Under the pieces are notes generated by a model that made no database searches, was not told the origin of the DNA, and saw nothing but the letters and a program-made list of their open reading frames with translations. 64,000 nt of DNA from Telmatospirillum siberiense (GTDB lineage Bacteria > Pseudomonadota > Alphaproteobacteria > Rhodospirillales > Magnetospirillaceae), in the NCBI RefSeq assembly GCF_002845745.1, contig NZ_PIUM01000004.1:1-64000 (forward strand). Reading direction: 5' to 3'. Of the stretch, positions 1-64,000 are shown piece by piece (within the stretch, counting starts at the first letter, position 1; every line of letters begins with the position of its first letter). The position numbers and the translations under genes were made by a program.

Positions 1-107
1 GATGCGACGACGGATCGCCGTCGCTCTGGCCAGACGACTGGCACGATGTCCCTGCTGTGCCAGGCCAATCAAGCCGACGAATCAACCAATTTTATGACGC
101 AGTAAGA

Positions 108-1043
108 CTAGCGGGCGGTATCCGCGCTTGACGTCTCGGCCGGCATTTCCCGATCCCAATAGGCCGGTTTGCCGAAGCGTTCCTCGATGAAGTCGAGAAA
201 GGCGCGGACCTTGGGGGAGACGACTTTTTTCGGCGGATAGACGCCCCATATGGCGCGGTCGCCGGGGGCCAGTCGGGCTTGCCAGTCGGGCAGGGCCGCC
301 GTGAGACGTCCGGCGGTCATGTCTTTTCCGGCGATCCAGGTGGGCAACAGCGCCAGCCCCAGGCCGGCCAGCGCCATTTCGAGCAGGGCTTCGCTGTCAT
401 TGGCCCGGAAGGGGCCGTCGACTGTTGTCGCCAGATCCTCGCCGGCCCGATGGAATTGCCAGCGGTCCGATGGTTTCAGCAGCGAAAAGCACAGGCAGGC
501 ATGGTCCTTCAATTCGTCGGGGTGGGTGAGTGGCGGATGGGCGGCCAGATAGGCGGGGCTCGCGCACAGCACGCGCCGGTGCGGCGCCAGTTTCTTGCCC
601 ACCAAAGTCGAGTTGCCCAGGGCGCCGATACGGATGGCCACGTCGGCGCCGGCCTCGATCAGATCGACCGTCTGATCGGTCAGGGTGGCGTCGACCCGGA
701 TGTCCGGATAGCGGGCCAGGAACTCGGGCAGCAGGGGCACCACATGGAGCCGCCCGAAGGCGCCGGGGATATTGATCTTGAGCAAGCCTTGCGGATGTTC
801 GTTCAGTGAGGCGAAATGTTCACGCGCCTGTTCGACCTCGGCCAGGATGCGCTGGGCGCGTTCCAGGAAGTCCCGGCCGGCTTCGGTGGGATGGAGGCGC
901 CGCGTCGAGCGGTTGAGCAGGGCGACGCCGAGATCCGCCTCAATCGCCGAGATCGCCCGCGATACCGAGGAAACCTTGACGGCGCGGTCACGCGCCGCCT
1001 TGGAAAAGCTGCCGAGTTCCACGGCCCTGACGAACAGCCGCAT
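108..1043 (-). CDS. LysR-family transcriptional regulator
   Basis: A LysR-type DNA-binding regulator of 311 residues. The N-terminal winged helix-turn-helix covers about residues 1-60 (FVRAVELGSFSKAA, then SSVSRAISAIEADLG and LLNRSTRRLHPTEAG), and a periplasmic-binding-like effector domain follows from about residue 90. The reading frame extends 18 codons further upstream. I prefer the ATG at 1043 because the family motif begins directly there. The gene is divergent from the hydroxyacid dehydrogenase at 1179 with 135 bp between them, so it probably controls that gene or itself. The effector is unknown. Confidence 0.9.
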   Translation of the reverse strand: MRLFVRAVELGSFSKAARDRAVKVSSVSRAISAIEADLGVALLNRSTRRLHPTEAGRDFLERAQRILAEVEQAREHFASLNEHPQGLLKINIPGAFGRLHVVPLLPEFLARYPDIRVDATLTDQTVDLIEAGADVAIRIGALGNSTLVGKKLAPHRRVLCASPAYLAAHPPLTHPDELKDHACLCFSLLKPSDRWQFHRAGEDLATTVDGPFRANDSEALLEMALAGLGLALLPTWIAGKDMTAGRLTAALPDWQARLAPGDRAIWGVYPPKKVVSPKVRAFLDFIEERFGKPAYWDREMPAETSSADTAR

Positions 1044-1178
1044 GGCACTGAGATAGTCCAAGGGAAAAATTTCCTTCCAGCGTGCCCCGATTTGCAAAAG
1101 ACCATTATCGAGATGGGGCCTTCCGTGGACAAGGCGATCCTTATAACGTTGACCGGTTTATCATTCGCGGGAAGTGTC

Positions 1179-2060
1179 ATGTCTGAAGCAAAAGCGAAAA
1201 TCGGGTGGATCGGGTTGGGCCATATGGGTCTGCCGATGGTCCGCAATCTGTTGTCGGCCGGCTATCCGGTCAGTGTCTACAATCGCACTCCCGCCAAAGC
1301 CGACGCTCTCGGCTGTCCGGTGGCGGCGACGCCCGCGGCGTTGGCGGCGGCCTCCGACATCGTCATCACCATGGTCTCCGACGACGCCAGCCAGGAGGCC
1401 GTGCTTTTCGGCGCCGACGGAGTCGAACAGGGGCTGGCGGCCGGGCGGACGGTGATCAATATGGGCACCATCTCGCCGGATGCCAGTCGCGCCCATGCGA
1501 AGCGCTTCGCCGCCAAGGGCATCGATGTCCTCGACGCTCCCGTATCGGGATCGGTCAAGCCGGCCACCGATGGCACGCTGTTGATCCTGGTCGGTGGCGA
1601 GGCGGCCGTCTTCGAACGCTGCAAGCCGATTTTCGACCTGCTTGGCAAGCGCTCCTTTCATTTCGGCGGACATGGGCAGGGGGCCAATGCCAAGCTTGCC
1701 GTCAACATGATGCTGGGGCTCACCCTGCAGGCCTTGGGCGAGGCGGTGGTGCTGGGCACCAAGACGGGTCTGGATACCGCCATGCTGCTCGACATGATCG
1801 GCGATGCGGCGGTCGCGTCCCCGATCATCGCCATGAAGACGCCCTCCATCAAGGCGGGCAGCTTCCCGGCGGCCTTTCCCCTGAAGCATATGGCCAAGGA
1901 TTTCCGGCTGGCCTCCGCCGCCGCGGCCAAGGCCGGCGCCGATCTGCCGATCACCCGGGCCGCCACCGAGACCTTCGGCGAGGCCGAGGACAGCGGTCTG
2001 GGCGACAGCGACATCATGGCGGTGCTTGCCCAATTGCGGAAGGCCAGCGGCCTGGTCTGA
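1179..2060 (+). CDS. 3-hydroxyisobutyrate dehydrogenase-family NAD(P)-dependent oxidoreductase
   Basis: A 293-residue cytosolic beta-hydroxyacid dehydrogenase. The Rossmann signature IGLGHMGLPM lies near the N-terminus, the family substrate motif DAPVSGSVKPATDGTL is near residue 120, and the catalytic-lysine helix GANAKLAVNMMLG is near residue 170. Family members oxidise 3-hydroxyisobutyrate or reduce tartronate semialdehyde or glyoxylate-type substrates; the sequence alone does not separate these. The frame is open far upstream, but the NAD-binding fold begins directly at the ATG at 1179. The gene is divergent from a LysR regulator and is followed by a strong hairpin at 2067-2109. Confidence 0.9.
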   Translation: MSEAKAKIGWIGLGHMGLPMVRNLLSAGYPVSVYNRTPAKADALGCPVAATPAALAAASDIVITMVSDDASQEAVLFGADGVEQGLAAGRTVINMGTISPDASRAHAKRFAAKGIDVLDAPVSGSVKPATDGTLLILVGGEAAVFERCKPIFDLLGKRSFHFGGHGQGANAKLAVNMMLGLTLQALGEAVVLGTKTGLDTAMLLDMIGDAAVASPIIAMKTPSIKAGSFPAAFPLKHMAKDFRLASAAAAKAGADLPITRAATETFGEAEDSGLGDSDIMAVLAQLRKASGLV

Positions 2061-2066
2061 CGGCGA

Positions 2067-2109
2067 ATGCGCTTATCCGGTGCTTTTCTGGGCTGCCGGA
2101 TAAGCGCAT
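2067..2109 (+). terminator. 14-bp perfect hairpin downstream of the dehydrogenase
   Basis: A perfect 14-bp stem (ATGCGCTTATCCGG and its complement, at 2067-2080 and 2096-2109) with a 15-nt loop starts six bases after the dehydrogenase stop codon. It is followed by a T-rich stretch (TTAAATTTCG TAGTTTTATC). It may act as a transcription terminator or as a REP-like mRNA-stabilising hairpin. Confidence 0.6.
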
Positions 2110-2157
2110 CTTAAATTTCGTAGTTTTATCAGTGCATTGTCTGCCACAAAACAGTGG

Positions 2158-2216
2158 CACCGGCCTCCGTGCCGGTGATCCGCCGACAGGCGGACCCTTT
2201 CCGGCTCCCGCCGGAA
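2158..2216. repeat. Three consecutive short hairpins
   Basis: Three small perfect hairpins follow one another within 59 bp. Stems are CACCGGC/GCCGGTG (2158-2164 with 2171-2177), TCCGCC/GGCGGA around GACA (2179-2194), and TTCCGGC/GCCGGAA around TCCC (2199-2216). They lie in the 595-bp gene-free stretch 2061-2655, which holds only hairpins and dispersed repeats. Function is unknown. Confidence 0.6.
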
Positions 2217-2245
2217 CACCGGCAGGGACGCCCATATGCGCTAGC
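2217..2245 (-). repeat. Dispersed 28-nt repeat, copy 1
   Basis: On the minus strand this reads GCTAGCGCATATGGGC followed by a GC-rich core and GGTG. Related copies lie at 2518-2545 and 32369-32399. The 12-nt core reads GGCGTCCCTGCC here and as its complement, GGCAGGGACGCC, in the other two copies. Confidence 0.5.
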
Positions 2246-2340
2246 TGAAGCCCCAAATAAGCCCTAGCGGGAGGGGGGGGATCGGGCAAGATCCGAAGCG
2301 AAAACCAGAGGGAGAACACTGTCTCCCAACGCCTTTCCAG

Positions 2341-2436
2341 AGAAACACAGATGAACAAGATGAACACGGATGGGCACCGATAAAGAAAAAGCTCATCTGT
2401 GCTTATCTGTGTTCATCCCGTTCATCTGTGTTCCCG
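2341..2436. repeat. Long imperfect palindrome built from CAGATGAACA-type units
   Basis: Two arms of about 40 bp (starting GAACACAGATGAAC on each strand) pair around an A-rich loop near AGAAAAAG. Each arm contains tandem GATGAACA/GATAAGCAC-like units, and mismatches are scattered. Arms of this kind are typical of dispersed intergenic palindromes. No protein is encoded here. Confidence 0.6.
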
Positions 2437-2480
2437 ATAATGGCGCCACGGATCCGGCAAGATGCGGGATGCGGCCACCC

Positions 2481-2545
2481 CCTCTCTCCCGCTTGTCCGC
2501 GGGAGAGAGGCCTTAAGTTAGCGCCTATGGGCAGGGACGCCGGTG
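2481..2545 (+). repeat. Composite intergenic repeat: 12-bp hairpin plus 28-nt repeat, copy 2
   Basis: A perfect 12-bp stem (CCTCTCTCCCGC with its complement at 2499-2510, loop TTGTCC) is followed at 2518-2545 by the repeat TAGCGCCTATGGGC with core and GGTG. The same two modules occur together at 32369-32450 in the opposite order. This pairing suggests a mobile or amplified intergenic element rather than a terminator. Confidence 0.55.
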
Positions 2546-2624
2546 CCACTCGTAGGAGTGCTTCGTCTTTGGCTCGCGAACGGCAGATTTTTCTCCACCG
2601 AAAAAGATGTGTGAATGCCGTAGC

Positions 2625-3622
2625 CTTCCCCGGAAGAGGGATATCCGGTGGCCGTTCAGGCCGCCTTGACGTTTTCCAGGAAACTCTTCACCACGCCGTT
2701 CAACTTGCCGGCCTCGTTGGCCAGCAGATTGGACGACGACAGGACCTGGACGGCGGCGCTGCCGGTTTCCGCCGAGGCATCGGTGACGCCGACGATATTG
2801 GCTTCGACCTCCCGGGTGCCGGCGGCGGCCTGTTGGACATTACGGGCGATTTCGGCGGTGGCGGCGGTCTGTTCCTCGACGGCCGAGGCGATGGCGGTGG
2901 CGATCTGGTTGATCTCCTCAATGCGTCGGACGATGCCGCCGATGGCGGTGACCGCCTCCTGCGTGGCCGTCTGCACGCCGCCGATCTGGGAACTGATTTC
3001 CTCGGTGGCCCGGGCGGTCTGGTTGGCCAGGCTTTTCACTTCGTTGGCGACCACGGCGAAACCCTTGCCGGCGTCTCCGGCCCGCGCCGCCTCGATGGTG
3101 GCGTTCAAGGCCAGCAGATTGGTCTGGCTGGCGATATCGGTGATCAGGCTGACCACTTCGCCGATCCGGGACGAACTTTCAGCCAGGCCGCGCACGGTCC
3201 GGCTGGTCCGGTCGGCTTCGTCGGCGGCGTTGTGCGCCGTCAGGCTCGATTGTTCGACCTGGCGTCCGATTTCGCCGATCGACGAGGACAGTTGCTCGGC
3301 CGCCGCCGCGACCGTCTGAACGTTGTTGGAGGCCTCGGTGGTCGCCTCCGCCACCGTCGCCGCCTGCCGGCGGGTCTGTTCCGCGTTGGCCGACATGGCC
3401 TGGGCGGTGGAGCCGAGTTGCGTGGTGGTCTCGCTCAGGGTTGCCAGCACATGCACGACGGAACGGTCGAAATCGGCGGTCAGGGTTTCGATCTGCCGGG
3501 CGCGGGCGGTTCTCGCCTCCCTTTCCCTGGCCTGTTCGGCGTCCAGGCGTTCGGCCCTCATGCCGTTGTCCTTGAAGACCTGGACGGACTTGGCCATTTC
3601 ACCGATTTCGTCCCGGCGCGAC
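2625..3622. repeat. Near-identical duplicated block, copy 1 (partner 4564-5561)
   Basis: With a fixed offset of 1939 bp, 2625-3622 matches 4564-5561. The only difference I found is at 2746 (C) versus 4685 (T). Beyond 3623 (G versus A at 5562) mismatches become progressively more frequent. The match includes about 30 bp of non-coding DNA after the stop codon. Confidence 0.85.
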
Positions 3623-4347
3623 GATTCGTCGATCTCCACCGACCAGTCGCCGGTGGCCAGGTTGTCCATGGTGGACTTCAGATGTCCGAGCGCGAGCGTG
3701 ATATTGCGCCCGATGGCCACGGACAATGCTCCCGCCACCGCCAGCAGAGCCAGGCAGCACAGGCCGAGGCGAAGCAGCGCCTGCTGGAAGGAGGCTTCGA
3801 TGTCGTCGACATAGACGCCGGTACCGACGTAGATTCCCCAGGGCGCGAATAGCCTGACGAAGGCCAGCTTGGGCTGGGGTTGGGTTTCGCCCGGTCTGGG
3901 AAAGACGTAATCGACCACGCCCTGTCCCTGGCGCTTCACGAGATCGATCTGCACGACGGTGACTTTCTTGCCGTTCGCATCCGTCACCCCAAGATTGCTT
4001 CCGCCCTCCGAAGACGGATTGCCGCCGTTGACGACGCCGGTACCGGATAGATCGTTGGCGAACAAGTAGCCGCTGTCGCCGTCGTAACGGAAGCTGCGGA
4101 CGGCGTGTCTCCAGACGTTGATGGCTTCGTCGCGACTGATCTTGCCGGCGGCGACGTCCTTTTCCTCGGTATCGGCGAGGCTGTAAGCGGCATCGACGAT
4201 GCTGTGCAGCTTGGCGACGCGTTCATCCATGATCTTGTGATATTGGAGGGCCGCCGCGATCCAGCAGGCGATAACGAGGGACAGCGCGGTTACCCCGAGA
4301 AGCAGCCACAGTTTCGTCTTGATGCGGAAACGGTCCAGAAGCGGCAT
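2656..4347 (-). CDS. Methyl-accepting chemotaxis protein with sCache sensor
   Basis: A 563-residue inner-membrane chemoreceptor. TM1 is at about residues 12-32. A periplasmic single-Cache domain follows ([11 protein letters not shown], then [17 protein letters not shown], ending GTGVYVDDI), with TM2 at about 190-212, HAMP to about 265, and the methyl-accepting signalling hairpin from about 310. That hairpin carries the conserved tip, including [20 protein letters not shown]. The ATG at 4347 has a strong Shine-Dalgarno (AAGGAGAGTCAC); the longer open frame upstream has none. The coding half is nearly identical in DNA to the receptor at 4595-6286, while the sensor half has diverged. Ligands of sCache receptors are often small carboxylates; the ligand here is unknown. 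Confidence 0.93.
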
Positions 4348-4563
4348 GTGACTCTCCTTGCCCTTGGCATTTCCAAAAACCGAAATGAAAAGCCCAGCAT
4401 GGGGGGGAGTAGCCCGATATGCAAAATACCTAATAGGCATCGGCATGTGCCTCGGAGGATTGGATGGCGGCCGTTCCGTCCGGGCACGATCACCGGTGCG
4501 CGGGGACCGGAGGCGCCATCCGGTCAGGGAGCGTCTCGATTCCCTGACCGGACTTTCCCGGTT

Positions 4564-5561
4564 CTTCCCCGGAAGAGGGATATCCGGTGGCCGTTCAGGC
4601 CGCCTTGACGTTTTCCAGGAAACTCTTCACCACGCCGTTCAACTTGCCGGCCTCGTTGGCCAGCAGATTGGACGACGACAGGACTTGGACGGCGGCGCTG
4701 CCGGTTTCCGCCGAGGCATCGGTGACGCCGACGATATTGGCTTCGACCTCCCGGGTGCCGGCGGCGGCCTGTTGGACATTACGGGCGATTTCGGCGGTGG
4801 CGGCGGTCTGTTCCTCGACGGCCGAGGCGATGGCGGTGGCGATCTGGTTGATCTCCTCAATGCGTCGGACGATGCCGCCGATGGCGGTGACCGCCTCCTG
4901 CGTGGCCGTCTGCACGCCGCCGATCTGGGAACTGATTTCCTCGGTGGCCCGGGCGGTCTGGTTGGCCAGGCTTTTCACTTCGTTGGCGACCACGGCGAAA
5001 CCCTTGCCGGCGTCTCCGGCCCGCGCCGCCTCGATGGTGGCGTTCAAGGCCAGCAGATTGGTCTGGCTGGCGATATCGGTGATCAGGCTGACCACTTCGC
5101 CGATCCGGGACGAACTTTCAGCCAGGCCGCGCACGGTCCGGCTGGTCCGGTCGGCTTCGTCGGCGGCGTTGTGCGCCGTCAGGCTCGATTGTTCGACCTG
5201 GCGTCCGATTTCGCCGATCGACGAGGACAGTTGCTCGGCCGCCGCCGCGACCGTCTGAACGTTGTTGGAGGCCTCGGTGGTCGCCTCCGCCACCGTCGCC
5301 GCCTGCCGGCGGGTCTGTTCCGCGTTGGCCGACATGGCCTGGGCGGTGGAGCCGAGTTGCGTGGTGGTCTCGCTCAGGGTTGCCAGCACATGCACGACGG
5401 AACGGTCGAAATCGGCGGTCAGGGTTTCGATCTGCCGGGCGCGGGCGGTTCTCGCCTCCCTTTCCCTGGCCTGTTCGGCGTCCAGGCGTTCGGCCCTCAT
5501 GCCGTTGTCCTTGAAGACCTGGACGGACTTGGCCATTTCACCGATTTCGTCCCGGCGCGAC
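4564..5561. repeat. Near-identical duplicated block, copy 2 (partner 2625-3622)
   Basis: Partner of the block at 2625-3622; it encodes the signalling half of the second chemoreceptor plus a short 3' flank. Near-perfect identity next to diverged sensor DNA indicates recent gene conversion or a strongly homogenised tandem duplication. Confidence 0.85.
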
Positions 5562-6286
5562 AATTCGTCGATCTCCACCGACCAGTCGCCGGTGGCCAGG
5601 CTATCCATGGTGGACTTCAGATGCCCGAGCGCGAGCGTGATATTGCGCCCGATGGCCACGGACAATGCCCCCGCCACCGCCAGCAGCGCCAGGCAACACA
5701 GGCCGAGGCGAAGCAGCGCCTGGAAGAAAGCGTCATCGATGTCGTCGATATAGACACCGGTGGCGACATAAAGTCCCCAGGGCTCGAAAAGCTTGACGAA
5801 GGTGATTTTGGGTTTGGGTTGGGTTTCGCCCGGTTTGGGAAAGACGTAATCGATCACACCCTGTCCCTGGCGCTTGACCAGGGCGATCTGTTCTACGGTG
5901 ATGCTTTTGCCGTTCGCGTCCTTCGAGCCCAGAACGTTGGCTCCTTCCGAGGAGGGGTTGCCGCCGTTGACCACTCCGATGCCGGACAGGGTGTTGGCGA
6001 ACAGATAGCCGTTCCCTTCATCGTAACGCAGGTGGCGAACGGCGTCGCTCCAGATACTGATGGCTTCGTCGCGGCTGATCTTGCCGGCGGCGGCGTCTTT
6101 TTCCCCGGCTTCGGCAAGGCTGTAGGCGGCATCGACGATGTTGTGCAGCTTGGCGACGCGTTCATCCATGATCCGGTGATATTGGAGGGCTGCCGCGATC
6201 CAGCAGGCGAGGACGAGGGACAGCGCCGTCACACCGAGAAGCAGCCACAGTTTCGTTTTGATACTGAAACTGTCCAGAAACCGCAT
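4595..6286 (-). CDS. Methyl-accepting chemotaxis protein with sCache sensor, tandem paralogue
   Basis: A second 563-residue receptor with the same architecture: TM1, sCache domain ([37 protein letters not shown]), TM2, HAMP and signalling hairpin. The ATG at 6286 is preceded by TAAGGAGAAATTTC. The region from the HAMP domain to 30 bp past the stop matches the first copy almost base for base, while the sensor and the 5' region differ at many positions. The pair therefore probably signals the same way to the kinase array but binds different or differently tuned ligands. The 247 bp between the two genes should hold the promoter of copy 1. Confidence 0.93.
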
Positions 6287-6455
6287 GAAATTTCTCCTTA
6301 TGGTTTTGTATTTTTTCCCATTCAAGGAGGAAATACCTACCACAGGGGTGGGTGTGTCCCGCATACAAAATAACGCTTTGTCGTCCCGGGAGCGGGCGGA
6401 GGCGGTCGCCAAAACCGGCTCGGCGAAGTGGTCCCCGCTTTTGTTGCTTGCGGGG

Positions 6456-7784
6456 TCAGGGCTGCGGGGTTATCGGCAACAGGATGCGGACCAGCAGCCC
6501 GTGCGGTTCGGCGTCGAGCAGGAATAGCCGGGCGTCGTGCCGCCGCACCACGTCGCGAACGATGGAAAGGCCAAGGCCCAGCCCGCCGTCGGACGCCCTG
6601 GCGGAATCGAGCCGGGCGAACGGTTCGAGGACGGCGTCGCGCATTCCGGCGGGAATGCCCGGCCCGTCGTCTTGTATTTCGATCACGGCATGCCCGTCGT
6701 CGCGTCGGACGTCGGCCGAAACGTGGCGGCCGTAACGGCAGGCGTTTTCGACGAGGTTGTTCACCGCCCGTGTCAGGCCGGTCGGCTGGCAGGGGCAGAT
6801 CAGGCCATAGGCGCCGACATAGGCGACGCTTTTTCCCGAATCGGCGAATTCGATGCAGATGCTCTCCACCAGGGCGCCCAGATCCACCTCCTCGAACGCC
6901 TCCTTGCTTTGCCGGTCGTTCAGGAACGACAGGGCGCCGTCGATCATCCGGTGCATCAGGTCGAGTTCGCGCAGCAGGACATGGCGCGGGGCCTGCTCGT
7001 CGTCCAGTTCGATCCGCAGTTTCAGGCGGGTGAGGGGGGTGCGCAAATCATGGCTGACCGCCATCAGCATCTGGGAGCGTTCGGTGACCAGTTGGGCGAT
7101 GCGCCGTTGCATCCGATTGAAAGCCTGGGCCAGCCGGCGGAATTCCCGCAGCCCGGTTTCCGGGAGGGGGGCCACGGCGGCGTCCACACCGAATCGCTCG
7201 ACGGTTCTCGCTATGCGCCGCAGGGGTTGGTTGACCCGCCACAGGGTCCATAAGGACAGAACGACCAGCAGAATCAGCAGAAAGCCCCCTCCGACGGCCA
7301 AAGGCAGGACGACGATGATGTTTTGGGCAAATCCCTCGTGGACGTTTATCCGCATGTTTACGGTTATCGCATCACTGGGGAATTCGACTTGAGTGATGAG
7401 CATTCCCGAAGGGGCTGCACAATTGCGGTGGACGAAAGGTTCCGGTCGGTCGGCCAGCAAAATGTCCAGAACCAGCCGCTGGCCGCGCGAATGGAGGGTT
7501 TCCGGTATCTCCGAACAGGGCGCCGGTGCGCCGACGAGGATCCGCATCTCCTCGTCCGACAGCGCGGTGCCGATCGTCGGCCGGGCGTCAGGGGGGGCGG
7601 CGTGCAACGCTTTCGCCGCCATGGCGACGCGAAGCGCGCCCGGCCATGGTCCCGGCGGCATCGGCGGAACCTCGGGTCTCAACAGATCCAGCACGACGGC
7701 GACAAAGACGAGGGTCGCCAACAGCGCTCCCACCAGGATGACCACGATCTGTCCTTGGACCGTATCGGGAAACCAGCGTTTCAC
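6456..7784 (-). CDS. Membrane sensor histidine kinase (OmpR-partner type)
   Basis: A 442-residue inner-membrane kinase. TM1 is at about residues 13-35, a periplasmic loop runs to about 155, TM2 is at about 156-182, and HAMP continues to about 237. The dimerisation box [13 protein letters not shown] carries phospho-acceptor His245. The ATPase has an N box ([10 protein letters not shown]), a G1 box (QDDGPGIP) and a G2 box ([10 protein letters not shown]). It overlaps the 3' end of the response-regulator gene by 4 bp, so the two form an operon with the regulator first. The pair lies beside and divergent from an RND efflux operon, which it probably controls; that link is inferred from position. 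Confidence 0.93.
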
Positions 7785-8554
7785 GACGGCTTCTCCTCGC
7801 CGCCCGCAATGGTGGTGTCGAAGAGATAGCCGTCCCCGCGTATGGTGCGGATCAATTCGAGCTGGCGTCCGCCTTGTGCGAGTTTTCGCCGCAGGCGGCT
7901 GACCAGAAGGTCGATGGTGCGTTCGTCGATGGCGTCCTCGTCGCCGCGGGTCAGGACGATCAATTGACGCCGGCTGACCACCTGTCCCGCATGCCGGTAG
8001 AGCACCAGCAAGAGATCGGTTTCCGCGCCCGTCAGGGCCATTCTGACGCCCGTTTTCGTATAAAGGAGTCGGCGTTCCGGTTCGAAGCGCCAGCCGGAAA
8101 AATGCAAGCTATCGTGGATGACCTCGGGCGTTCCCGCTGTCTCGCTCTTTCTGGGCGCCCCCCGGCGCAGCACCGCTTTGATGCGCGCCGCCAGTTCGAT
8201 CAGTTCGAACGGTTTGCCGATGTAATCATCCGCTCCCAGTTCCAGTCCGGCCACCCGGTCGGTCACTTCGGCCAGGGCCGTCACCATGATGACGCGGGCA
8301 TCGCTCGTCGCGCGGATGCGCCGGCAGAGATCCAATCCCGTCTCGCCGGGCAGCATCAGGTCGAGAAGGACGAGGTCGAAGGGGTGCTTGGCCATCGCGA
8401 CGTCCATCTCGCGGCCGTTGGCCACGCCCTCCGCCTGGTAGCCGGACTTCTTGAGGAAACGAGTGATCAGCGCATTGATATCGGGATCATCCTCAACGAT
8501 CAGGATATGAATCGTCTGATCCGCCACGGAATTGCCTGAAGTCATCATTCCCAT
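7781..8554 (-). CDS. OmpR/PhoB-family response regulator
   Basis: A 257-residue response regulator. The receiver domain has the acidic pair EDD at 21-23 and phospho-acceptor Asp65 (LVLLDLMLPGETG), with the conserved Lys in GADDYIGKPFE. The C-terminal winged helix is of the OmpR type (ALTGAETDLL and DERTIDLLVSRLRRKL). Several in-frame ATGs cluster at 8545-8554, so the exact start is uncertain by a few codons. It is cotranscribed with the kinase gene and faces the efflux operon across a 259-bp AT-rich region. Confidence 0.93.
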   Translation of the reverse strand: MGMMTSGNSVADQTIHILIVEDDPDINALITRFLKKSGYQAEGVANGREMDVAMAKHPFDLVLLDLMLPGETGLDLCRRIRATSDARVIMVTALAEVTDRVAGLELGADDYIGKPFELIELAARIKAVLRRGAPRKSETAGTPEVIHDSLHFSGWRFEPERRLLYTKTGVRMALTGAETDLLLVLYRHAGQVVSRRQLIVLTRGDEDAIDERTIDLLVSRLRRKLAQGGRQLELIRTIRGDGYLFDTTIAGGEEKPS

Positions 8555-8635
8555 CCAGCTCGGCTCGATTGATTTTCAGTGGAAAAATACTGGGTTGTTG
8601 ATCTCTCGTGAAGAGATATATCGCATATTTTTTCC

Positions 8636-8674
8636 AGTATATTTAAATAATAAGTGTTTTTGTCAAAATTGACA
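8636..8674 (-). promoter_or_regulatory. Candidate promoter and palindromic operator for the two-component operon
   Basis: The perfect palindrome TGTCAAAATTGACA spans 8661-8674. Its minus-strand TTGACA (8661-8666) can serve as a -35 element, with TATACT at 8636-8641 as -10 at a long 19-bp spacing. The region 8555-8813 is far more AT-rich than its surroundings and also contains the small hairpin ATCTCT/AGAGAT at 8601-8617. Assignment is by pattern only. Confidence 0.4.
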
Positions 8675-8813
8675 TATTTGAAATGCCGGATTGAAGAAAA
8701 TTGATTTTTAGTGTTTATATGTGGTCTGTGATTTTTTGTGTTGTGGCATTGTTTTGGAATATATGTTTTCTGAAATATGACCGTGACAAAGTTGAAACCG
8801 GCTGGTTACATTG

Positions 8814-10007
8814 ATGAGCATGACTCCCGATTCGGTTCCGTCTTTCAATAAGAAGCGGCCGGTGCGACAGACGCGCCGCCGCCTGGTCATTTATGGCGCG
8901 GTTCTGATCGCGGCGGGTGTCGCGACGCTCCTCGTCACGACGCATCGCCCGGCGGCGCAAATGGGCGGGCCCGGCGCGATGAGGCCGGGCGGTGTCGAAA
9001 GCGTGGCGGTCGCCTCCGCCGAAACGCGCGACATTCCCATCATCCTCTCCGGTCTCGGAACCGTCACCCCGCTGGCGACGGTGACGGTGAAATCGCAGAT
9101 CAGCGGTTATCTCACCAGACTGGCCTTCACCGAGGGGCAGATGGTCCGCAAGGGCGATCTGCTGGCCGAGATCGATCCCCGGCCCTACCAGGCGCTACTG
9201 GAGCAATATGAGGGGACCCAGGCCAAGGATCAGGCGTTGCTCGACAATGCGCGCCTCGACCTCAAGCGCTATCGGACGCTGGCCGAGCAGGATTCCGTCG
9301 CGGCGCAGACCGTCGATACCCAGGCCGCCACCGTGCGCCAGTATGAAGGGACGGTCCGCGCCGATCAGGGGCAGGTCAATACCGAAAAGCTGAACCTCAT
9401 CTACTGCCGCATCACCTCGCCGATCGACGGCCGGGTGGGGCTGCGGCAGGTCGACATCGGCAATTACGTCACGGCATCCGACAGTTCGGGCGTCGTCGTG
9501 GTCACCGAAGTGGCGCCGATTTCGGTGCTCTTCGTGTTGCCCGAGGACAAGGTGCCGCAGGTCCGGGCCCGGCTGCGGGCCGGGGCCACCTTGCCGGTGA
9601 TCGCCTATGACCGTTCCAATAGCACCAAGCTTGCCGAAGGTGTCTTGAGCACTCTCGACAACCAGCTTGATACCACCACCGGGACGCTGAAGTTGCGGGC
9701 GCTCTTTCCCAACAAGGACGACAGTCTGTTTCCGAACCAGTTCGTCAATGCCCGCCTGATGCTCGATACGGTCAAGGGGGCGCTCACCATTCCCCAGGCC
9801 GCCGTGCAGAACGGCGCCGACGGCCGATCCGTCTATGTGGTCGACGCAGAGAGCAAGGTGCATTTGCGAAAGATCGAAACCGGCGTTTCGGGATCCGGAT
9901 TCGTCGCCGTCACCTCGGGCCTGGCGGCGGGCGACCGGGTGGTCACGGACGGGGTGGACCGCCTGCAGGACGGGGCTCAGGTCTCGATCACGGGCGATCG
10001 GTCCTGA
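8814..10007 (+). CDS. mdtA: RND efflux periplasmic adaptor (membrane fusion protein, MdtA-type)
   Basis: A 397-residue HlyD-family adaptor linking the RND pump to the outer-membrane channel. A signal anchor spans about residues 22-43, followed by the lipoyl/barrel-sandwich halves ([23 protein letters not shown] and [15 protein letters not shown]), an alpha hairpin, and beta-barrel and membrane-proximal domains ([18 protein letters not shown]). A TTG one codon earlier is also possible, but ATG at 8814 is preferred. It is followed after 4 bp by two RND pumps and then an outer-membrane factor, as in MdtABC systems. The gene symbol is by architecture, not by tested function. Confidence 0.88.
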
Positions 10008-10011
10008 TGCG

Positions 10012-13000
10012 ATGAATCCTTCGCGTATTTTCATCGAGCGGCCGGTCGCCACGACCCTGCTGATGATCGCCGTGATGCTGCTCGGCATGGTCGCCTACAG
10101 CTATCTGCCGTTGTCGGCCCTGCCGGCCGTGGATTATCCGACCATCCAGGTGCAGACCTTCTATCCGGGCGCCAGTCCCGACGTGATGGGTTCCGCCGTC
10201 ACCGCCCCCCTGGAAAAGCAATTGGGGCAGATGGCCAATCTGCGCCAGATGTCGTCGCGCAGCGCCAGCGGCGTTTCGGTCATCACCTTGCAGTTCGATC
10301 TCGCGCTGGCCCTGGACGTCGCCGAACAGGAAGTGCAGGCGGCGATCAATGCGGCCAACAGCCTGCTGCCGTCCGATCTGCCGTCGCCGCCGGTCTATGC
10401 CAAGGTCAATCCCGCCGATACGGCCATCCTGACCCTGGCGCTGACATCCAATTCCATGCCGCTCACCGAGTTGCGGCGTATCGCGGAAACGCGCCTGGGG
10501 CAGAAGATCTCGCAGGTTCCCGGCGTCGGCCTGGTCAGCATCGCCGGCGGCAACCGGCCGGCCATTCGCGTCCGCTTCGATCCCCGCAAGCTCGCCGCCT
10601 ATGGACTGGCCATCGACGACCTGCGGACCCAGATCGGCAATCTCAACGTCAATACCGCCAAGGGAACGCTGGACGGCCCGCACCGTTCCTGGACCATCGA
10701 CAGCAACGACCAGATCCAGAGCGCCGACGAGTATCTTTCCTCGGTCATTGCCTACAAGAGCGGGCGCGCCGTGCTGCTTTCCGATGTCGCCGACGCCGTC
10801 GAGGGGCCCGAGGACACGCAACTCGGCGCCTGGATGGACAAGACGCCGGCGATTCTGCTCAATGTCCAGCGCCAGCCGGGCGCCAACGTCATCCAGGTGG
10901 TGGACGCCATCAAGGCGGTGTTGCCGAACCTGCAATCCTCCCTGCCGAAATCGGTGGTCATCACGCCTTTGACTGACCGCACCACCACCATCCGCGCCTC
11001 GGTCTCCGACGTGGAGATCGAGCTGTCGCTCGCCGTCGGCCTGGTCGTCGTCGTGCTGTTCCTGTTCCTGAGCGATCTCAGGGCGACGCTGATTCCCAGC
11101 CTGTCCGTGCCGCTTTCCCTGATCGGCGCGCTGGCCGTCATGTATCTCTGGGGCTTCAGCCTCGACAATCTGTCGCTGATGGCGCTGACCATCGCCGCCG
11201 GATTCGTCGTCGACGACGCCATCGTGGTGATCGAAAATATCGCCCGCTACGTGGAGAAGGGCGAGCCGCCGTTCCAGGCTGCGCTGAAAGGCGCCGGCGA
11301 AATCGTCTTCACCATCATCTCGCTGACCATTTCCCTGCTGGCGGTGCTGATTCCGCTGCTGTTCATGGCCGATGTGGTGGGCCGCCTGTTCCACGAGTTC
11401 GCCATCACCCTGGCGGCCACCATCGTGGTCTCCGCCATCGTCTCGCTGACCCTGGTGCCGATGATGAGCGCCCGGCTCCTGCGCTCGCCGGAGCAGCGGA
11501 AGGCCGGACCGCTGGCCCGCGCGATGGAAGGGACGATCTCGCGGAGCATTGCCGGCTACGGTCGCCTGCTGGACGTGGTCTTGGAACATCGGACGGCGAC
11601 GCTGATGGTCGCCATCGGCACCTTCGCCCTGACGGTCCTTCTCGTGGTGACCGCGCCCACCGGCTTCTTTCCGACCCAGGACGTCGGCATTCTGCAAGGC
11701 GTCACCGTGGCGCCGGCGGGCGTCTCCCGCGCCGCGATGGCCGAACGTCAGCGAAAGGTGGCCGAGGTGCTGCTGGCCGACAAGGACGTCGTCAGCCTGT
11801 CCTCCTTCATCGGAGTGGATGGAACCAACGCCACGCTCAACAACGGCAGGCTGGTGGTCAATTTGAAGGGCAAGGGCGAGCGCGGCCCGCTTGGCTCGAC
11901 CATCGCCCGTCTGCAGGCGGCGGCGGGCGCCGTTCCGGGAATCCATCTCACCTTGCAGCCGGTGCAGGATCTGACCATCGACACCAATGTCAGCGCCGCG
12001 CGCTATCAAATGATCGTGCAGACCACCGACCGGACGCTTCTCAATGTCTGGGTGCCCCGTCTGGTCGAGCGGCTGCGCGCCTTGCCCCAGCTCACCGACG
12101 TCGCCAGCGACGAGCAGGCCGATGGTCCGGCCCTTTATATCAGCATCGATCGCCAGACGGCCGGGCGCTACGGCATCACTCCGGCCAGCGTCGACAACGC
12201 CCTTTACGATTCCTTCGGTCAGCGCATCATTTCGACCATTTTCACCCAGTCGAACCAGTATCGGGTGATCATGGAGGCGGATAATTCGGTGGCGCGGGAT
12301 GCCAGCGCCCTCGATTCCATCTATCTGCCGTCCTCCACCGCGACCACCGGCCAGGTGCCGTTGTCGTCCATCGTGCATGTCGAGGAAAGAAGAATGCCGC
12401 TGGTCTCCTCGCGGCTCAACCAGGCGCCGGCGGCCACCGTTTCGTTCAACCTGGCCTCGGGCGTGGCCTTGAGCGACGGCGTCCAGGCCGTCGAGCAGGC
12501 CAAGGCCCAGCTTCAGGCGCCGGAAAGCGTCCAGTTCATCTATCAGGGCACGGCCTCGGCCTATCGCTCCTCGCTGTCCAACGAACTGGCGCTGGTGCTG
12601 GCCGCGGTGGTCACCATGTACATCGTCCTGGGCGTTCTCTATGAAAGCTTCATCCATCCGTTGACGATCCTCTCGACGCTTCCCTCCGCCGCGGTCGGCG
12701 CCCTGCTGGCGCTGCGCCTGGCCGGAGCCAGCCTCGATATCGTCGCGGTCATCGGCATCGTGCTCCTGATCGGCATCGTCAAGAAGAACGCCATCATGAT
12801 GATCGACTTCGCCCTGGCCGCCGAGCGGGGCGAGGGCCTGTCGCCGCTGGAGGCCATCCGCCATGCCTGCCTGCTGCGGTTCCGGCCCATCATGATGACG
12901 ACCCTGGCCGCCCTGTTCGCTGCCTTGCCGCTGATGCTGGGCAGTGGCGTCGGCTCCGAGTTGCGCCGTCCGCTGGGCCTGGCCATCGTCGGCGGGTTGC

Positions 13001-13098
13001 TGGTCAGCCAGTTGCTGACGCTGTTCACCACGCCGGTGATCTATCTGGCCTTCGATTCCCTGGGCCGGCGCCTGCGCGGACGGGACGGATCGGCATGA
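10012..13098 (+). CDS. mdtB: RND multidrug efflux permease (MdtB-type)
   Basis: A 1028-residue inner-membrane proton-driven pump with the canonical start [20 protein letters not shown], two porter domains and twelve predicted TM helices. The proton-relay region in TM4 reads [13 protein letters not shown], and the second half repeats the motif [15 protein letters not shown]. The open frame begins earlier, at 9835, but that portion overlaps the adaptor gene. ATG at 10012, 4 bp after the adaptor stop, is the family start. It overlaps the next pump gene by 4 bp, so the two probably assemble as a heterotrimer as MdtB and MdtC do. Confidence 0.93.
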
Positions 13099-16000
13099 GC
13101 ATTACCGAACTGTTCATCCGCCGGCCGGTGGCGACCACGCTGCTGACCATCGGAATCGTCCTGGCCGGCGGCTTCGCCTTCTCCCATCTGCGGGTCGCCC
13201 CGCTGCCGCGTGTCGATTATCCGGTCATGCGGGTCCAGGCGCAGATGGCCGGCGGTAGTCCGGAGACGATGGCGGCGACCGTCGCGGCTCCGCTCGAACG
13301 CCATCTCGGCCAGATCGCCGGCCTGGTCACGATGACCTCGCAGAGCAGTTCGGCCAATACGCAGATCATTTTGCAGTTCGACACGGACCGCGATATCGAC
13401 GGAGCCGCCCGCGACGTGCAGGCGGCGCTGAACGCCGCCCATGCCGATTTGCCGACAAGCCTCAAAAGCAATCCGACCTACGACAAGTTCAATCCGGCCG
13501 ACGCGCCGATCCTGATCGTCGGACTGACCTCGAAGCGCTATACGCCGGGCCAGCTTTACGACATCGCCAACAGCATGATCTCCCAGCGCCTGGCCCAGCT
13601 CAAGGGGGTGGGCAATGTGCAGATCGGCGGCAGTTCGCTGCCGGCGGTCCGCGTCGATCTCAATGCCGACGCGCTCTTCAAATACGGCATCGCGCTGGAG
13701 GATGTGCGGGCCGCCCTGTCGGGGGCCAATGCCAACAGTCCGAAGGGGATCATCGAGGAGGGGGACAAGCGCTGGCAGCTCTACGCCAACGACCAGGTGC
13801 TCAAGTCCGACGATTACAGCGGTCTCGTCGTCGCCTATCGCAATGGCCGGGCGATCCAGTTGAGCGACGTGGCCACCTTGAGCGATTCGGTGGAAACCAT
13901 CCGGGCTCAGGGTCTGGCCAACGGCGAGCCGGCGGTGGTGATGATCATCTTCAAACAGCCCAACGCCAACATCGTCGAAACGGTGGATGCCGCCAAGGCG
14001 CTGTTGCCGCAGTTGCAGGCCGGTTTGCCCGACGGCGTCAAAATGATCGTCGCCGCGGACCGCAGCGTCACCATCCGCGCCTCGCTCGCCGATACCGAGC
14101 GAACGCTGGTTCTGTCGGTCCTGCTGGTCATCCTGGTGGTCTTCGTCTTTTTGCGCAACGCCCGGGCTACCCTGGTTCCCAGCATCGCCCTGCCGGTCTC
14201 GCTGATCGGCACTTTCGCCGCGATGTATCTGCTGGACTACAGCCTGGATAATCTGTCGCTGATGGCGCTCACCGTCGCCACCGGTTTCGTCGTCGACGAC
14301 GCCATCGTCGTACTGGAGAACGTGACGAGGCTGATCGAGGCCGGCAAGCCCCGCCTTCAGGCGGCCATCGAAGGGGCCCGGCAGGTTTCCTTCACCGTCA
14401 TTTCCATGAGCGTGTCGCTGATCGCGGTCTTTCTGCCCATCATGCTGATGACCGGGCTGGTGGGGAAAATCTTCCGCGAATTCGCCGCCGTCATGTCGCT
14501 GGCCATCCTGATCTCCTTGGTGGTTTCGCTGACCACGACGGCCACCCTGTCGGCTTACGTCCTGCCGCCCGCGGCCGGCAAGCAACCCGGCCGTCTCTCG
14601 CGCCGGGTGGAAAGCGCCTTCATCGCGGTGCAGGATCTTTATGTCAGGTCGCTGGCGCATGCCATGCACCATAAACTGCTGGTGACTTTGTCCCTGCTGG
14701 TCACCATCGGGCTCAATGTCGTGCTGTTCGTCATCGTGCCGAAGGGATTGTTTCCCCAACAGGACGCCGGACTGCTGATGGGCGGCATCCAGGCCGATCA
14801 GGCCATCTCCTTTCAGGCGATGCGCGACAAGTTGAAGACGGCGGCGGCCATCGTTCAGGCCGATCCGGCCGTCGAAGCGACGATCGGCTTCACCGGCGGG
14901 CGCAGCACCAATTCCGCCAATGTGTTCGTCAGCCTGAAGCCCCGGTCCGAGCGGGATGGCGTCCAGCAGGTGATGGACCGGTTGCGCCCCCAGCTTTCCG
15001 CCATCGCGGGCGCTCGTCTGACGATGTTTCCCATGCAGGATCTGTTCATCGGCGGGCGCCAGAGCTTCTCCCAGTTCCAATATACCCTGCAATCGGACAG
15101 CACGGCGCTTCTCTACACCTGGACGCCCAAGCTTCTGGCCGAACTGAAGAACGATCCGATCTTCACCGATCTGCAAACGGACCAGCAGATAGGGGGCGTG
15201 CAGAGCAGGGTGGTGATCGACCGGCCGACCGCGGCGCGTTTCAACCTGACCCCCGAGATCGTCGACGCGACCCTTTACGACGCCTTCGGGGAGCGGCAGG
15301 TCTCGACGATCTACAAGGAGATCAATCAGTATCACGTGGTGATGGGGCTGGCCCCGCAGGACCTGGAAGATCCCTCGAGTCTGTCGAAAATCTATGTAAG
15401 CACGTCGGGGCTGTCGGCCAGCGGCTCGTCCTCGACCAATTTCGCCGGCGGGACCGCCACCAGCGGTTCATCGAGCAGCGGCACTTCGTCTTCCAGTGCC
15501 AAGAATCAATCGACCAATTCGATCGCCACCAGCAGTTCCAGCGCTTCCAGCGGCAGCGCTATTTCGACCTCGTCCGAGACGATGATCCCGTTGGGAGCCT
15601 TCGCCCGCTTCGAGGAAGGAGCGACCCCCGTCCAGGTCAACCATCAGGATGGTTTCGCCGCCAGCACCATTTCCTTCAATCTGGCCACCGGCCATACCCT
15701 GGACGAGGCGGTCACCGCCATAGCCCGGGCCGAGCAGACGATCCATCTGCCGACCTCCGTGCATGGCGCTTTCGCGGGGACGGCGTCGTCGTTTCAGCAA
15801 GCCCTGCGCGCCGAAGTGATCCTGATCATCGTCGCACTGTTTACCGTCTATGCCGTCCTCGGTATTCTCTACGAAAGCTGGATCCATCCGCTGACCATCC
15901 TTTCGACGCTGCCGTCGGCCGGCGTCGGCGCCGTGCTGGCCCTCCTGATCTCGGGTACGGAATTTTCGATCATCGCCTTGATCGGGGTGATTCTTCTGAT

Positions 16001-16343
16001 CGGCATCGTCAAAAAGAACGCCATCATGATGATCGACTTCGCCCTGACGGCCACCCGCACCGAGGTCATGTCCGCCGAGGAGGCCATCTTGAAGGCCTGC
16101 CGCCTGCGCTTCCGCCCCATCATGATGACGACGTTTTCCGCCGTTCTCGGCGCCGTTCCGCTGTTGCTCGACAGCGGTGAGGGGTCCGAGCTGCGCCGGC
16201 CCCTCGGCATCGCCATCATCGGCGGGTTGCTCGTCAGCCAAGTATTGACTCTTTACACGACCCCGGTCGTCTATGTCCTGCTTGATCGTTTTCATCTGCG
16301 CGGCCGGTCGCCCCTGCCGCAAGCTCTTCCAAAGGCGGAATGA
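13095..16343 (+). CDS. mdtC: RND multidrug efflux permease (MdtC-type) with a Ser-rich insertion
   Basis: A 1082-residue RND pump, again with the TM4 motif [13 protein letters not shown] and [15 protein letters not shown]. It is about 50 residues longer than its partner because of a Ser/Thr/Gly-rich low-complexity segment at about residues 772-830 (nt 15410-15585). The segment sits where the partner has a short loop ([16 protein letters not shown]). This loop lies in the second periplasmic porter/docking half. The gene overlaps both neighbours by 4 bp. The reading frame is intact through the insertion. Confidence 0.92.
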
Positions 16344-17731
16344 TGATTCGCATTTCTCCCTACCTGCTGCCCCTGCTTCTGGCCGGTTGCGTGGTCGGTC
16401 CCGACTATGTTCCCCCGTCCGCTCCGACACCGGCCGTCTATAAGGAACTGCAGGGCTGGACGCCGGCCCGCCCGTCCGACGATATCGATCGCGGCGCCTG
16501 GTGGAGCGTTTATCAGGATCCGCTGCTCGACGAGCTTGAGCGCCAGATCGATATCGGGAACCAGAATCTCCGGGCCTATGAGGCGGCTTATCGCAGCGCC
16601 CGCGCGGTGGTTGACGAGGCCCGCGCCAACTATTTCCCGACCGTTTCGGCGAGCGGGTCGGGCCAGCGCCAGCGGACCAGCAGCCTCATCGCGTCGTCCA
16701 AGTCGGTGCAGGCGAGCGCGAGCTGGGATTTGGATCTGTGGGGCAAGGTGCGCCGCCAGGTGGAAAGCGACCAGTCGGCCGCCGAGGCCAGCGCCGCCGA
16801 ACTGGCCTCCATCCGCCTGTCGGCCCAGGGCGAGCTGGCGACCTATTATTTCGAGCTTCGCTACCAGGACTCGCTGGCCCGGCTGCTGACCGAGACCGTC
16901 GACGCCTATCAGCGGTCGCTTTCCATCACGCGAAACCAGTACACGGCCGGCGTGGCGTCGCGTTCCGACGTCATCACCGCCGAGACGCAGTTGAAGTCGA
17001 CGCAAGCCAGTCTGATCGTCACCGGCGTGCTGCGCGCGCAATACGAACACGCCATCGCCATCCTGATCGGCAAGCCGCCGGCCGAGCTGACCATTTCGGC
17101 GGGATCGCTGACCGCCGCAGTGCCGGATGTTCCGGTTCAGCTGCCGGCCACCCTGCTGCAGCGCCGTCCCGACATCGCCCAGGCCGAGCGGACCATGCAG
17201 CAGGAAAATGCGCTGATCGGCGTCAAGACCGCCGCCTATTATCCGGACATCAGCCTGTCGGCGGATTTCGGCTATTCCAGCGCCACCACCGCCTTGTTCA
17301 AGACGTCGAAACAGATCTGGTCGCTGGCCGCCAGCGGGTCCGAAACGCTGTTCGACGCGGGCGCGCGCGGCGCCGCGGTGGAACAGGCGGAAGCCACCTA
17401 CGATCAGGCCGTGGCCAATTACCGCCAGACCGTTCTGACGGCCTTCCAGGATGTCGAGGATGGGCTGTCGGGCCTGCGCGTCCTGTCCGACCAGGCGAAG
17501 ATGCAGGCCGAGGCGGTGGCCGCCGCGCGCGAGGCGCAGCGGATCGCCCTTAACGAATACAAGGCCGGCACCGCCAACTATACGACGGTGGTGACCGCCC
17601 AGGCGACCGCGCTGACCAACGAGCAGACGGCCCTGCAGATCCAGCAGAACCTGATGACCACCAGCGTCTCCCTGATCAAGGCCCTGGGGGGCGGCTGGTC
17701 GGTGGACTCGCTGCGGGAGGCGGCGCGCTGA
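16340..17731 (+). CDS. Outer-membrane efflux lipoprotein (NodT/OprM family)
   Basis: A 463-residue TolC-like outer-membrane factor. The signal peptide ends in the lipobox LLLAGC, so Cys is lipidated, and the start of the mature protein (VVGPDYVPPSAPTPAVYKE) is typical of the NodT family. Two outer-membrane-efflux repeats with long alpha-helical barrels follow (GVASRSDVITAETQLKSTQ and YKAGTANYTTVVTAQATALT). It overlaps the upstream pump by 4 bp and closes the four-gene efflux operon at 8814-17731, giving a complete tripartite pump. Confidence 0.93.
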   Translation: MMIRISPYLLPLLLAGCVVGPDYVPPSAPTPAVYKELQGWTPARPSDDIDRGAWWSVYQDPLLDELERQIDIGNQNLRAYEAAYRSARAVVDEARANYFPTVSASGSGQRQRTSSLIASSKSVQASASWDLDLWGKVRRQVESDQSAAEASAAELASIRLSAQGELATYYFELRYQDSLARLLTETVDAYQRSLSITRNQYTAGVASRSDVITAETQLKSTQASLIVTGVLRAQYEHAIAILIGKPPAELTISAGSLTAAVPDVPVQLPATLLQRRPDIAQAERTMQQENALIGVKTAAYYPDISLSADFGYSSATTALFKTSKQIWSLAASGSETLFDAGARGAAVEQAEATYDQAVANYRQTVLTAFQDVEDGLSGLRVLSDQAKMQAEAVAAAREAQRIALNEYKAGTANYTTVVTAQATALTNEQTALQIQQNLMTTSVSLIKALGGGWSVDSLREAAR

Positions 17732-17839
17732 GGCGCGAATATTATTGTATTATCAGCGTATTAAGTGTCATTGCAGTAAGAGGGGTAAAAGGGCGGGCTT
17801 CATAGTCTTCTCCCTCGCCCCTTGTGGGATCGATGCCGT

Positions 17840-17887
17840 CCGGACGTCCGCTGGACGTCCGGCGCGAACGCGCCAGTGGCGCGTTCG
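17840..17887. repeat. Two adjacent perfect hairpins
   Basis: CCGGACGTCC and its complement (17840-17849 and 17853-17862, loop GCT) are followed directly by GAACGCGCC and its complement (17866-17886, loop AGT). They belong to a non-coding stretch of about 640 bp (17732-18375) that holds only palindromic repeats. Confidence 0.55.
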
Positions 17888-17907
17888 TCGGCAATCGATG
17901 GCGGGGC

Positions 17908-18028
17908 CCGCTCTCGCGGGAGGGTGAGGGGGGAAGTCGCACGACGCCTGAGAGTTTTCTTCCGCCTGTCGGCGGAATGCCCCTCATCCCAACCCTTCTC
18001 CCGCGAGGGGAGAAGGGCTTTTTCCCGA
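17908..18028. repeat. Long imperfect palindrome with CTCTCCCGC-type arms
   Basis: The left arm (CTCTCGCGGGAGGGTGAGGGG) and the right arm (CCCCTCATCCCAACCC, then CTTCTCCCGCGAGGGGAG) pair across about 60 bp. The right arm is itself a hairpin. The same kind of sequence appears near 2481-2510 and 32411-32592, so this is a dispersed intergenic palindrome family. Confidence 0.5.
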
Positions 18029-18045
18029 CCTTTTGCCCCAATTAC

Positions 18046-18118
18046 TCATTGCGAGGAGTAAGGCGACGCGGTAATCCAGGACTGCCCTGGACTGCTTCGC
18101 TTTGCTCGCAGTGACGGC
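18046..18118. repeat. Dispersed palindrome of the TCATTGCGAGGAG...CTCGCAGTGACG type
   Basis: A left arm, TCATTGCGAGGAGTAAGGCG, and a right arm, CTTCGCTTTGCTCGCAGTGA, pair around AATCCAGG-actgc-CCTGGACT. Intergenic palindromes of this form (TTGCGAGG...CTCGCAATGACG) are scattered in many bacterial genomes. No coding potential was seen. Confidence 0.5.
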
Positions 18119-18216
18119 ATTATCTCCGCGACAAAGTCGCAAGCTACCGCAGGATATTCAGAAAACGGCGCTGCGAAAATTGCGGATGTTCAATAACGCA
18201 AGAGTGCTGAACGATC

Positions 18217-18244
18217 TCAAGGTGCCCCCGAACAATCACCTTGA
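18217..18244. terminator. Small hairpin downstream of the phosphatase-like gene
   Basis: TCAAGGTG (18217-18224) and CACCTTGA (18237-18244) form an 8-bp perfect stem with a 12-nt loop. It lies about 130 bp beyond the stop of the minus-strand gene at 18376 and lacks a clear T-tract, so the terminator role is weak. Confidence 0.25.
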
Positions 18245-18375
18245 GGGGTGAAGGATGATCTCGCCGGACATCACGGCATCCGGCGACAGGATGGGTGGCG
18301 TCCGGCCTTGCCTGACCGGTCAGCGGGTATCCGCATCGCCGCGTTTCCGGTGGCGATGTCCGCGTTTTCCTTCGA

Positions 18376-18813
18376 TTACGGTTTGTCCCTGCCTGTTTCG
18401 CGGTCGATGAAGGCGATCTGGTTCGGATTGGTGATCGGGAAGCCGGCCTCGGCCGCGGTGGCCAGTGCCGCGTCCCTGTCCTTGACACCCAATGCCACGA
18501 GCGCCACCGCCGTGGCCCGGGGACCACCGGCGCAATGAAGGAAGACCGGACCTTTGGCTTCGTCCAATAGCTTCTTGAGCGCCGCCGCCTGCTCCGGCTG
18601 GAGGTCGTTTGGATCGACCGGGATATGGTGGTAGTCCATCCCGGCGGCCTGCGCCACTTGCCCCTCTTCAGCGGGGGAAAGCGGTTGGTCGGCCTCGCCA
18701 TCGCGGCGCATGTTGATCACCGTGGTGAAGCCTTCGGCCTTGAGTCCCGTGACCTCGTCGGCGGTCGGTTGTCCAGCCACCTCGATTTTGTCAGTCAACT
18801 TGCCGCGTCTCAT
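18376..18813 (-). CDS. Beta-lactamase-hydrolase-like / dual-specificity phosphatase-fold protein (TIGR01244-like)
   Basis: A 145-residue cytosolic protein with a tyrosine-phosphatase-like fold. Near the N-terminus are KIEVAGQPTADEV and TTVINMRRDGE, and the P-loop-like motif is VFLHCAGGPRA. The spacing between Cys and Arg (C-A-G-G-P-R) is one residue shorter than the classic CX5R loop, as in the BLH/TIGR01244 group, some of which act on sulfur compounds. The start at 18813 is preferred because AAGGAG lies 7 nt upstream; an in-frame ATG at 18819 is too close to that site. It stands alone between repeat-filled intergenic regions. Confidence 0.75.
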   Translation of the reverse strand: MRRGKLTDKIEVAGQPTADEVTGLKAEGFTTVINMRRDGEADQPLSPAEEGQVAQAAGMDYHHIPVDPNDLQPEQAAALKKLLDEAKGPVFLHCAGGPRATAVALVALGVKDRDAALATAAEAGFPITNPNQIAFIDRETGRDKP

Positions 18814-18960
18814 GGCCATTCTCCTTGGTTATGCCCCGCTTCGAGGTAGCACGAAATGACCTCCGCCGCCAGGAAGGCTAGCTAGGGCATGTGGAGATTC
18901 AGCAATTGGCCGGATGGAGTTCGTCCTCTTGATCGTTCCTGTGCGCTCCGGCTTTTGATG

Positions 18961-19210
18961 AACCACCAAGGCACCAAGGCACCAAGGTGGCGGAGTATAC
19001 CACTGGCATTTTCCCGTCCTGTCATCGACTGTCGGCCGAATGCCTGCGGCGCAGATTAGCCGCCGCCGACTGATCCGAAAGACGCCTTGGTGTCTTGGTG
19101 CCTTGGTGGTTCAAAATATCCGGGGTTTCCTTTCATGCAATCGGGGAACCAGAGGCAACGGGAGCCCCCCTCAAGGGGGTATGGCCGTCTGAATGTCCAC
19201 GCGCCCTAGT
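18961..19210. repeat. Dispersed palindromic element, copy 1 (AACCACCAAGGCACCAAGG arms)
   Basis: Arms at 18961-18987 and 19085-19111 are near-perfect complements made of three ACCAAG(A/G)C units. They enclose about 97 bp. The right arm is followed by about 95 bp (from CAAAATATCCGGGG) that matches, in inverted orientation, the left flank of the second copy at 40124-40380. It occupies most of the gene-free stretch 18820-19400. No ORF with coding character lies inside. Confidence 0.7.
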
Positions 19211-19364
19211 TGTGACTCGAGGTTTCTTTATTCCGGTCGGCCGACCGGTCGGGAAGCTGCCGGCTGGTCCGGAAATTGATCCCGATCCCGTTTCCCAACC
19301 CGGTCATAGCGCCCCCGGCCTGACAAGGCGGGCGAATTTCCTTGCCTCGCCGACATCGGCGGCA

Positions 19365-19388
19365 TAGTCTGTCGAAACTACGACACTA
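19365..19388 (+). promoter_or_regulatory. Possible operator upstream of the Rrf2 gene
   Basis: A 24-bp imperfect inverted repeat begins TAGTCTGTCG and ends CGACACTA, immediately before the ribosome-binding site GGAG at 19395-19398. Rrf2 proteins often repress their own operons from such a position. Evidence is pattern and position only. Confidence 0.35.
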
Positions 19389-19403
19389 CTAGTCGGAGTT
19401 ATG

Positions 19404-19952
19404 ATGTCATTCATTAGTACCGGCGTCGAATATGGGTTGCACTGCCTCCTTTATTTGACGGCCCCGACACCTAACGCTCCGGCTCCGGGCGTTCGTGATC
19501 TTGCCGACCTGCAAGGCGTTCCCGCCGAGTATCTGGCCAAGGTCTTCACCAAACTGTCCAAGGCCGGCCTGGTGGTGGCCACCGAGGGGGCGAGGGGGGG
19601 CTTCGCTCTGGCGCGGCCGGCGGATGAAATCAGCTTCCTGGATGTCGTTCGTGCGATCGACGGAGACAAGGCGCTCTTCGAGTGCCGGGAAATTCGCGAT
19701 CGTTGCGCCGTCTTCAATTCCGAGGCGCCGGCTTGGGCGACCAGGGGAGTTTGCTCGATCCACGCCATCATGCTGGCCGCCGAAAAGCGGATGAGGGACG
19801 AACTGGCCAGTCACTCATTGCAGGAACTTGCCATGCAGGTTGCCGCCAAGGTGCCGTCCAGCTTCAGCCTCCAAATCGCCAACTGGCTGGAGGAGAGAAC
19901 CTTAAACCGTCGTGGCGATCACGATGCTCACCATTTGGAGAACCAATCATGA
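19404..19952 (+). CDS. Rrf2-family transcriptional regulator
   Basis: A 182-residue winged-helix regulator. The HTH covers about residues 1-60 (GVEYGLHCLLYL, VPAEYLAKVFTKLSKAGLV), followed by the family motif GARGGFALARPADEISFLDVVRAIDG. Three cysteines (C94, C101, C117) sit where iron-sulfur-sensing members such as IscR and NsrR bind a cluster. It may therefore sense redox state or nitric oxide. ATG at 19404 is 5 nt from GGAG; ATG at 19401 is only 2 nt away. Its stop overlaps the start of the next gene (ATGA), so the pair is cotranscribed. Confidence 0.88.
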   Translation: MSFISTGVEYGLHCLLYLTAPTPNAPAPGVRDLADLQGVPAEYLAKVFTKLSKAGLVVATEGARGGFALARPADEISFLDVVRAIDGDKALFECREIRDRCAVFNSEAPAWATRGVCSIHAIMLAAEKRMRDELASHSLQELAMQVAAKVPSSFSLQIANWLEERTLNRRGDHDAHHLENQS

Positions 19953-20404
19953 CTCAACGGCTTGACCTGACGAAAATTTCTCCCGACGGCTACAAGGCGA
20001 TGCTGGGAGTGCATTCATATGTGCAGAACAGCGGCCTGTCACTCGGGCTGCTGGAACTGGTGAAGATACGTGCGTCACAGATCAACGGCTGCGCCTTTTG
20101 TATCGCCATGCATGTTCCCTTGGCCCGCAAGCATGGGGTCAGCGACGATCAATTGCATCTTCTCGCCGCTTGGCGCGAAGCGCCGATCTATAGCCCGAAG
20201 GAACGCGCCGCCCTGGCCTGGTCGGAAGCCCTGACCCACCTTACCGGAGGCGACGTTCCCGACGCGGTATATGCCGAGATTCGCCAGCATTTCTCGGAGA
20301 AGGAAGTGGCCGATCTGTCTTTTGCGATCGCTGAAATCAACGCCTGGAATCGCCTGATGATTTGCACCCGGACCCCGCCCCAGTTTGGAAGCCCGGCGGC
20401 CTGA
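19949..20404 (+). CDS. Carboxymuconolactone decarboxylase / AhpD-like alkylhydroperoxidase
   Basis: A 151-residue AhpD-fold protein. The redox-active motif CAFCIAMH, with preceding SLGLLELVKIRASQING, is the peroxidase signature; CMD-family decarboxylases lack the CxxC pair. A proton-relay-type helix follows (ALAWSEALTHL). It probably reduces organic peroxides or reactive electrophiles in the cytosol. It is translationally coupled to the Rrf2 gene upstream, consistent with a peroxide- or redox-induced operon. The long open frame upstream of 19949 overlaps the Rrf2 gene and is not used. Confidence 0.88.
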   Translation: MTQRLDLTKISPDGYKAMLGVHSYVQNSGLSLGLLELVKIRASQINGCAFCIAMHVPLARKHGVSDDQLHLLAAWREAPIYSPKERAALAWSEALTHLTGGDVPDAVYAEIRQHFSEKEVADLSFAIAEINAWNRLMICTRTPPQFGSPAA

Positions 20405-20479
20405 ATCCTCTATGCCGGGAGGGAAATAGCTGCCGTCATCTGCGCTCGGCGCGTGCCATTCCGTTCATCAACCATCGTC

Positions 20480-21463
20480 TCATGCGGTGCTCTCACCGGT
20501 CAGGCGCCGCCAGTTTCCATGTGCAAATCCGGCCTTTGCCGGCTCGGCGAGTCCACAATTCTCCAGAAACCGCCTCGCATCCCCGCCGGGACGATATTGG
20601 TAAGGGAAGTCGGTGGAAAAGAGCAGGCGATCCGTGCCGACAACGGCGGCGGCGCGCTCCAGGTAATGAGGAAGGAACATACCGCTGGCCGTAACATAGA
20701 GATTCCGGCGCAGGTACGTCGCGATCGGATGGGCCAGCCCGGACACGCGGTCCATTGCCGCGAGACGCTCGGCATAGAACAGCACCAGCTCGCCCCAATG
20801 GCCCAGGATCACCTGGAGATTTGGCATGCGATCGAACGTGCCGGCGAGGACAAGGCGAAGGAACTGGATGCCCGCATCATAGTGCCAACCTAGGCCGTAG
20901 GTGGCGAATGCGGCATCGACCTCCGGCTTGAAGCCCGAATAATAGGCCGCCCTGACGGCCATGTCGGGTGCCCGGGGATGGAGGAATACCGGCGCGCCCA
21001 AGGCCTCCGCACTCTGGAAAATGGGCGAGAGGGTTGGATGGTCAAGGTTGCGCGCGCCGACCCTGCCGCACAGCATCGCTCCCTTGAAGCCGAGCGTCTT
21101 GACACAGCGTTCGAGTTCCAGCGCGGCTTCCTCAGGCATCGCCACCGGCAGCGTGGCCAGAGCCTGGAAGCGCGTTGGATGGCGGGCGATCGCCGCCGCC
21201 AGGGCGTCGTTGGCCCGCCGGGCCATGTCGACGCTTTCCGGCCCGAGGTCATGAAGCGCGGGCGTCGTCAGCGACAGGACCTGAACGTCAAGGCCCGTTT
21301 CGTCCATCAGGGCGAGCCGGTCCTCGGCGAGGTCGAGCAGTCGGCCCTCGATCGGGCCGGAATGGAAGGCCACGCTCGGGTCGACCGCGTCCAGCCCAAT
21401 GGCCTTCCACGCGTCGCGTATCTCGGCGGTCAGGAAATGCTCTTCGATACCGATCAATGTCAT
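20480..21463 (-). CDS. Amidohydrolase-family decarboxylase (ACMSD / 2,3-dihydroxybenzoate decarboxylase-like)
   Basis: A 327-residue TIM-barrel metalloenzyme. The N-terminal metal motif is IEEHF, histidines lie in FLHPRAPD and LGHWGE, and the catalytic Asp is in FSTDFPYQY. This arrangement fits the non-oxidative decarboxylase branch (gamma-resorcylate, 2,3-dihydroxybenzoate or aminocarboxymuconate semialdehyde) rather than a hydrolase. It is divergent from the LysR gene at 21687, its likely regulator. The substrate is probably an aromatic acid; the exact one is not determined. Confidence 0.85.
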   Translation of the reverse strand: MTLIGIEEHFLTAEIRDAWKAIGLDAVDPSVAFHSGPIEGRLLDLAEDRLALMDETGLDVQVLSLTTPALHDLGPESVDMARRANDALAAAIARHPTRFQALATLPVAMPEEAALELERCVKTLGFKGAMLCGRVGARNLDHPTLSPIFQSAEALGAPVFLHPRAPDMAVRAAYYSGFKPEVDAAFATYGLGWHYDAGIQFLRLVLAGTFDRMPNLQVILGHWGELVLFYAERLAAMDRVSGLAHPIATYLRRNLYVTASGMFLPHYLERAAAVVGTDRLLFSTDFPYQYRPGGDARRFLENCGLAEPAKAGFAHGNWRRLTGESTA

Positions 21464-21686
21464 GAATCACCTCGGTCACCAGGGGTGCGGTTTGCAGAGC
21501 CGTCTGGGGGAAGGAGGATCGTGCCGGCAGGGTAGCGTGACGTCGTTGGGTCCATGGGGATGCCTTTCACGAAGGGGGCGGCAACCAACATGATCGATCC
21601 ATTCGGCTGGCACCAGACGCACAGGATACATAATATAGTTGCATAAGACGCCATGTTATAAGCGGTGAATGAGATAAGGCCTGGCC

Positions 21687-22601
21687 ATGGACGATGTGGA
21701 TCTGAATCTTCTTCCGGCGCTGGATGCGCTACTCACCGAAGGCAGCGTGACCGGCGCGGCCGGCCGTCTTGGCTTGAGTGTTTCCGCCATGAGCCGGACA
21801 CTTGCGCGGCTGCGGTCCGCAACGGGCGACCCGCTGCTCGTGCGCGCCGGGCGCGGGCTTGTGCCGACTCCCCGGGCGGCCGAACTGCGCGAGCAGGTTC
21901 ATAGGCTTGCTCGTGACGCGAGGATGGTTCTGAGCCCGCAGACCAGCCATCTGGACATCGGAACGCTTGAGCGGACTTTTACGATTTGCGCCAACGAGGG
22001 GTTCGTTGAACGGTTCTCAGCCTCCCTGGTGGTTGCCGTTACGAAAGCGGCTCCCGGGGTCAGGCTGCGTTTCGTGCCCAAGCCCGTCAAGAGCGCTCGT
22101 CCGCTCCGGGAGGGACGGATCGATCTCGAAATCGGGGTGCTCGGAGCATTCGCGCCGGAAGTGCGGGCACAGTCCATCTTTCGGGACAAATTCGTTGGCG
22201 CGGTGCGGGTGGGCCATCCGTTGCTGACCGGCCCCATGACCCCCGAACGCTATGCCGCTTGCAAACATGTCGTGGCATCGCGCAAGGAGACCTTTACGGG
22301 ACCGGTTGACGAAGCCTTGGAGGTGTTCGGCCTTAGGCGGGAGATCGCGGCCGTCGTCCCCGGATTCCCCGATGCCCTGCGCATCACGCGCCAGTCGGAC
22401 CTGGTTGCGCTGGTGCCGCGCTCCTGTCTCGGCGGCGCCCTGACGAGCGTGGAAGGGCTTGTCGGCTTTGAGCTTCCCGTCCGCACGCCTGAGATCACGA
22501 TATCAGCCATGTGGCATCCTCGAATGGACGCCGACCCGGCACATCGCTGGCTGCGTGACACGGTGATGGGACTGTGCCGTGCGGCGACGCCACCACATTA
22601 A
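21687..22601 (+). CDS. LysR-family transcriptional regulator
   Basis: A 304-residue LysR regulator. The HTH is at about residues 4-62 (LNLLPALDALLTEGSVTGAAGRLGLSVSAMSRTLARLR, then LLVRAGRGLVPTPRA), followed by an effector-binding domain. The NodD/PcpR-like start, DLNLLPALDALL, is common in regulators of aromatic degradation. It is divergent from the decarboxylase across about 220 bp, which should contain a shared operator. Confidence 0.9.
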   Translation: MDDVDLNLLPALDALLTEGSVTGAAGRLGLSVSAMSRTLARLRSATGDPLLVRAGRGLVPTPRAAELREQVHRLARDARMVLSPQTSHLDIGTLERTFTICANEGFVERFSASLVVAVTKAAPGVRLRFVPKPVKSARPLREGRIDLEIGVLGAFAPEVRAQSIFRDKFVGAVRVGHPLLTGPMTPERYAACKHVVASRKETFTGPVDEALEVFGLRREIAAVVPGFPDALRITRQSDLVALVPRSCLGGALTSVEGLVGFELPVRTPEITISAMWHPRMDADPAHRWLRDTVMGLCRAATPPH

Positions 22602-22609
22602 AGAAGAGA

Positions 22610-22655
22610 GCCGGCAGGCTTTGCCGGCGACCCGAGGCCACTCAATGAGGGTCCT
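22610..22655 (+). terminator. Probable terminator after the LysR gene
   Basis: GCCGGCA/TGCCGGC (22610-22616 with 22622-22628) forms a 7-bp stem. A second weak stem, GACCC/GGGTC, ends in the T-rich run CCTTTTGTCTTT. This would end the LysR transcript before it enters the convergent toxin gene. Confidence 0.35.
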
Positions 22656-22663
22656 TTTGTCTT

Positions 22664-23071
22664 TCAGCCCGCAATGCGAAACGGATTGACGATTCGCAAG
22701 CCCTCGTCGAACTCCATGCCGTGCTGCATATCCTCCGACCATAACCCATCGCAATCGGCTTGGAGGGCCGAAGCGACGATCATCGCGTCGTAGGTGGAGA
22801 GAGTGTAGCGCTTGGCGAGCGCGAGCCCGGTCTCGTGGGTCTCGACGGTGATCGGTTGGACGGTCAGCAGGCGGCGCAACACAGACAGAAAGCTGCGGGT
22901 GTCCGGCCACGTCAGGCGCATCTTGCGGCGCGCGACATTGGTCAGTTCGTTCAGGACCTGGACGCTGATCACGCCGCCGTTGCCGATGATCGCCTCCGCA
23001 CGATCCGCCTTCACGGAATCGCCGGACGCGATATGGACAAGGACATTGGTATCGAAGAAGCTACCGGGCAT
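22664..23071 (-). CDS. vapC: PIN-domain ribonuclease toxin (VapC family)
   Basis: A 135-residue PIN-domain toxin expected to cleave RNA with bound Mg2+. The acidic residues appear in FFDTNVLVHIA, in VLNELTNVARR, in the helix YDAMIVASALQ, and in LWSEDMQHG. It overlaps the upstream AbrB-type antitoxin by 11 bp, so the two are coexpressed as an operon. It marks one edge of an accessory island. The target RNA is unknown. Confidence 0.9.
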   Translation of the reverse strand: MPGSFFDTNVLVHIASGDSVKADRAEAIIGNGGVISVQVLNELTNVARRKMRLTWPDTRSFLSVLRRLLTVQPITVETHETGLALAKRYTLSTYDAMIVASALQADCDGLWSEDMQHGMEFDEGLRIVNPFRIAG

Positions 23072-23303
23072 TTACCTCATCCCGGTCGAACTTGAAATCG
23101 GGCGGTAGGCGACCACGGAAAGCGCGAAGCCGCTTCAGCAATTCATCGCGGCCCGGCTTGCGCGCGACGCCGAGATCCCGCAGGTCGGCGACATGGATTT
23201 CGATCTCGTCGCCTTCCTTCAGTTCAAGCGCTTCGACCACGGCGGCGGGGAGGCGAACCGCGAGACTGTTGCCCCATTTGGCGACCTGCAAGGCATTCAC
23301 CAT
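23061..23303 (-). CDS. vapB: AbrB/MazE-type antitoxin (VapB)
   Basis: An 80-residue swapped-hairpin DNA-binding antitoxin. The family core is NALQVAKWGNSLAVRLP, then VVEALELKEGDEIEIHV. The C-terminal tail (about residues 50-80, ending FKFDRDEVNAR) should wrap the toxin. The frame is open further upstream, but the AbrB fold begins at ATG 23303. An AT-rich stretch with TTGCAA and TCTAAT lies just upstream as a possible promoter. It overlaps vapC by 11 bp. Confidence 0.85.
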   Translation of the reverse strand: MVNALQVAKWGNSLAVRLPAAVVEALELKEGDEIEIHVADLRDLGVARKPGRDELLKRLRAFRGRLPPDFKFDRDEVNAR

Positions 23304-23461
23304 TCTATGGATAGACATTAGAGAAAATGTATATCTTGCAAGAACTCGGATCAAGGGCCGAGCATCGAGCGCTTTGCGCCCATACTTGTCATTCGAGACG
23401 ATCGTTGGCATACCGCGAAAACAGACATACACCGCAGGTCAAAATCCTGCCCCTGGCCGCC

Positions 23462-24970
23462 TCATAATCTGCTGGCAACGAATATGCGCAGTTTTGGTCC
23501 GGCAAACTCGCTGAGTGCACCCTGATAGATCTGTACCTGCCGTTGGTCGCGACAAGAAATCAGCAAGCTCTTACCAGCCTGAAGCAGCGAAATGAGTTCA
23601 GGATGGACAGATTGTTTCTTCGAGCATGTGTAAACATCACCCGCCTCATAAAATAGCGTTTCGCAATCCGCATTAAATGCGAAAGCGGGCGCCGCAGCCC
23701 CCCCTTTAAAGCCGGAAGGAACGAGCATACAATTTCTTTTTGCGTTGCGAATTTCCGTGTCCAATAAGGCGAGAACAAATTTGTAAATATTTCCACGATG
23801 TTTCGTGCTAGACTGCGAGAGCGTAATCTTTCCCTGCTGAAGAAAGATTTGGTCTAGTTCCTTCCAGGCAGATGCGCCGCCGCGCGTCCCGGCCAGATCC
23901 AGCGGGCTATAGGCCGTCCCGTCGTCGGTGAGTGTGACGCACGTCTCGGTGAACGAGCAATTCGCGTAACTCGCGTCGCCATGAATGAAGGCATTTTGCG
24001 CTAACTCGGCGATCGCGACTGCTAATACCTCGGCTAAAATGCCATCCGCATCGCGATCCGACGCATAGCCTGAGAGTCGCTGAATGAGTTGTGGCACCTG
24101 AGCATTCATGGCGTCCATTATGGCGTTGCGTTCACCCGCCGGCCGCGAGATGCGAATTGCTTGACCGATCAACGCGTCAGTAAGGCGATCTGCCGCGGGA
24201 TCATGTCGCGGCTCCGCGAGTTGGTATTCCTGTGTAAGAGCATCAAGCACAGGGGCAATAAGACTCGCAGCAGCCTGTGCTGCGTTCGATTGGCGCTCTC
24301 TTCCCACCTCATGGCCGCCATCGTCAGAAATCGCCTTGACGAGAAGCCAGGGTATCTCAAGATCACGGACAACATCGAATGCTTCCATCTCGCCGCCCAG
24401 GATTTCTGGTAGCTGAGCGATGATGTCGTCGCGCTCGTCGTCGTCTGCAAGGTAGAGCTCAGCAGAGGCAAGAGCTCCTGTTAATATTTTTCCACCATTC
24501 GTTAGGTCTGGCAACAGGACTATACAATTATCAATAGAAGACAGCGGGCTTTTGCAAGGAACGGCTCGCCTGCTTCGTTCTCCCTGCTTCACGCTTAGAT
24601 AATTGATATTTTGAATTTGAGAAGAGACAAGGATATCGTTCGCCTCCACTCTTTCAGGATTACCCCAAGCGAACCCAACTATGATGACGAGTTGGGGCTG
24701 CGGCCTTGGCGGCTGCGTAATCCACCGGCAAATCGATCCGATCGAATCCCGGCCTTGCGCGCCGGCTGAACCGTTAAGATGAATACAGAAACGGCTACCG
24801 ATCCTTCCGATCCGCGCTCCCCTGCAATCATGATAAATGATTGCTGGAGCATCATCAGCCAGGACGGCGCGCACAGCGTCTTGCTCAACGCTATTAGTCG
24901 TGAGCAGAAGCACGTAGTTATTATCGAGCGCAACCTTGCTGCAGATTATGTCGATCGGTTGCTTGGACAT
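23462..24970 (-). CDS. Nucleoside-phosphorylase-like domain fused to a GHKL ATPase domain
   Basis: A 502-residue two-domain protein with no signal or TM segment. Residues 15-245 resemble the MTA/SAH nucleosidase-purine phosphorylase fold: VLLLTTNSVEQDAVRAVL at the start, LVIIVGFAWG, and the family signature GGEMEAFDVV (192-201) followed by VKAISDDGG. Residues about 285-440 carry a GHKL-type ATP site, with N box ELAQNAFIHG (322-331) and G1 DDG at 349-351. No His phospho-acceptor box was seen, so it is not a standard kinase. It lies in an accessory island between two toxin-antitoxin modules. It may be a nucleotide-depleting defence or signalling protein, but that role is inferred. Confidence 0.75.
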   Translation of the reverse strand: MSKQPIDIICSKVALDNNYVLLLTTNSVEQDAVRAVLADDAPAIIYHDCRGARIGRIGSRFCIHLNGSAGAQGRDSIGSICRWITQPPRPQPQLVIIVGFAWGNPERVEANDILVSSQIQNINYLSVKQGERSRRAVPCKSPLSSIDNCIVLLPDLTNGGKILTGALASAELYLADDDERDDIIAQLPEILGGEMEAFDVVRDLEIPWLLVKAISDDGGHEVGRERQSNAAQAAASLIAPVLDALTQEYQLAEPRHDPAADRLTDALIGQAIRISRPAGERNAIMDAMNAQVPQLIQRLSGYASDRDADGILAEVLAVAIAELAQNAFIHGDASYANCSFTETCVTLTDDGTAYSPLDLAGTRGGASAWKELDQIFLQQGKITLSQSSTKHRGNIYKFVLALLDTEIRNAKRNCMLVPSGFKGGAAAPAFAFNADCETLFYEAGDVYTCSKKQSVHPELISLLQAGKSLLISCRDQRQVQIYQGALSEFAGPKLRIFVASRL

Positions 24971-25355
24971 ACAATATCCTATGAAAAAATAACTCCGGCT
25001 ATGCTCTTCTTTGTCGGGGGAGCAGCGCGATTAGAGGCTTCGTATTAACGGCGGGGCCCGGACGGCGGAGCCGGTTGTATCAGTCATGCCGGCATCTTGC
25101 CATCAGTCAGAGCCCCAGGATAGGGGATCAGTGACCAAAAAGGGCCGTTTGTAATGGGATGTAAGTCATAATCCACCACGACAGCGCGCATTCAATGGGA
25201 TGGTGCGCGCTTGCTCACCAGAATGAGGCTGCGTTACACCTCGAGTTGGTTGGTTGCGGGCACCCGATTGGAACTTACGCGAATATGCCTGCCTCGCGCC
25301 GATCACGGTCGTTCTGGAGCAAGATCGCGGCGTCCGGAAGCGGTCATTGATATTT
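24971..25355. other. Gene-free stretch
   Basis: About 385 bp upstream of the phosphorylase-ATPase gene with no frame of coding character on either strand. It presumably holds that gene's promoter. I see no strong hairpin or recognisable element before the inverted repeat that starts at 25356. Confidence 0.4.
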
Positions 25356-25379
25356 CCGGTATTATGTAGCAAGCGCCAC
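25356..25379 (+). repeat. 24-nt inverted repeat, left arm
   Basis: This 24-nt sequence (starting CCGGTATTATGTAGC, ending GCGCCAC) occurs as an exact inverted copy at 26804-26827. The two arms bound a 1.47-kb segment containing the membrane protein gene and a small ORF. Identity between arms is complete over 24 nt. Confidence 0.75.
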
Positions 25380-25481
25380 AAGCGCTACCTCCATACCCGC
25401 ACTGCGGCGGCACGTCGACGCTGACTCATCGTAAGCGTAGTCGCCGCAATTGTATTTCTGATCGGCATCCCGATCGAAACC

Positions 25482-26435
25482 TTAATCGGCATATCCCCCT
25501 CCTATTGCTGCGGGATCAAATCCGAAATTTCGTTTATCGATGTCGCCAAGCCATTTTCCTTTAATGAGTATACGGGGAGTCGCCTCGACAGCGGGATTTT
25601 TAATCCGCAAGTAATACGATTCCGCGGTGCAATGGATAGTTGCGTCTCTGGCGGACTGATAGGTCACATGGAGAACGAGCATGCCACCGGTGAAGAGAGG
25701 TTCTTTAGCGCTACCGATATGTATTTCCTCCACGTTAGGAAATTTGGATGTCAGAGCAGTTTCAACGTCCTTTGGGTCGTTGGGGAACAACGTATTTCCA
25801 ATGGATTTGGCGGAATCAGCATCGGGCAGCCTGGCAGTCAGACAACTCTTCTGAGCAATATTTGGCTCTTTAATCATGTTCATGAAAGCGTCAAATGTCA
25901 TTGGTGTGTAGTCATAGTATGGGGAGATAACATTTGTAGCAGGAATGGTGCCGATATTAACTATCTTATAGCGGACCGGGAGAATAACATTTCCGCTTCT
26001 AACGTCTGTGGCCATGGGGTTGTTAGGAACAACTGGATTGCTAATTTTAATCCATGGGCGTTGTTCGTCTCTCATTTCGTCAATTTGACTTCTCATTACT
26101 GAGAGTTGCGCATTCATTGCGGTGATGGTTTTTTTAGTGGATTCGCTCGCCTCACGAATAGTTTTCTTCGTGTCGATATGCGCGACGCGCATGGAGGCGA
26201 AGGCAACGATGGCAGCGACGAAGAGGCCGATGATAGTCAGCCATTCCCGAAAGCATTTTTGCTTGTCGTCGGAACGCTGCTTCTTTGTGTAGGCGCTTAT
26301 ATGGTGGCGAAGGCGGTCAAGCGCAGAGACTATTGGTACATAGTGCTCGTACTGCTTGCGGTCCCAATATTTGGATTGGACCTTCTGTTGCTTTTTGAGG
26401 TTTCCGGACTGCCGGTGATGTGGTGGCATTAGCAT
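25482..26435 (-). CDS. Membrane-anchored protein of unknown function
   Basis: A 317-residue protein I do not recognise. A basic N-terminal region of about 65 residues is followed by one TM helix (WLTIIGLFVAAIVAFASMRV, about 65-85), then a coiled-coil stretch (TKKTIREASESTKKTITAMNAQL), and a soluble C-terminal domain of about 190 residues beginning RPWIKISNP. The topology suggests one anchor with the C-terminal domain outside the cytosol, or the reverse; this is not resolved. The DNA is clearly more AT-rich than its surroundings. It lies between exact 24-nt inverted repeats, suggesting horizontal acquisition. An alternative start is ATG 26429. Confidence 0.7.
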   Translation of the reverse strand: MLMPPHHRQSGNLKKQQKVQSKYWDRKQYEHYVPIVSALDRLRHHISAYTKKQRSDDKQKCFREWLTIIGLFVAAIVAFASMRVAHIDTKKTIREASESTKKTITAMNAQLSVMRSQIDEMRDEQRPWIKISNPVVPNNPMATDVRSGNVILPVRYKIVNIGTIPATNVISPYYDYTPMTFDAFMNMIKEPNIAQKSCLTARLPDADSAKSIGNTLFPNDPKDVETALTSKFPNVEEIHIGSAKEPLFTGGMLVLHVTYQSARDATIHCTAESYYLRIKNPAVEATPRILIKGKWLGDIDKRNFGFDPAAIGGGYAD

Positions 26436-26609
26436 CCACGGAGAATGCAGGAATCACCTACACTTCGTCTATTCGAATATGCTCCCGTACCAATAGCCTT
26501 CATTGCCGCCAAAAAGAACCACATTGGGAAGGCTCCATGGCTGATTTTCAAAGTTATTGACGGGGCAGTCTCGAAAATCCCCATCTCGGTTGGCCACCGC
26601 GCCAGCTCA

Positions 26610-26756
26610 TCATAACCGCCCATCCATTTTCAGCACGGCGTCAATGTGGAACAACTCGGCGGTAAGCCGGTCGATCTGGCTTTGCGCCTCGATGATCTGC
26701 CCAGCAACGGTGCTGCGGTTCTCGTGGAGTCCCAATATGATGAAGGTGTTGCTCAT
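26610..26756 (-). CDS. Short coiled-coil ORF, probably a truncated accessory gene
   Basis: A 48-residue frame starting ATG at 26756 (SNTFIILGLHENRSTVAG, then QIIEAQSQIDRLTAELFHIDAVLK) that stops shortly after DAVLKMDGRL. The heptad pattern and the LTAELFHIDAVL segment look like genuine protein rather than a shadow, and resemble small accessory proteins carried on mobile elements that normally continue further. I read it as a short or truncated gene. It lies inside the segment bounded by 24-nt inverted repeats. Confidence 0.45.
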   Translation of the reverse strand: MSNTFIILGLHENRSTVAGQIIEAQSQIDRLTAELFHIDAVLKMDGRL

Positions 26757-26803
26757 ACTGGATATTTTAGGAAGCCCAGGGGTTAGCCAGCAATATCCTG
26801 CTG

Positions 26804-26827
26804 GTGGCGCTTGCTACATAATACCGG
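26804..26827 (-). repeat. 24-nt inverted repeat, right arm
   Basis: Exact inverted copy of 25356-25379. Just inside it is a small hairpin (CCAGCA/TGCTGG, about 26786-26803). The arm may be the terminal repeat or recombination site of a small element. Confidence 0.75.
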
Positions 26828-26963
26828 ATATTTCTGGTTCCTCGGCTCGGTATTCTCGACCGGCTGGCCAGCGGGAACGCACTCCGACCCCTTAAATTCC
26901 AGCAGCCGTCACTGGAGGCACATGACGAACCTGCCGTATGTGCTTCGTTGAATGACTGGATGT

Positions 26964-27863
26964 TCATTGCTTGAAGCAGTTTTCCCGATGCCATGCCAGA
27001 AACTGCGGATGAGGGCGATCTTTTAGATTGATCGGCGGCGCCGCATAACCCGACCGGTTGATGAAGGTGCGAACGCCATCAGGATCATTGGCTTGGCGTG
27101 AGATCAGAATTTGCAGATCATCGCCAAGGCTGATCAGACCCCGGTCAAACATCCAGTGGGCTGTTCCCGAAAGGGCCAGACCGTTGTGAACCGTATCGGG
27201 GCCATCAGCCTCTACCGGCCGGATATGTGCTGCATTCACTTCGGCGCGACCGCCACCATTGATCAGCTTGAGGCCAGTCACGGCACAGCGCTCGTCATAG
27301 GCCCGCAGCACGATCCTGCGGAAGACGCGATCCCGCACTGCGCGCGAAGTTAGTTGTAGAACTCGATCGCGCTGCGTTTCGAACACAAATGGCGCTTGGC
27401 TTTCCTCCAAGCCAGCCGGCTGGTCGAGGTCTCCCTCACGCGGTAGGAGTGGGGCGCGATCCTCAAGACCGCGATTAACGATCCGATTGAAGTCGGCATC
27501 AGAGATTGGCCGTACCGCCGATTGGGTACGACCTGAAAGCCTACCCCCATCATTCAGCAGGCCGCGCTCGATCGGTCCTTCAACGTCGTTAAATGGAACG
27601 GGGTTAGCAAAATCGAGATAGGTATTGGGTTCAATCAGCGCGAGATACATCTCCGGCGCTTTCGGATCGGGAATGATCTGTTGCACGCGGGCGACCGCGA
27701 AATAGCCGCGTGATGCCGGTACTTTCCTTGGTTCGAGATAAATAATCCAATCACCGGCGCTCTGTTTGGCCCGATCGAGATATTGCTTCGGAAATTGGTA
27801 TTGCACGGCCGGGCTGTCGTCGTAGATCGAATCCGAACGATGCATGAAAACACTATGAGGCAT
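26964..27863 (-). CDS. HNH endonuclease (putative restriction-type)
   Basis: A 299-residue nuclease. The C-terminal HNH_2-type domain contains CAVTGLKLINGG, the metal-site segment VNAAHIRPVEADGPD, HNGLALSGTAHWMFDRG and LISLGDDLQILIS. The N-terminal 160 residues (from HSVFMHRSDSIYDD, with DWIIYLEPRK and YFAVARVQQI) look like a separate all-beta recognition domain. Such nucleases can target modified or foreign DNA, but no methylase partner is encoded nearby. ATG at 27863 is preferred over upstream in-frame starts; no strong ribosome-binding site was seen. Confidence 0.8.
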   Translation of the reverse strand: MPHSVFMHRSDSIYDDSPAVQYQFPKQYLDRAKQSAGDWIIYLEPRKVPASRGYFAVARVQQIIPDPKAPEMYLALIEPNTYLDFANPVPFNDVEGPIERGLLNDGGRLSGRTQSAVRPISDADFNRIVNRGLEDRAPLLPREGDLDQPAGLEESQAPFVFETQRDRVLQLTSRAVRDRVFRRIVLRAYDERCAVTGLKLINGGGRAEVNAAHIRPVEADGPDTVHNGLALSGTAHWMFDRGLISLGDDLQILISRQANDPDGVRTFINRSGYAAPPINLKDRPHPQFLAWHRENCFKQ

Positions 27864-28043
27864 AACGCGAGTATAACCCCGCCGCGAAGCCATCACCATA
27901 GCCCATCAATTCTTCACGATAGGAGTTCCGGTGGCACTGCACTGAATTTAGAGGTCCGATGTGACGCCACCATCTCCCAAACCCGCCCTTCCGCAATCGG
28001 CGCAACCCGGCCGTTAAACGACGCGTGCGACTCCGCTCACCCC

Positions 28044-28334
28044 TCAGAATCCCGCTTCCTTTGTGTGTCGCACGGCCAGGACGATGACATCCCGCCCATC
28101 ATAATGATAACGCGCGACGTAACCGCCTTCGCCAAACTCGACGAGCCAATCACGGAATTCCGGCTCCATGTCGTCGACGGGCCGGCCGATTTCGGGATGC
28201 GCCGCCAAGGTCTTCACGCCATCGCGGATCGCCCGCACGGCGCGCGACGCGGCCTCCCGGCTTTTCGGCCTCAGAAACGCGTGGAGCCGCGCGATGTCTC
28301 GCAACGCCTGCGGCGACCAGATCAGCCGTGGCAT
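28044..28334 (-). CDS. ParE/RelE-superfamily toxin
   Basis: A 96-residue toxin with the family pattern LIWSPQALRDIARLHAFL, HPEIGRPVDD, then FGEGGYVARYHYDGRDVIVLAVRHTKEAGF. The sequence is closer to ParE (gyrase-targeting) than to ribosome-dependent RelE, but the target is not proven. It overlaps the antitoxin gene by 13 bp and ends the accessory island on its right-hand side. Confidence 0.9.
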   Translation of the reverse strand: MPRLIWSPQALRDIARLHAFLRPKSREAASRAVRAIRDGVKTLAAHPEIGRPVDDMEPEFRDWLVEFGEGGYVARYHYDGRDVIVLAVRHTKEAGF

Positions 28335-28609
28335 TCAGGGGGAGGGGGATCGACGTCCTCGCCATCTTCAAGCCTGGCGAGCCAGGCGTCGGCTTCGGTG
28401 GCCGTGACATGCAAGCCGGTCGCCTGATAGTCGTTCCAGGCCGCGATGGCCGACTGTCGAAACTGTTCACGCTTTTCTTCGCGGTCCACATATTGTTCGA
28501 TGGCTTCGCGCATGATCCAATGTGCCGAACGGCGCCTTGCCTCGGCAAGCCGCCGTATCTTGCCCTTTATTTCTTCGTCGAGTTTCAGGCTTGTCGTCGA
28601 TGCGGCCAC
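28322..28609 (-). CDS. Ribbon-helix-helix antitoxin (ParD/CopG type)
   Basis: A 95-residue antitoxin. The ribbon-helix-helix domain is TTSLKLDEEIKGKIRRLAEARRRSAHWIMREAIEQYV, followed by an acidic toxin-binding tail (DAWLARLEDGEDVDPPPP). I choose GTG at 28609, preceded by GGGAG at a suitable distance. A GTG at 28642 is possible, but it lies at the predicted transcription start (promoter at 28641-28670). It is coexpressed with the overlapping toxin gene. Confidence 0.85.
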   Translation of the reverse strand: MAASTTSLKLDEEIKGKIRRLAEARRRSAHWIMREAIEQYVDREEKREQFRQSAIAAWNDYQATGLHVTATEADAWLARLEDGEDVDPPPPECHG

Positions 28610-28640
28610 AATGCGGTGCTCCCAGGTGTTACCTTGGATC

Positions 28641-28670
28641 ACTATATTGATTTTCCCAGGCTGATTTCAA
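28641..28670 (-). promoter_or_regulatory. Predicted sigma-70 promoter of the toxin-antitoxin operon
   Basis: On the minus strand, TTGAAA (28665-28670) and TATAGT (28641-28646) are separated by 18 bp. Transcription would start just before the GGGAG ribosome-binding site of the antitoxin. It supports the GTG start at 28609. Confidence 0.5.
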
Positions 28671-28714
28671 CGTTGCCGGGCCTCAAATCTTCCGTCCGGA
28701 CGACGCCTTTTCTT

Positions 28715-30079
28715 TCACACCACCTGCCGGCCGCCCACCCAGACTTTCGCGATGTTGGCCTTCGACGCCGTATAGACGATCTTCTGGAGCAGATCCTCTC
28801 CCTGATCCAGGCCGTCCCACAGACGGATGGCGCCGGCTGGGGCTTCGGTGTCGATGGCCAGGGCGTCGAAGTGCTGGCCGGCGGTGAAGTTGCCGACGGG
28901 CAGGTCGAGGGCGATGCCGCCGCCGGTGGTGGCCAGATAGAAGGCGTCGCGGAAATCGATGCGCATCCCGTTTCGCCGGCCGCGCGTTCCGGCCGGCAGG
29001 TCGGGGTCGGTTCCGCTGTCGATCATGCGCGAGACCATCACCGCGCCCCGCATGGCCTCGAACAGCGAGGCGCCGGGGCCGCCCGAGATATCGGTGCCCA
29101 GGCCGACATGCAGGCCCTTTTCCAAGGCCGCCCGCAGGGGAAACACCGCGTCGGCGAAATAGGCGTTGGACAGTGGACAATGGGCGACGGCGGCGTGGCG
29201 GGCGCGGATGGTGTCCATGTCCGCCGCCGTCAGGAAGACGGAATGGGCGAGCACGCTGCGCCGTCCCAGAAGGCCGAAGCGGTCGAGGCTTTCGGTGTCG
29301 GTCACGCCATGCCGCGCCAGCACATGGGCGTGTTCCCAGTCGCTTTCGGAACAGTGGGTCTGCACATGCAGATCCGAACCATGGGCCAGGGATCCCAGGG
29401 CCGCCAGGGTTTCGTCGGTGCAGGCGGGGATGAAGCGCGGCGTGATCACCGGATGGACCAGGCGCTCGGCATTGTCCGGATGGGCACGGATATAGCCGAT
29501 CAGGTCCTCGGTGCCGCGCAGGGCGGCGTCCGGCGAGGCGTCGCGGTAGGTCTCGGGACAAAGGCCGGGATGATCCATCGCCACCTTGCCGATCAGGGCG
29601 CGCTGGCCGCGTTCGAGGCAGATGTCGGCCAGAAGGCGGCTGGCCGGTTGATGGATCGTCGCGTAATAGAGCGCCGTGGTGGTGCCGTTGGCCAACAGGT
29701 CCTCGACCAGCAGCCCGTAGCCGCGCCGGGCGAAGGCAAGATCGGCGTATCGGGATTCCAGCGGAAAGGTGTAGCGGGTGAGCCAGGTCTCCAGGGGCAC
29801 GTCCAGGGCCTGCCCCAGTTGCGGATATTGGGGGGCGTGCACATGCAGATCGATCATGCCGGGCAGCAGCAGGACGCCGGCGGGCAGGCGGTCGAGCCGG
29901 CCCGCCTCGTCGGCGGCCCGACGCCGCTCAAGATAGCCGTCGTCTTCGGGCCGGGTCAGCGCGGCGATCCGTCCGTCGGCGCCGATGCGGATCAAGGCGT
30001 CACGGAATTCCTCCACCCCGGTCCGTTCCGGCATGTGAAAGCCGGAGGCGAGAAGGGTTCTGTCCCGCAGGCCGCTCAT
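28715..30079 (-). CDS. guaD: Guanine deaminase
   Basis: A 454-residue amidohydrolase that hydrolyses guanine to xanthine and ammonia in the cytosol. Metal and substrate motifs are PGMIDLHVHAPQYPQ near residue 80, HVQTHCSESDWE, LAHSVFLTAADM, AHCPLSNAYF and GLGTDISGG. The PQYPQ segment after HVH is typical of guanine deaminase. ATG at 30079 overlaps the upstream gene's stop (ATGA), so translation is coupled. The longer upstream frame is a shadow of that gene. It is last in a minus-strand operon for purine-like compounds. Confidence 0.9.
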   Translation of the reverse strand: MSGLRDRTLLASGFHMPERTGVEEFRDALIRIGADGRIAALTRPEDDGYLERRRAADEAGRLDRLPAGVLLLPGMIDLHVHAPQYPQLGQALDVPLETWLTRYTFPLESRYADLAFARRGYGLLVEDLLANGTTTALYYATIHQPASRLLADICLERGQRALIGKVAMDHPGLCPETYRDASPDAALRGTEDLIGYIRAHPDNAERLVHPVITPRFIPACTDETLAALGSLAHGSDLHVQTHCSESDWEHAHVLARHGVTDTESLDRFGLLGRRSVLAHSVFLTAADMDTIRARHAAVAHCPLSNAYFADAVFPLRAALEKGLHVGLGTDISGGPGASLFEAMRGAVMVSRMIDSGTDPDLPAGTRGRRNGMRIDFRDAFYLATTGGGIALDLPVGNFTAGQHFDALAIDTEAPAGAIRLWDGLDQGEDLLQKIVYTASKANIAKVWVGGRQVV

Positions 30080-30933
30080 GCCGCTTGCAGGGTCGTGCCG
30101 TAGCGCAATCCCTTCTCCTTCAGCCAGCGGCGGTAGGTGGCCGAGGTGGCGTCGGCGCGGGCGGGCATTTCGGCGCGGGGTCCCAAGGGCAGCAGCAAGG
30201 GGCGCTGATTTTCCAGAATGATGCGGTCCTGCAGGAAAATAAGCTGCTGGAAATGGATGAGGTCGGCCAGCGGCGAGGCGTCGTCGATCAGGAACATCAC
30301 CGGATGGGCCCGGCAGCGGTCTTCTTCCAGCGGCTGGACGAACAGGCAGATGATATCCTGGCGGTCGGCGGCGTTGGGGCAGGTCTTGTAGAGGATGACC
30401 GCGAAGGGGTTGAGCACCCGGTAGACATAGTGGGTCATGATGCCGTCCTTGGCGGAAAGCGCCGCCTGCGGCTGGTAGAACCGGCAATCGGTCGCCCACA
30501 CCTCGTCGACGTCCCGGCGGATTTCCGCCGTGTAATGGTCCACCTCGGTATGGGGCTCGACGCCCAGGATGTTGGTATGCACGAAGGGAAAATGCGCCAG
30601 ATCGAGGAAGTTCTCGACGATGCGCGGACCCGACGACCTGACCGACACCGCGCCGCAGACGACGGAGCGGCGATCGGCCTCGAAGGCCTCGGGGATCGAC
30701 GACAGATCCGCCGCCGGGGTTCCCAGCGTCGTCCACAGATAGCCGTAACGCTCGCGGGTGGGAAGGGGGGCCGGGCGGCCTTCGGCGGTGACGGCGATGC
30801 GTCCCGCCTCATCGCGGGCGATCGTGAGATCGACGCCCAGCAGGCGATTGGGCATGGCGCCGGGGCCGATGTCCTGCAGGGCCTCGAGGCAATACCATTG
30901 GTCGAGGGCCGTCCTGTCCGCCGTTTCGCTCAT
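30076..30933 (-). CDS. Rieske-less oxygenase catalytic subunit (NdmC-like), copy 1
   Basis: A 285-residue relative of VanA-type Rieske oxygenase alpha subunits. The mononuclear-iron motif is complete: E107, D111, H114 and H119 in ENFLDLAHFPFVH fit (D/E)X3DX2HX4H, with a candidate third ligand D236 in LQDRIILENQ. The Rieske CXH...CXXH segment is absent: the sequence passes from GVDLTIARD (about 41) directly to ERYGYLWTTLG (about 61). This is the arrangement described for NdmC of caffeine-degrading Pseudomonas, whose Rieske cluster is supplied by another protein. It sits between two purine-type deaminases, supporting a purine substrate. Confidence 0.8.
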   Translation of the reverse strand: MSETADRTALDQWYCLEALQDIGPGAMPNRLLGVDLTIARDEAGRIAVTAEGRPAPLPTRERYGYLWTTLGTPAADLSSIPEAFEADRRSVVCGAVSVRSSGPRIVENFLDLAHFPFVHTNILGVEPHTEVDHYTAEIRRDVDEVWATDCRFYQPQAALSAKDGIMTHYVYRVLNPFAVILYKTCPNAADRQDIICLFVQPLEEDRCRAHPVMFLIDDASPLADLIHFQQLIFLQDRIILENQRPLLLPLGPRAEMPARADATSATYRRWLKEKGLRYGTTLQAA

Positions 30934-30952
30934 CGTTTGTCTCCGTCGCCGG

Positions 30953-32353
30953 TCATGGGGTGTAAAGCCGTTTCATCACCTTGCGGTGCGCCGCCAGGGC
31001 GCCGTCCAGGTCGAAGTCGCGGAAGGCGCCCCGGGCGATGATTTCGCGGCCGTTGATGAAGGAATAGTCGACCCGGAACGGTCCGCACATCACCAGCGCC
31101 GCCAGCGGATCGCGTTCGGTGCCGGACAGTCCCAGTTGGTTGAGCCGGACGGCGATGAAATCGGCGCTCATGCCCGGCGCCAGGGCGCCGATGTCGTCGC
31201 GGCCGAGCAGGCCGGCGCCGCCGCGCGTGGCCAGCCTCAGCGCCTCGCGGGCGGAAAGCGCGCTCGGCGTGCCGCCGAAGCCGCCGCGTCCGCCCGGCGC
31301 CTCGGACAGATAGCGCTGCGGCGCGACCCGCTGGAGCATCATGGCCTGCCTGGCCTCCATGAAGATGTTGGAGGTGTCGTTGGACGCCGAGCCGTCGACG
31401 CCGAGGCCGACCTTGACGCCGCCGTCCAGCATCTCGCGAACCTTGGCGATGCCCATGCCGCAGCGCATGTTGGCGGTCGGACAATGGGCGACGCCGGTGC
31501 CGGTTTCGGCGAAGCGGCGGATTTCGTCGCTGGACAGGAAGATCGCATGGGCGAACCAGACGTCGTCGCCCAGCCAGTCGACCGACTGGGCGAAATCGAC
31601 CGAGCGCATGCCGTAGATTTGTTGGCAGTAGGTTTCCTCGAACAGATCCTCGGCCAGATGGGAGTGCAGGGTGACGCCGGGATGCCGGCGGGCGAGGGCC
31701 GCCGCGTTCCGCATCAGCTCGGGCGTGACCGAGAACGGCGAGCAGGGGGCCAGCACGATGCGGCTCATCGCATGGCGCGAGGCGTCGTGATAGCGGCCGA
31801 TCAGCCGTTCGGCGTCGGCGAGGATGGCGTCTTCCGTCTCGACGCAGGCGTCCGGCGGCAGGCCGCCCTGGCTTTCGCCCCGCGACATGGCTCCACGGGC
31901 GGCGTGAAAGCGCAGGCCGATATCGCGGGCCGCCTCGATGGTGGCGTCCAAGGTGCAATTGTTGGGCAGGATGTAGAGGTGATCCGAACTGGTGGTGCAG
32001 CCCGAGGCGATCAGTTCGGCCATGGCGACGCGGGCCGAGACGCCGATGGCCTCGTCGTCCAGCGCCGACCAGATCGGATAGAGGGTTTTCAGCCAGACCA
32101 GCAGCTCCTCGTCCTGGACCATCACCCGGGTGAGGTTCTGATACATGTGGTGATGGGTGTTGATCAGCCCCGGCAATACCACATGGTCGGACAGATCGAG
32201 CACGCGGTCGGCCGCGCGGCCGGCCAGTTCGTCGGTGGTTCCCACCGCCTCGACGACATTGTCGCGGACGAGGATCGCCCCGTCGGCGATCTCGCGCCCC
32301 TCGTCGTCGAAGGTCGCCAGCCGGGCGATGTTCTTCACCAGCAGCGTCGGCAT
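30953..32353 (-). CDS. 8-oxoguanine deaminase-like amidohydrolase (TRZ/ATZ family)
   Basis: A 466-residue zinc/iron amidohydrolase. Motifs: PGLINTHHHMYQNLTRV at about residue 65 with YPIWSALDDEAI after it, LHSHLAEDLFEE, FAHAIFLSSDEI, AHCPTANMRCGMG and GLGVDGSASND. The THHHMYQNLTR block is typical of 8-oxoguanine deaminases and the AtzB-like branch. ATG at 32353 follows GGAGGGACTCCC. A 19-bp gap to the next gene suggests one transcript with the Rieske-less oxygenase and guanine deaminase. Hydroxypurine or aminopurine substrates are likely. Confidence 0.85.
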   Translation of the reverse strand: MPTLLVKNIARLATFDDEGREIADGAILVRDNVVEAVGTTDELAGRAADRVLDLSDHVVLPGLINTHHHMYQNLTRVMVQDEELLVWLKTLYPIWSALDDEAIGVSARVAMAELIASGCTTSSDHLYILPNNCTLDATIEAARDIGLRFHAARGAMSRGESQGGLPPDACVETEDAILADAERLIGRYHDASRHAMSRIVLAPCSPFSVTPELMRNAAALARRHPGVTLHSHLAEDLFEETYCQQIYGMRSVDFAQSVDWLGDDVWFAHAIFLSSDEIRRFAETGTGVAHCPTANMRCGMGIAKVREMLDGGVKVGLGVDGSASNDTSNIFMEARQAMMLQRVAPQRYLSEAPGGRGGFGGTPSALSAREALRLATRGGAGLLGRDDIGALAPGMSADFIAVRLNQLGLSGTERDPLAALVMCGPFRVDYSFINGREIIARGAFRDFDLDGALAAHRKVMKRLYTP

Positions 32354-32368
32354 GGGAGTCCCTCCAGT

Positions 32369-32592
32369 GTACCGGCGTCCCTGCCCATAGACGCTAGCAT
32401 AAGAAAAATCTTCCCTCGCCCGCTTTGCGGGAGAGGGGGCGAGCGAAGCGCGTGGGGCGAGGGGACTTACGCGCGTCGAGCGCGGAAAAAGTGTGCAGAA
32501 ACAAACAAGTCCTTATGTCGCGCCGACGCGCGCACCCCTCACCCGCTCGCTCACGCTCGCCGCCCTCTCCCGCAAGGGGCGAGGGCTTTATG
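32369..32592. repeat. Composite intergenic repeat: 28-nt repeat copy 3 plus CTCTCCCGC palindromes
   Basis: The 28-nt repeat (minus strand, 32369-32399) is followed by CTCGCCCGC-ttt-GCGGGAGAGGGGGCGAG (about 32415-32452) and by a second palindromic arm near 32540-32590 (CCCTCACCCGCTCGC, CCCTCTCCCGCAAGGGGCGAGGG). It fills the 269-bp gap between the importer permease and deaminase genes, so it may modulate expression within the operon. Confidence 0.55.
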
Positions 32593-32622
32593 GGAGGTCG
32601 GCGCCACTGCACGTCCATCGGG

Positions 32623-33558
32623 TTAACGCACATCGCGGAAATAGGGCAGGCCGAGGGACGCCGGGGCGGCCATCAGCCGGCGCATCTTGTGCCAGGCCAG
32701 CACCGGCACGATGATCAGGGCGATGGTGCCGAGATAGGGCAGCATGGAAAGGATCGGCGCGGCGATCGGCCAGTTGCGGGCCTGTCCGACGAAACCCAGC
32801 GAGGTGATCAGGCCGAACAGCAAGGCCACCATGACGGCGTTCAGCGGGCGATAGCCGCCGAAGATGACCAGCGCCACGGCGATCCATCCGCGTCCGGCGA
32901 TGACGCCCTCGGACCAGGAGGGGACAAAGGCCAGCGTCAGATAGGCCCCGGCGCCGCTGGCCAGGGCCGAGCCGGCGGCCACATACCAGAAGCGGATCCG
33001 TTGCACCGGGATGCCGGCGGCGTCGGCGGCGGCGGGATCCTCGCCGACGGCCCGCAGATTGAGGCCGTGTCGGGTGCGGAACATCAGGTAATGCAGGGCG
33101 AGCGGCAGAATGATGTAGATCAGATAGATCAGCACGTTTTGCGAGAAGACGGCGGGGCCGATGACGGGGATCTTGCTCAAATAGGGCACGGCGACGGGGG
33201 CGAAGGTGGCCGGCGCCGGCATGCCGGAATAGGCCTTGCCGATGGTGGCCGACAGCCCGGTGCCCATCAGGGTCAGGGCCAGGCCGCACAAGACCTGGTT
33301 GGCCCGGATATAGACGGTGGCCACGGCGAAGATCATGCCGGCGAACAGGCCGACGCCCAGCGCCAGGGCGAAGCCCAGGGCCGGATTGGGGTGGGCCACG
33401 ACGGTGGCGATGGCGGTGATGGCGCCCAGCGACATCAGCCCCTCGACGCCGAGATTGACCACGCCGACCCGTTCGGCGAGCACCTCGCCCAGGGCGGCCA
33501 GGGCCAGCACGCCGCCGGCGAGCAGGGATGTTTGAAGAAGGCCGGTGATCAGATCCAT
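32623..33558 (-). CDS. Nucleoside/purine ABC transporter permease (NupQ/YufQ-like)
   Basis: A 311-residue inner-membrane permease of the branched-chain-type superfamily with about nine TM helices. The family features are GEVLAERVGVVNLGVEGLMSLGA near the N-terminus and GLNLRAVGEDPAAADAAGIPVQRIRF. It is the second, shorter permease of a BMP-type importer, 13 bp after the other permease gene. It imports nucleosides or nucleobases with the proteins at 33572-37388. Confidence 0.9.
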   Translation of the reverse strand: MDLITGLLQTSLLAGGVLALAALGEVLAERVGVVNLGVEGLMSLGAITAIATVVAHPNPALGFALALGVGLFAGMIFAVATVYIRANQVLCGLALTLMGTGLSATIGKAYSGMPAPATFAPVAVPYLSKIPVIGPAVFSQNVLIYLIYIILPLALHYLMFRTRHGLNLRAVGEDPAAADAAGIPVQRIRFWYVAAGSALASGAGAYLTLAFVPSWSEGVIAGRGWIAVALVIFGGYRPLNAVMVALLFGLITSLGFVGQARNWPIAAPILSMLPYLGTIALIIVPVLAWHKMRRLMAAPASLGLPYFRDVR

Positions 33559-33571
33559 GTGGGGACAATCC

Positions 33572-34624
33572 TCAAACGCTGGCCGTTTCGTTGCGGACGA
33601 AACGGTAATGGGAAAGCTCGTCGCCGATCGCCGTGAAGAACAGGATCAGTCCGGTGATGGCGAGAACGGTCGAGACGTTCAGGCCTTGCGTCTGCAAGAT
33701 GATGCCGGAATTGAGGATGATGCCCATCAGGGCGGCGCCGGCCAGAACGCCTAGCGCCGACCCCCGGGCCAGCACGGCGACCATGATGCCCAGATAGCCG
33801 AAGTTGTTGGAGATGCCGCCCTGCAGCCGGTGCACGGTGCCGACCACCTCGAACATGCCGGCGATGCCGGCGATGGCGCCCGAAAGCAGCATGACCAGGA
33901 TGAGATGGCGCCGGAAGGGCATGCCGGCATATCTGGCGGCCTGGGGATTGGACCCGCTGACGCGCACCTCGTAGCCCCAGCGGGTGAAGCTCAGGCCGGC
34001 CGCCACCAGGACCGTCAGCAGCACGGCCAGGGGGAAGCCCCAATGCACGGCGCCCCAGAATTCCGGCAGTTCGCAGGGCAGCCGCGCGGTGGTGGCCAGG
34101 GCATGTCCGTCGGGATCGAGCCAGGGACCGGTCGAGACGTAATAGACCAGCAGGACGGCTACGAAATTGAGCAGCAGGGTGGTGATCAGCTCGCTGACGT
34201 CGGCATAGGCCCGCGCCAGCGTCGGCACCAGGATCCAGGCCATTCCGCCCAGCCCGCCGGCGACGAAGGCGAGCGGCAGCAGGACGAAATCGGGGGCGGG
34301 AACGAACAGGGCGACGCCGGTGGCGGCGAAGGCGCCGGCATAGAATTGTCCCTCGGCGCCGATGTTCCAGGCGCCGATGCGCAAGCCCACGGCGACCGAC
34401 AGTCCGGTCAGGATCAGGGGGGTGACGAGAAGCCCGACATCCTCCAGTCCGAAGCGCGATCCGAAGGTCGATTTGACCACCTGGGCGACCAGCTTCAAAG
34501 GGTCGGCGCCATTGGCGGCGAGGATGACGCCGGCGGTCAGCAGCGCCAGCAGGATGGCCGCGGCGCGGGCGAGCAGGGCGACGGTGGGATGGGCCGACGG
34601 CAGGCGTTGGATGCGACCGCTCAC
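33572..34624 (-). CDS. Nucleoside/purine ABC transporter permease (NupP/YufP-like)
   Basis: A 350-residue inner-membrane permease with an N-terminal TM helix (LLARAAAILLALLTAGVILA). The family motif LRIGAWNIGAEGQFYAGAFAATG and the cytoplasmic coupling loop GYEVRVSGSNPQAARYAGMPFRRH identify it as the larger permease of the pair. It overlaps the ATPase gene by 4 bp, so the importer genes are translationally coupled. Confidence 0.92.
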   Translation of the reverse strand: MSGRIQRLPSAHPTVALLARAAAILLALLTAGVILAANGADPLKLVAQVVKSTFGSRFGLEDVGLLVTPLILTGLSVAVGLRIGAWNIGAEGQFYAGAFAATGVALFVPAPDFVLLPLAFVAGGLGGMAWILVPTLARAYADVSELITTLLLNFVAVLLVYYVSTGPWLDPDGHALATTARLPCELPEFWGAVHWGFPLAVLLTVLVAAGLSFTRWGYEVRVSGSNPQAARYAGMPFRRHLILVMLLSGAIAGIAGMFEVVGTVHRLQGGISNNFGYLGIMVAVLARGSALGVLAGAALMGIILNSGIILQTQGLNVSTVLAITGLILFFTAIGDELSHYRFVRNETASV

Positions 34625-36240
34625 GATGTGATCTCCCGGGATGTTTGGGCAAGGGCGCCGGCCGGCCGGCCCCCCATCATCAGGCCGATGTCCTCGATGG
34701 CGCTTTCGGCGGTGTCGAGCACACCCATGATCTCGCCGTGGAACATCACGGCGATGCGGTCCGAAAGATTGAGCAGCTCCTCCAGCTCCTCGGAAATCAG
34801 GATGACGCCGACGCCCTGGTCCCGAAGCTCGACGAAATAGCGCATCATGGTGTTGATCGCGCCGACGTCGAGACCCCGGCTCGGATAGGCGGCGATCAGC
34901 ACCTTCGTGGCGATGCGCATCTCGCGGCGCGCCACCAGCCGCTGCTGGTTGCCGCCCGACAGATTGCGCACCGGCATGGAAAAATCGGGAACCGTGACCG
35001 CCGCCGCCGCCGCGATGGACTGGGCCAGGGCGGTGGCCGCTCCGGGGCGGAACCAGCTTCCGATGGAGACCGGCGGCTTCTTATATTCGCGGATGACCGT
35101 GTTGTCGGTAATGCTCAAGGCCGGCGCCAGACCGCTTTTCAGACGATCCTCGGGAATGTGGCCGATGCCGGAGCGGGCGATCTCGGCGCCGCCGGCGGCG
35201 GAAAAATCCCGGCCGTCGACGAGGATTTTTCCCGACAGCGGCTTCTTCATGCCAGTCAGCACCTCGCTCAATTCCTTCTGGCCGTTGCCGGCCACGCCGG
35301 CGATACCCAGGATCTCTCCGGCGTGGATATCGAGGGACACCTTGTTGAGCGCGACATTGCCGAAATCGTCGCGGACGGTAACCTCGCGCAGGCTGAGCAC
35401 CGGTTCGGCCGAGATGGGGGCCGCCTCCGCCTTCCGCGCGCGCAGATCGCTGAGCACGATCTCATGTCCGACCATCAGATTGGCCAGCATCGCCTGGTTG
35501 CAGTCGGCGGTGGCTTCCGTGGTCACCCGCCGCCCGCCCCTGAGGACGGTGATGCGGTCCGAGATCTCCAGGACCTCGTCCAGCTTGTGGCTGATGAAGA
35601 TCACCGCGTTGCCGCGCGAGACGAACTCCCTCAACGCCCTGAACAACTCGCGCGCCTCGGCCGGGGTGAGGACCGCCGTCGGTTCGTCGAGGATGAGCAC
35701 GCGGGCGTTGCGGGCCAGCACGCGCAATATTTCCACCCGCTGCTGCTCGCCGGTGGACAGATCGCCGACGCGGGCTTCGGGGCGCACCGCCAGATTGAGC
35801 GCGGCGGCCAGTTCGGCCGTCCGCGCCTCCAGCGCCTGGGCGCTGATCCGCTTCGGCGTCTCCGCCCAGCCGAGATGGATGTTCTCGGCGACGCTGAAGG
35901 CTTTGACCAGCTTGAAATGCTGATGGACCATGCCGATGCCGGCGGCGATGGCGTCGACCGGAGAGGCGAAGATCTTCGCATAGCCGTCGATGATGATCTC
36001 ACCGGCATCCGGCTGGTAGATGCCGGTGAGAATGTTCATCAAGGTGGATTTTCCGGCCCCGTTCTCGCCAAGAAGCGCATGGATCTCCCCCGGCATCACC
36101 TCGATATCGACGTCCTGATTGGCGATGACGCCGGGGAAATATTTGGCGATCCCCTTGAGATAGACGATAGGCGGGGTGCCGGGCGCGACCTTGGCGCGCC
36201 CGGTTTCGAAAGATCGTCCGGTTTCGGAAAATCCATGCAT
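34621..36240 (-). CDS. ABC transporter ATP-binding protein, double NBD (nucleoside/purine importer)
   Basis: A 539-residue ATPase with two fused nucleotide-binding domains. NBD1 has Walker A GENGAGKST, signature LSTGEQQR and Walker B LILDEPTAVLTP. NBD2 has a degenerate Walker A (GVAGNGQKEL), signature LSGGNQQR and AAYPSRGLDVGA in place of the usual D-E-P Walker B. This asymmetry is normal for the sugar/nucleoside family. ATG at 36240 begins the conserved protein; upstream frame shadows the 3' part of the binding-protein gene. It energises the two permeases downstream. Confidence 0.93.
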   Translation of the reverse strand: MHGFSETGRSFETGRAKVAPGTPPIVYLKGIAKYFPGVIANQDVDIEVMPGEIHALLGENGAGKSTLMNILTGIYQPDAGEIIIDGYAKIFASPVDAIAAGIGMVHQHFKLVKAFSVAENIHLGWAETPKRISAQALEARTAELAAALNLAVRPEARVGDLSTGEQQRVEILRVLARNARVLILDEPTAVLTPAEARELFRALREFVSRGNAVIFISHKLDEVLEISDRITVLRGGRRVTTEATADCNQAMLANLMVGHEIVLSDLRARKAEAAPISAEPVLSLREVTVRDDFGNVALNKVSLDIHAGEILGIAGVAGNGQKELSEVLTGMKKPLSGKILVDGRDFSAAGGAEIARSGIGHIPEDRLKSGLAPALSITDNTVIREYKKPPVSIGSWFRPGAATALAQSIAAAAAVTVPDFSMPVRNLSGGNQQRLVARREMRIATKVLIAAYPSRGLDVGAINTMMRYFVELRDQGVGVILISEELEELLNLSDRIAVMFHGEIMGVLDTAESAIEDIGLMMGGRPAGALAQTSREITS

Positions 36241-36272
36241 CGGCGTTGCATCTCCGGAAGAGGCCAAGGCGA

Positions 36273-37388
36273 TCAGAGTCCCTTCACCCCTTCGATCGAC
36301 CAGTTCCAGTTGTAAAGCTCCTCCTCGGTCATGGTCTTGCCGGCGGCAACGCGCACCGCGCCCTTGGAATCCTTGATCTCGCCGGTGAACGGGCTCCATC
36401 CGCCCAGGATCTTGTCGCGGGCCGCGTCGGCCTGCTTGCGGACCTCCTCGGGCACCGTCTCGCCCCAGGCGTCGCGGTCGACGCCGGCCCCCATCGCCAG
36501 GATCGGCGTCGAGGGAACCCAGGTGCCGGCCAGCCGCTGACGGACCTGTTCGACGTAGAATTTCTTGAAGTCGACGACGATGGAGCTGATGTAGCCCTTC
36601 GGTCCGTAGCGGCGGATGTCGGTATTCCACATGACCGCCTTGGCGCCGCGCTTCTCGGCGACCTGGAGATAGCCGGCCTCGTCCATGATGCCGAACAGCA
36701 GGTCACAGCCGTTGTCGAGCAGCGCCGTGCCGGCCTGCGTCGCCGCCTGGGGATCGAACCAGGAATTGATGGCGATGGCCTGCAGCGTGGCATTGGGATT
36801 GACCGAGCGGGCCCCCATCAGGAAGGCGTTGGTGCCGGAATAGACCGACGGCACGGGGAAGGAGGCGACATAGCCCAGCTTGCCGGTCTTGCTCATCAGG
36901 CCGGCGGCGATGCCGGTCACGTAGGTCGGATACCAGTGGGCGACGTAATAGGTCCCCAGATTGTCCATCGGATGGCGGCCGTCGCATTCGAAGAAGGCGA
37001 CGTTGGGCGAGCGCTTGGCCACGTCATAGAGGAAGTCGCCGTAGTTCGAGGTGGCGAAGACCATGTTGGCGCCCTCGGAGACGAACTGGCGGAAGGTGCG
37101 CGAGGCGTCGGCCGAATAGGGGATGCTTTCGACGAAGATCGTCTTCAGCTTGGGGAAGGCCTGTTGGACGGCCTTCATTCCCTGGTCGTGGCTCCAGGTC
37201 CAGCCTTCGTCGGTGACCGGGCCGGTGTGGCCGAAGGCGATGACGGCGTCCTTCTCCGCCACCGGGGCCAGCGGTTTGGCCGCCGCCAGGGCCGGACGGA
37301 TGAGCCCGCCCGGCATCATCAGGCCGGCGCCGGCCGCGACCCCCAGATTGAGAAAACCCCGGCGGGAGAGGTTGCGCAAATCGATCAT
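36273..37388 (-). CDS. BMP-family substrate-binding protein of a purine/nucleoside ABC importer, Tat-exported
   Basis: A 371-residue periplasmic binding protein of the basic-membrane-protein/PnrA family. A twin-arginine signal (NLSRRGFLNLGVAAGAG, ending ALAAAKPL) directs folded export. Family segments include GHTGPVTDEGWTWSHDQG, FATSNYGDF, LGYVASFPVPSVYSGTNAFLMGA and INSWFDPQAATQAGTALL. ATG at 37388 has GAGGGGATATCA upstream. It is first in the minus-strand operon, whose downstream genes encode purine-type deaminases; the ligand is therefore probably a nucleobase or nucleoside. Confidence 0.92.
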   Translation of the reverse strand: MIDLRNLSRRGFLNLGVAAGAGLMMPGGLIRPALAAAKPLAPVAEKDAVIAFGHTGPVTDEGWTWSHDQGMKAVQQAFPKLKTIFVESIPYSADASRTFRQFVSEGANMVFATSNYGDFLYDVAKRSPNVAFFECDGRHPMDNLGTYYVAHWYPTYVTGIAAGLMSKTGKLGYVASFPVPSVYSGTNAFLMGARSVNPNATLQAIAINSWFDPQAATQAGTALLDNGCDLLFGIMDEAGYLQVAEKRGAKAVMWNTDIRRYGPKGYISSIVVDFKKFYVEQVRQRLAGTWVPSTPILAMGAGVDRDAWGETVPEEVRKQADAARDKILGGWSPFTGEIKDSKGAVRVAAGKTMTEEELYNWNWSIEGVKGL

Positions 37389-37690
37389 TGATATCCCCTC
37401 TGACTGTTGACGTTGGCGGTGACCGGTTTTGACCTCGCGTTCGACTCCGCCCCTATTCTGGAATGGTTCTAGCAAAAGCCGCGCCACACGGAGGAGCGGT
37501 GCGGGGAGGCGGCGATGGACCGGACCTCCCTCCGGCGGTTCAAAGCGGGTGTCCCGAACATCCGGGCTCCGGTCGACGTTATCGCCCGGCATGCGGTGCC
37601 GCCGCGATGGGCGTGAAGCCTCAGTTTGTTCCTCGGCAACGAACTGTTCCAGAGATGCGATGTCCCGAATAGGGCAAAATATATGACGAT
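37389..37690. other. Intergenic region between divergent operons
   Basis: This is the left part of the 442-bp divergent control region between the importer operon and the Rieske operon. It should hold the minus-strand promoter. I see no riboswitch-like structure. The recognisable operator-like sites lie to its right, at 37691-37783. Confidence 0.35.
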
Positions 37691-37710
37691 GTTGTTGCGT
37701 CTTGTGCAAC
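37691..37710 (+). promoter_or_regulatory. LysR-type box (GTTGTTGC-N7-GCAAC)
   Basis: An interrupted palindrome TTGC-N7-GCAA (37695-37709) fits the T-N11-A rule for LysR operators. The same GTTGTTGC-N7-GCA pattern recurs at 40441-40458, before the ThDP-enzyme operon. The likely binder is the LysR protein encoded at 39206-40126; that is inferred from position. Confidence 0.5.
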
Positions 37711-37764
37711 GCTTGACGCCCCCGGTGCCGTGGGCTAAGAAGCTTATATGCACAAAAAGAGTGC

Positions 37765-37783
37765 ATGCTTAAATTTTAAGCAT
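37765..37783 (+). promoter_or_regulatory. 19-bp perfect palindrome before the Rieske gene
   Basis: ATGCTTAAATTTTAAGCAT is a perfect palindrome around one central base, about 47 bp upstream of the ATG at 37831. The size and AT-rich centre suit a dimeric repressor or activator. It is distinct from the LysR box at 37691. Confidence 0.45.
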
Positions 37784-37830
37784 TTGCCTTGTTGGGCGGC
37801 AGGAGAGTTCGGCTCGAACGGGAGTTACCG

Positions 37831-38559
37831 ATGGATATGCAAGGTCACTGGTATCCGGTCTCATTGGCTCATTCGGTCGAGCCGGGAAGCGCCGCGGGCG
37901 TCCGTCTGGATGGGCGGGAATTGGTGGTCTGGCGCGACGGGGAGGGGGGCGCCCATGTCTGGGAGGATCGCTGTCCGCATCGCGGCATGCGCCTCAGCCT
38001 GGGGTTCGTCCGCGAGGGCCGGCTGGGGTGTCTCTATCACGGTTGGGAGTTCGGCGCGGATGGGCAGTGCTCCCACATTCCGGCCCACCCCGACAGCCAG
38101 GTGCCGAAGGCGATCCGGACCCGGCCCTATCCGAAGGAGGTGCGTTTCGGCATGATCTGGACGGCACTGTCCGCCGAGCCTCCGCCGCCGCTGCCGGAGG
38201 ACGCCGCCGAGATCACCCCGGTGGCGAGCCTTTATCTCGATTGCGCCGCCGCCGCCGCGCTGTCGGCTTTGCGGGCGAGCCGCCTTCCGCCGTTCCGGGC
38301 GGGGGATCATGACGCCGGGACCGTTTTCGAAACCGTGGCCCCCACCTTGTTCCGTCTGTCCGCCGGGAGCGAGAGCATTCTCGTCGGCCTGCAGGCCGTC
38401 GCCGCCGAACGGACGGCCCTGCATATCGTTATCGAGGGGCCCGGCGTCGTCTATGCGGGGCAGGGACAGTCCCATTTCCTGCGCTGGGCGCAGGAGTTGC
38501 GCCATCGCATCGAAACACCGTCCTTGAATTCCGCCAACCGCCCCGGGGAGGCGCCGTGA
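37831..38559 (+). CDS. Stand-alone Rieske [2Fe-2S] protein (oxygenase electron-transfer component)
   Basis: A 242-residue protein whose first 115 residues are a complete Rieske domain: C48 and H50 in CPHRG and C67 and H70 in CLYHGW ligate the cluster, with FGMIWTAL after it. The remaining 125 residues lack the (D/E)X3DX2HX4H iron site of oxygenase catalytic domains, so it cannot be a complete oxygenase. ATG at 37831 follows GGGAGTTACC. It overlaps the GST-like gene by 4 bp. I infer that it passes electrons to the Rieske-less proteins at 30076 and 44621, as the extra Rieske domain of NdmD does for NdmC. Confidence 0.85.
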   Translation: MDMQGHWYPVSLAHSVEPGSAAGVRLDGRELVVWRDGEGGAHVWEDRCPHRGMRLSLGFVREGRLGCLYHGWEFGADGQCSHIPAHPDSQVPKAIRTRPYPKEVRFGMIWTALSAEPPPPLPEDAAEITPVASLYLDCAAAAALSALRASRLPPFRAGDHDAGTVFETVAPTLFRLSAGSESILVGLQAVAAERTALHIVIEGPGVVYAGQGQSHFLRWAQELRHRIETPSLNSANRPGEAP

Positions 38560-39191
38560 TGCCCGATCTCACCCTCTACAACTACGATCTCGACGAAAGC
38601 TGTTACAAGGCCCGCCTGCTTCTGTCCTTCCTGGGGCTCGACTGCAAGATCGTCGCCGTCGATGTCTTTCCCGGCCGGGAGCAGACGACGCCGCCCTTCC
38701 TGGCGCTCAATCCCCTGGGGCGCCTCCCCATCCTGACGGACGGCGATTTCGTCCTGACCGGGACCGAGGCCATCCTCGCGCATCTGGCGCGCGCCCATGA
38801 TCCGTCGGAGCGGTGGCTGCCGATGGAGGGCGAGGCTTTCGCCCGGGTGATGTCCTGGCTCACATTCTCGGCCCGCGATCTCGACGTGACCATCACCGCC
38901 CGGCAACGCTCCCTGTTCGGCCCGCCGGGCGATGAAACATCCCTGGTCGCGGCCTCGCGCCGGCTGTTGCGGATCATGGACGAGCATCTGCTGGCCCGTG
39001 GGTACACGGGTGAGGAGTGGTTCGCCGCGCCGCATCCCACCATTGCCGATATCGCCCTGTTCCCGGCTTTCGCCCTGAGCCGGGACGTCGGCATCGACCA
39101 CGACGAATATCCGGCATTGCGCCGGTGGAGCCGCCGTTTCCGGGGGCTTTCCGGTTTTCGCGTCATGCCGGGCATTCCCGAATATTTCTGA
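38556..39191 (+). CDS. Glutathione S-transferase-like protein (NdmE-like context)
   Basis: A 211-residue protein with an N-terminal thioredoxin-like GST domain (LTLYNYDLDESCYKARLLLSFLGL, then NPLGRLPILTDGDFVLTGTEAILAHLA) and a C-terminal helical domain (HPTIADIALFPAFAL). It may be enzymatic or purely structural. In the NdmCDE N-demethylase a GST-like protein, NdmE, is needed to assemble the complex. The adjacent Rieske gene and two NdmC-like proteins make a similar role plausible here. Start is ATG 38556 or 38559. Confidence 0.88.
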   Translation: MMPDLTLYNYDLDESCYKARLLLSFLGLDCKIVAVDVFPGREQTTPPFLALNPLGRLPILTDGDFVLTGTEAILAHLARAHDPSERWLPMEGEAFARVMSWLTFSARDLDVTITARQRSLFGPPGDETSLVAASRRLLRIMDEHLLARGYTGEEWFAAPHPTIADIALFPAFALSRDVGIDHDEYPALRRWSRRFRGLSGFRVMPGIPEYF

Positions 39192-39205
39192 AGGAAGGCC
39201 CCGCC

Positions 39206-40126
39206 ATGGATCCTTACCGACTGGGACTGGTTTCGCCCCGCATCCATTATTTCCAGCTCGTCGCGCGGCTGGGCTCCATCCGGCAGGTGGCGCAGATGCT
39301 GAACGTCGCGCCGTCGTCGATCAGCCGGGTCATCAAGAGCCTGGAGGAGGAACTCGGCACCCGTCTGTTCGAACGGGTCCGCCAGCGGCTGAAACTGACC
39401 AGCGCCGGCGAGTTGCTGCTCTATCATGCGCGGGCCAGCAGCGCCGAGTTGAACCGCGCCTGGTCCGAGATCAACGAACTGCACGGGCTGCATCGCGGCA
39501 CCGTGTCGGTCGCCGTCATCGAGAGCGTGGCGCGGGGACTGATCCCGGCCGTCTTGCAGGAATTCTGGGCCCGCCATCCGCATATCACGGTCGACGTCAA
39601 GGTCGCCGGGTCGCAGCAGGTCTGCGATCTGGTGACGGCGGGCGATTGCGATCTGGCGGTGGCCTTCGACGTCCGCGTGCCGCGCAATGTGCGCAAGGCG
39701 GCCACCGCGCAATTGCCGTTGGGCGTGCTCGCCCGTCCCGACAGCCGTTTCGCCGGCAAGAAGGAATTGAAACTGTTCGATCTGTCGGGTGAGCGGGTCA
39801 TCGTTTCGGACAGCAGTCTGACGCTGGGGATTTCCGTCGAGGATGCCTTCAGCCGCTCGCTGATCGATCTGGCCCGGCGCTCCAGGACCAATTCCATCGG
39901 CCTGATGGTCGACATGGCCAAGATGAACCTGGGCACCGTCCTGCAAACCCGAGTGGGGATCGAAAACGAGATCGCCGAGGGGTCGCTCACCTTCATTCCC
40001 CTGCGCGATCCGAAGATCAGTCCCCGGCGATTGATGCTGCTGGCCCGGTCGGAAAAGGAAATGTCCGACGCCGCCTCGGCCTTCGCCGCCCTGCTGGCCC
40101 AGGCGATCGAGAGGCTGAAGCGTTAG
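39206..40126 (+). CDS. LysR-family transcriptional regulator
   Basis: A 306-residue LysR regulator with HTH at about residues 10-68 (PRIHYFQLVARLGSIRQVAQMLNVAPSSISRVIKSLEEELG, then RLFERVRQRLKLTSAGE) and an effector domain behind it. AAGGAAGG precedes ATG 39206. It is cotranscribed with the Rieske and GST-like genes and lies among three catabolic units that share LysR-box-like sites, so it is the best candidate for the local regulator. Confidence 0.92.
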   Translation: MDPYRLGLVSPRIHYFQLVARLGSIRQVAQMLNVAPSSISRVIKSLEEELGTRLFERVRQRLKLTSAGELLLYHARASSAELNRAWSEINELHGLHRGTVSVAVIESVARGLIPAVLQEFWARHPHITVDVKVAGSQQVCDLVTAGDCDLAVAFDVRVPRNVRKAATAQLPLGVLARPDSRFAGKKELKLFDLSGERVIVSDSSLTLGISVEDAFSRSLIDLARRSRTNSIGLMVDMAKMNLGTVLQTRVGIENEIAEGSLTFIPLRDPKISPRRLMLLARSEKEMSDAASAFAALLAQAIERLKR

Positions 40127-40380
40127 GGCATGTGGACGGGGTTATCACGGTCGCCTTCTTGATGGGGGTCCCTTTGCCTCTGGTTGCCCAATGGCATGAA
40201 GGAACCCCCTGATATTTTGAACCACCAAGACACCAAGGCACCAAGGCGTTTCGGGAAATGTCGGGCGACAGTTATGGGCATCAGCGCCGCAGGCCCCGTT
40301 TGCCCAATACCGAATCGGTGCCGGGACGGTGAATGCCTGCGGCGCCACCGCTCCCTTGGTGTCTTGGTGTCTTGGTGGTT
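40124..40380. repeat. Dispersed palindromic element, copy 2
   Basis: Arms at 40220-40246 and 40354-40380 (AACCACCAAGACACCAAGG and its complement) enclose about 107 bp. The left flank, 40124-40219, matches the right flank of copy 1 (19112-19205) in inverted orientation. The interior includes GAATGCCTGCGGCGC, also present in copy 1 at 19038-19052. It begins at the stop codon of the LysR gene and separates it from the ThDP-enzyme operon. Confidence 0.7.
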
Positions 40381-40440
40381 CAAAAGTCCGGATGGTTCCC
40401 CGCCACTCATCCGGGGTGACGACATCGCATGCGCAACCAG

Positions 40441-40459
40441 GTTGTTGCATTAGACGCAT
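40441..40459 (+). promoter_or_regulatory. LysR-type box before the ThDP-enzyme operon
   Basis: GTTGTTGC-N7-GCAT repeats the spacing and left half of the box at 37691-37710. It lies about 75 bp upstream of the ATG at 40534. Shared sites suggest co-regulation of the two plus-strand units. Confidence 0.45.
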
Positions 40460-40533
40460 CAAGTTCATCGGAAATAAGCGTCTATGCAGAACATCTGCAC
40501 TTTGGGAACCTGTTCCTGCAACGGAGGACCCGG

Positions 40534-41034
40534 ATGAAGCAAAGCGCAGTGGACGCCGTGATTCGCGGCTTGAAGAGGGCTGGGGTGAGCCTGGTGTGTT
40601 ATCTGCCAGATTCGCTGTTCAAGGAGCTGTATCCGGCGCTGGACGCCGATCCGGACATCCGGACCGTCCGCGTCACCAACGAAGGGGAGGGGGCGGCCAT
40701 TTGCGGCGGCGTCTTCCTGTCGGGCAAGCGTGCCGCGCTGGTCATGGAGAATTCCGGTTTGCGGGCGTCGGTCGAACCGCTGGCCCGCATGGGGCTGGGG
40801 GCCGGCATCCCGGTGGTCATGCTGATGAGCTATCGCGGCGAGACGGGGGAAAACAACTGGTGGGCCATTCCCCACGGCATCACCATGGAGCCGGTTCTCG
40901 ACGCCCTGCGCATTCCCTATCAGGTGGTGCGGGACGAGGAAAAGATCGAGCGGGCGATCGTCGATGCCTATAGCTGGTCCTACGCGGCCTATTACCATTC
41001 GGCGGTGGCCCTGGGCGGCGAGGTGGTGCGATGA
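40534..41034 (+). CDS. ThDP-dependent decarboxylase alpha subunit (pyrimidine-binding half)
   Basis: A 166-residue half-enzyme corresponding to the PYR domain of thiamine-diphosphate decarboxylases. The activating glutamate is in RVTNEGEGAAICGG, followed by GLRASVEPLARMGLGAGIPVVMLMSYRGE. The split of PYR and PP domains into two short proteins matches sulfopyruvate decarboxylase (ComD/ComE) and related enzymes. ACGGAGGACCC precedes ATG 40534. It overlaps the beta-subunit gene by 4 bp. The substrate, probably a 2-oxo acid, is unknown. Confidence 0.85.
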   Translation: MKQSAVDAVIRGLKRAGVSLVCYLPDSLFKELYPALDADPDIRTVRVTNEGEGAAICGGVFLSGKRAALVMENSGLRASVEPLARMGLGAGIPVVMLMSYRGETGENNWWAIPHGITMEPVLDALRIPYQVVRDEEKIERAIVDAYSWSYAAYYHSAVALGGEVVR

Positions 41035-41639
41035 AGCGGTTCGACTGCATGAAGGCCCTGGCCGGCCGTCTCAAGGACGAACTGGTCATCCTGTCCCTGG
41101 GCGGCAGCGTCGACGAATGGTACAACGCGGCGCCCCACATGCGCGAAGCCAGCCTGTTCCAGCAGCAACTGGGCTGCGTGACGGCGCAGGCCTTCGGACT
41201 GTCCATGGGCTTGCCGCATCGCCGCGTCGTCTCGCTCGATACCGACGGCGGCATGCTGTTCAACCTCGGCATCCTGGCCACGCTGGGCAACGAACAGCCG
41301 AAAAATCTGTTCGTCGTCGTCTGGGACAACGAATGCTATCAGTCGATCGGCGGGCCGCCGACCCACACCGCCTTCGGCCGGGTCGATCTGGCGGCCATCG
41401 CCCGCGGCGCCGGCATCGAACAGGCCTACACCGTCCGCGATCTCGACGATTTCGACGCCCATTGCGCCAGGGGGCTGGCCGCCGCCGCCCCTTATGTGAT
41501 CGTCGCCAAGGTCTCGGGTACCGTGCAGCCGGGCATCCGGCGCAAGCACAGCGACGGGCGCGAGGATAAATACATCTTCGTCCGTCATGTCGAAGCTTCG
41601 GAAGGGATCGTCATCATGGGCCCCAGCGAGCACAATTGA
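41031..41639 (+). CDS. ThDP-dependent decarboxylase beta subunit (pyrophosphate-binding half)
   Basis: A 202-residue PP domain. The ThDP/Mg motif is DTDGGMLFNLGILATLGN...N (a GDG-N variant) with VVVWDNECYQSIGG after it. Together with the alpha subunit at 40534 it would form the active site at their interface. It resembles the ComE type. It is followed 2 bp later by a GMC oxidoreductase, which could act on an aldehyde or alcohol linked to the decarboxylase product. Confidence 0.85.
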   Translation: MKRFDCMKALAGRLKDELVILSLGGSVDEWYNAAPHMREASLFQQQLGCVTAQAFGLSMGLPHRRVVSLDTDGGMLFNLGILATLGNEQPKNLFVVVWDNECYQSIGGPPTHTAFGRVDLAAIARGAGIEQAYTVRDLDDFDAHCARGLAAAAPYVIVAKVSGTVQPGIRRKHSDGREDKYIFVRHVEASEGIVIMGPSEHN

Positions 41640-41641
41640 TC

Positions 41642-43201
41642 ATGACCGCGCCGACCGTTCCCCTACGCCCGCTGCGGCCCTCCTACGACCATATCGTCGT
41701 CGGCGCGGGCTCCGGCGGCGCGGCGGTGACCCGCCGCCTGGTCGATGCCGGGGCCGACGTCCTGCTGATCGAAGCCGGTCCGTCGGGCATCGGCGTCGCC
41801 GATATCGAGGAGCCGGCGCGCTGGGTCGCGCTTCCGCGCGGGCCCTACGACTGGGGATATGATTACGCGCCGGGTCCGCAGATCGACGGCCGCGTCATCG
41901 GCATTCCGCGCGGACGGGTGCTCGGCGGATCGTCGGCCATCAACGCGCTGATGTGGTATCGCGGCCATCCCCTCGATTACGATGCCTGGGAGGCGGACGG
42001 GGCGGAAGGATGGGCCTTCCGCGACGTTTTGCCCTATTTCAAGCGCTGCGAGGATTGGGAAGGGGGCGAGACGGCCTATCGCGGGGCCGGCGGTCCCTTG
42101 CGGATCGAGCGCAGTCACGATCCCCATCCCCTGGCCGACGCCCTGATCGCCGGGGCCGGCGCGCTGGGCGTGCCGATCATCGAGGATCCCAACGGCCGGG
42201 ACAATGAGGGGGCCGCCTACGCCAATCTGAACATGTCGGGAGGGCGGCGCTGGTGTTCGGCGCGCGGCTATCTCTGGCCGGTTCTCGATCGGCTCAACCT
42301 GACCGTCCTGACCGATTGCCAGGCCCTCGATCTGGGATTCGAAGGCTCGCGCTGCGTCTCGGTGCGCCACGTCCGCAACGGGACGACGGCGGAGACGCGG
42401 GCGAGCGGCGGGATCGTCCTGGCCCTGGGCGCCATCGACACGCCCCGTCTTCTCATGATGTCGGGGATCGGCGATCCCGGAGAACTGAAGCGTCTGGGGC
42501 TGCCCGTCCGCCTGGGCTTGCCGGGCGTCGGGCAAAATCTTCAGGATCATCCGCTGATTCGCGCCGTCAATTTCCGCTCGAAGCGTCCCTTGGGGCCGGT
42601 GCGCGACAACGGCGGCGGCTCCATGGTCAACTGGAAGACCGACGCCGGCTTGCCCCAGGCCAATGTTCACGCCTTTCCCATTCAGGGCCTGAGCGCCGAG
42701 GATGCCCTGGCCGATCGCTACGATCTGTCGGGCGACGTCTTCGCCGTCGGCACCGGGCTGATGCGCTCGCGCAGCCGCGGCTATCTGCGGCTGCTGAGCG
42801 GCAAACCCGGCGGGGCGGTGGAAATCCAGCCCAATTTCCTGGCCGAGCAGGGTGACATGGACGATCTGGTCGCGGCGGTCGATTTCGTCATGGAGATGGC
42901 CGGCACCAGGGCCTACGCCGATTGGTTCGAAGGCTTTGCCGCCCCCGACCGCCGGCTCGGGCGGAGCGAAGCCGGAACCTTCATCCGCCGGGGCTGTTCG
43001 ACTTTCTTCCACAGCTGCGGCACCTGCAAGATGGGGAAGGATCCCCTGGCGGTGGTCGATGCCCGTCTGCGCGTTCTGGGTATCGAAGGGCTGCGTATCG
43101 CCGATGCCTCGGTCATCCCCGTCATTCCAAGCTGCAATACCCATGCGCCCGTGACCATGATCGGCGAACGCGCCGCCGATTTCATCCTGGAGTCCCGATG
43201 A
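41642..43201 (+). CDS. GMC-family FAD oxidoreductase (choline dehydrogenase-like)
   Basis: A 519-residue flavoenzyme. The FAD-binding fold is YDHIVVGAGSGGAAVTRRL with LLIEAG; GMC signature 1 is GRVLGGSSAINALMWYRG, and the C-terminal catalytic region is FFHSCGTCKMG with NTHAPVTMIGERAAD. Members oxidise primary alcohols to aldehydes. ATG at 41642 is chosen; a TTG at 41636 overlaps the upstream stop. With the aldehyde dehydrogenase at 49142 it could oxidise a side-chain alcohol to an acid; this pathway link is inferred. Confidence 0.9.
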   Translation: MTAPTVPLRPLRPSYDHIVVGAGSGGAAVTRRLVDAGADVLLIEAGPSGIGVADIEEPARWVALPRGPYDWGYDYAPGPQIDGRVIGIPRGRVLGGSSAINALMWYRGHPLDYDAWEADGAEGWAFRDVLPYFKRCEDWEGGETAYRGAGGPLRIERSHDPHPLADALIAGAGALGVPIIEDPNGRDNEGAAYANLNMSGGRRWCSARGYLWPVLDRLNLTVLTDCQALDLGFEGSRCVSVRHVRNGTTAETRASGGIVLALGAIDTPRLLMMSGIGDPGELKRLGLPVRLGLPGVGQNLQDHPLIRAVNFRSKRPLGPVRDNGGGSMVNWKTDAGLPQANVHAFPIQGLSAEDALADRYDLSGDVFAVGTGLMRSRSRGYLRLLSGKPGGAVEIQPNFLAEQGDMDDLVAAVDFVMEMAGTRAYADWFEGFAAPDRRLGRSEAGTFIRRGCSTFFHSCGTCKMGKDPLAVVDARLRVLGIEGLRIADASVIPVIPSCNTHAPVTMIGERAADFILESR

Positions 43202-44574
43202 TGACGCAACGACTGATTCTGGCGGGCGATTTTCTGCTGACCATGGATCCGGCCAACCGGACCATTTCCAAAGGCGCCCTGTTGATCGAGGACGGGCGGA
43301 TCGCCGCCGTCGAACGGCTGGACGCGCTGGCGGCGTCCTATCCCGAGGTTCCCGTCAAGACGGTGGGCAACGCCATTCTGATGCCGGGCCTGATCAATAC
43401 GCACGCCCATTCCGGCCTGTTGCGCGGCACGGCCGAACATCTGCCGGTGTGGGACTGGCTGACGCTGCACATCAATCCCATGCACCGCGTCCTCGAACCC
43501 GGCGAGGCCGAGGTTGCTTCGCGGCTGTGTTATGCGGAAAGCCTGCTGGGCGGAACCACCACCGTCGTCGATATGTGGCGTTTCATGGAGGGCAGCGCGC
43601 GGGCGGCCTCGACGATCGGCAACCGGCTGGTCGCCGTGCCTTACGTCGGGGCGCATCCGGATTACGACTATTTCGACAGTCTCGACATGAACGAGGCGCT
43701 GATCGAGAGCTGGCACCGCAAGGCCGGGGGCCGCATCAATGTCTGGGTCGGGCTGGAACATTTGTTCTACGCCGACGAGGCGGGCCAGCGGCGTGCCGTC
43801 GACATGGCGAAAAAGCACCATACCGGCTTTCACACCCATTGTAGCGAGGCCCGGATCGAGCGCGAGGAGTTCGCCAGCCGCTACGGCAAGGCGCCGATGT
43901 TCGTCCTCGACGATCTGGGATTTTTCGAGACGCCCCTTGCCATGATCGCCCATGCCGTCTGGCTCGATGCCTCGGAGATCGATCTGATCGCCCGGCGCCG
44001 GGTCTCGGTCGCCCACAATCCGGTCAGCAACATGAAGCTGGCCAGCGGCATGGCCCCCATCGCCGCCATGCTGGCCGCCGGGGTGCCGGTCGGCATCGGC
44101 ACCGATGGGGAAAAGGAAAACAACAACTTCGACATGTTCGAGGAAATGAAGGTCGCCTCGCTTCTCGGCAAGCTGAAGGATCTGGACGCCGCCGCCATGG
44201 ACAGCTGGCAGGTGCTGCGCATGGCGACGATCCTGGGGGCCAGGGCCATCGGGCTCGATGATGAGATCGGCTCCCTGGAGGTGGGCAAGCGCGCCGACGT
44301 CATCGCCGTGCGGACCGACACGCCGCGCATGGCGCCGCTGTTCGGCGAGGGCCCCCATTTCAACCTGCATCACAACCTCGTCCATGCCGTGCGGGGCGGC
44401 GATGTCGCGCTCACCATGGTGGACGGCGATATCGTCGTCGAGGATGGCCGGTTGAAGACCGCCGAGGTGACGGATCTGGTCGCCGAGGTTCAGCGATCGG
44501 CGCCGGGGCTTTTCGCCCGCCGCGCGGCATTTCTCGCCGCCAACGGCAGCGGCGTTCAATGGACGAAGGGGTGA
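43198..44574 (+). CDS. TRZ/ATZ-family amidohydrolase (MTA/SAH or purine deaminase-like)
   Basis: A 458-residue metal-dependent deaminase. Motifs: PGLINTHAHSGLLRG near residue 65, FHTHCSEARIE, AHAVWLDASEIDLIARRRVSVAHNPVSNMKLASG and GIGTDGEKENNN. This pattern is closest to 5-methylthioadenosine/S-adenosylhomocysteine deaminases and other heterocycle deaminases. It is the third deaminase-like enzyme in the locus. Two start codons, 43198 and 43201, are equally placed, and the gene overlaps the GMC gene. Confidence 0.85.
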   Translation: MMTQRLILAGDFLLTMDPANRTISKGALLIEDGRIAAVERLDALAASYPEVPVKTVGNAILMPGLINTHAHSGLLRGTAEHLPVWDWLTLHINPMHRVLEPGEAEVASRLCYAESLLGGTTTVVDMWRFMEGSARAASTIGNRLVAVPYVGAHPDYDYFDSLDMNEALIESWHRKAGGRINVWVGLEHLFYADEAGQRRAVDMAKKHHTGFHTHCSEARIEREEFASRYGKAPMFVLDDLGFFETPLAMIAHAVWLDASEIDLIARRRVSVAHNPVSNMKLASGMAPIAAMLAAGVPVGIGTDGEKENNNFDMFEEMKVASLLGKLKDLDAAAMDSWQVLRMATILGARAIGLDDEIGSLEVGKRADVIAVRTDTPRMAPLFGEGPHFNLHHNLVHAVRGGDVALTMVDGDIVVEDGRLKTAEVTDLVAEVQRSAPGLFARRAAFLAANGSGVQWTKG

Positions 44575-44620
44575 TACCAAGCGGCGTTTGCAGCTTGGGT
44601 TCGAAGCGGGGAGCGCGACG

Positions 44621-45487
44621 GTGAAAACGACGGACAAAGTGGCGCTTGATCAATGGTATGCGGTGGAAACAGCCGCGGACCTCGGTTCGCGGGCGATTGT
44701 CACCCGCCTTCTCGGCCAGGACATCGAACTCGGCCGCGATGGCGCCGGCCGGCCGACGGTCCGGGAAATCCGGGATGACGGAAAGCCGGGGACGCCGCTG
44801 CCGGTCCGCGAGCGTTACGGCTGCCTGTGGACGACCCTGGGGCGCCCGGTCGGCGACATCTTCGACATCGCGGAAGCCGGGGAGGCCGACCGCCGCTTCG
44901 TTCCCTGCGGCTGGGTGAGCATGCGGGCCTCGGGCCTGCGCGTGGTCGAGAATTTTCTCGACATGGCGCATTTCCCCTTCGTTCACACCAACATCCTGGG
45001 ATCCGAGCCGCGTACCGAGGTTCCGGCTTACGCCAGCGAGATCCGCCGGGATGTGGACGAGGTCTGGGCGACCAACTGCACCTTTTTCCAGTCGCGCATC
45101 GCCGCGACCGAAAGCGCCGGCGATTTCGTCCATCTGACCTATCGCGTCCCCAATCCCTTCACCGTGATGCTCTACCGGATCTGTCCGACGGCGCCGGAAC
45201 GGCTGGACGCCATCGCGCTGTTCATCCATCCCCTGGAGGAGGATCTCTGCCGGGCGCAGCCGGTGATGTATCTGGTCGACGCCCACTCGACCGACACGGC
45301 GCTGCTCAATTTCGAGCAGGTGATCTTCCTGCAGGACCGGATCATCGTCGAAAACCAGCGTCCGCTTCGTCTGCCGTTGGAGCCGCGAAAGGAAATTCCC
45401 ACCTGGGCCGATTCCTCTTCGCTCACCTACCGGCGCTGGCTGAAGGAAAAGGGCCTGCGCTTCGGCACCACCCTGGGGGCCGCCTGA
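44621..45487 (+). CDS. Rieske-less oxygenase catalytic subunit (NdmC-like), copy 2
   Basis: A 288-residue paralogue of the protein at 30076, sharing ALDQWY, ERYGCLWTTLG, VHTNILGSEP, LPLEPRKEIP and TYRRWLKEKGLRFGTTLGAA. The iron-site motif is complete (E110, D114, H117, H122 in ENFLDMAHFPFVH), while the Rieske segment between GRDGAG (about 43) and ERYG (about 64) is missing. GTG at 44621 is preceded by GGGGAG; an upstream TTG has no support. It is cotranscribed with a deaminase before it and a molybdenum hydroxylase after it (2 bp gap), consistent with stepwise degradation of a purine-like ring. Confidence 0.8.
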   Translation: MKTTDKVALDQWYAVETAADLGSRAIVTRLLGQDIELGRDGAGRPTVREIRDDGKPGTPLPVRERYGCLWTTLGRPVGDIFDIAEAGEADRRFVPCGWVSMRASGLRVVENFLDMAHFPFVHTNILGSEPRTEVPAYASEIRRDVDEVWATNCTFFQSRIAATESAGDFVHLTYRVPNPFTVMLYRICPTAPERLDAIALFIHPLEEDLCRAQPVMYLVDAHSTDTALLNFEQVIFLQDRIIVENQRPLRLPLEPRKEIPTWADSSSLTYRRWLKEKGLRFGTTLGAA

Positions 45488-45489
45488 TC

Positions 45490-48400
45490 ATGGCGGGGCT
45501 GGGCTTCGACGTCCTGCGCCCCGCCTCGCCGGAGGAGGCTCTCAGGCTTCTCCTCCATCCGTCCGCCCGCCTCGCCGCCGGGGGAACCGCCCTGCAACTG
45601 GAATGGTCCAAGGGCCTTGCCGAACCCGAGCGGCTGATCGACCTGGGCGGCATCGCGCGGTTGCGGGGCGTCGCCGCCCAGGGGACCTTCCTGCGCATCG
45701 GCGCGATGACGAGACTGGGCGATCTCGAACGGGACCGGGATCTGCTTCGCGGCCAGCCGCTGCTGGCGGCGGCGCTCGCCACCGTCGCGGCCCCGCCGGT
45801 GCGGGCGCTCGCCACCATCGGCGGCAATGTCGCGGGACGGACCGGTTGCCTGCTGCCGGCGCTGTTGGGGCTCGACGCCCATCTGGAGATTTTCGGCTCG
45901 AACGGACGGCGGCGGGAGGCCTTGTCCGACTGGTTGGCGCAGCCGGATCCCGACCCGTCCCTCATCGAGGCCATCCTTCTGCCAAAGGCAAGCGGGGAAA
46001 GGCTGTGGACCCATCGCAAGACCGGTCTACGGGCCGCTTTCACGCCCAGCGTCATCGGCGTCGCCGGCCTATTGGACCTTCATGACGAGCGGATCGCGGC
46101 GGCGCGTCTCGCCGTCGGCGGCGGCATCGTGCCGGCCGCCCGGCTGCCTGGAATAGAGGCCATGCTTCGGGACCGGCTTCTGGCCGAGGTCGACTGGGCG
46201 GCGGTGCATGCGGCCATTCTGGAGGCGGTCGTCGCTCCCGACGACGTTTTCCGCACCGGCGGGTACCGGCGGCGGGTGGCGGCCAATGCCCTGGTTTACG
46301 GCCTGGGCGGTGGGCTGCCGGGACGGCGGCCGGCGACGGGACCCCGGATCTTCCCGCGAGCCGTCTCCCCGGTCGGCGAGAGCCCGCTGAGCCGGAACGC
46401 CGCCGGCGGGCGGTGGCATGTCCGCCCGGACGGGCCGGATAAGATCATGGGACGGCTCGCCTATCTGACCGATCGGCGGGAGCCCGACATGCTGGTCGGG
46501 CGCATCTTGCGAGCCGGCATCCCGCATGCCGGCATCCTGTCCATCGACGTCAGCCGGGCGGAGGCGCTGCCGGGGGTGGCCGCGGTGGTCACCTGGCGCG
46601 ACGTGCCGGGCGAGAACGGCTTCGGCATCGTCGTCCAGGACCAGCCGGCGCTTTGCCGGGACAAGGTGCGCTATGTGGGCGACGCCGTTGCCGCCGTTGC
46701 CGCGCGGGACGCCGAGACGGCGGCGAGGGCGCTGGAATTGATCGAGGTGGATTATCGGCCCCTGCCGGTGGTGGGCGATCCGGTGGCAGCCTTGGCCTCT
46801 GGCGCCGAGGAGGTTCACCAGGGCGGCAATCTGCAATGCCGGCTCGATTATGCGCGGGGGGACGTGGAGGGGGCCTTCGAGGGCGCGGCCCATGTGGTCG
46901 AGGCGGTCTATGCAATGTCCCGTCAGATGCATGGCTTCATGGAAACGGAAGGGGGCCATGCCCGGATCGAGGCGGACGGCGGCCTGCTGATCTGCGCCGG
47001 CGGTCAGCACGGCCGGCGCGACCGCCTTCAGCTTTCGCGCATCCTCGCCATGCCCGAGGAGAAAATCCGCGTCGTCACCAGTCCGACCGGCGGCGCATTC
47101 GGCGGCAAGGACGAATTGACCGTGCAGCCGGCGCTGGCCCTGCTGGCCTTGAAAAGCGGCCGGCCGGTGCGGCTTCAGCTCGACAGGGCGGAATCGGTGC
47201 AGGCCGGGATCAAGCGCCATCCGATGACCATCCGGATGCGGACCGCCTGTGACGCGGCCGGGCGCCTGCTGGCGCAGGACGTCGACGTGCTTTCCGATGC
47301 CGGCGCCTATGCCTCGCTGGGCCCCCATGTGCTGGAGACGGCGCTGGAGCATGCCTGCGGGCCTTATGTGGCCGCCAATGTGCGCGCCGCCGGCCGGCTG
47401 GCCTACACCAACAACGGCGTCTGCGGAGCGTTCCGGGGGTTCGGCGCCAACCAGATGACCTATGCCATCGAATGCCAGATGGACCGGCTCGCCGCGGTTT
47501 CGGGGCTCGATCCGTTCGAAATCCGCCGTCGCAACCTGCGCCGGCCGGGCACGCCCGGCTATCTGGGGCAAAGGGTGGCGCCTTCCGAACGGCTGGCCGA
47601 GATGTTGGCCGCCGCCGAGGCCGATCCGCTGTGGAGCAAACCGCGCGGTCCATCGTCCGATGGCATGGAGATCGTCGGGGTCGGCATGGCGATGAATTAC
47701 CAGGGAAACGGGCTGGGTTCCCTGCCGCCCGATCCCGGCGGCGGCATTCTGCGGCTGGCTGCCGACGGCGCCATCGAAGCCCTGATCGGGCTCGACGAAA
47801 TGGGGCAGGGGCTGCTGACATCGGTGATGGCGGAGGTGTCCCGGGCGCTCGGCTGCGGTCGCGAGGAGGTGCGGCCGGTGGTGGGCGATACCGGCCGGGT
47901 GCCGGAATCGGGTTCGACCACGGCCAGCCGGGGCGGCTTCGTCGTCTGGAAGGTGGCCCAGGCGGCGGCCCCGCTTCTGCGGGCCCGGATTCTCGCCGAG
48001 GCCGGACGCCTTTTGCGGCGCGAGACCGGCGACTTGTTGCTGGCGCCGGGGGGGATCGCCGGACGCGGATCGAACAAGGGCGATCTGTTGCTGAGTTTCC
48101 GCGATCTGGCCGCCGCCCTGCCGCCGGAGAGCCTGCCCGAGGCCGGCGCCGGCTTTGAATTTCCCAAGACCGATTACGTCAAGGGCAATGCCCGTTTCCT
48201 GTTCGCCTTCGGCGCCACCCTGGCGCGCGTCGCGGTCAGCCGGTTGAGCGGAGAGGTTCGCGTCCTCGATCTGACCCAGCATACGGCGGCGGGGCCGGTC
48301 ATCGACGTCGCGGCCTATCTCGGGCAAATCGAGGGCGGCGGCATCCAGGGACTGGGTTTCACCCTGACCGAGCATGCCGACATGGAGGACGGCCGCTATC

Positions 48401-48645
48401 TGGCGGCCAACCTCGACGGCTACATGCTTCCCGGCATCCAGGACACGCCGGCCTCGATGATCGTCCACGCTCTGGAGGGGCTCGACGAGGGCGATCCCTT
48501 CGGTCCGCGCGGTGTCGGCGAGATCGGCATCGGGGCCGTCACGCCGGCCATCGCCAATGCGGTGGCCGATGCCATCGGCGCCTGGCCGGAGCGCACGCCG
48601 ATCGAGCCGGAATGGATTTTGGACGCGATGGAGAGGTGCCCATGA
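45490..48645 (+). CDS. Molybdenum hydroxylase, FAD and molybdopterin domains fused (xanthine dehydrogenase family)
   Basis: A 1051-residue fusion. Residues about 1-285 are the CoxM-like FAD domain (ARLAAGGTALQLE, ALATIGGNVAGR), a short linker follows, and residues about 305-1051 are the molybdenum-cofactor domain (GGAFGGKDE, NNGVCGAFRGFGANQ, GLDEMGQGLLTSV, active-site Glu in GVGEIGIG near the C-terminus). The AFRGFG segment resembles xanthine dehydrogenases rather than CO dehydrogenases. The Fe-S domain is a separate gene at 48642. Bacterial enzymes usually fuse FAD with Fe-S, or keep three subunits, so this order is unusual. Hydroxylation of a purine or N-heterocycle is likely. Confidence 0.88.
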   Translation: MAGLGFDVLRPASPEEALRLLLHPSARLAAGGTALQLEWSKGLAEPERLIDLGGIARLRGVAAQGTFLRIGAMTRLGDLERDRDLLRGQPLLAAALATVAAPPVRALATIGGNVAGRTGCLLPALLGLDAHLEIFGSNGRRREALSDWLAQPDPDPSLIEAILLPKASGERLWTHRKTGLRAAFTPSVIGVAGLLDLHDERIAAARLAVGGGIVPAARLPGIEAMLRDRLLAEVDWAAVHAAILEAVVAPDDVFRTGGYRRRVAANALVYGLGGGLPGRRPATGPRIFPRAVSPVGESPLSRNAAGGRWHVRPDGPDKIMGRLAYLTDRREPDMLVGRILRAGIPHAGILSIDVSRAEALPGVAAVVTWRDVPGENGFGIVVQDQPALCRDKVRYVGDAVAAVAARDAETAARALELIEVDYRPLPVVGDPVAALASGAEEVHQGGNLQCRLDYARGDVEGAFEGAAHVVEAVYAMSRQMHGFMETEGGHARIEADGGLLICAGGQHGRRDRLQLSRILAMPEEKIRVVTSPTGGAFGGKDELTVQPALALLALKSGRPVRLQLDRAESVQAGIKRHPMTIRMRTACDAAGRLLAQDVDVLSDAGAYASLGPHVLETALEHACGPYVAANVRAAGRLAYTNNGVCGAFRGFGANQMTYAIECQMDRLAAVSGLDPFEIRRRNLRRPGTPGYLGQRVAPSERLAEMLAAAEADPLWSKPRGPSSDGMEIVGVGMAMNYQGNGLGSLPPDPGGGILRLAADGAIEALIGLDEMGQGLLTSVMAEVSRALGCGREEVRPVVGDTGRVPESGSTTASRGGFVVWKVAQAAAPLLRARILAEAGRLLRRETGDLLLAPGGIAGRGSNKGDLLLSFRDLAAALPPESLPEAGAGFEFPKTDYVKGNARFLFAFGATLARVAVSRLSGEVRVLDLTQHTAAGPVIDVAAYLGQIEGGGIQGLGFTLTEHADMEDGRYLAANLDGYMLPGIQDTPASMIVHALEGLDEGDPFGPRGVGEIGIGAVTPAIANAVADAIGAWPERTPIEPEWILDAMERCP

Positions 48646-49145
48646 GCGATATCGCCCTCTGCCGGCCGACCTTCCGGCTGAACGGCGAGGTCCGCGGCCT
48701 GGCGGTGCCGGCCGGCCGCCGGCTGATCGACATCCTGCGCGACGATCTGGGCCTGATGGCGGCGAAGAAGGCCTGCGGCATCGGCCGTTGCGGGGCCTGC
48801 GGCGTTCTGGTGAACGATCGCGCCGTCAATGCCTGTCTGCTGATGGCCTGGCAGTTGGACGGGCTGGAGATCGTCACCCCCGAGGGATTGGACGGGCTGC
48901 CCGAGGCGGCGGCGATCCGCCGGGCCCTCATCGAGGAGAACGCCTTCCAGTGCGGCTATTGCGCGCCCGGTTTCACCGTGGCGCTGATCGGGCTTTTGCG
49001 GCGGACGCCACGGGTTTCCGAGGCCGAAATCCGCTCGGCGCTGGAAGGCAACCTGTGCCGCTGCACCGGCTATCATTCCATCATCCGCGGCGCGTTGGCC
49101 GCAGCAAATGCGCTGGAAAGCCGGCGCTCTGGAGACAAGCAATGA
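48642..49145 (+). CDS. 2Fe-2S subunit of the molybdenum hydroxylase
   Basis: A 167-residue iron-sulfur protein with two [2Fe-2S] clusters. The plant-type cluster is ligated in CGIGRCGACGVLVNDRAVNAC and the second in QCGYCAPGFT and LCRCTGYHSI. It transfers electrons from the Mo site to the FAD of the fused partner at 45490. It overlaps both neighbours by 4 bp. The position after, rather than before, the large subunit is as seen in several hydroxylase operons. Confidence 0.93.
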   Translation: MSDIALCRPTFRLNGEVRGLAVPAGRRLIDILRDDLGLMAAKKACGIGRCGACGVLVNDRAVNACLLMAWQLDGLEIVTPEGLDGLPEAAAIRRALIEENAFQCGYCAPGFTVALIGLLRRTPRVSEAEIRSALEGNLCRCTGYHSIIRGALAAANALESRRSGDKQ

Positions 49146-50656
49146 CGGTCATCATCCGGAACGATTCGCCGGTTTGCGACGGCGCGCGGGCGTTCCTCGC
49201 GGTCGCCCGCAAACGGCATCTGATCGGCGGTCGCTGGGTCGATGCCGGCGGAAACGAGACTTTCGAGACCACCGATCCCGCCACCGGCCGGGTCCTCGCC
49301 CATCTGGCCAAGGGCACGGCCGAGGATGTGACGCGGGCGGTGGCGGCGGCGCGGACCGCCTTCGAGGACGACCGCTGGCGGGCGATGACGCCGTCGGCCC
49401 GTGGGCGGCTGTTATGGCGCATTGCCGATCTGATCGAGGCGCACGCCGACGAACTGGCCGAACTGGAAACCCTAGACCAGGGCAAGTCGCTGAAGACCGG
49501 CCGCCTCGGGGAAATTCCGGCGGCCGCCGGCCAGTTCCGCTATTTCGCCGGATTCGCCGACAAGATCCTGGGGACGACGATTCCCACCTCCATCGGGCAT
49601 CAGCCTCCGGGTAGGCAGATCTTCGCCTATACCACCCGCGAACCGGTCGGCGTGGTCGCCGCCATCACACCGTGGAACTCACCACTTCTGATGGCGGCGA
49701 TGAAGCTGGCCCCCGCATTGGCCGCCGGCTGCACCGTCGTTCTGAAACCGGCCGAGGAGACCTCGCTGACGGCCTTGCGGCTGGGCGAACTGATGTTGGA
49801 GGCGGGGGTGCCGGACGGCGTCGTCAATATCGTCACTGGTTTCGGCGAGACCGTCGGCGCCGCCCTGAGCGCGCATGAGGATGTCGACAAGGTGGCCTTC
49901 ACCGGCTCCACCGAGGTGGGGAAAATGATCGTCGCGGCGGCAAGTGGCAATTTGAAGAAACTGACACTGGAACTGGGCGGAAAATCGCCGGCGATCGTCA
50001 TGGCGGATGCCGAGCTGGATTTGGCCATCCCCGGCATCGCCCGGGGCATCTTTTCCAACGCCGGGCAGGTGTGCGTCGCCGGGTCGCGGGTCTATGTCCA
50101 TCGGTCGATCTATCAGCGGCTGACCGATGGACTGGCGCGCGCGGCCTCCGGGTTGCGGCTGGGTCATGGCCTGGATCCGGAAACCGACCTCGGGCCCCTG
50201 GTCAACGGCAAGCAGGCCGAGCGGGTCGCCGGTTACGTCGCCGAGGGCGTGGCGGAAGGTGCCGAGGTGGTGGCCGGGGGGCGGCGCGACGGGGCCCTGG
50301 GCACCTTTTTCGAGCCGACGGTGATCACCGGGGCGCTGGCCGGCATGCGCATGATGCGCGAGGAGATCTTTGGCCCGGTGGTGGCCGTCACCCCGTTCGA
50401 CGAGCCGGAGGACGCCCTGTTTTACGCCAACGATTCTCCTTATGGTCTGGCTGCCAGCGTCTGGACGCGCGATCTGTCCGCCGCCCATCGGCTGTCGGCG
50501 GGCATCCGTTCCGGTACCGTCTGGATCAATTGCCATTCCTATTTCTCACCGGAACTGCCGAAGGGCGGCCACAAACAGTCGGGGTGGGGTTATGAGAACG
50601 GCGCTCCGGGCCTGGAGAATTATCTGGAAAGCAAGACGGTGTGCGCCCTGATCTGA
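49142..50656 (+). CDS. Aldehyde dehydrogenase (NAD-dependent)
   Basis: A 504-residue ALDH. Motifs: ITPWNSPLLMAAMKLAPALAAG, FTGSTEVGKMI, LELGGKSPAIV and the catalytic cysteine in NAGQVCVAGSRVYV, with KGGHKQSGWGYENG near the end. ATG 49142 overlaps the Fe-S gene. As the last gene of the operon it probably oxidises an aldehyde formed upstream, for example the product of the GMC oxidoreductase. A role in clearing formaldehyde from N-demethylation is possible but is not indicated by the sequence. Confidence 0.92.
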   Translation: MTVIIRNDSPVCDGARAFLAVARKRHLIGGRWVDAGGNETFETTDPATGRVLAHLAKGTAEDVTRAVAAARTAFEDDRWRAMTPSARGRLLWRIADLIEAHADELAELETLDQGKSLKTGRLGEIPAAAGQFRYFAGFADKILGTTIPTSIGHQPPGRQIFAYTTREPVGVVAAITPWNSPLLMAAMKLAPALAAGCTVVLKPAEETSLTALRLGELMLEAGVPDGVVNIVTGFGETVGAALSAHEDVDKVAFTGSTEVGKMIVAAASGNLKKLTLELGGKSPAIVMADAELDLAIPGIARGIFSNAGQVCVAGSRVYVHRSIYQRLTDGLARAASGLRLGHGLDPETDLGPLVNGKQAERVAGYVAEGVAEGAEVVAGGRRDGALGTFFEPTVITGALAGMRMMREEIFGPVVAVTPFDEPEDALFYANDSPYGLAASVWTRDLSAAHRLSAGIRSGTVWINCHSYFSPELPKGGHKQSGWGYENGAPGLENYLESKTVCALI

Positions 50657-50661
50657 CGGTA

Positions 50662-51573
50662 TCAGTCCCGGGGCGGTTCCTTGGCGAGGACCGAGACCCG
50701 CTCACCCCAACGCTCTTCCGGAAAGTAGTCCCAGACCGCATGGTGCTGTGATGCCCAGTTATCCCATAAAAGCAGGGAATTTTCCGACCATTGGACACGG
50801 GTCTGGAAGGACAGGCCCTTTTCCACATGGCGGAAGAGGAGTGTCAGGATCGCGTCGCTTTCATCGCGACTCAACTGCACGATGCGGGTGGTGAAGGCGG
50901 GGTTGACGTAAAGAAACCGCTGTCCGGTTCGCGGATGCCTGACCACCACGGGATGTTCGGCTTGCGGGTAGCTTTTTCCCGGATCCGGTTGAGCCCCGTA
51001 TCCGGCCGTCCAGGCCTGAGATCCGTCATGGATCGCCGTCAGGCCGGACAGGAAGTCCTTCAACGGCGCGGATAGCGATTCAAAGGCGAGATATTGGTTG
51101 GAAAAGGCGGTATCGCCGCCGCCGGATGGCGGGAGCCTGGTCAATCTCAGCAGGGAAATGGCGATGGGAACCGGATCGCAGGTGACGTCGGCGTGCCAGG
51201 CGTCGCCCGCCGTGTAGCGCGAGTCTGCCCCGGTCTTCCATCCCAGGATTTCAGGGTCTGCGCTGCGTCCGGCGATGACGGTATTAGCCGCCAGCGCGTG
51301 GCGGTGCAACGTGCCGAAGCGACGGGCGAAAGCCTTGTGCTGTTCGGAGGTCAGGGGCTGATCGCGGAAGATGATGGCCAGATTCTCGTCCAGCGCCCGC
51401 TGGATTTCGGCGATTTGCCGCTCCGAGAGGTCTCTCGACAGATCGATCCCGGAAATCTCGGCGCCGATGGTGGGCGAGAGACGCTTGACGGCTATCGTTT
51501 CATAAGCGGATCGGTCCTGGCCATTCCATGCCTCGATGGCGATCTTGTCGTTGAAATCCCGGTAAAAGCTCAT
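50662..51573 (-). CDS. TauD/TfdA-family 2-oxoglutarate-dependent dioxygenase
   Basis: A 303-residue Fe(II)/2-oxoglutarate enzyme. The facial triad is visible as H and D in AWHADVT and a distal H in ASQHHAVWDYFPEERWGERVSV, whose arginine binds 2-oxoglutarate. The N-terminal block LSPTIGAEISGIDLSRDLSE is typical of taurine dioxygenase relatives. It converges on the aldehyde dehydrogenase gene (5 bp gap) and is divergent from the sulfonate-type binding protein at 51724. Desulfonation of an organosulfonate is the simplest guess. Confidence 0.9.
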   Translation of the reverse strand: MSFYRDFNDKIAIEAWNGQDRSAYETIAVKRLSPTIGAEISGIDLSRDLSERQIAEIQRALDENLAIIFRDQPLTSEQHKAFARRFGTLHRHALAANTVIAGRSADPEILGWKTGADSRYTAGDAWHADVTCDPVPIAISLLRLTRLPPSGGGDTAFSNQYLAFESLSAPLKDFLSGLTAIHDGSQAWTAGYGAQPDPGKSYPQAEHPVVVRHPRTGQRFLYVNPAFTTRIVQLSRDESDAILTLLFRHVEKGLSFQTRVQWSENSLLLWDNWASQHHAVWDYFPEERWGERVSVLAKEPPRD

Positions 51574-51723
51574 TGCCTGTCATGCTCCGTGCCGAGGGGC
51601 CGCGAATGTGATTTCCGCGAAATCTACATGGACGGATTCCATATTCCAATAGTTTATAGACTGAATGTGTTGAATGAGGTTACCTTCGCCGGGTTTTCCT
51701 TATCCTCGTCACGGAGTTCGCTG

Positions 51724-52683
51724 ATGACGTTTCCACGCCTGCTGTCCGGCCTCGTCCTTCTCGCCGCTTTCGGTTCCGCCGCCGCGGCCGAGGAGGTGCG
51801 CGTCGCCACCCAGCCGATTCCCCTTTACGCGCCGCTTTACGTGGCCCAGCACAAGGGATGGCTGGAGGAGGAGTTGAACAAGGCTCGCCCGGGCACGACG
51901 GTGAAGCTGTCCTATTTCAATGCCGGCGCTCCCATCAACGAATCCTTCGCCTCCGGCTTGCAGGACATCGGCCTGCTGGGCGACACGCCGGCGTTGATCG
52001 GCAAATCGGCCGGGATCGACACGCGCATCATCGGCAAGCCGTCGGCCGGGCCGAAAACCATCGCTGTCATCGTCGGCGTCGATTCGCCGATCACCTCGGC
52101 GCGCGATCTGAAAGGTCGGAAGGTCGGCGTGCCGAAGGCGTCCTACACCGAACATCTGCTGTCGCTGGTTTTGCAGGGCCAAGGGCTGACCTTGAAGGAT
52201 GTCGAGCAGGTCAACCTGACCAATGGCGACATTCCGCCGGCCATCGTCGCCGGAAGTATCGATGCCGGCGCCGTCTGGGAGCCCATCCTGACCAAATTCG
52301 AGGCGCAGAAAGCCGTGCGGGTCCTCGCCGACGGCACCGGTTTGAAGTCGGGTCTTCTGGCCATCGTGGCGGGAAGCGATTTTCTGAAGAACAGGCGGGA
52401 CCTGGCCCGGGCCTTTCTGCGGGCCTATGCCCGTGGCGCCGACTTCGTCAAAGCCAATCCCGCCGAGGCGGCGCGCCTGGTTTCCGACGATGTGAAGCTG
52501 CCGCCGGATCTGGCCGAGAAGGTATTCGCCAAGCTTGATTTCAACCCGGTCCTGACCGCCGAGGACATCGCCGAATTCAAAAAGACCGAGGAATATATCC
52601 GCGGTATCGGATTGATCCGTTCGAGCGTCGACGTCGACGCCTTCGCCGATCGCGCGGTGGCCTCGGAAGCCGGCCTGAAATAA
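51724..52683 (+). CDS. ABC transporter substrate-binding protein (sulfonate/taurine/nitrate type, SsuA-like)
   Basis: A 319-residue periplasmic protein. The signal peptide (PRLLSGLVLLAAFGSAAAA) is followed by EEVRVATQPIPLYAPLYVAQHKGWLEEEL, the TauA/SsuA hallmark. GSIDAGAVWEPILTKFE and RDLKGRKVGVPKASYTEH also fit the family. No permease or ATPase gene is adjacent, so it works with a transporter encoded elsewhere. It is divergent from the TauD-type dioxygenase, pointing to an organosulfur substrate. Confidence 0.9.
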   Translation: MTFPRLLSGLVLLAAFGSAAAAEEVRVATQPIPLYAPLYVAQHKGWLEEELNKARPGTTVKLSYFNAGAPINESFASGLQDIGLLGDTPALIGKSAGIDTRIIGKPSAGPKTIAVIVGVDSPITSARDLKGRKVGVPKASYTEHLLSLVLQGQGLTLKDVEQVNLTNGDIPPAIVAGSIDAGAVWEPILTKFEAQKAVRVLADGTGLKSGLLAIVAGSDFLKNRRDLARAFLRAYARGADFVKANPAEAARLVSDDVKLPPDLAEKVFAKLDFNPVLTAEDIAEFKKTEEYIRGIGLIRSSVDVDAFADRAVASEAGLK

Positions 52684-52710
52684 TCCGGCCGAGTTCGCCC
52701 GTGACAGTCT

Positions 52711-52756
52711 CGCACGTCCGCCCCTCCGCCGTTATCGCGGCGGGGGCGGACGTGCG
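52711..52756. terminator. Bidirectional terminator between convergent genes
   Basis: A perfect 14-bp stem (CGCACGTCCGCCCC at 52711-52724, complement at 52743-52756) with an 18-nt loop that can pair further (CCGC/GCGG). It sits exactly between the stop codons of the convergent genes ending at 52683 and 52762. TCTTGTC follows on the plus strand. Confidence 0.75.
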
Positions 52757-52761
52757 TCTTG

Positions 52762-54006
52762 TCAGCCGCCTTCGGCCGGCCCGTCGACGACGACCGTCTC
52801 CAGGGCGGCCAGATAGGCCGCCAAGCCCGATCGGCGGACGGGCACGAAGGGCTTTTGCCATTGGCGGCACAGTTGCTTGACGGCGTTCTGGGCCGAGTGG
52901 CTGACGCAATCGACAGGAAACAGAACCGCGTCGGCTTGACCGAACAGGCCGTGCAGGCGGCTCATGCTCTCCTCGACACCGCCGTCGTGATGGGAGAAGA
53001 CGCCGTTGCAGTCCTCGACCAATCGCCTGACATGGGTCATCTGCTGGTGGCGTCCGCCGACGAAAAGGATGCAGCGTCCGCACAGATCCAGCTTGGCGCA
53101 GTCCCAGCCGCAGCGGCCCACGCCGTCCTGCGGGGCGAGGCTCTCGGCCAGCCTGCTTTCGTAAAGGCGAACCTCGTCGGCCAGGTGCGCGTTTTCCTCG
53201 GTCAGACGATCCAGCCGCTGATTGGTTTGGTCGAGCGTCTCCGTCGCCGTCCGGCGCTTGCGTTCCGTCTCCCGGTGGCGGGCGGCTTCCTCGGCCAGTT
53301 GCGAGCGCAACTCTTCGACGGCGGTCTGCAGATCGCGGGTTTCGGCGGCGGCTTCCGCCGCATGGGCGAACTTTCTGGCTTCGGTCTCGGCGCTGGCGAG
53401 CAGGCGGCGCAGATCCTGGTTTTCCGCGTCCCGGCGGCCGATTTCCAAAAGGAAGTTCGCCTGGAGCCGTTCGATCCTTTCCTCCAGCTCGATTTTCTCG
53501 CGTTCCAGGCGGTCGAGACGGTGGAGTTCGGCGCGGGCGGTCGCCCCCATCTGATGGGACAGCATGTGAATGTCGCGAAAAATCAGCCGACGGGTGTCTT
53601 CGCTGGCGGCGGGATGGCTCATTACCGCCCAGCCGGCGCCGGCGACGTCGCCCCTTTCCAGCGCTTCCGACCATAATCCGGCGAGTTCCGCGTCGGTGCC
53701 CACCTTGGAAAAGCGGTTCACCGCGACGAGGTGACGGCGATCGAGCCTTTTCGTCAAAGCCTTGGCGACGGCGCGATGATGAGAGGCCATTTGAACCATG
53801 CTGGCGTGCAGATTGTAGCCGCTCGGCCCCGAGGCGAGCGTTATGCCCATTTTCACCGCCAGCGATTTCAGTTCCGCCAGGGGCAGGCAGGTGCCGATGA
53901 TGGCGCAATGCCACTGGCTGTCGATCTCATCGATTCTCAGGCGTTTGCGCCGCGGCGAGAGCGGAGGCGCCGGGTCCGGTTTCGCGGCGGTCAGCGTGTC
54001 GCACAT
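52762..54006 (-). CDS. DUF2325 protein with coiled coil and four-cysteine motif
   Basis: A 414-residue soluble protein. An N-terminal domain (CAIIGTCLPLAELKSLAVKMG) is followed by a long coiled coil (about residues 155-290), then C299, C303, C309 and C312 in RCGWDCAKLDLCGRC, and directly after them the DUF2325 domain (ILFVGGRHQQMTHVRRLVE, DAVLFPVDCVSHSAQ). The cysteines could bind Zn or an Fe-S cluster. Function is unknown. ATG 54006 follows AAGGTGACGGC and overlaps the upstream gene by 16 bp, so the two are coupled. Confidence 0.82.
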   Translation of the reverse strand: MCDTLTAAKPDPAPPLSPRRKRLRIDEIDSQWHCAIIGTCLPLAELKSLAVKMGITLASGPSGYNLHASMVQMASHHRAVAKALTKRLDRRHLVAVNRFSKVGTDAELAGLWSEALERGDVAGAGWAVMSHPAASEDTRRLIFRDIHMLSHQMGATARAELHRLDRLEREKIELEERIERLQANFLLEIGRRDAENQDLRRLLASAETEARKFAHAAEAAAETRDLQTAVEELRSQLAEEAARHRETERKRRTATETLDQTNQRLDRLTEENAHLADEVRLYESRLAESLAPQDGVGRCGWDCAKLDLCGRCILFVGGRHQQMTHVRRLVEDCNGVFSHHDGGVEESMSRLHGLFGQADAVLFPVDCVSHSAQNAVKQLCRQWQKPFVPVRRSGLAAYLAALETVVVDGPAEGG

Positions 54007-54602
54007 GCCGTCACCTTTCGATAGGAAAGCCGGGAGGGATCGGAAATGCCGCATTCGGCCGCCATGCTGTGGAGCAACGACAGGTCGCTGCGCAGCCGGT
54101 CGGTTTCATGGTCGAGCCATTTCCGTGCGAAGGGTCCTTGGATCGCGCAATGGCGGCATCGTTGCTCGCAGGCCTCGATTTCACCCTCATAGGCCCGGAT
54201 GGTGTCGCTCAGATAGAGATGGCGGGCCTCCATGGGGGCAAGATCGATGAAGGCGAGTTTCAGGCGGAAGCCGACCTCGCCCAGCAGGCATCCCGGACGT
54301 CCGGAGGGGCGGGCGAACATCGCGGCGAGAATTTCCCAGCCGGCATCGGTGGTCTCGAAGGTTTCCGAGGCACGGTGCGACGGGCGCAGCGCGCCGTCGG
54401 CCAGCATTTCGGCAATGGTGCTGGCGACGACGTCGCTCACCGGGGTCCAGCGCTGGTCGGCGACATCATCGATGACCAGGCAGACGTCATCGATGCTGGC
54501 CGGACTGCGGGCGGCGATACCCAGCGCGGCGATCCATATGAATTCCTTGGGACCCAACGGCTGGCTGAGGGGACGTGCGGCGGGCGGAGAGGAGAGACCC
54601 AT
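53991..54602 (-). CDS. Winged-helix (PadR-like) protein with CX3CX2C motif
   Basis: A 203-residue protein. The first 100 residues look like a winged-helix domain (KEFIWIAALGIAARSPASIDDV, then VASTIAEMLADGALRP and FETTDAGWEILAAMF). The C-terminal half is helical and contains CEQRCRHC, a possible metal site. I infer a DNA-binding regulator but cannot name its target. It is coupled to the DUF2325 gene, which also has a cysteine cluster, so both may respond to metal or redox state. Confidence 0.7.
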   Translation of the reverse strand: MGLSSPPAARPLSQPLGPKEFIWIAALGIAARSPASIDDVCLVIDDVADQRWTPVSDVVASTIAEMLADGALRPSHRASETFETTDAGWEILAAMFARPSGRPGCLLGEVGFRLKLAFIDLAPMEARHLYLSDTIRAYEGEIEACEQRCRHCAIQGPFARKWLDHETDRLRSDLSLLHSMAAECGISDPSRLSYRKVTACATR

Positions 54603-54682
54603 CTCGGATCCTTTCGTATGTGCAATTGAGAATTAATCGCAATAACGAGCAGGATGCCAGGATCGGTGAAAAAATCAAGACC

Positions 54683-55927
54683 TCAAGTGGGGCTTTCGTC
54701 GGCCGAGGCCAGGCTCGGCAGCCGGTTCCGCCAATTGTCGGCGCGTTCGATGCGGTTCCGGCCGTTCCGCTTGGCCCGATAAAGGGCGCGGTCGGCGCGT
54801 CCCAGCCAGCTCTGTAACAGTTCGCCGGGGGCGTATTCGGCCACTCCGATGGAGACGGTCAGGGTGATGTCCTGACCGTCCACCGAAAGCGGTTGGCAGC
54901 AAACCGAAAGCCGGATCCGCTCGGCGACGCTCAATGCGGCCTCCTCCGCGGTGTTCGGCAGGATGCAGACGAATTCCTCGCCTCCGTAGCGGGCCAGAGT
55001 GTCGATGCTGCGAATTTGCGTTTTGACGAGGGCGACGACGTCCTGCAAAACCCTGTCGCCGGCCGGATGTCCGTGGGTGTCGTTGATTTTCTTGAAGTGA
55101 TCGACATCGAGGAGAACGATGCTCACCGGCGTCAGATGGCGATGATGGTTGTCGATTTCCCGCTGTAAGACGTCGATCAGGTGGTAGCGATTATAAATTC
55201 CGGTCAAGGCGTCGCGAATGGCGAGTTGGCGCACCTGATTCAGGGCTTCTTGCAGGGCGACCACCAGGCGGGCGTTTTCGAGACGCAGCAGAAGGGACCC
55301 TTCCACCCGATTGCCGATCCTCCACGACAGGCGGACGAGATTGACCAGCCAGGCGAGCTCGCAGACGATCAGCAGGGGGGACAACGGACTCCAGCTCGTG
55401 CAAAGTCCGGCCAGGATCATGCCGGTCGGAATGACGATCTGGATGGTCTGCATCAGGGGGAGCGGAGCGAATATGGGAATGCGGGCCGAGCAAATGATGT
55501 TGATCAGGAGATAGAGGGCGATCTGGTGGGAGAGTTGGGTCGGGCGGAAGGCCAGCACCGCTCCTCCCCACAGGTTCGCGTCGATCAATGTGATGATCAG
55601 CAGTCCGCGTGCCGACCAGACGAGGGATCTTTTCCTCTGCGCCCAGCGGATGAACAGATAGCGTATCGTCTGACACACCGCTTGTGCTCCGCCCCACGCG
55701 GCCAGCAGCGCGGAGGGGACCATGCCCGCCATCACGCAGAGGAGCAGGATGACGGTCATCATCGTGCTGGGCATGGAGCAACGGATACTCAGAAGGACGT
55801 CCAGCACCTTCTCGAGTTTCAGTTCCTCTTTCGAAATCTGGCTTTCGATTTCGATCGTCTCAGTCGCAGGAAGCGGCCGTTCGACTGAACGCTCCGGCGT
55901 CTCGGGCGGATTGGGTTTCCAGTGCAA
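54683..55927 (-). CDS. Membrane diguanylate cyclase (GGDEF)
   Basis: A 414-residue inner-membrane protein with about six TM helices between residues 55 and 200 and a C-terminal GGDEF domain. The catalytic motif is YGGEEF, and an inhibitory I-site, RSID, lies five residues before it, so it should make c-di-GMP under product feedback. Other family segments are RDALTGIYNRYHL and VDHFKKINDTHGHPAGD. It is probably a separate transcription unit, about 100 bp from the hybrid kinase gene. Confidence 0.92.
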   Translation of the reverse strand: MHWKPNPPETPERSVERPLPATETIEIESQISKEELKLEKVLDVLLSIRCSMPSTMMTVILLLCVMAGMVPSALLAAWGGAQAVCQTIRYLFIRWAQRKRSLVWSARGLLIITLIDANLWGGAVLAFRPTQLSHQIALYLLINIICSARIPIFAPLPLMQTIQIVIPTGMILAGLCTSWSPLSPLLIVCELAWLVNLVRLSWRIGNRVEGSLLLRLENARLVVALQEALNQVRQLAIRDALTGIYNRYHLIDVLQREIDNHHRHLTPVSIVLLDVDHFKKINDTHGHPAGDRVLQDVVALVKTQIRSIDTLARYGGEEFVCILPNTAEEAALSVAERIRLSVCCQPLSVDGQDITLTVSIGVAEYAPGELLQSWLGRADRALYRAKRNGRNRIERADNWRNRLPSLASADESPT

Positions 55928-56029
55928 GAGGCGCTCCGCGTCGTCGGCCGGCGCATGATCTGATTATTTTAAATAAGAATAATCCCTTCATTCGCGGGAC
56001 GGAAATCGTTTTGCGCGAAGAATGAAACC

Positions 56030-58777
56030 CTATCGATCTTTTTCCGCTTCGTGACGTAGTTTGCCGCCCAGCGTGAAAGCGAACGTGGCGCCTTGATCGC
56101 GCGCGGCGGTCGCCACGATGATGCCGCCGTGGCGGTGGATGATGCGCTGTACCGTGGCGAGCCCGATGCCCAGTCCGGGAAACTCGTCCTGCCGGTGCAG
56201 GCGTTGAAAGGGTTGGAAGAGGCGATCGGCATGGGCCATGTCGAAGCCGGCCCCGTCATCCGAGACGCAGTATCGGATACCCCCGGTAACCTCCTCGGTG
56301 AAAAAGCGAATATGGGCTGGGCTTTTCAAGGCGGTATATTTCCAGGCATTGCCCAGCAGATTGTCCATGACGGCCTGTAACATGCGCGGGTCGCCGTCAG
56401 CCATGACGCCGGGCTGAATATCCCAGACGACGTGGCGGTGGGGAGCGGTTAGGGCGAGTTCTCCGCGGATCTGTTCGGCCATGATGGAGAGGTCGGTCGT
56501 CTCGTATCGCGGTTCGTTGCGGGTGACGCGCGAAAGCGCCAGGATGCCTTCCAGCAGGTTTCCCATCTTTTTGCTGGCCAGGCCTATTTCATCGAGGAAA
56601 AGGCGGGCCTCGGCGGTCAACTGCTCGCCATAATCCTCGGCCAGGGCTTGCGAAAAACCGCTCATGGCGCGCAAGGGGGCGCGCAGGTCATGTGACACGG
56701 CATAGGCGAAAGCGTCCAGCTCATGGTTCGCCGTCCGCAATTCCCTGGTGCGTTCCTCGACTCGTCGCTCAAGGTCGGCGTTCAACTGCTTGATTTCCCT
56801 TTCCGCAGCTTTTCTTTGCGAAATGTCGCGGGCGATTTTCGATGCGCCGATCACCAAGCCCTGCCGATTCTTGATCGGCGAAATGGTGACGGAAATGTCG
56901 ATGTTATGTCCGTCCTTGTGACGCCGGATCGTTTCGAAATGTTCGACGTTCATGCCCTGGACGATGAGGGCCATGATGCGCGTCTCCTCCTCCGCGCGGC
57001 CCTCGGGGAACAGCACGACGATGGCTTTGCCGACCATCTCGTCTTGCCGGTAACCGAAAAGCTTTTCGGCGCCGCGGTTCCAACTGGTGATGATCCCGTT
57101 CAGGTCCTTGCCGATGATGGCATCGTCCGAATATTCGACGATGGCGGCCAGTTCCAGGCGGGTCCGCTCGATTTCCCGACCGCTTTGCACCAGATTGGCC
57201 AGGCGAGCCCGCAGTTCTTCGAGGGAGAAGGGCTTGCCGATATATTCCTGAACGCCGGCCGCCAGTAATTTGACCTGTTGCTCCTCATCGGTCTTGGCAG
57301 TCAGGACGACGATGGGAACAGTGCTCATCGAGGGGTGCCTGCGCAGTTCCTCCACCATCCGATCTCCGCTCATCTTGGGCATCATGAGATCGGTGAGAAT
57401 GAGATCTGGTCGCAGATTCAAAGCCTTATGCAGTCCCTCCTCGCCGTCATAAGCGGTCGCGATACGAAACTGCCGGTTCAAGGCTTCCGCAATATAGGCG
57501 TTCATGTCCGGATTGTCCTCGACCACGAGAACCAGCGGTCCGGAGCCGCTTTCCGGGGTGGATTCGGCGTCATGCCGGCCGCTCATGCCCTCGATCCGCA
57601 ATTCGTTCAGGATCTGTTGGCCGATTGCCGGGTCGCGAAAATATTCGTCCGAGCCATCGGCGACAACCGCGCCCGCCGGGGCCGCGATCGGCAGGGTGAC
57701 ATTGAATGTGGCGCCGCCGCCTGGCGTTTCCGAGCAGGTGATGTTTCCGCCGTGCAGTTCGACGAATTCCTTCACGATGGACAGGCCCAATCCGGTACCG
57801 CCATGGCGGCGGTCCAGCCCGCTGTCCAATTGGCGGAAGCGTTCGAAAATGGTCTCTCGCGAGTCTGGCGGTATTCCCGGACCGTTGTCGGAGATTTTCA
57901 AGACAACCTGATGCTCGTCCCGATATCCGAGAAAAACGTCCACTTCGCCGCCGTCGGGCACGAATTTGAAGGCGTTGGACAGCAGATTGAGCAATATCCG
58001 CTCAAGCTTTTCGTCGTCGGCCTGAATATCGAGCCGTTCCGGCGCATGGATTTCGTAGCGGATCTTGCGCTTCCCGGTGACGGATTCGAAATGCGACGCC
58101 ATCACCCGGGTCAGATGGGCCAAATCCAGGCTGACGTAGCGCATCGGCATGCGATCCGCTTCCACCTTGGCGACATCGAGCAGATCGCTGATGTGACGAT
58201 ATAAAAAGCGGGCATTGCGCTCGATGACTTCGAGATGACGGCGGTTATCGGGCGAAAGGTCCGTCTCCTTCAAAATCGTTTCGACGGGTCCCAGGATCAA
58301 GGTGAGCGGAGTGCGCAATTCATGGCTGATATTGGAAAAGAACTCCGTCTTCATGTGGTCGAGCTCGAGAGTCCTTTCATAAAGATCGTTGATCCGCTGA
58401 TTGGCGGTCTGGGCCTCCTTGAGGGCACTGCTCAATTTCTGTCCGGTGTGGCGCAACCGTTCCTGGGAACTGCTGAACAGGCAGCCCATGACAATGAAAA
58501 GAAAAATCGACGCCACATTGTTGAGGTTGGTGATCTCCCAGGAGAATTGGGGTGGAATAAAGAAATACCAGACAAAATTAACGGAAATGAATGTTGAGAT
58601 CAGGCCGCCGATCAGACCACTAAATCTTGCCGAAAAAAATACTGCCGGGAAGAAAAGAAACCAGACAAACGGTTGAAGCCATGGCCACAAAATCCATTGA
58701 AGGGCAAGCGCCGTCACCGGAATGCCGATCGCGATCAGTAGAGTAGTGAATTTCGAGATCTTTTTTTGCGTCGGCAT
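56030..58777 (-). CDS. Hybrid sensor histidine kinase with two kinase modules
   Basis: A 915-residue protein. Four KdpD-type (DUF4118-like) TM helices lie at about residues 8-105. A first kinase follows: H box FFSNISHELRTPLTLIL and an ATPase with DNGPGIP and HGGTGLGLSIV. Next come a receiver (VVEDNPDMNAYI, phospho-Asp in LILTDLMMPKMSG), a PAS domain (DDAIIGKDLNGIITSWNRGAEKLFGY), and a second kinase with H box AYAVSHDLRAPLRAMSG and N box LLGNAWKYT. Two complete kinases flanking a receiver suggest an internal phosphorelay. ATG 58777 is preferred over a GTG at 58798. Its likely output partner is the adjacent REC-GGDEF-EAL protein. Confidence 0.9.
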   Translation of the reverse strand: MPTQKKISKFTTLLIAIGIPVTALALQWILWPWLQPFVWFLFFPAVFFSARFSGLIGGLISTFISVNFVWYFFIPPQFSWEITNLNNVASIFLFIVMGCLFSSSQERLRHTGQKLSSALKEAQTANQRINDLYERTLELDHMKTEFFSNISHELRTPLTLILGPVETILKETDLSPDNRRHLEVIERNARFLYRHISDLLDVAKVEADRMPMRYVSLDLAHLTRVMASHFESVTGKRKIRYEIHAPERLDIQADDEKLERILLNLLSNAFKFVPDGGEVDVFLGYRDEHQVVLKISDNGPGIPPDSRETIFERFRQLDSGLDRRHGGTGLGLSIVKEFVELHGGNITCSETPGGGATFNVTLPIAAPAGAVVADGSDEYFRDPAIGQQILNELRIEGMSGRHDAESTPESGSGPLVLVVEDNPDMNAYIAEALNRQFRIATAYDGEEGLHKALNLRPDLILTDLMMPKMSGDRMVEELRRHPSMSTVPIVVLTAKTDEEQQVKLLAAGVQEYIGKPFSLEELRARLANLVQSGREIERTRLELAAIVEYSDDAIIGKDLNGIITSWNRGAEKLFGYRQDEMVGKAIVVLFPEGRAEEETRIMALIVQGMNVEHFETIRRHKDGHNIDISVTISPIKNRQGLVIGASKIARDISQRKAAEREIKQLNADLERRVEERTRELRTANHELDAFAYAVSHDLRAPLRAMSGFSQALAEDYGEQLTAEARLFLDEIGLASKKMGNLLEGILALSRVTRNEPRYETTDLSIMAEQIRGELALTAPHRHVVWDIQPGVMADGDPRMLQAVMDNLLGNAWKYTALKSPAHIRFFTEEVTGGIRYCVSDDGAGFDMAHADRLFQPFQRLHRQDEFPGLGIGLATVQRIIHRHGGIIVATAARDQGATFAFTLGGKLRHEAEKDR

Positions 58778-58824
58778 TGATTTCGACCTGTAACTCACGG
58801 CGGGGAATCACATCCGCGTTCGGT

Positions 58825-61305
58825 TCAGCGCAGCCATTTGTCGGTCAGATCTATTGCTGAAAGCGGTCGGTCGAAGAGGTAGCCCTGGGCCGTATTGCAT
58901 CCCAGTCTTTGTAAAAGGTCGCACTGTGCTTTGGTTTCCACGCCTTCCGCCAGGACCTCCAGATGCAATGTCTTGCCGAGAGCCACCACCGCAGCGGCGA
59001 TTTCGATGGCGGCGGAATCGGCGGGGATGTCGCGGACGAAGCTTTGGTCGACCTTCAGCTTGTCGATGGGAAAGCGTCTCAGATAAGCCAGCGACGAATA
59101 GCCGGTTCCGAAATCGTCGATGGCCAGGCGGACGCCCAGCATTTTCAGGGCATCGAGCTTGGCTTCGGCCTCGGGGCCGAATTCCATCAAGCCGCTCTCG
59201 GTGATTTCAAGTTCGAGAAAATGTGCGGGCAAACCGCTTTCCTCCAGGGCTGATTCGACCCTTTCCGCCACATCGGGTTGCCGGAATTGCACCGAGGAAA
59301 GATTGACGGCCATGCAGGTCAGCCGGTTGTCCTCCTTCAGCCAGCGCATCATTTGCCGGCAGGCCGTTCGCAGAACCCAATCGCCCAGGGGGACGATCAG
59401 TCCGGTCTCCTCGGCCAGCGGAATGAAACGCGCCGGTGGGACCAGTTCGCCTTCCGCCGGGGAACGCCAGCGGACCAGGGCCTCCACTCCGGTGATGCGA
59501 CTTTCCGCCATTGAGATCAGTGGTTGGAAGTGCAGAACGAATTCCTGTTGTTCGATGCCTCGGCGGAGTTGAGTTTCCAGTTTGACCCGGGCATTGGCGG
59601 CGATGGTGAGCGCCTCGGTATAGAAGCGGAATGTGGCGCGACCCCCTCCCTTGGCTTGATAGAGCGCGGCATCGGCATTGCGAATGATTGGATCGCTGGC
59701 ATTGCCGTCGTCGGGGAAGATGCTGATGCCGATGCTGGTGCCGACATAAAGCTTATGTCCGTCGAGCAGAAGGAAGGGGCGTTTCATCTCCTCGATCAGA
59801 GATTGGGCGACCGACGCGGCCTCCTGCGGGCTGGGCAGATCCTCGATCAGCACGGCGAACTCGTCGCCACCCAGGCGGGCCAGCGTGTCGGTCTCGCGCA
59901 GGCGGCTCAAAAGGCGCTCGGCCACCATCTGCAACAGCAGGTCACCGGCGGGATGTCCCAGGCTGTCGTTGACGTTTTTGAAACGATCGAGATCCAGAAA
60001 CAGCAGAGCCCCCTGACCGCCGTCGCGTGTCGTGCGGTCGATGGCGTGATCGAGGCGGGAGCGCAGGAGCAATCGATTGGGCAGGTCGGTCAGGGGATCG
60101 TGGTGGGCCAGATGTTCAAGCTGCCGTTCGGATTGCTTGATTCGGCTGATATCGGTGAAGGTGCCGACGTAATTGAAGGTGCGGCCGCCTTCGTCGCGGA
60201 CGGAACTGATGGTAAGCCAAGCCGGGAAGATCTCACCGTTCTTGCGGCGGTTCCACATTTCGCCCTGCCAGAAGCCATCTACCGCGATGGTCTCGAAAAT
60301 ACGCCGGTAGAACGCCTTGTCATGACGTCCCGAACGGACGACCCGCATGTTGGATCCAATCAGTTCCTGCTCGTCATAGCCGGTGATGGAGCAAACGGCT
60401 GGATTGACCGCAAGGATGGTTCCTTCGATGTCGGTAATGGTGACCCCTTCCTGGGTGTTGGTGAAGACCGCCGCCGAACGGCGCAATTGCGCCTCGGATT
60501 CGCGGCGCTCCGTGATGTCTTGGACCGTTCCGACCATGCGGATCGGACGGTTCGATCCATTGTAATGGGGCTGGCCGAGATTGGAGACCCATCGCGTCTC
60601 ACCGGTCGAGGAGATGATTCTGAATTCGGCGCTGAATGTCTTGCGCGCGGCCAGGCAGTGGGCGATCTCGCGCTTGACCCAGGGGGCGTCGTCCGGATGA
60701 AGAAGTTTCATGAAATCGCGCAGTACGGGCGTGGAGGTCTGCATGTTGGCGATCTTGAGACATTCCTCCGACCAGAATGTTTCGTGGCTGTGAATGTTCC
60801 ATTCCCAGACGCCTGTTTTCGATGCGGTCAAGGCCAGGCGGAGGCGTTCCTCGCTTCTCCTCAGTTCCTCTTCCGCGGCGCGGCGCGCGGCGCGGTCATC
60901 GGCTTCGCGCAAGCAGCGTTCGACGGAGGGCACGAGGCGGGTGAGGTTTTCCTTCAGAACGAAATCCCATACGCCGCGTTTCAGCAATTCGACGGCCTTC
61001 TCCTCGCCGACGTTGCCGGATACCAGAAGGATCGGCGTATCCGGGCAAAGTTTTCGGAACAATGGCAGGTTGTCCTCGAAGCTCATTCCCGGGACATTGT
61101 AGTCCGAGAGGACGAGTGCCCATGAATGGCCTTCCAGCGCCTTCTCAAGATCCTGCCGGCTGTCGACGCGCAAGGAGTGGTGATGGATTGACGCCTTGGT
61201 GAACTCCCGTTCGATCAGGAGAAAATCGGAAGGGCTGTCTTCCACGACGAGAAAATTGGGTGGGGCTTGCGTATCGCCGTCGACGATAGGGATGGTTCTG
61301 TCCAT
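58825..61305 (-). CDS. Response regulator with PAS, GGDEF and EAL domains
   Basis: An 826-residue cytosolic c-di-GMP enzyme. A receiver domain (LVVEDSPSDFLLI, LVLSDYNVPGMSF) is followed by two PAS/PAC sensors (EERLRLALTASKTGVWEWNIH and NTQEGVTITDIEGTILAVNPA), a GGDEF domain with LGGDEF and I-site RETD, and an EAL domain beginning GVEALVRWRSPAEGELVPP. Both catalytic motifs look intact, so it may both make and degrade c-di-GMP. GGGAAAACATG supports a start at 61305 or 61308. It is 47 bp upstream of the hybrid kinase gene and likely cotranscribed with it. Confidence 0.93.
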   Translation of the reverse strand: MDRTIPIVDGDTQAPPNFLVVEDSPSDFLLIEREFTKASIHHHSLRVDSRQDLEKALEGHSWALVLSDYNVPGMSFEDNLPLFRKLCPDTPILLVSGNVGEEKAVELLKRGVWDFVLKENLTRLVPSVERCLREADDRAARRAAEEELRRSEERLRLALTASKTGVWEWNIHSHETFWSEECLKIANMQTSTPVLRDFMKLLHPDDAPWVKREIAHCLAARKTFSAEFRIISSTGETRWVSNLGQPHYNGSNRPIRMVGTVQDITERRESEAQLRRSAAVFTNTQEGVTITDIEGTILAVNPAVCSITGYDEQELIGSNMRVVRSGRHDKAFYRRIFETIAVDGFWQGEMWNRRKNGEIFPAWLTISSVRDEGGRTFNYVGTFTDISRIKQSERQLEHLAHHDPLTDLPNRLLLRSRLDHAIDRTTRDGGQGALLFLDLDRFKNVNDSLGHPAGDLLLQMVAERLLSRLRETDTLARLGGDEFAVLIEDLPSPQEAASVAQSLIEEMKRPFLLLDGHKLYVGTSIGISIFPDDGNASDPIIRNADAALYQAKGGGRATFRFYTEALTIAANARVKLETQLRRGIEQQEFVLHFQPLISMAESRITGVEALVRWRSPAEGELVPPARFIPLAEETGLIVPLGDWVLRTACRQMMRWLKEDNRLTCMAVNLSSVQFRQPDVAERVESALEESGLPAHFLELEITESGLMEFGPEAEAKLDALKMLGVRLAIDDFGTGYSSLAYLRRFPIDKLKVDQSFVRDIPADSAAIEIAAAVVALGKTLHLEVLAEGVETKAQCDLLQRLGCNTAQGYLFDRPLSAIDLTDKWLR

Positions 61306-61452
61306 CATGTTTTCCCGCCGATCCGGAGATATCCTACGATAGAATATTACGGTATTACAATAGTATTCAAAGGATAGGTTTGTCAGTCTTTTTGCATGTT
61401 TGGCGGGAGACCGCTTGGCGTTCGGACATTCTTTCAAGTTGAATTTTGACGC

Positions 61453-61479
61453 TTTTGCCGTCCGCGTATGACGGCAAAA
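61453..61479. terminator. 10-bp hairpin between convergent or tandem units
   Basis: TTTTGCCGTC (61453-61462) and GACGGCAAAA (61470-61479) form a perfect stem with a 7-nt loop, 27 bp downstream of the Lrp gene stop. It could terminate the Lrp transcript before the REC-PAS-GGDEF-EAL gene. The T/A tails are part of the stem. Confidence 0.45.
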
Positions 61480-61505
61480 TATCGCGCGGGTGCGAGAAAT
61501 GGGGA

Positions 61506-61988
61506 TTAAGCGAGAAGGTCGCTCGGCAACGGCAGTTCGGTGGTTTCCTTGACCGTGGAAACGGCCATCATCGAATTGATTTCGCGAACACCGGGGAGCC
61601 GGGACAGTCGTTCGAAGAACAGGCTTTCATAGGCTTCGACATCCCGCGCGACGATACGCAGCAGGAAATCGACCTGCCCCATCAATACGTAGCATTCCTG
61701 GACTTCGGGAATGTCGGCGATGGCGGTGCGGAAGGCGTCCATCGAGTTGCCACCATGGGCTTCCAGTTTGACATGGGCGAAAATCAGCAGATTGAGGCCC
61801 AGTTCACGACGATCGAGCAGCGCCACGCGGCGCTTGATCAATCCTGCTTGCTCCAGCCGTTGGATCCGGCGCCAACAGGGCGACTGGGACAAGCCGACCG
61901 CTTCACCGACATCGGCGGCCGAAGCATCGCCCTGGCGTTGCAGGACGGCGAGAATTTTCCAGTCGAGCTGGTCCAGCTTTGGCTGCAT
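61506..61988 (-). CDS. Lrp/AsnC-family transcriptional regulator
   Basis: A 160-residue regulator. The HTH is at about residues 5-62 (LDQLDWKILAVLQRQGDASAADVGEAVGLSQSPCWRRIQRLEQAGLI) and the RAM effector domain follows (VQECYVLMGQVDFLLRIVARDVEAYE, LPGVREINSMMAV). Such proteins respond to amino acids. It is divergent from a small ACT-domain protein, which may be its target. Confidence 0.92.
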   Translation of the reverse strand: MQPKLDQLDWKILAVLQRQGDASAADVGEAVGLSQSPCWRRIQRLEQAGLIKRRVALLDRRELGLNLLIFAHVKLEAHGGNSMDAFRTAIADIPEVQECYVLMGQVDFLLRIVARDVEAYESLFFERLSRLPGVREINSMMAVSTVKETTELPLPSDLLA

Positions 61989-62008
61989 TAAATTTCCAAA
62001 AAATAATA

Positions 62009-62044
62009 TTTTTCTGCATGAAGAATGCGAATTTTATGCAAAAA
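62009..62044. promoter_or_regulatory. AT-rich inverted repeat in the Lrp/ACT divergent promoter
   Basis: TTTTTCTGCAT (62009-62019) and ATGCAAAAA (62036-62044) form an interrupted palindrome in the AT-rich 146-bp region between the two genes. Its position and composition suit Lrp-type binding. Confidence 0.35.
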
Positions 62045-62134
62045 CAACCAACTTCGCAAAGACTATGTGCGCCACCGGGGATACTCTTGCCACATAACGG
62101 TTGTTCCGTTCCTCTTTCGAAAGAGCGTTGTCCG

Positions 62135-62431
62135 ATGAATGCCGCCTTGCCGCCCACACTGACCACCCATCTGGTCTCCGTCGTCGCCGACGCGGATCCG
62201 GGCTTGTTGGCCCGCCTGAGCGGCGTTCTGGCCAGACTTGAGATTCTGCCGCTGCAGATCTATTCCCGACTGCATCAGGATGCCGAGCGCCGGGGTGGGC
62301 AGGCGGACGACAATTCCGCCCATCTGGAGATCGATCTTTATCTTTCCGCGGCTTCCGCCGGCAACAAGGACCGGCTGGTCGCGCTTCTGCGCGCCATGGT
62401 CGGCGTGGAAAGCGTGGCGACGTCCGCCTGA
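62135..62431 (+). CDS. Small ACT-domain protein
   Basis: A 98-residue protein that looks like a single ACT domain: THLVSVVADADPGLLARLSGVLARLEILPLQIYSRLH, then a variable loop and HLEIDLYLSAASAGNKDRLVALLRAMVGVESVATS. ACT domains bind amino acids; free-standing ones include acetolactate synthase small subunits (IlvM type), but no large subunit is nearby. ATG 62135 begins the fold; the frame upstream lacks coding character. It is divergent from the Lrp regulator. Confidence 0.75.
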   Translation: MNAALPPTLTTHLVSVVADADPGLLARLSGVLARLEILPLQIYSRLHQDAERRGGQADDNSAHLEIDLYLSAASAGNKDRLVALLRAMVGVESVATSA

Positions 62432-62452
62432 TGATAAGTGGGCTGGGAACGC

Positions 62453-62481
62453 CCGCTCCCGACGGGTGATCGGGGGAGCGG
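62453..62481. terminator. Hairpin between convergent ACT and TctA genes
   Basis: CCGCTCCC (62453-62460) and GGGAGCGG (62474-62481) form an 8-bp stem between the convergent stops at 62431 and 62510. No strong T-tract follows, so efficiency is uncertain. Confidence 0.5.
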
Positions 62482-62509
62482 ACGTCCCGCCCGTATTTTC
62501 AAAGACGGG

Positions 62510-64000
62510 TCATCTTGCGAAGCATCGGGTCAGTTGTGCCCCGATGCCGCTGGTCACGCGTTTTACCGCGCTTTTGAATGCCGGAATGTAGAGCAGCATT
62601 GTGAAAATGGTGATGCTGGCGAAGGCGATGCAAATAGGCCGGGTGAAGAAGGGAAGCAGGCTTCCGTCCGACAGCACCAGACCGCGGCGCAGGCTTTTGT
62701 CGAGTAGTCCGCCCAGAACCAGGCCCAGGACGAAGGGCGCCATCTGATAACCGTGGCGGCGCAGGAAGAAGGCGCCGATGCCGATGGCCAGCATGGAATA
62801 GATGTCGAACAGACGGGAAGCCCCGGCGAAGGCGCCGACGGTGCAGAGCAGGAAGATGATGGGCATCAGGATCGTTCGCTTGACCCGCATGATCAGGAGG
62901 AGCGGCCGCACCAGAAACAGGCCGAAGATCAGGATGCTGCACATGGCCAGCGTCGTCATGGCGACCACGTCGTAAACGAACTGGGGATGTTCGATCATCA
63001 TCATCGGTCCGGGTTGGATGCCGTGGATGATCATGGCCGCCATCAGCACGGCCGATGGCGCCGAGCCGGGGATGCCGAGCGCCAGGCAGGGGATGATATG
63101 TCCGGGGATCGATGCCATATCGCCGGTTTCGGCGGCCATCAATCCATCGATCGATCCCTTGCCGAACTGGTCTTTCTCCTTGCTGGCGGCGCGGGCCGCG
63201 GCATAGGACATCCATGATCCGGCATCTTCGCCGACGCCGGGCATCAAGCCCGTCAGTACGCCGATGACACCCGAGCGGAGAACCGTCGGCCAGTATTGAA
63301 CGATTTCCCGGAAGCGCGGCAATACGGAATCTTTCATTTCCACCAGCTTGCGCTCGATCGGATCGGCAAGCGTGGTCAGGATTTCGGCGAAACCGAAGGC
63401 CCCGACCAAGGCGGGAATGAGGGCGATGCCGCCGGAGAGCTGACTCCAGCCGAAGGTGAAGCGGTCATGGGAGTAAAGCCCGTCCTGGCCGATCTGTGCG
63501 ACGAAAAGGCCGAGCGCTCCCATCAGCCAGCCCTTCAGCGGGTCATTGCCGACGATGCTGCCCGACATGGTGACGCCGAACAGGGCCAGCCAGAAGAATT
63601 CGAAAGCGCCGAACGACAAGGCCACCTCGGCCAGAAGGGGGGTGACGGTAGCCAGGCAGAGGACGCCGAACAAGGTGCTGGTGAAGGCGCCGGAGGTGGC
63701 GATGCCGATCGCCCGGCCGGCTTCGCCGCGCAATGCCAGGGCATGGCCGTCGGCGCAGGACGCCGCATTGGCCGCCGTGCCGGGAATGTTGAGAAGAATG
63801 GCCGTCCGCGAGCCGCCGTAGAGGGTTCCGACATAGGAACAGATCAGGATGAGAATCGCGTTGTTGGCTTCCAGCTTGATGGTGAGCGTGGTCAGAAGCG
63901 CGATGCAAAGGGTGGCCGACAGTCCGGGAAGGCAGCCGACGCAGATGCCGATCAATGCCCCTCCCAGCCCATAGACGATCGAGGTGAAATTGAGGAAGCC
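62510..64000 (-). CDS. tctA: TctA-family tripartite tricarboxylate transporter permease (5' end outside window)
   Basis: A large membrane permease of the TTT family with many TM helices. The frame is open through the right edge (residues before 63955 read GFLNFTSIVYGLGG), so the first few residues are missing. Family motifs are CVGCLPGLSATL, the YGGSRTAILLNIPGTAANAASCADGHALA substrate loop, and its second-half counterpart LTGLMPGVGEDAGSWMSYAAARAASKE. It needs a TctB partner and a TctC binding protein, presumably encoded just beyond the window. Substrates are usually tricarboxylates or other small carboxylates. Confidence 0.9.
   Translation of the reverse strand, partial: GFLNFTSIVYGLGGALIGICVGCLPGLSATLCIALLTTLTIKLEANNAILILICSYVGTLYGGSRTAILLNIPGTAANAASCADGHALALRGEAGRAIGIATSGAFTSTLFGVLCLATVTPLLAEVALSFGAFEFFWLALFGVTMSGSIVGNDPLKGWLMGALGLFVAQIGQDGLYSHDRFTFGWSQLSGGIALIPALVGAFGFAEILTTLADPIERKLVEMKDSVLPRFREIVQYWPTVLRSGVIGVLTGLMPGVGEDAGSWMSYAAARAASKEKDQFGKGSIDGLMAAETGDMASIPGHIIPCLALGIPGSAPSAVLMAAMIIHGIQPGPMMMIEHPQFVYDVVAMTTLAMCSILIFGLFLVRPLLLIMRVKRTILMPIIFLLCTVGAFAGASRLFDIYSMLAIGIGAFFLRRHGYQMAPFVLGLVLGGLLDKSLRRGLVLSDGSLLPFFTRPICIAFASITIFTMLLYIPAFKSAVKRVTSGIGAQLTRCFAR

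Follow-up and report, generated by a model that had tools for sequence, protein, structure and literature searches.

A probable split Rieske oxygenase for modified purines in Telmatospirillum siberiense, with a stand-alone Rieske protein and two cluster-less catalytic subunits

In Rieske oxygenases of known structure, an electron is described as passing between subunits: the cluster in one subunit reduces the iron in the adjacent one, with the two sites about 12 angstroms apart across the interface (PMC12445004). Because electron transfer is inter-subunit in these ordinary enzymes, the two halves may also reside on different chains. The closest described system of this kind is NdmCDE, the 7-methylxanthine N7-demethylase of Pseudomonas putida CBB5, which combines a Rieske-less catalytic subunit, a Rieske domain on another chain, fused there to a reductase (NdmD), and a GST-like third subunit; it is reported as a 3:3:3 complex of about 360 kDa whose NdmC is insoluble by itself (PMC10380055), and the caffeine cluster of CBB5 is reported to include linked formaldehyde-detoxifying genes (PMC4408171). 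Two formaldehyde-detoxifying genes are likewise found in the cluster of the caffeine degrader P. caffeinilytica. Unlike these split enzymes, SxtT/GxtA, NdmA/NdmB and HpxD, the last annotated as a purine-acting enzyme (molybdenum cofactor-independent xanthine hydroxylase), are full-length, with cluster and iron site on one chain, and none of them is known to have a GST-like subunit. The 64,000-nucleotide stretch of T. siberiense DNA analyzed here (the window) probably codes for a multi-component Rieske oxygenase that acts on modified purines and is split among separate proteins, of which two (A1 and A2) are cluster-less alpha subunits and a third (R) is an iron-less one. What is known is the split NdmCDE of caffeine degraders; what is new here is the stand-alone R, with no fused reductase, and the presence of two catalytic subunits. 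Searches among open-licence PubMed Central papers found neither a description nor any biochemistry of the stand-alone form.

The two catalytic subunits, A1 (30076..30933, minus strand) and A2 (44621..45487, plus strand, read from a GTG start within an open reading frame at 44588-45487), are 62% identical to each other, and each matches PF19112 (VanA_C) as its sole Pfam family (3e-19 and 5e-14, respectively, at E <= 0.001). Their iron segments, ENFLDLAHFPFVH in A1 and ENFLDMAHFPFVH in A2, fit the motif (D/E)X3DX2HX4H, while motif reading finds no CXH...CXXH in either protein, and in alignments to full-length oxygenases the cluster segment is the part missing from A. Residues E107, D111, H114, H119, and D236 (A1 numbering) are invariant across an alignment of 43 A sequences; we take D111 to be the bridging Asp and H114, H119, and D236 to be the 2-His-1-carboxylate iron ligands, roles that fit the alignment to SxtT. 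The catalytic chain thus retains these canonical alpha-subunit residues, but the canonical placement of Rieske cluster and iron site on one chain gives way here to separate chains. The AlphaFold model of A1 (pLDDT 90.1) aligns to whole Rieske-oxygenase alpha subunits with TMq up to 0.86 by Foldseek alone, and residues 11-50 of A are homologous to residues 5-45 of R (hhalign probability 93). Across 80 contig loci, the best 80 of at least 558 relatives, the iron motif is present in 82/82 A proteins and the Rieske motif in 0/82, which rules out a sequencing error masking the Rieske motif in A.

The stand-alone Rieske protein R (37831..38559, plus strand) is 242 aa long, has no reductase domain in Pfam searches, and matches PF00355 (Rieske) as its sole Pfam family (8.5e-23, at E <= 0.001). 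Its start is backed by a GGGAG-like ribosome site and by an alignment of 44 R proteins, across which C48, H50, C67, and H70 of its C-P-H-X16-C-L-Y-H motif are invariant; motif reading finds no iron motif. The Rieske motif without the iron motif is likewise seen in 78/78 R proteins of the best 80 of at least 558 loci, so that, together with the 82/82 A proteins, the complementary motif pattern is not due to chance. The AlphaFold model of R (pLDDT 93.6) contains a second, iron-free domain (model residues 128-228) and was aligned by Foldseek alone to whole alpha subunits with TMq up to 0.77. Although hhalign detected no similarity between this second domain and the catalytic domain of A, the fold match suggests that the two may be homologous, and the predicted folds of A1 and R each match a whole Rieske-oxygenase alpha subunit, the fold also found in SxtT/GxtA and NdmA/NdmB, with complementary losses. 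R overlaps the next gene at GTGATG (38556-38561), where its stop meets the start of E (38559..39191, plus strand; alternative GTG start at 38556), a GST-like, NdmE-like protein that matches the GST_N and GST_C families (PF02798 and PF13410, at E <= 0.001). An earlier note on this DNA had claimed an iron motif without a cluster segment for the proteins at 30076 and 44621, a cluster motif without an iron site for the protein at 37831, and a GST-like product for the gene that follows it; motif reading and the Pfam matches agree with all three readings, which are refined here by the second, iron-free domain of R.

That second domain, together with the matches to whole alpha subunits, rules out a bare Rieske ferredoxin. 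A related reading casts R as a general Rieske ferredoxin that supplies other oxygenases, with A taking electrons straight from a soluble ferredoxin; this would suit a stand-alone R in a genome where at least two proteins of 445-450 aa (L003 and L005) carry both Rieske and iron motifs and need donors, PF00848 having no match anywhere in the T. siberiense genome. It is nevertheless extremely improbable, given that the best fold matches of R are whole alpha subunits, that full-length R matches among 149 genomes are found where A is, and that fusions of R to a reductase adjoin NdmC-like proteins in relatives.

All three components are related to those of a caffeine degrader, likeness to NdmCDE being measured through the P. 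caffeinilytica counterparts rather than the CBB5 sequences. A1 and A2 are 45% and 41% identical to the NdmC-like protein of P. caffeinilytica, E is 43% identical to its NdmE-like protein, and R is homologous to the first ~243 residues of its NdmD-like protein; in two NdmD-like proteins the R profile gives a single match each, over residues 5-243 and 7-241 (E 2e-45 and 6e-45). The kinship with NdmC, NdmD, and NdmE that the earlier note had proposed is thus borne out by sequence homology. In a midpoint-rooted tree of the catalytic region only, which contains several long branches, all 96 Rieske-less rows lie on one side of a single branch (100/100), the A2 clade comprises 23 rows (100/100), and the A proteins are found together with the NdmC-like protein of P. 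caffeinilytica on one side of a 100/100 branch, HpxD being on the other. Features of the NdmCDE type present here are the catalytic subunit without a Rieske cluster and the GST-like subunit encoded alongside; the fusion of Rieske domain and reductase is absent, and neither the full-length oxygenase nor the PDR reductase partner of HpxDE is found. The variant appears, by analogy, to work as NdmCDE does, minus that fusion. These homologies would also fit an ordinary caffeine-type NdmCDE acting on 7-methylxanthine whose reductase has merely been lost or misplaced, but this is quite unlikely: PF00355 has no match in the window other than R, so the cluster contains no NdmA/NdmB-like gene, guanine-related genes standing in the place of a caffeine context, and R is of stand-alone size in 14/24 genomes, which marks an established form and not a local loss.

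The surroundings of A1 indicate purine catabolism. Its stop overlaps by 4 bases the start of a guanine deaminase gene (28715..30079, minus strand; TIGR02967, 405.6 bits vs. a cut-off of 375.4), and an 8-oxoguanine deaminase (30953..32353, minus strand; NF006055, 610.7 bits vs. a cut-off of 532) is encoded on its other side. Beyond it, all on the minus strand, lies a BMP-type importer composed of two ABC permeases (32623..33558, whose homologue adjoins A in relatives, and 33572..34624), an ABC ATPase (34621..36240), and a BMP/PnrA-like substrate-binding protein (36273..37388; PF02608, 4.9e-37); the permease and ATPase open reading frames are named after annotated counterparts in the related locus L010, the second permease by position in the pair. 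Guanine deaminase occurs in 32/60 and 8-oxoguanine deaminase in 18/60 A1-type loci, within the sequence covered and among the best 80 of at least 558 relatives. The link to guanine is therefore not universal. The favoured guess for the substrate of A1 is 7-methylguanine or 7-methylxanthine; searches among open-licence PubMed Central papers found nothing on 7-methylguanine demethylation by Rieske enzymes. The same split enzyme could instead hydroxylate a ring carbon, for example converting guanine to 8-oxoguanine that is then deaminated to urate, in the manner of full-length HpxD, a purine-acting Rieske enzyme that shares 30% identity with A1. The 8-oxoguanine deaminase gene immediately upstream of A1 in the window accords with this, as does its position directly upstream of A1 in 16/59 A1-type loci counted for order (nine without and seven with a guanine deaminase downstream, from the best 80 of at least 558). 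Ring hydroxylation is nonetheless unlikely, since the tree places the A proteins with the NdmC-like protein and apart from HpxD, and guanine deaminase is the commoner of the two neighbours.

The components travel together in relatives, the co-occurrence that the earlier note had proposed as a check. A survey of 149 genomes of one order, which is less biased than the 80-locus set, found A and R in one and the same set of 24 genomes, with at least one A on the contig of R; the R open reading frame, whose length defines R size, is stand-alone-sized in 14 and NdmD-sized in 10 (G140 and G105 were left out as full-length oxygenases by open-frame length and match position). In the 80 loci, which as the best 80 of at least 558 relatives give counts that lean to close relatives, bit-score cuts of >150 for A, >100 for R, and >150 for E place R in 78/80, the remaining two genomes carrying R elsewhere, and E in 76/80, with E proteins of 88 and 101 bits in L089 and L095 falling under the cut. 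Eight of these loci span <20.5 kb, and absences are weaker there. The family occurs on plasmids (e.g., the L009 operon on pRL10 of Rhizobium johnstonii 3841) and chromosomes (e.g., L052 and L079) of many alphaproteobacteria, often within purine clusters; plasmid searches yielded 296 and 308 records, and 19 regions were examined. On a Roseicitreum plasmid (L012), neither R nor E lies within 12 kb of A, and the plasmid, the only replicon searched, has no R.

A2 belongs to a module of its own, about 5 kb from E, on the plus strand. A LysR-type regulator (39206..40126, named by the position of an annotated L010 gene) follows E. Next come alpha-like (40534..41034; TIGR03845, 104 bits, below the cut-off of 148) and beta-like (41031..41639; TIGR03846, 94 bits, below the cut-off of 221.5) small subunits of a ThDP decarboxylase, a GMC-family oxidoreductase (41642..43201; PF00732, PF05199), and a third amidohydrolase (43201..44574; PF01979), whose nearest NCBIfam is 5'-deoxyadenosine deaminase (PRK07228, 319.5 bits, below the cut-off of 522). 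After A2 come a xanthine-dehydrogenase-like enzyme with fused FAD and molybdopterin parts (45490..48645; PF00941, PF02738, PF20256; pucD, 692 bits, below the cut-off of 784), its [2Fe-2S] subunit (48642..49145; PF00111 at 48675-48836, 2e-5), and an aldehyde dehydrogenase (49142..50656, again named by position in L010).

The gene arrangement suggests that R is common to A1 and A2. The T. siberiense genome holds one full-length R match, and in six other contigs from the best 80 of at least 558 relatives A1 and A2 flank a single R-E pair, as they do in the window, L010, and L060 (the last counted among both the 60 A1-type and the 21 A2-type loci). It is very unlikely that R serves only one catalytic subunit, probably A1, with A2 using another cluster protein or a full-length oxygenase. 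The separate module of A2 would agree with such a division, as would two A2-type loci (L077 and L082) without R or E within 10 kb of A and the eight PF00355 matches in the whole T. siberiense genome, R being the only one within the window. Yet R and E are in view at 19/21 A2-type loci (best 80 of at least 558), and the two exceptions are the genomes that hold R on another contig. Moreover, only one T. siberiense protein fits the full-length R profile (282 bits, the runner-up reaching 82 bits over profile positions 4-118 only), and the pSymA cluster of S. meliloti (L018) likewise places two Rieske-less catalytic subunits and one GST-like protein beside a single Rieske partner, which differs from R in being fused to a PDR reductase (NdmD-like).

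No reductase is encoded at the locus, as the earlier note had observed, and no PDR-type reductase was found in the T. siberiense genome with a query at E 1e-5 that matched in 16/16 other genomes or records, in some weakly. The same query found one near 1/80 loci (best 80 of at least 558 relatives), and crude single-linkage clustering of neighbours, covering up to 45 listed families found in at least 8 loci, recognized no hidden reductase gene by the trio. Relatives link the parts differently: the Rieske part is fused to a reductase in S. meliloti and a catalytic subunit to one in Variovorax, and in Paracoccus alcaliphilus (L019), which resembles the window in having a stand-alone R in a run with A and E, a BMP importer, and an 8-oxoguanine deaminase, one catalytic subunit is in view and a separate PDR/VanB reductase gene follows E. 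These fusions and this adjacency mark the parts as components of one enzyme. As no dedicated reductase was found, electrons would presumably enter from a general ferredoxin and ferredoxin reductase.

In the proposed N-dealkylating enzyme, A1 and A2 would be alpha subunits whose Rieske domain no longer has its cluster-binding part, and R one that has kept the cluster but lost the iron site, its catalytic domain shrunken. Three copies each of A, R, and the GST-like E may form a C3 assembly resembling 3:3:3 NdmCDE, both the A-R complex and its stoichiometry being inferred. The reduced cluster of R would pass an electron via D111 of A1 to the iron at H114, H119, and D236; activated O2 would hydroxylate an imported purine at an N-alkyl group, most likely N-methyl. 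The carbinolamine would break up into an aldehyde and the bare purine, and guanine deaminase and the xanthine-dehydrogenase-like enzyme could carry the latter towards urate. It speaks against this proposal that no formaldehyde-detoxifying gene, of the kind present in the P. caffeinilytica and CBB5 clusters, was noticed among the open reading frames read at the locus. One set of R and E would serve A1 and A2, whose substrates probably differ. There is perhaps an even chance that A and R both descend from full-length purine-type oxygenases, each as an alpha subunit in which the opposite half is dead, R and E forming a shared hub fed by housekeeping ferredoxin and NdmD being a hub-reductase fusion; if so, different catalytic subunits would plug into the hub for different modified purines, and the "extra Rieske domain" of NdmD would be a whole vestigial alpha subunit.

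With its metal sites on different chains, such an enzyme would let inter-subunit transfer be tested at each site separately, with no need to mix or mutate subunits, and the stand-alone R, unlike NdmD, parts the Rieske step from the reductase. The layout of one R with two A suggests interchangeable catalytic subunits, and the family, widespread in alphaproteobacteria and often in purine clusters, may reveal bacterial use of modified purines such as methylated guanine. Among the open reading frames of the gap between the divergent BMP and R genes (37389-37830), the acylphosphatase-like gene present in relatives was not recognized, and a phmmer search of the gap gave no acylphosphatase-like match, the same search having also missed an L010 protein that resembles one by eye. 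The gap does contain a 17-bp palindrome (37766..37782), a possible operator, with one match in the window and none in 100 shuffles.

In Telmatospirillum siberiense, the catalytic subunits A1 (30076–30933, minus strand) and A2 (44621–45487, plus strand) match only the catalytic-domain family VanA_C, the stand-alone protein R (37831–38559, plus strand) matches only the Rieske family, and the GST-like protein E (38559–39191, plus strand) matches only GST families. The earlier note had read these genes as a split Rieske oxygenase, with an iron-site motif in A1 and A2 and a cluster motif in R; on re-reading of the sequence the motifs were found as it stated. Its observation is right and its interpretation right in outline. 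Residues 107, 111, 114, 119, and 236 of A1 are invariant across 43 A sequences (A being any protein of the A1 or A2 type), as are the four cluster ligands across 44 R sequences. The roles of these A1 residues (motif Glu, bridging aspartate, and iron ligands), which we take to be those of known Rieske oxygenases, agree with an alignment to SxtT. The cluster segment is absent from A in alignment with full-length oxygenases, and residues 11–50 of A align to residues 5–45 of R (hhalign probability 93); A thus keeps the strands that frame the Rieske domain. An AlphaFold model of A1 (pLDDT 90.1) matches whole alpha subunits at TMq values of at most 0.86, with SxtT/GxtA first. R, modelled at pLDDT 93.6, includes a second domain in which a strand and a helix are followed by four strands and a long helix; hhalign comparison of R with A did not detect this domain. 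Foldseek aligned R to whole alpha subunits, with TMq values of 0.66–0.77 for SxtT/GxtA that are too high for the Rieske part, only ∼115 of the 242 residues, to account for. From the modelled fold only, we therefore conclude that R is probably an alpha subunit whose catalytic domain has shrunk and lacks iron.

The kinship with NdmCDE, the methylxanthine N7-demethylase of Pseudomonas putida CBB5, was traced through Paraburkholderia caffeinilytica, a caffeine degrader whose proteins are recorded as ring-hydroxylating dioxygenase, PDR/VanB oxidoreductase, and GST and were named NdmC-, NdmD-, and NdmE-like here from gene order and homology. Identity to the NdmC-like protein is 45% for A1 and 41% for A2, that of E to the NdmE-like protein is 43%, and R shares 35% identity over 162 residues with the start of the NdmD-like protein. 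On two NdmD-like proteins the R profile gave single hits, over residues 5–243 (E 2e-45) and 7–241 (E 6e-45), and hence the whole of R, not its Rieske part alone, corresponds to the start of NdmD. According to a 2023 review (PMC10380055), NdmCDE is a 3:3:3 complex of 360 kDa, and NdmC expressed alone ends in inclusion bodies. The reductase fusion that defines NdmCDE was sought in the window system and not found, and the system is therefore not classed as NdmCDE itself; by analogy, it would work like NdmCDE, as a variant without that fusion, one that is common in the sample examined. The mechanism of the split oxygenase is open to testing.

Comparison of sequences indicates that R, A, E, and the reductase are pieces of one enzyme, rearranged among relatives. 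S. meliloti has the Rieske part and a PDR reductase joined in one protein, next to two catalytic subunits and a GST. Variovorax paradoxus presents the mirror image of NdmD: there the PDR reductase is joined directly to a Rieske-less catalytic subunit (L017:10001–11815), and the fusion gene lies between an upstream gene for a stand-alone R and a downstream GST-like gene. Paracoccus has R, A, E, and the PDR reductase all as separate genes, and Rhizobium johnstonii, Shinella, and Qingshengfaniella carry R-A-E with an amidohydrolase and a BMP importer and with no PDR reductase annotated in the surrounding stretch. In a tree built from 105 catalytic regions, one branch (100/100) separates all 96 Rieske-less rows from the nine full-length ones, consistent with the split having arisen once, provided that the root falls among the full-length oxygenases. 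Full-length Rieske oxygenases adjoin BMP-type importers on a Leptolyngbya boryana plasmid (L117) and in Acinetobacter (L119). The Leptolyngbya one is the nearest full-length relative in the tree (89/49, weak) and so may be similar to the oxygenase from which the split one descends.

In 41 of 78 R loci, the gene directly upstream of R encodes a small (∼80–90 aa), degenerate acylphosphatase-like protein, possibly another accessory of the split oxygenase. The R. johnstonii copy (L009:10928–11194) scored 20.7 bits against PF00708, just under the threshold of 22.5, and the classical acylphosphatase signature is presumably absent. A similar protein was seen, by eye only, in Rhizobium tumorigenes (L010:13264–13503); none was recognized in the window.

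A scan of genome contigs returned at least 558 relatives, and among the best 80 of these, kept as loci, R is present in 78 and E in 76. Two A2-type loci, L077 and L082, have neither within 10 kb, and in both genomes a different contig encodes a stand-alone-sized R (283 and 263 bits); at plasmid locus L013, A and R share one circular plasmid, on either side of the point where the record begins. On a Roseicitreum antarcticum plasmid, neither R nor E occurs within 12 kb of an A gene (L012:11989–12855), and the remainder of the plasmid has no R either; this A is either an orphan or served by an R elsewhere in the genome. A less biased sample of 149 genomes of one order, searched with both profiles, gave A matches in 25 and R matches in 26. 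Two of these were set aside as full-length oxygenases: G140, where a single 371-aa frame holds the A and the R match, and G105, where a 338-aa frame matches the Rieske part alone. A and R then occur in the identical 24 of 149 genomes. At least one A shares the contig of R in all 24, G157 having a second A on a different contig; the R open frame does not exceed 314 aa in 14 genomes and reaches 573 aa or more, the size of NdmD or larger, in the other 10.

The T. siberiense genome encodes two A. One of its proteins matches the R profile over the full length (282 bits), the next match (82 bits) covering the Rieske part only, and there are two E homologues (319 bits and, elsewhere, a weaker 177 bits). 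By coordinates, one R-E pair lies between A1 and A2 in six other contigs, two A accompany one R in seven of the 24 genomes, and loci L010 and L060 have two A with one R each. The simplest reading of these sequences is that R would be shared by A1 and A2. Among this genome and 60 relatives (four of its genus), A was found at E 1e-20 in this genome only, suggesting acquisition or patchy loss.

A PDR-reductase query of the T. siberiense genome gave no match at 1e-5. The same query matched in all 16 other genomes or records searched. Some of these matches were weak (3e-8 in G063 and G065), and several genomes bearing the trio therefore have no close PDR reductase either; among the best 80 loci, only one (L060, 264 bits) has a PDR reductase in the DNA analysed around it. 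A ferredoxin-NADP-reductase-like protein (L104) and an ISC-type-like ferredoxin (L107), both below NCBI cut-offs, are putative electron donors in T. siberiense.

The trio lies within a purine-catabolism cluster at ∼28.7–50.7 kb of the window, in a 6.2-Mb genome. Outward from R on the minus strand are a BMP-type ABC importer, an 8-oxoguanine deaminase, A1, and a guanine deaminase, the last two genes overlapping by four bases. The plus strand carries, in order, R, E, a LysR regulator, two small ThDP-decarboxylase-like subunits, a GMC oxidoreductase, a third amidohydrolase, and A2, followed by a xanthine-dehydrogenase-like enzyme (fused FAD and molybdopterin parts, plus a [2Fe-2S] subunit) and an aldehyde dehydrogenase. 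Both deaminase matches pass NCBI curated cut-offs; the ThDP, GMC, third amidohydrolase, and xanthine dehydrogenase names fall below them and hold at class level only, and the LysR, ATPase, second permease, and aldehyde dehydrogenase were named from their counterparts in position in the annotated cluster of R. tumorigenes (L010), identical in layout except for the 8-oxoguanine deaminase. Between the divergent BMP and R genes, the 17-bp palindrome TGCTTAAATTTTAAGCA (37766–37782), with one match in the window, is a possible operator.

Purines are the likely substrates, judging by the importer, the deaminases, and the xanthine-dehydrogenase-like enzyme; A1-type loci carry the guanine deaminase in 32 of 60 cases and the 8-oxoguanine deaminase in 18 of 60. 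Judged by analogy, the kinship with NdmC fits N-demethylation of methylated guanine or xanthine, the main rival being ring hydroxylation, as in HpxD. For A1 specifically, 7-methylguanine or 7-methylxanthine is a tentative, rather doubtful guess at the substrate. A2-type proteins form one clade of 23 rows in the tree (100/100), and the A2 module (40534–50656) is largely kept as a block across 21 A2-type contig loci, with both ThDP subunits and the third amidohydrolase in 21 of 21, GMC in 20, and the molybdopterin part in 16. The module suggests a purine with an oxidizable side chain.

Around the cluster, G+C falls to 0.53 at 24–28 kb, and two small gene pairs resemble toxin-antitoxin modules by eye (22664–23432 and 28044–28642), the second adjoining the guanine deaminase end. 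Just past the other end, translations read by eye as a TauD-like dioxygenase (50662–51573) and a sulfonate-type ABC substrate-binding protein (51724–52683).
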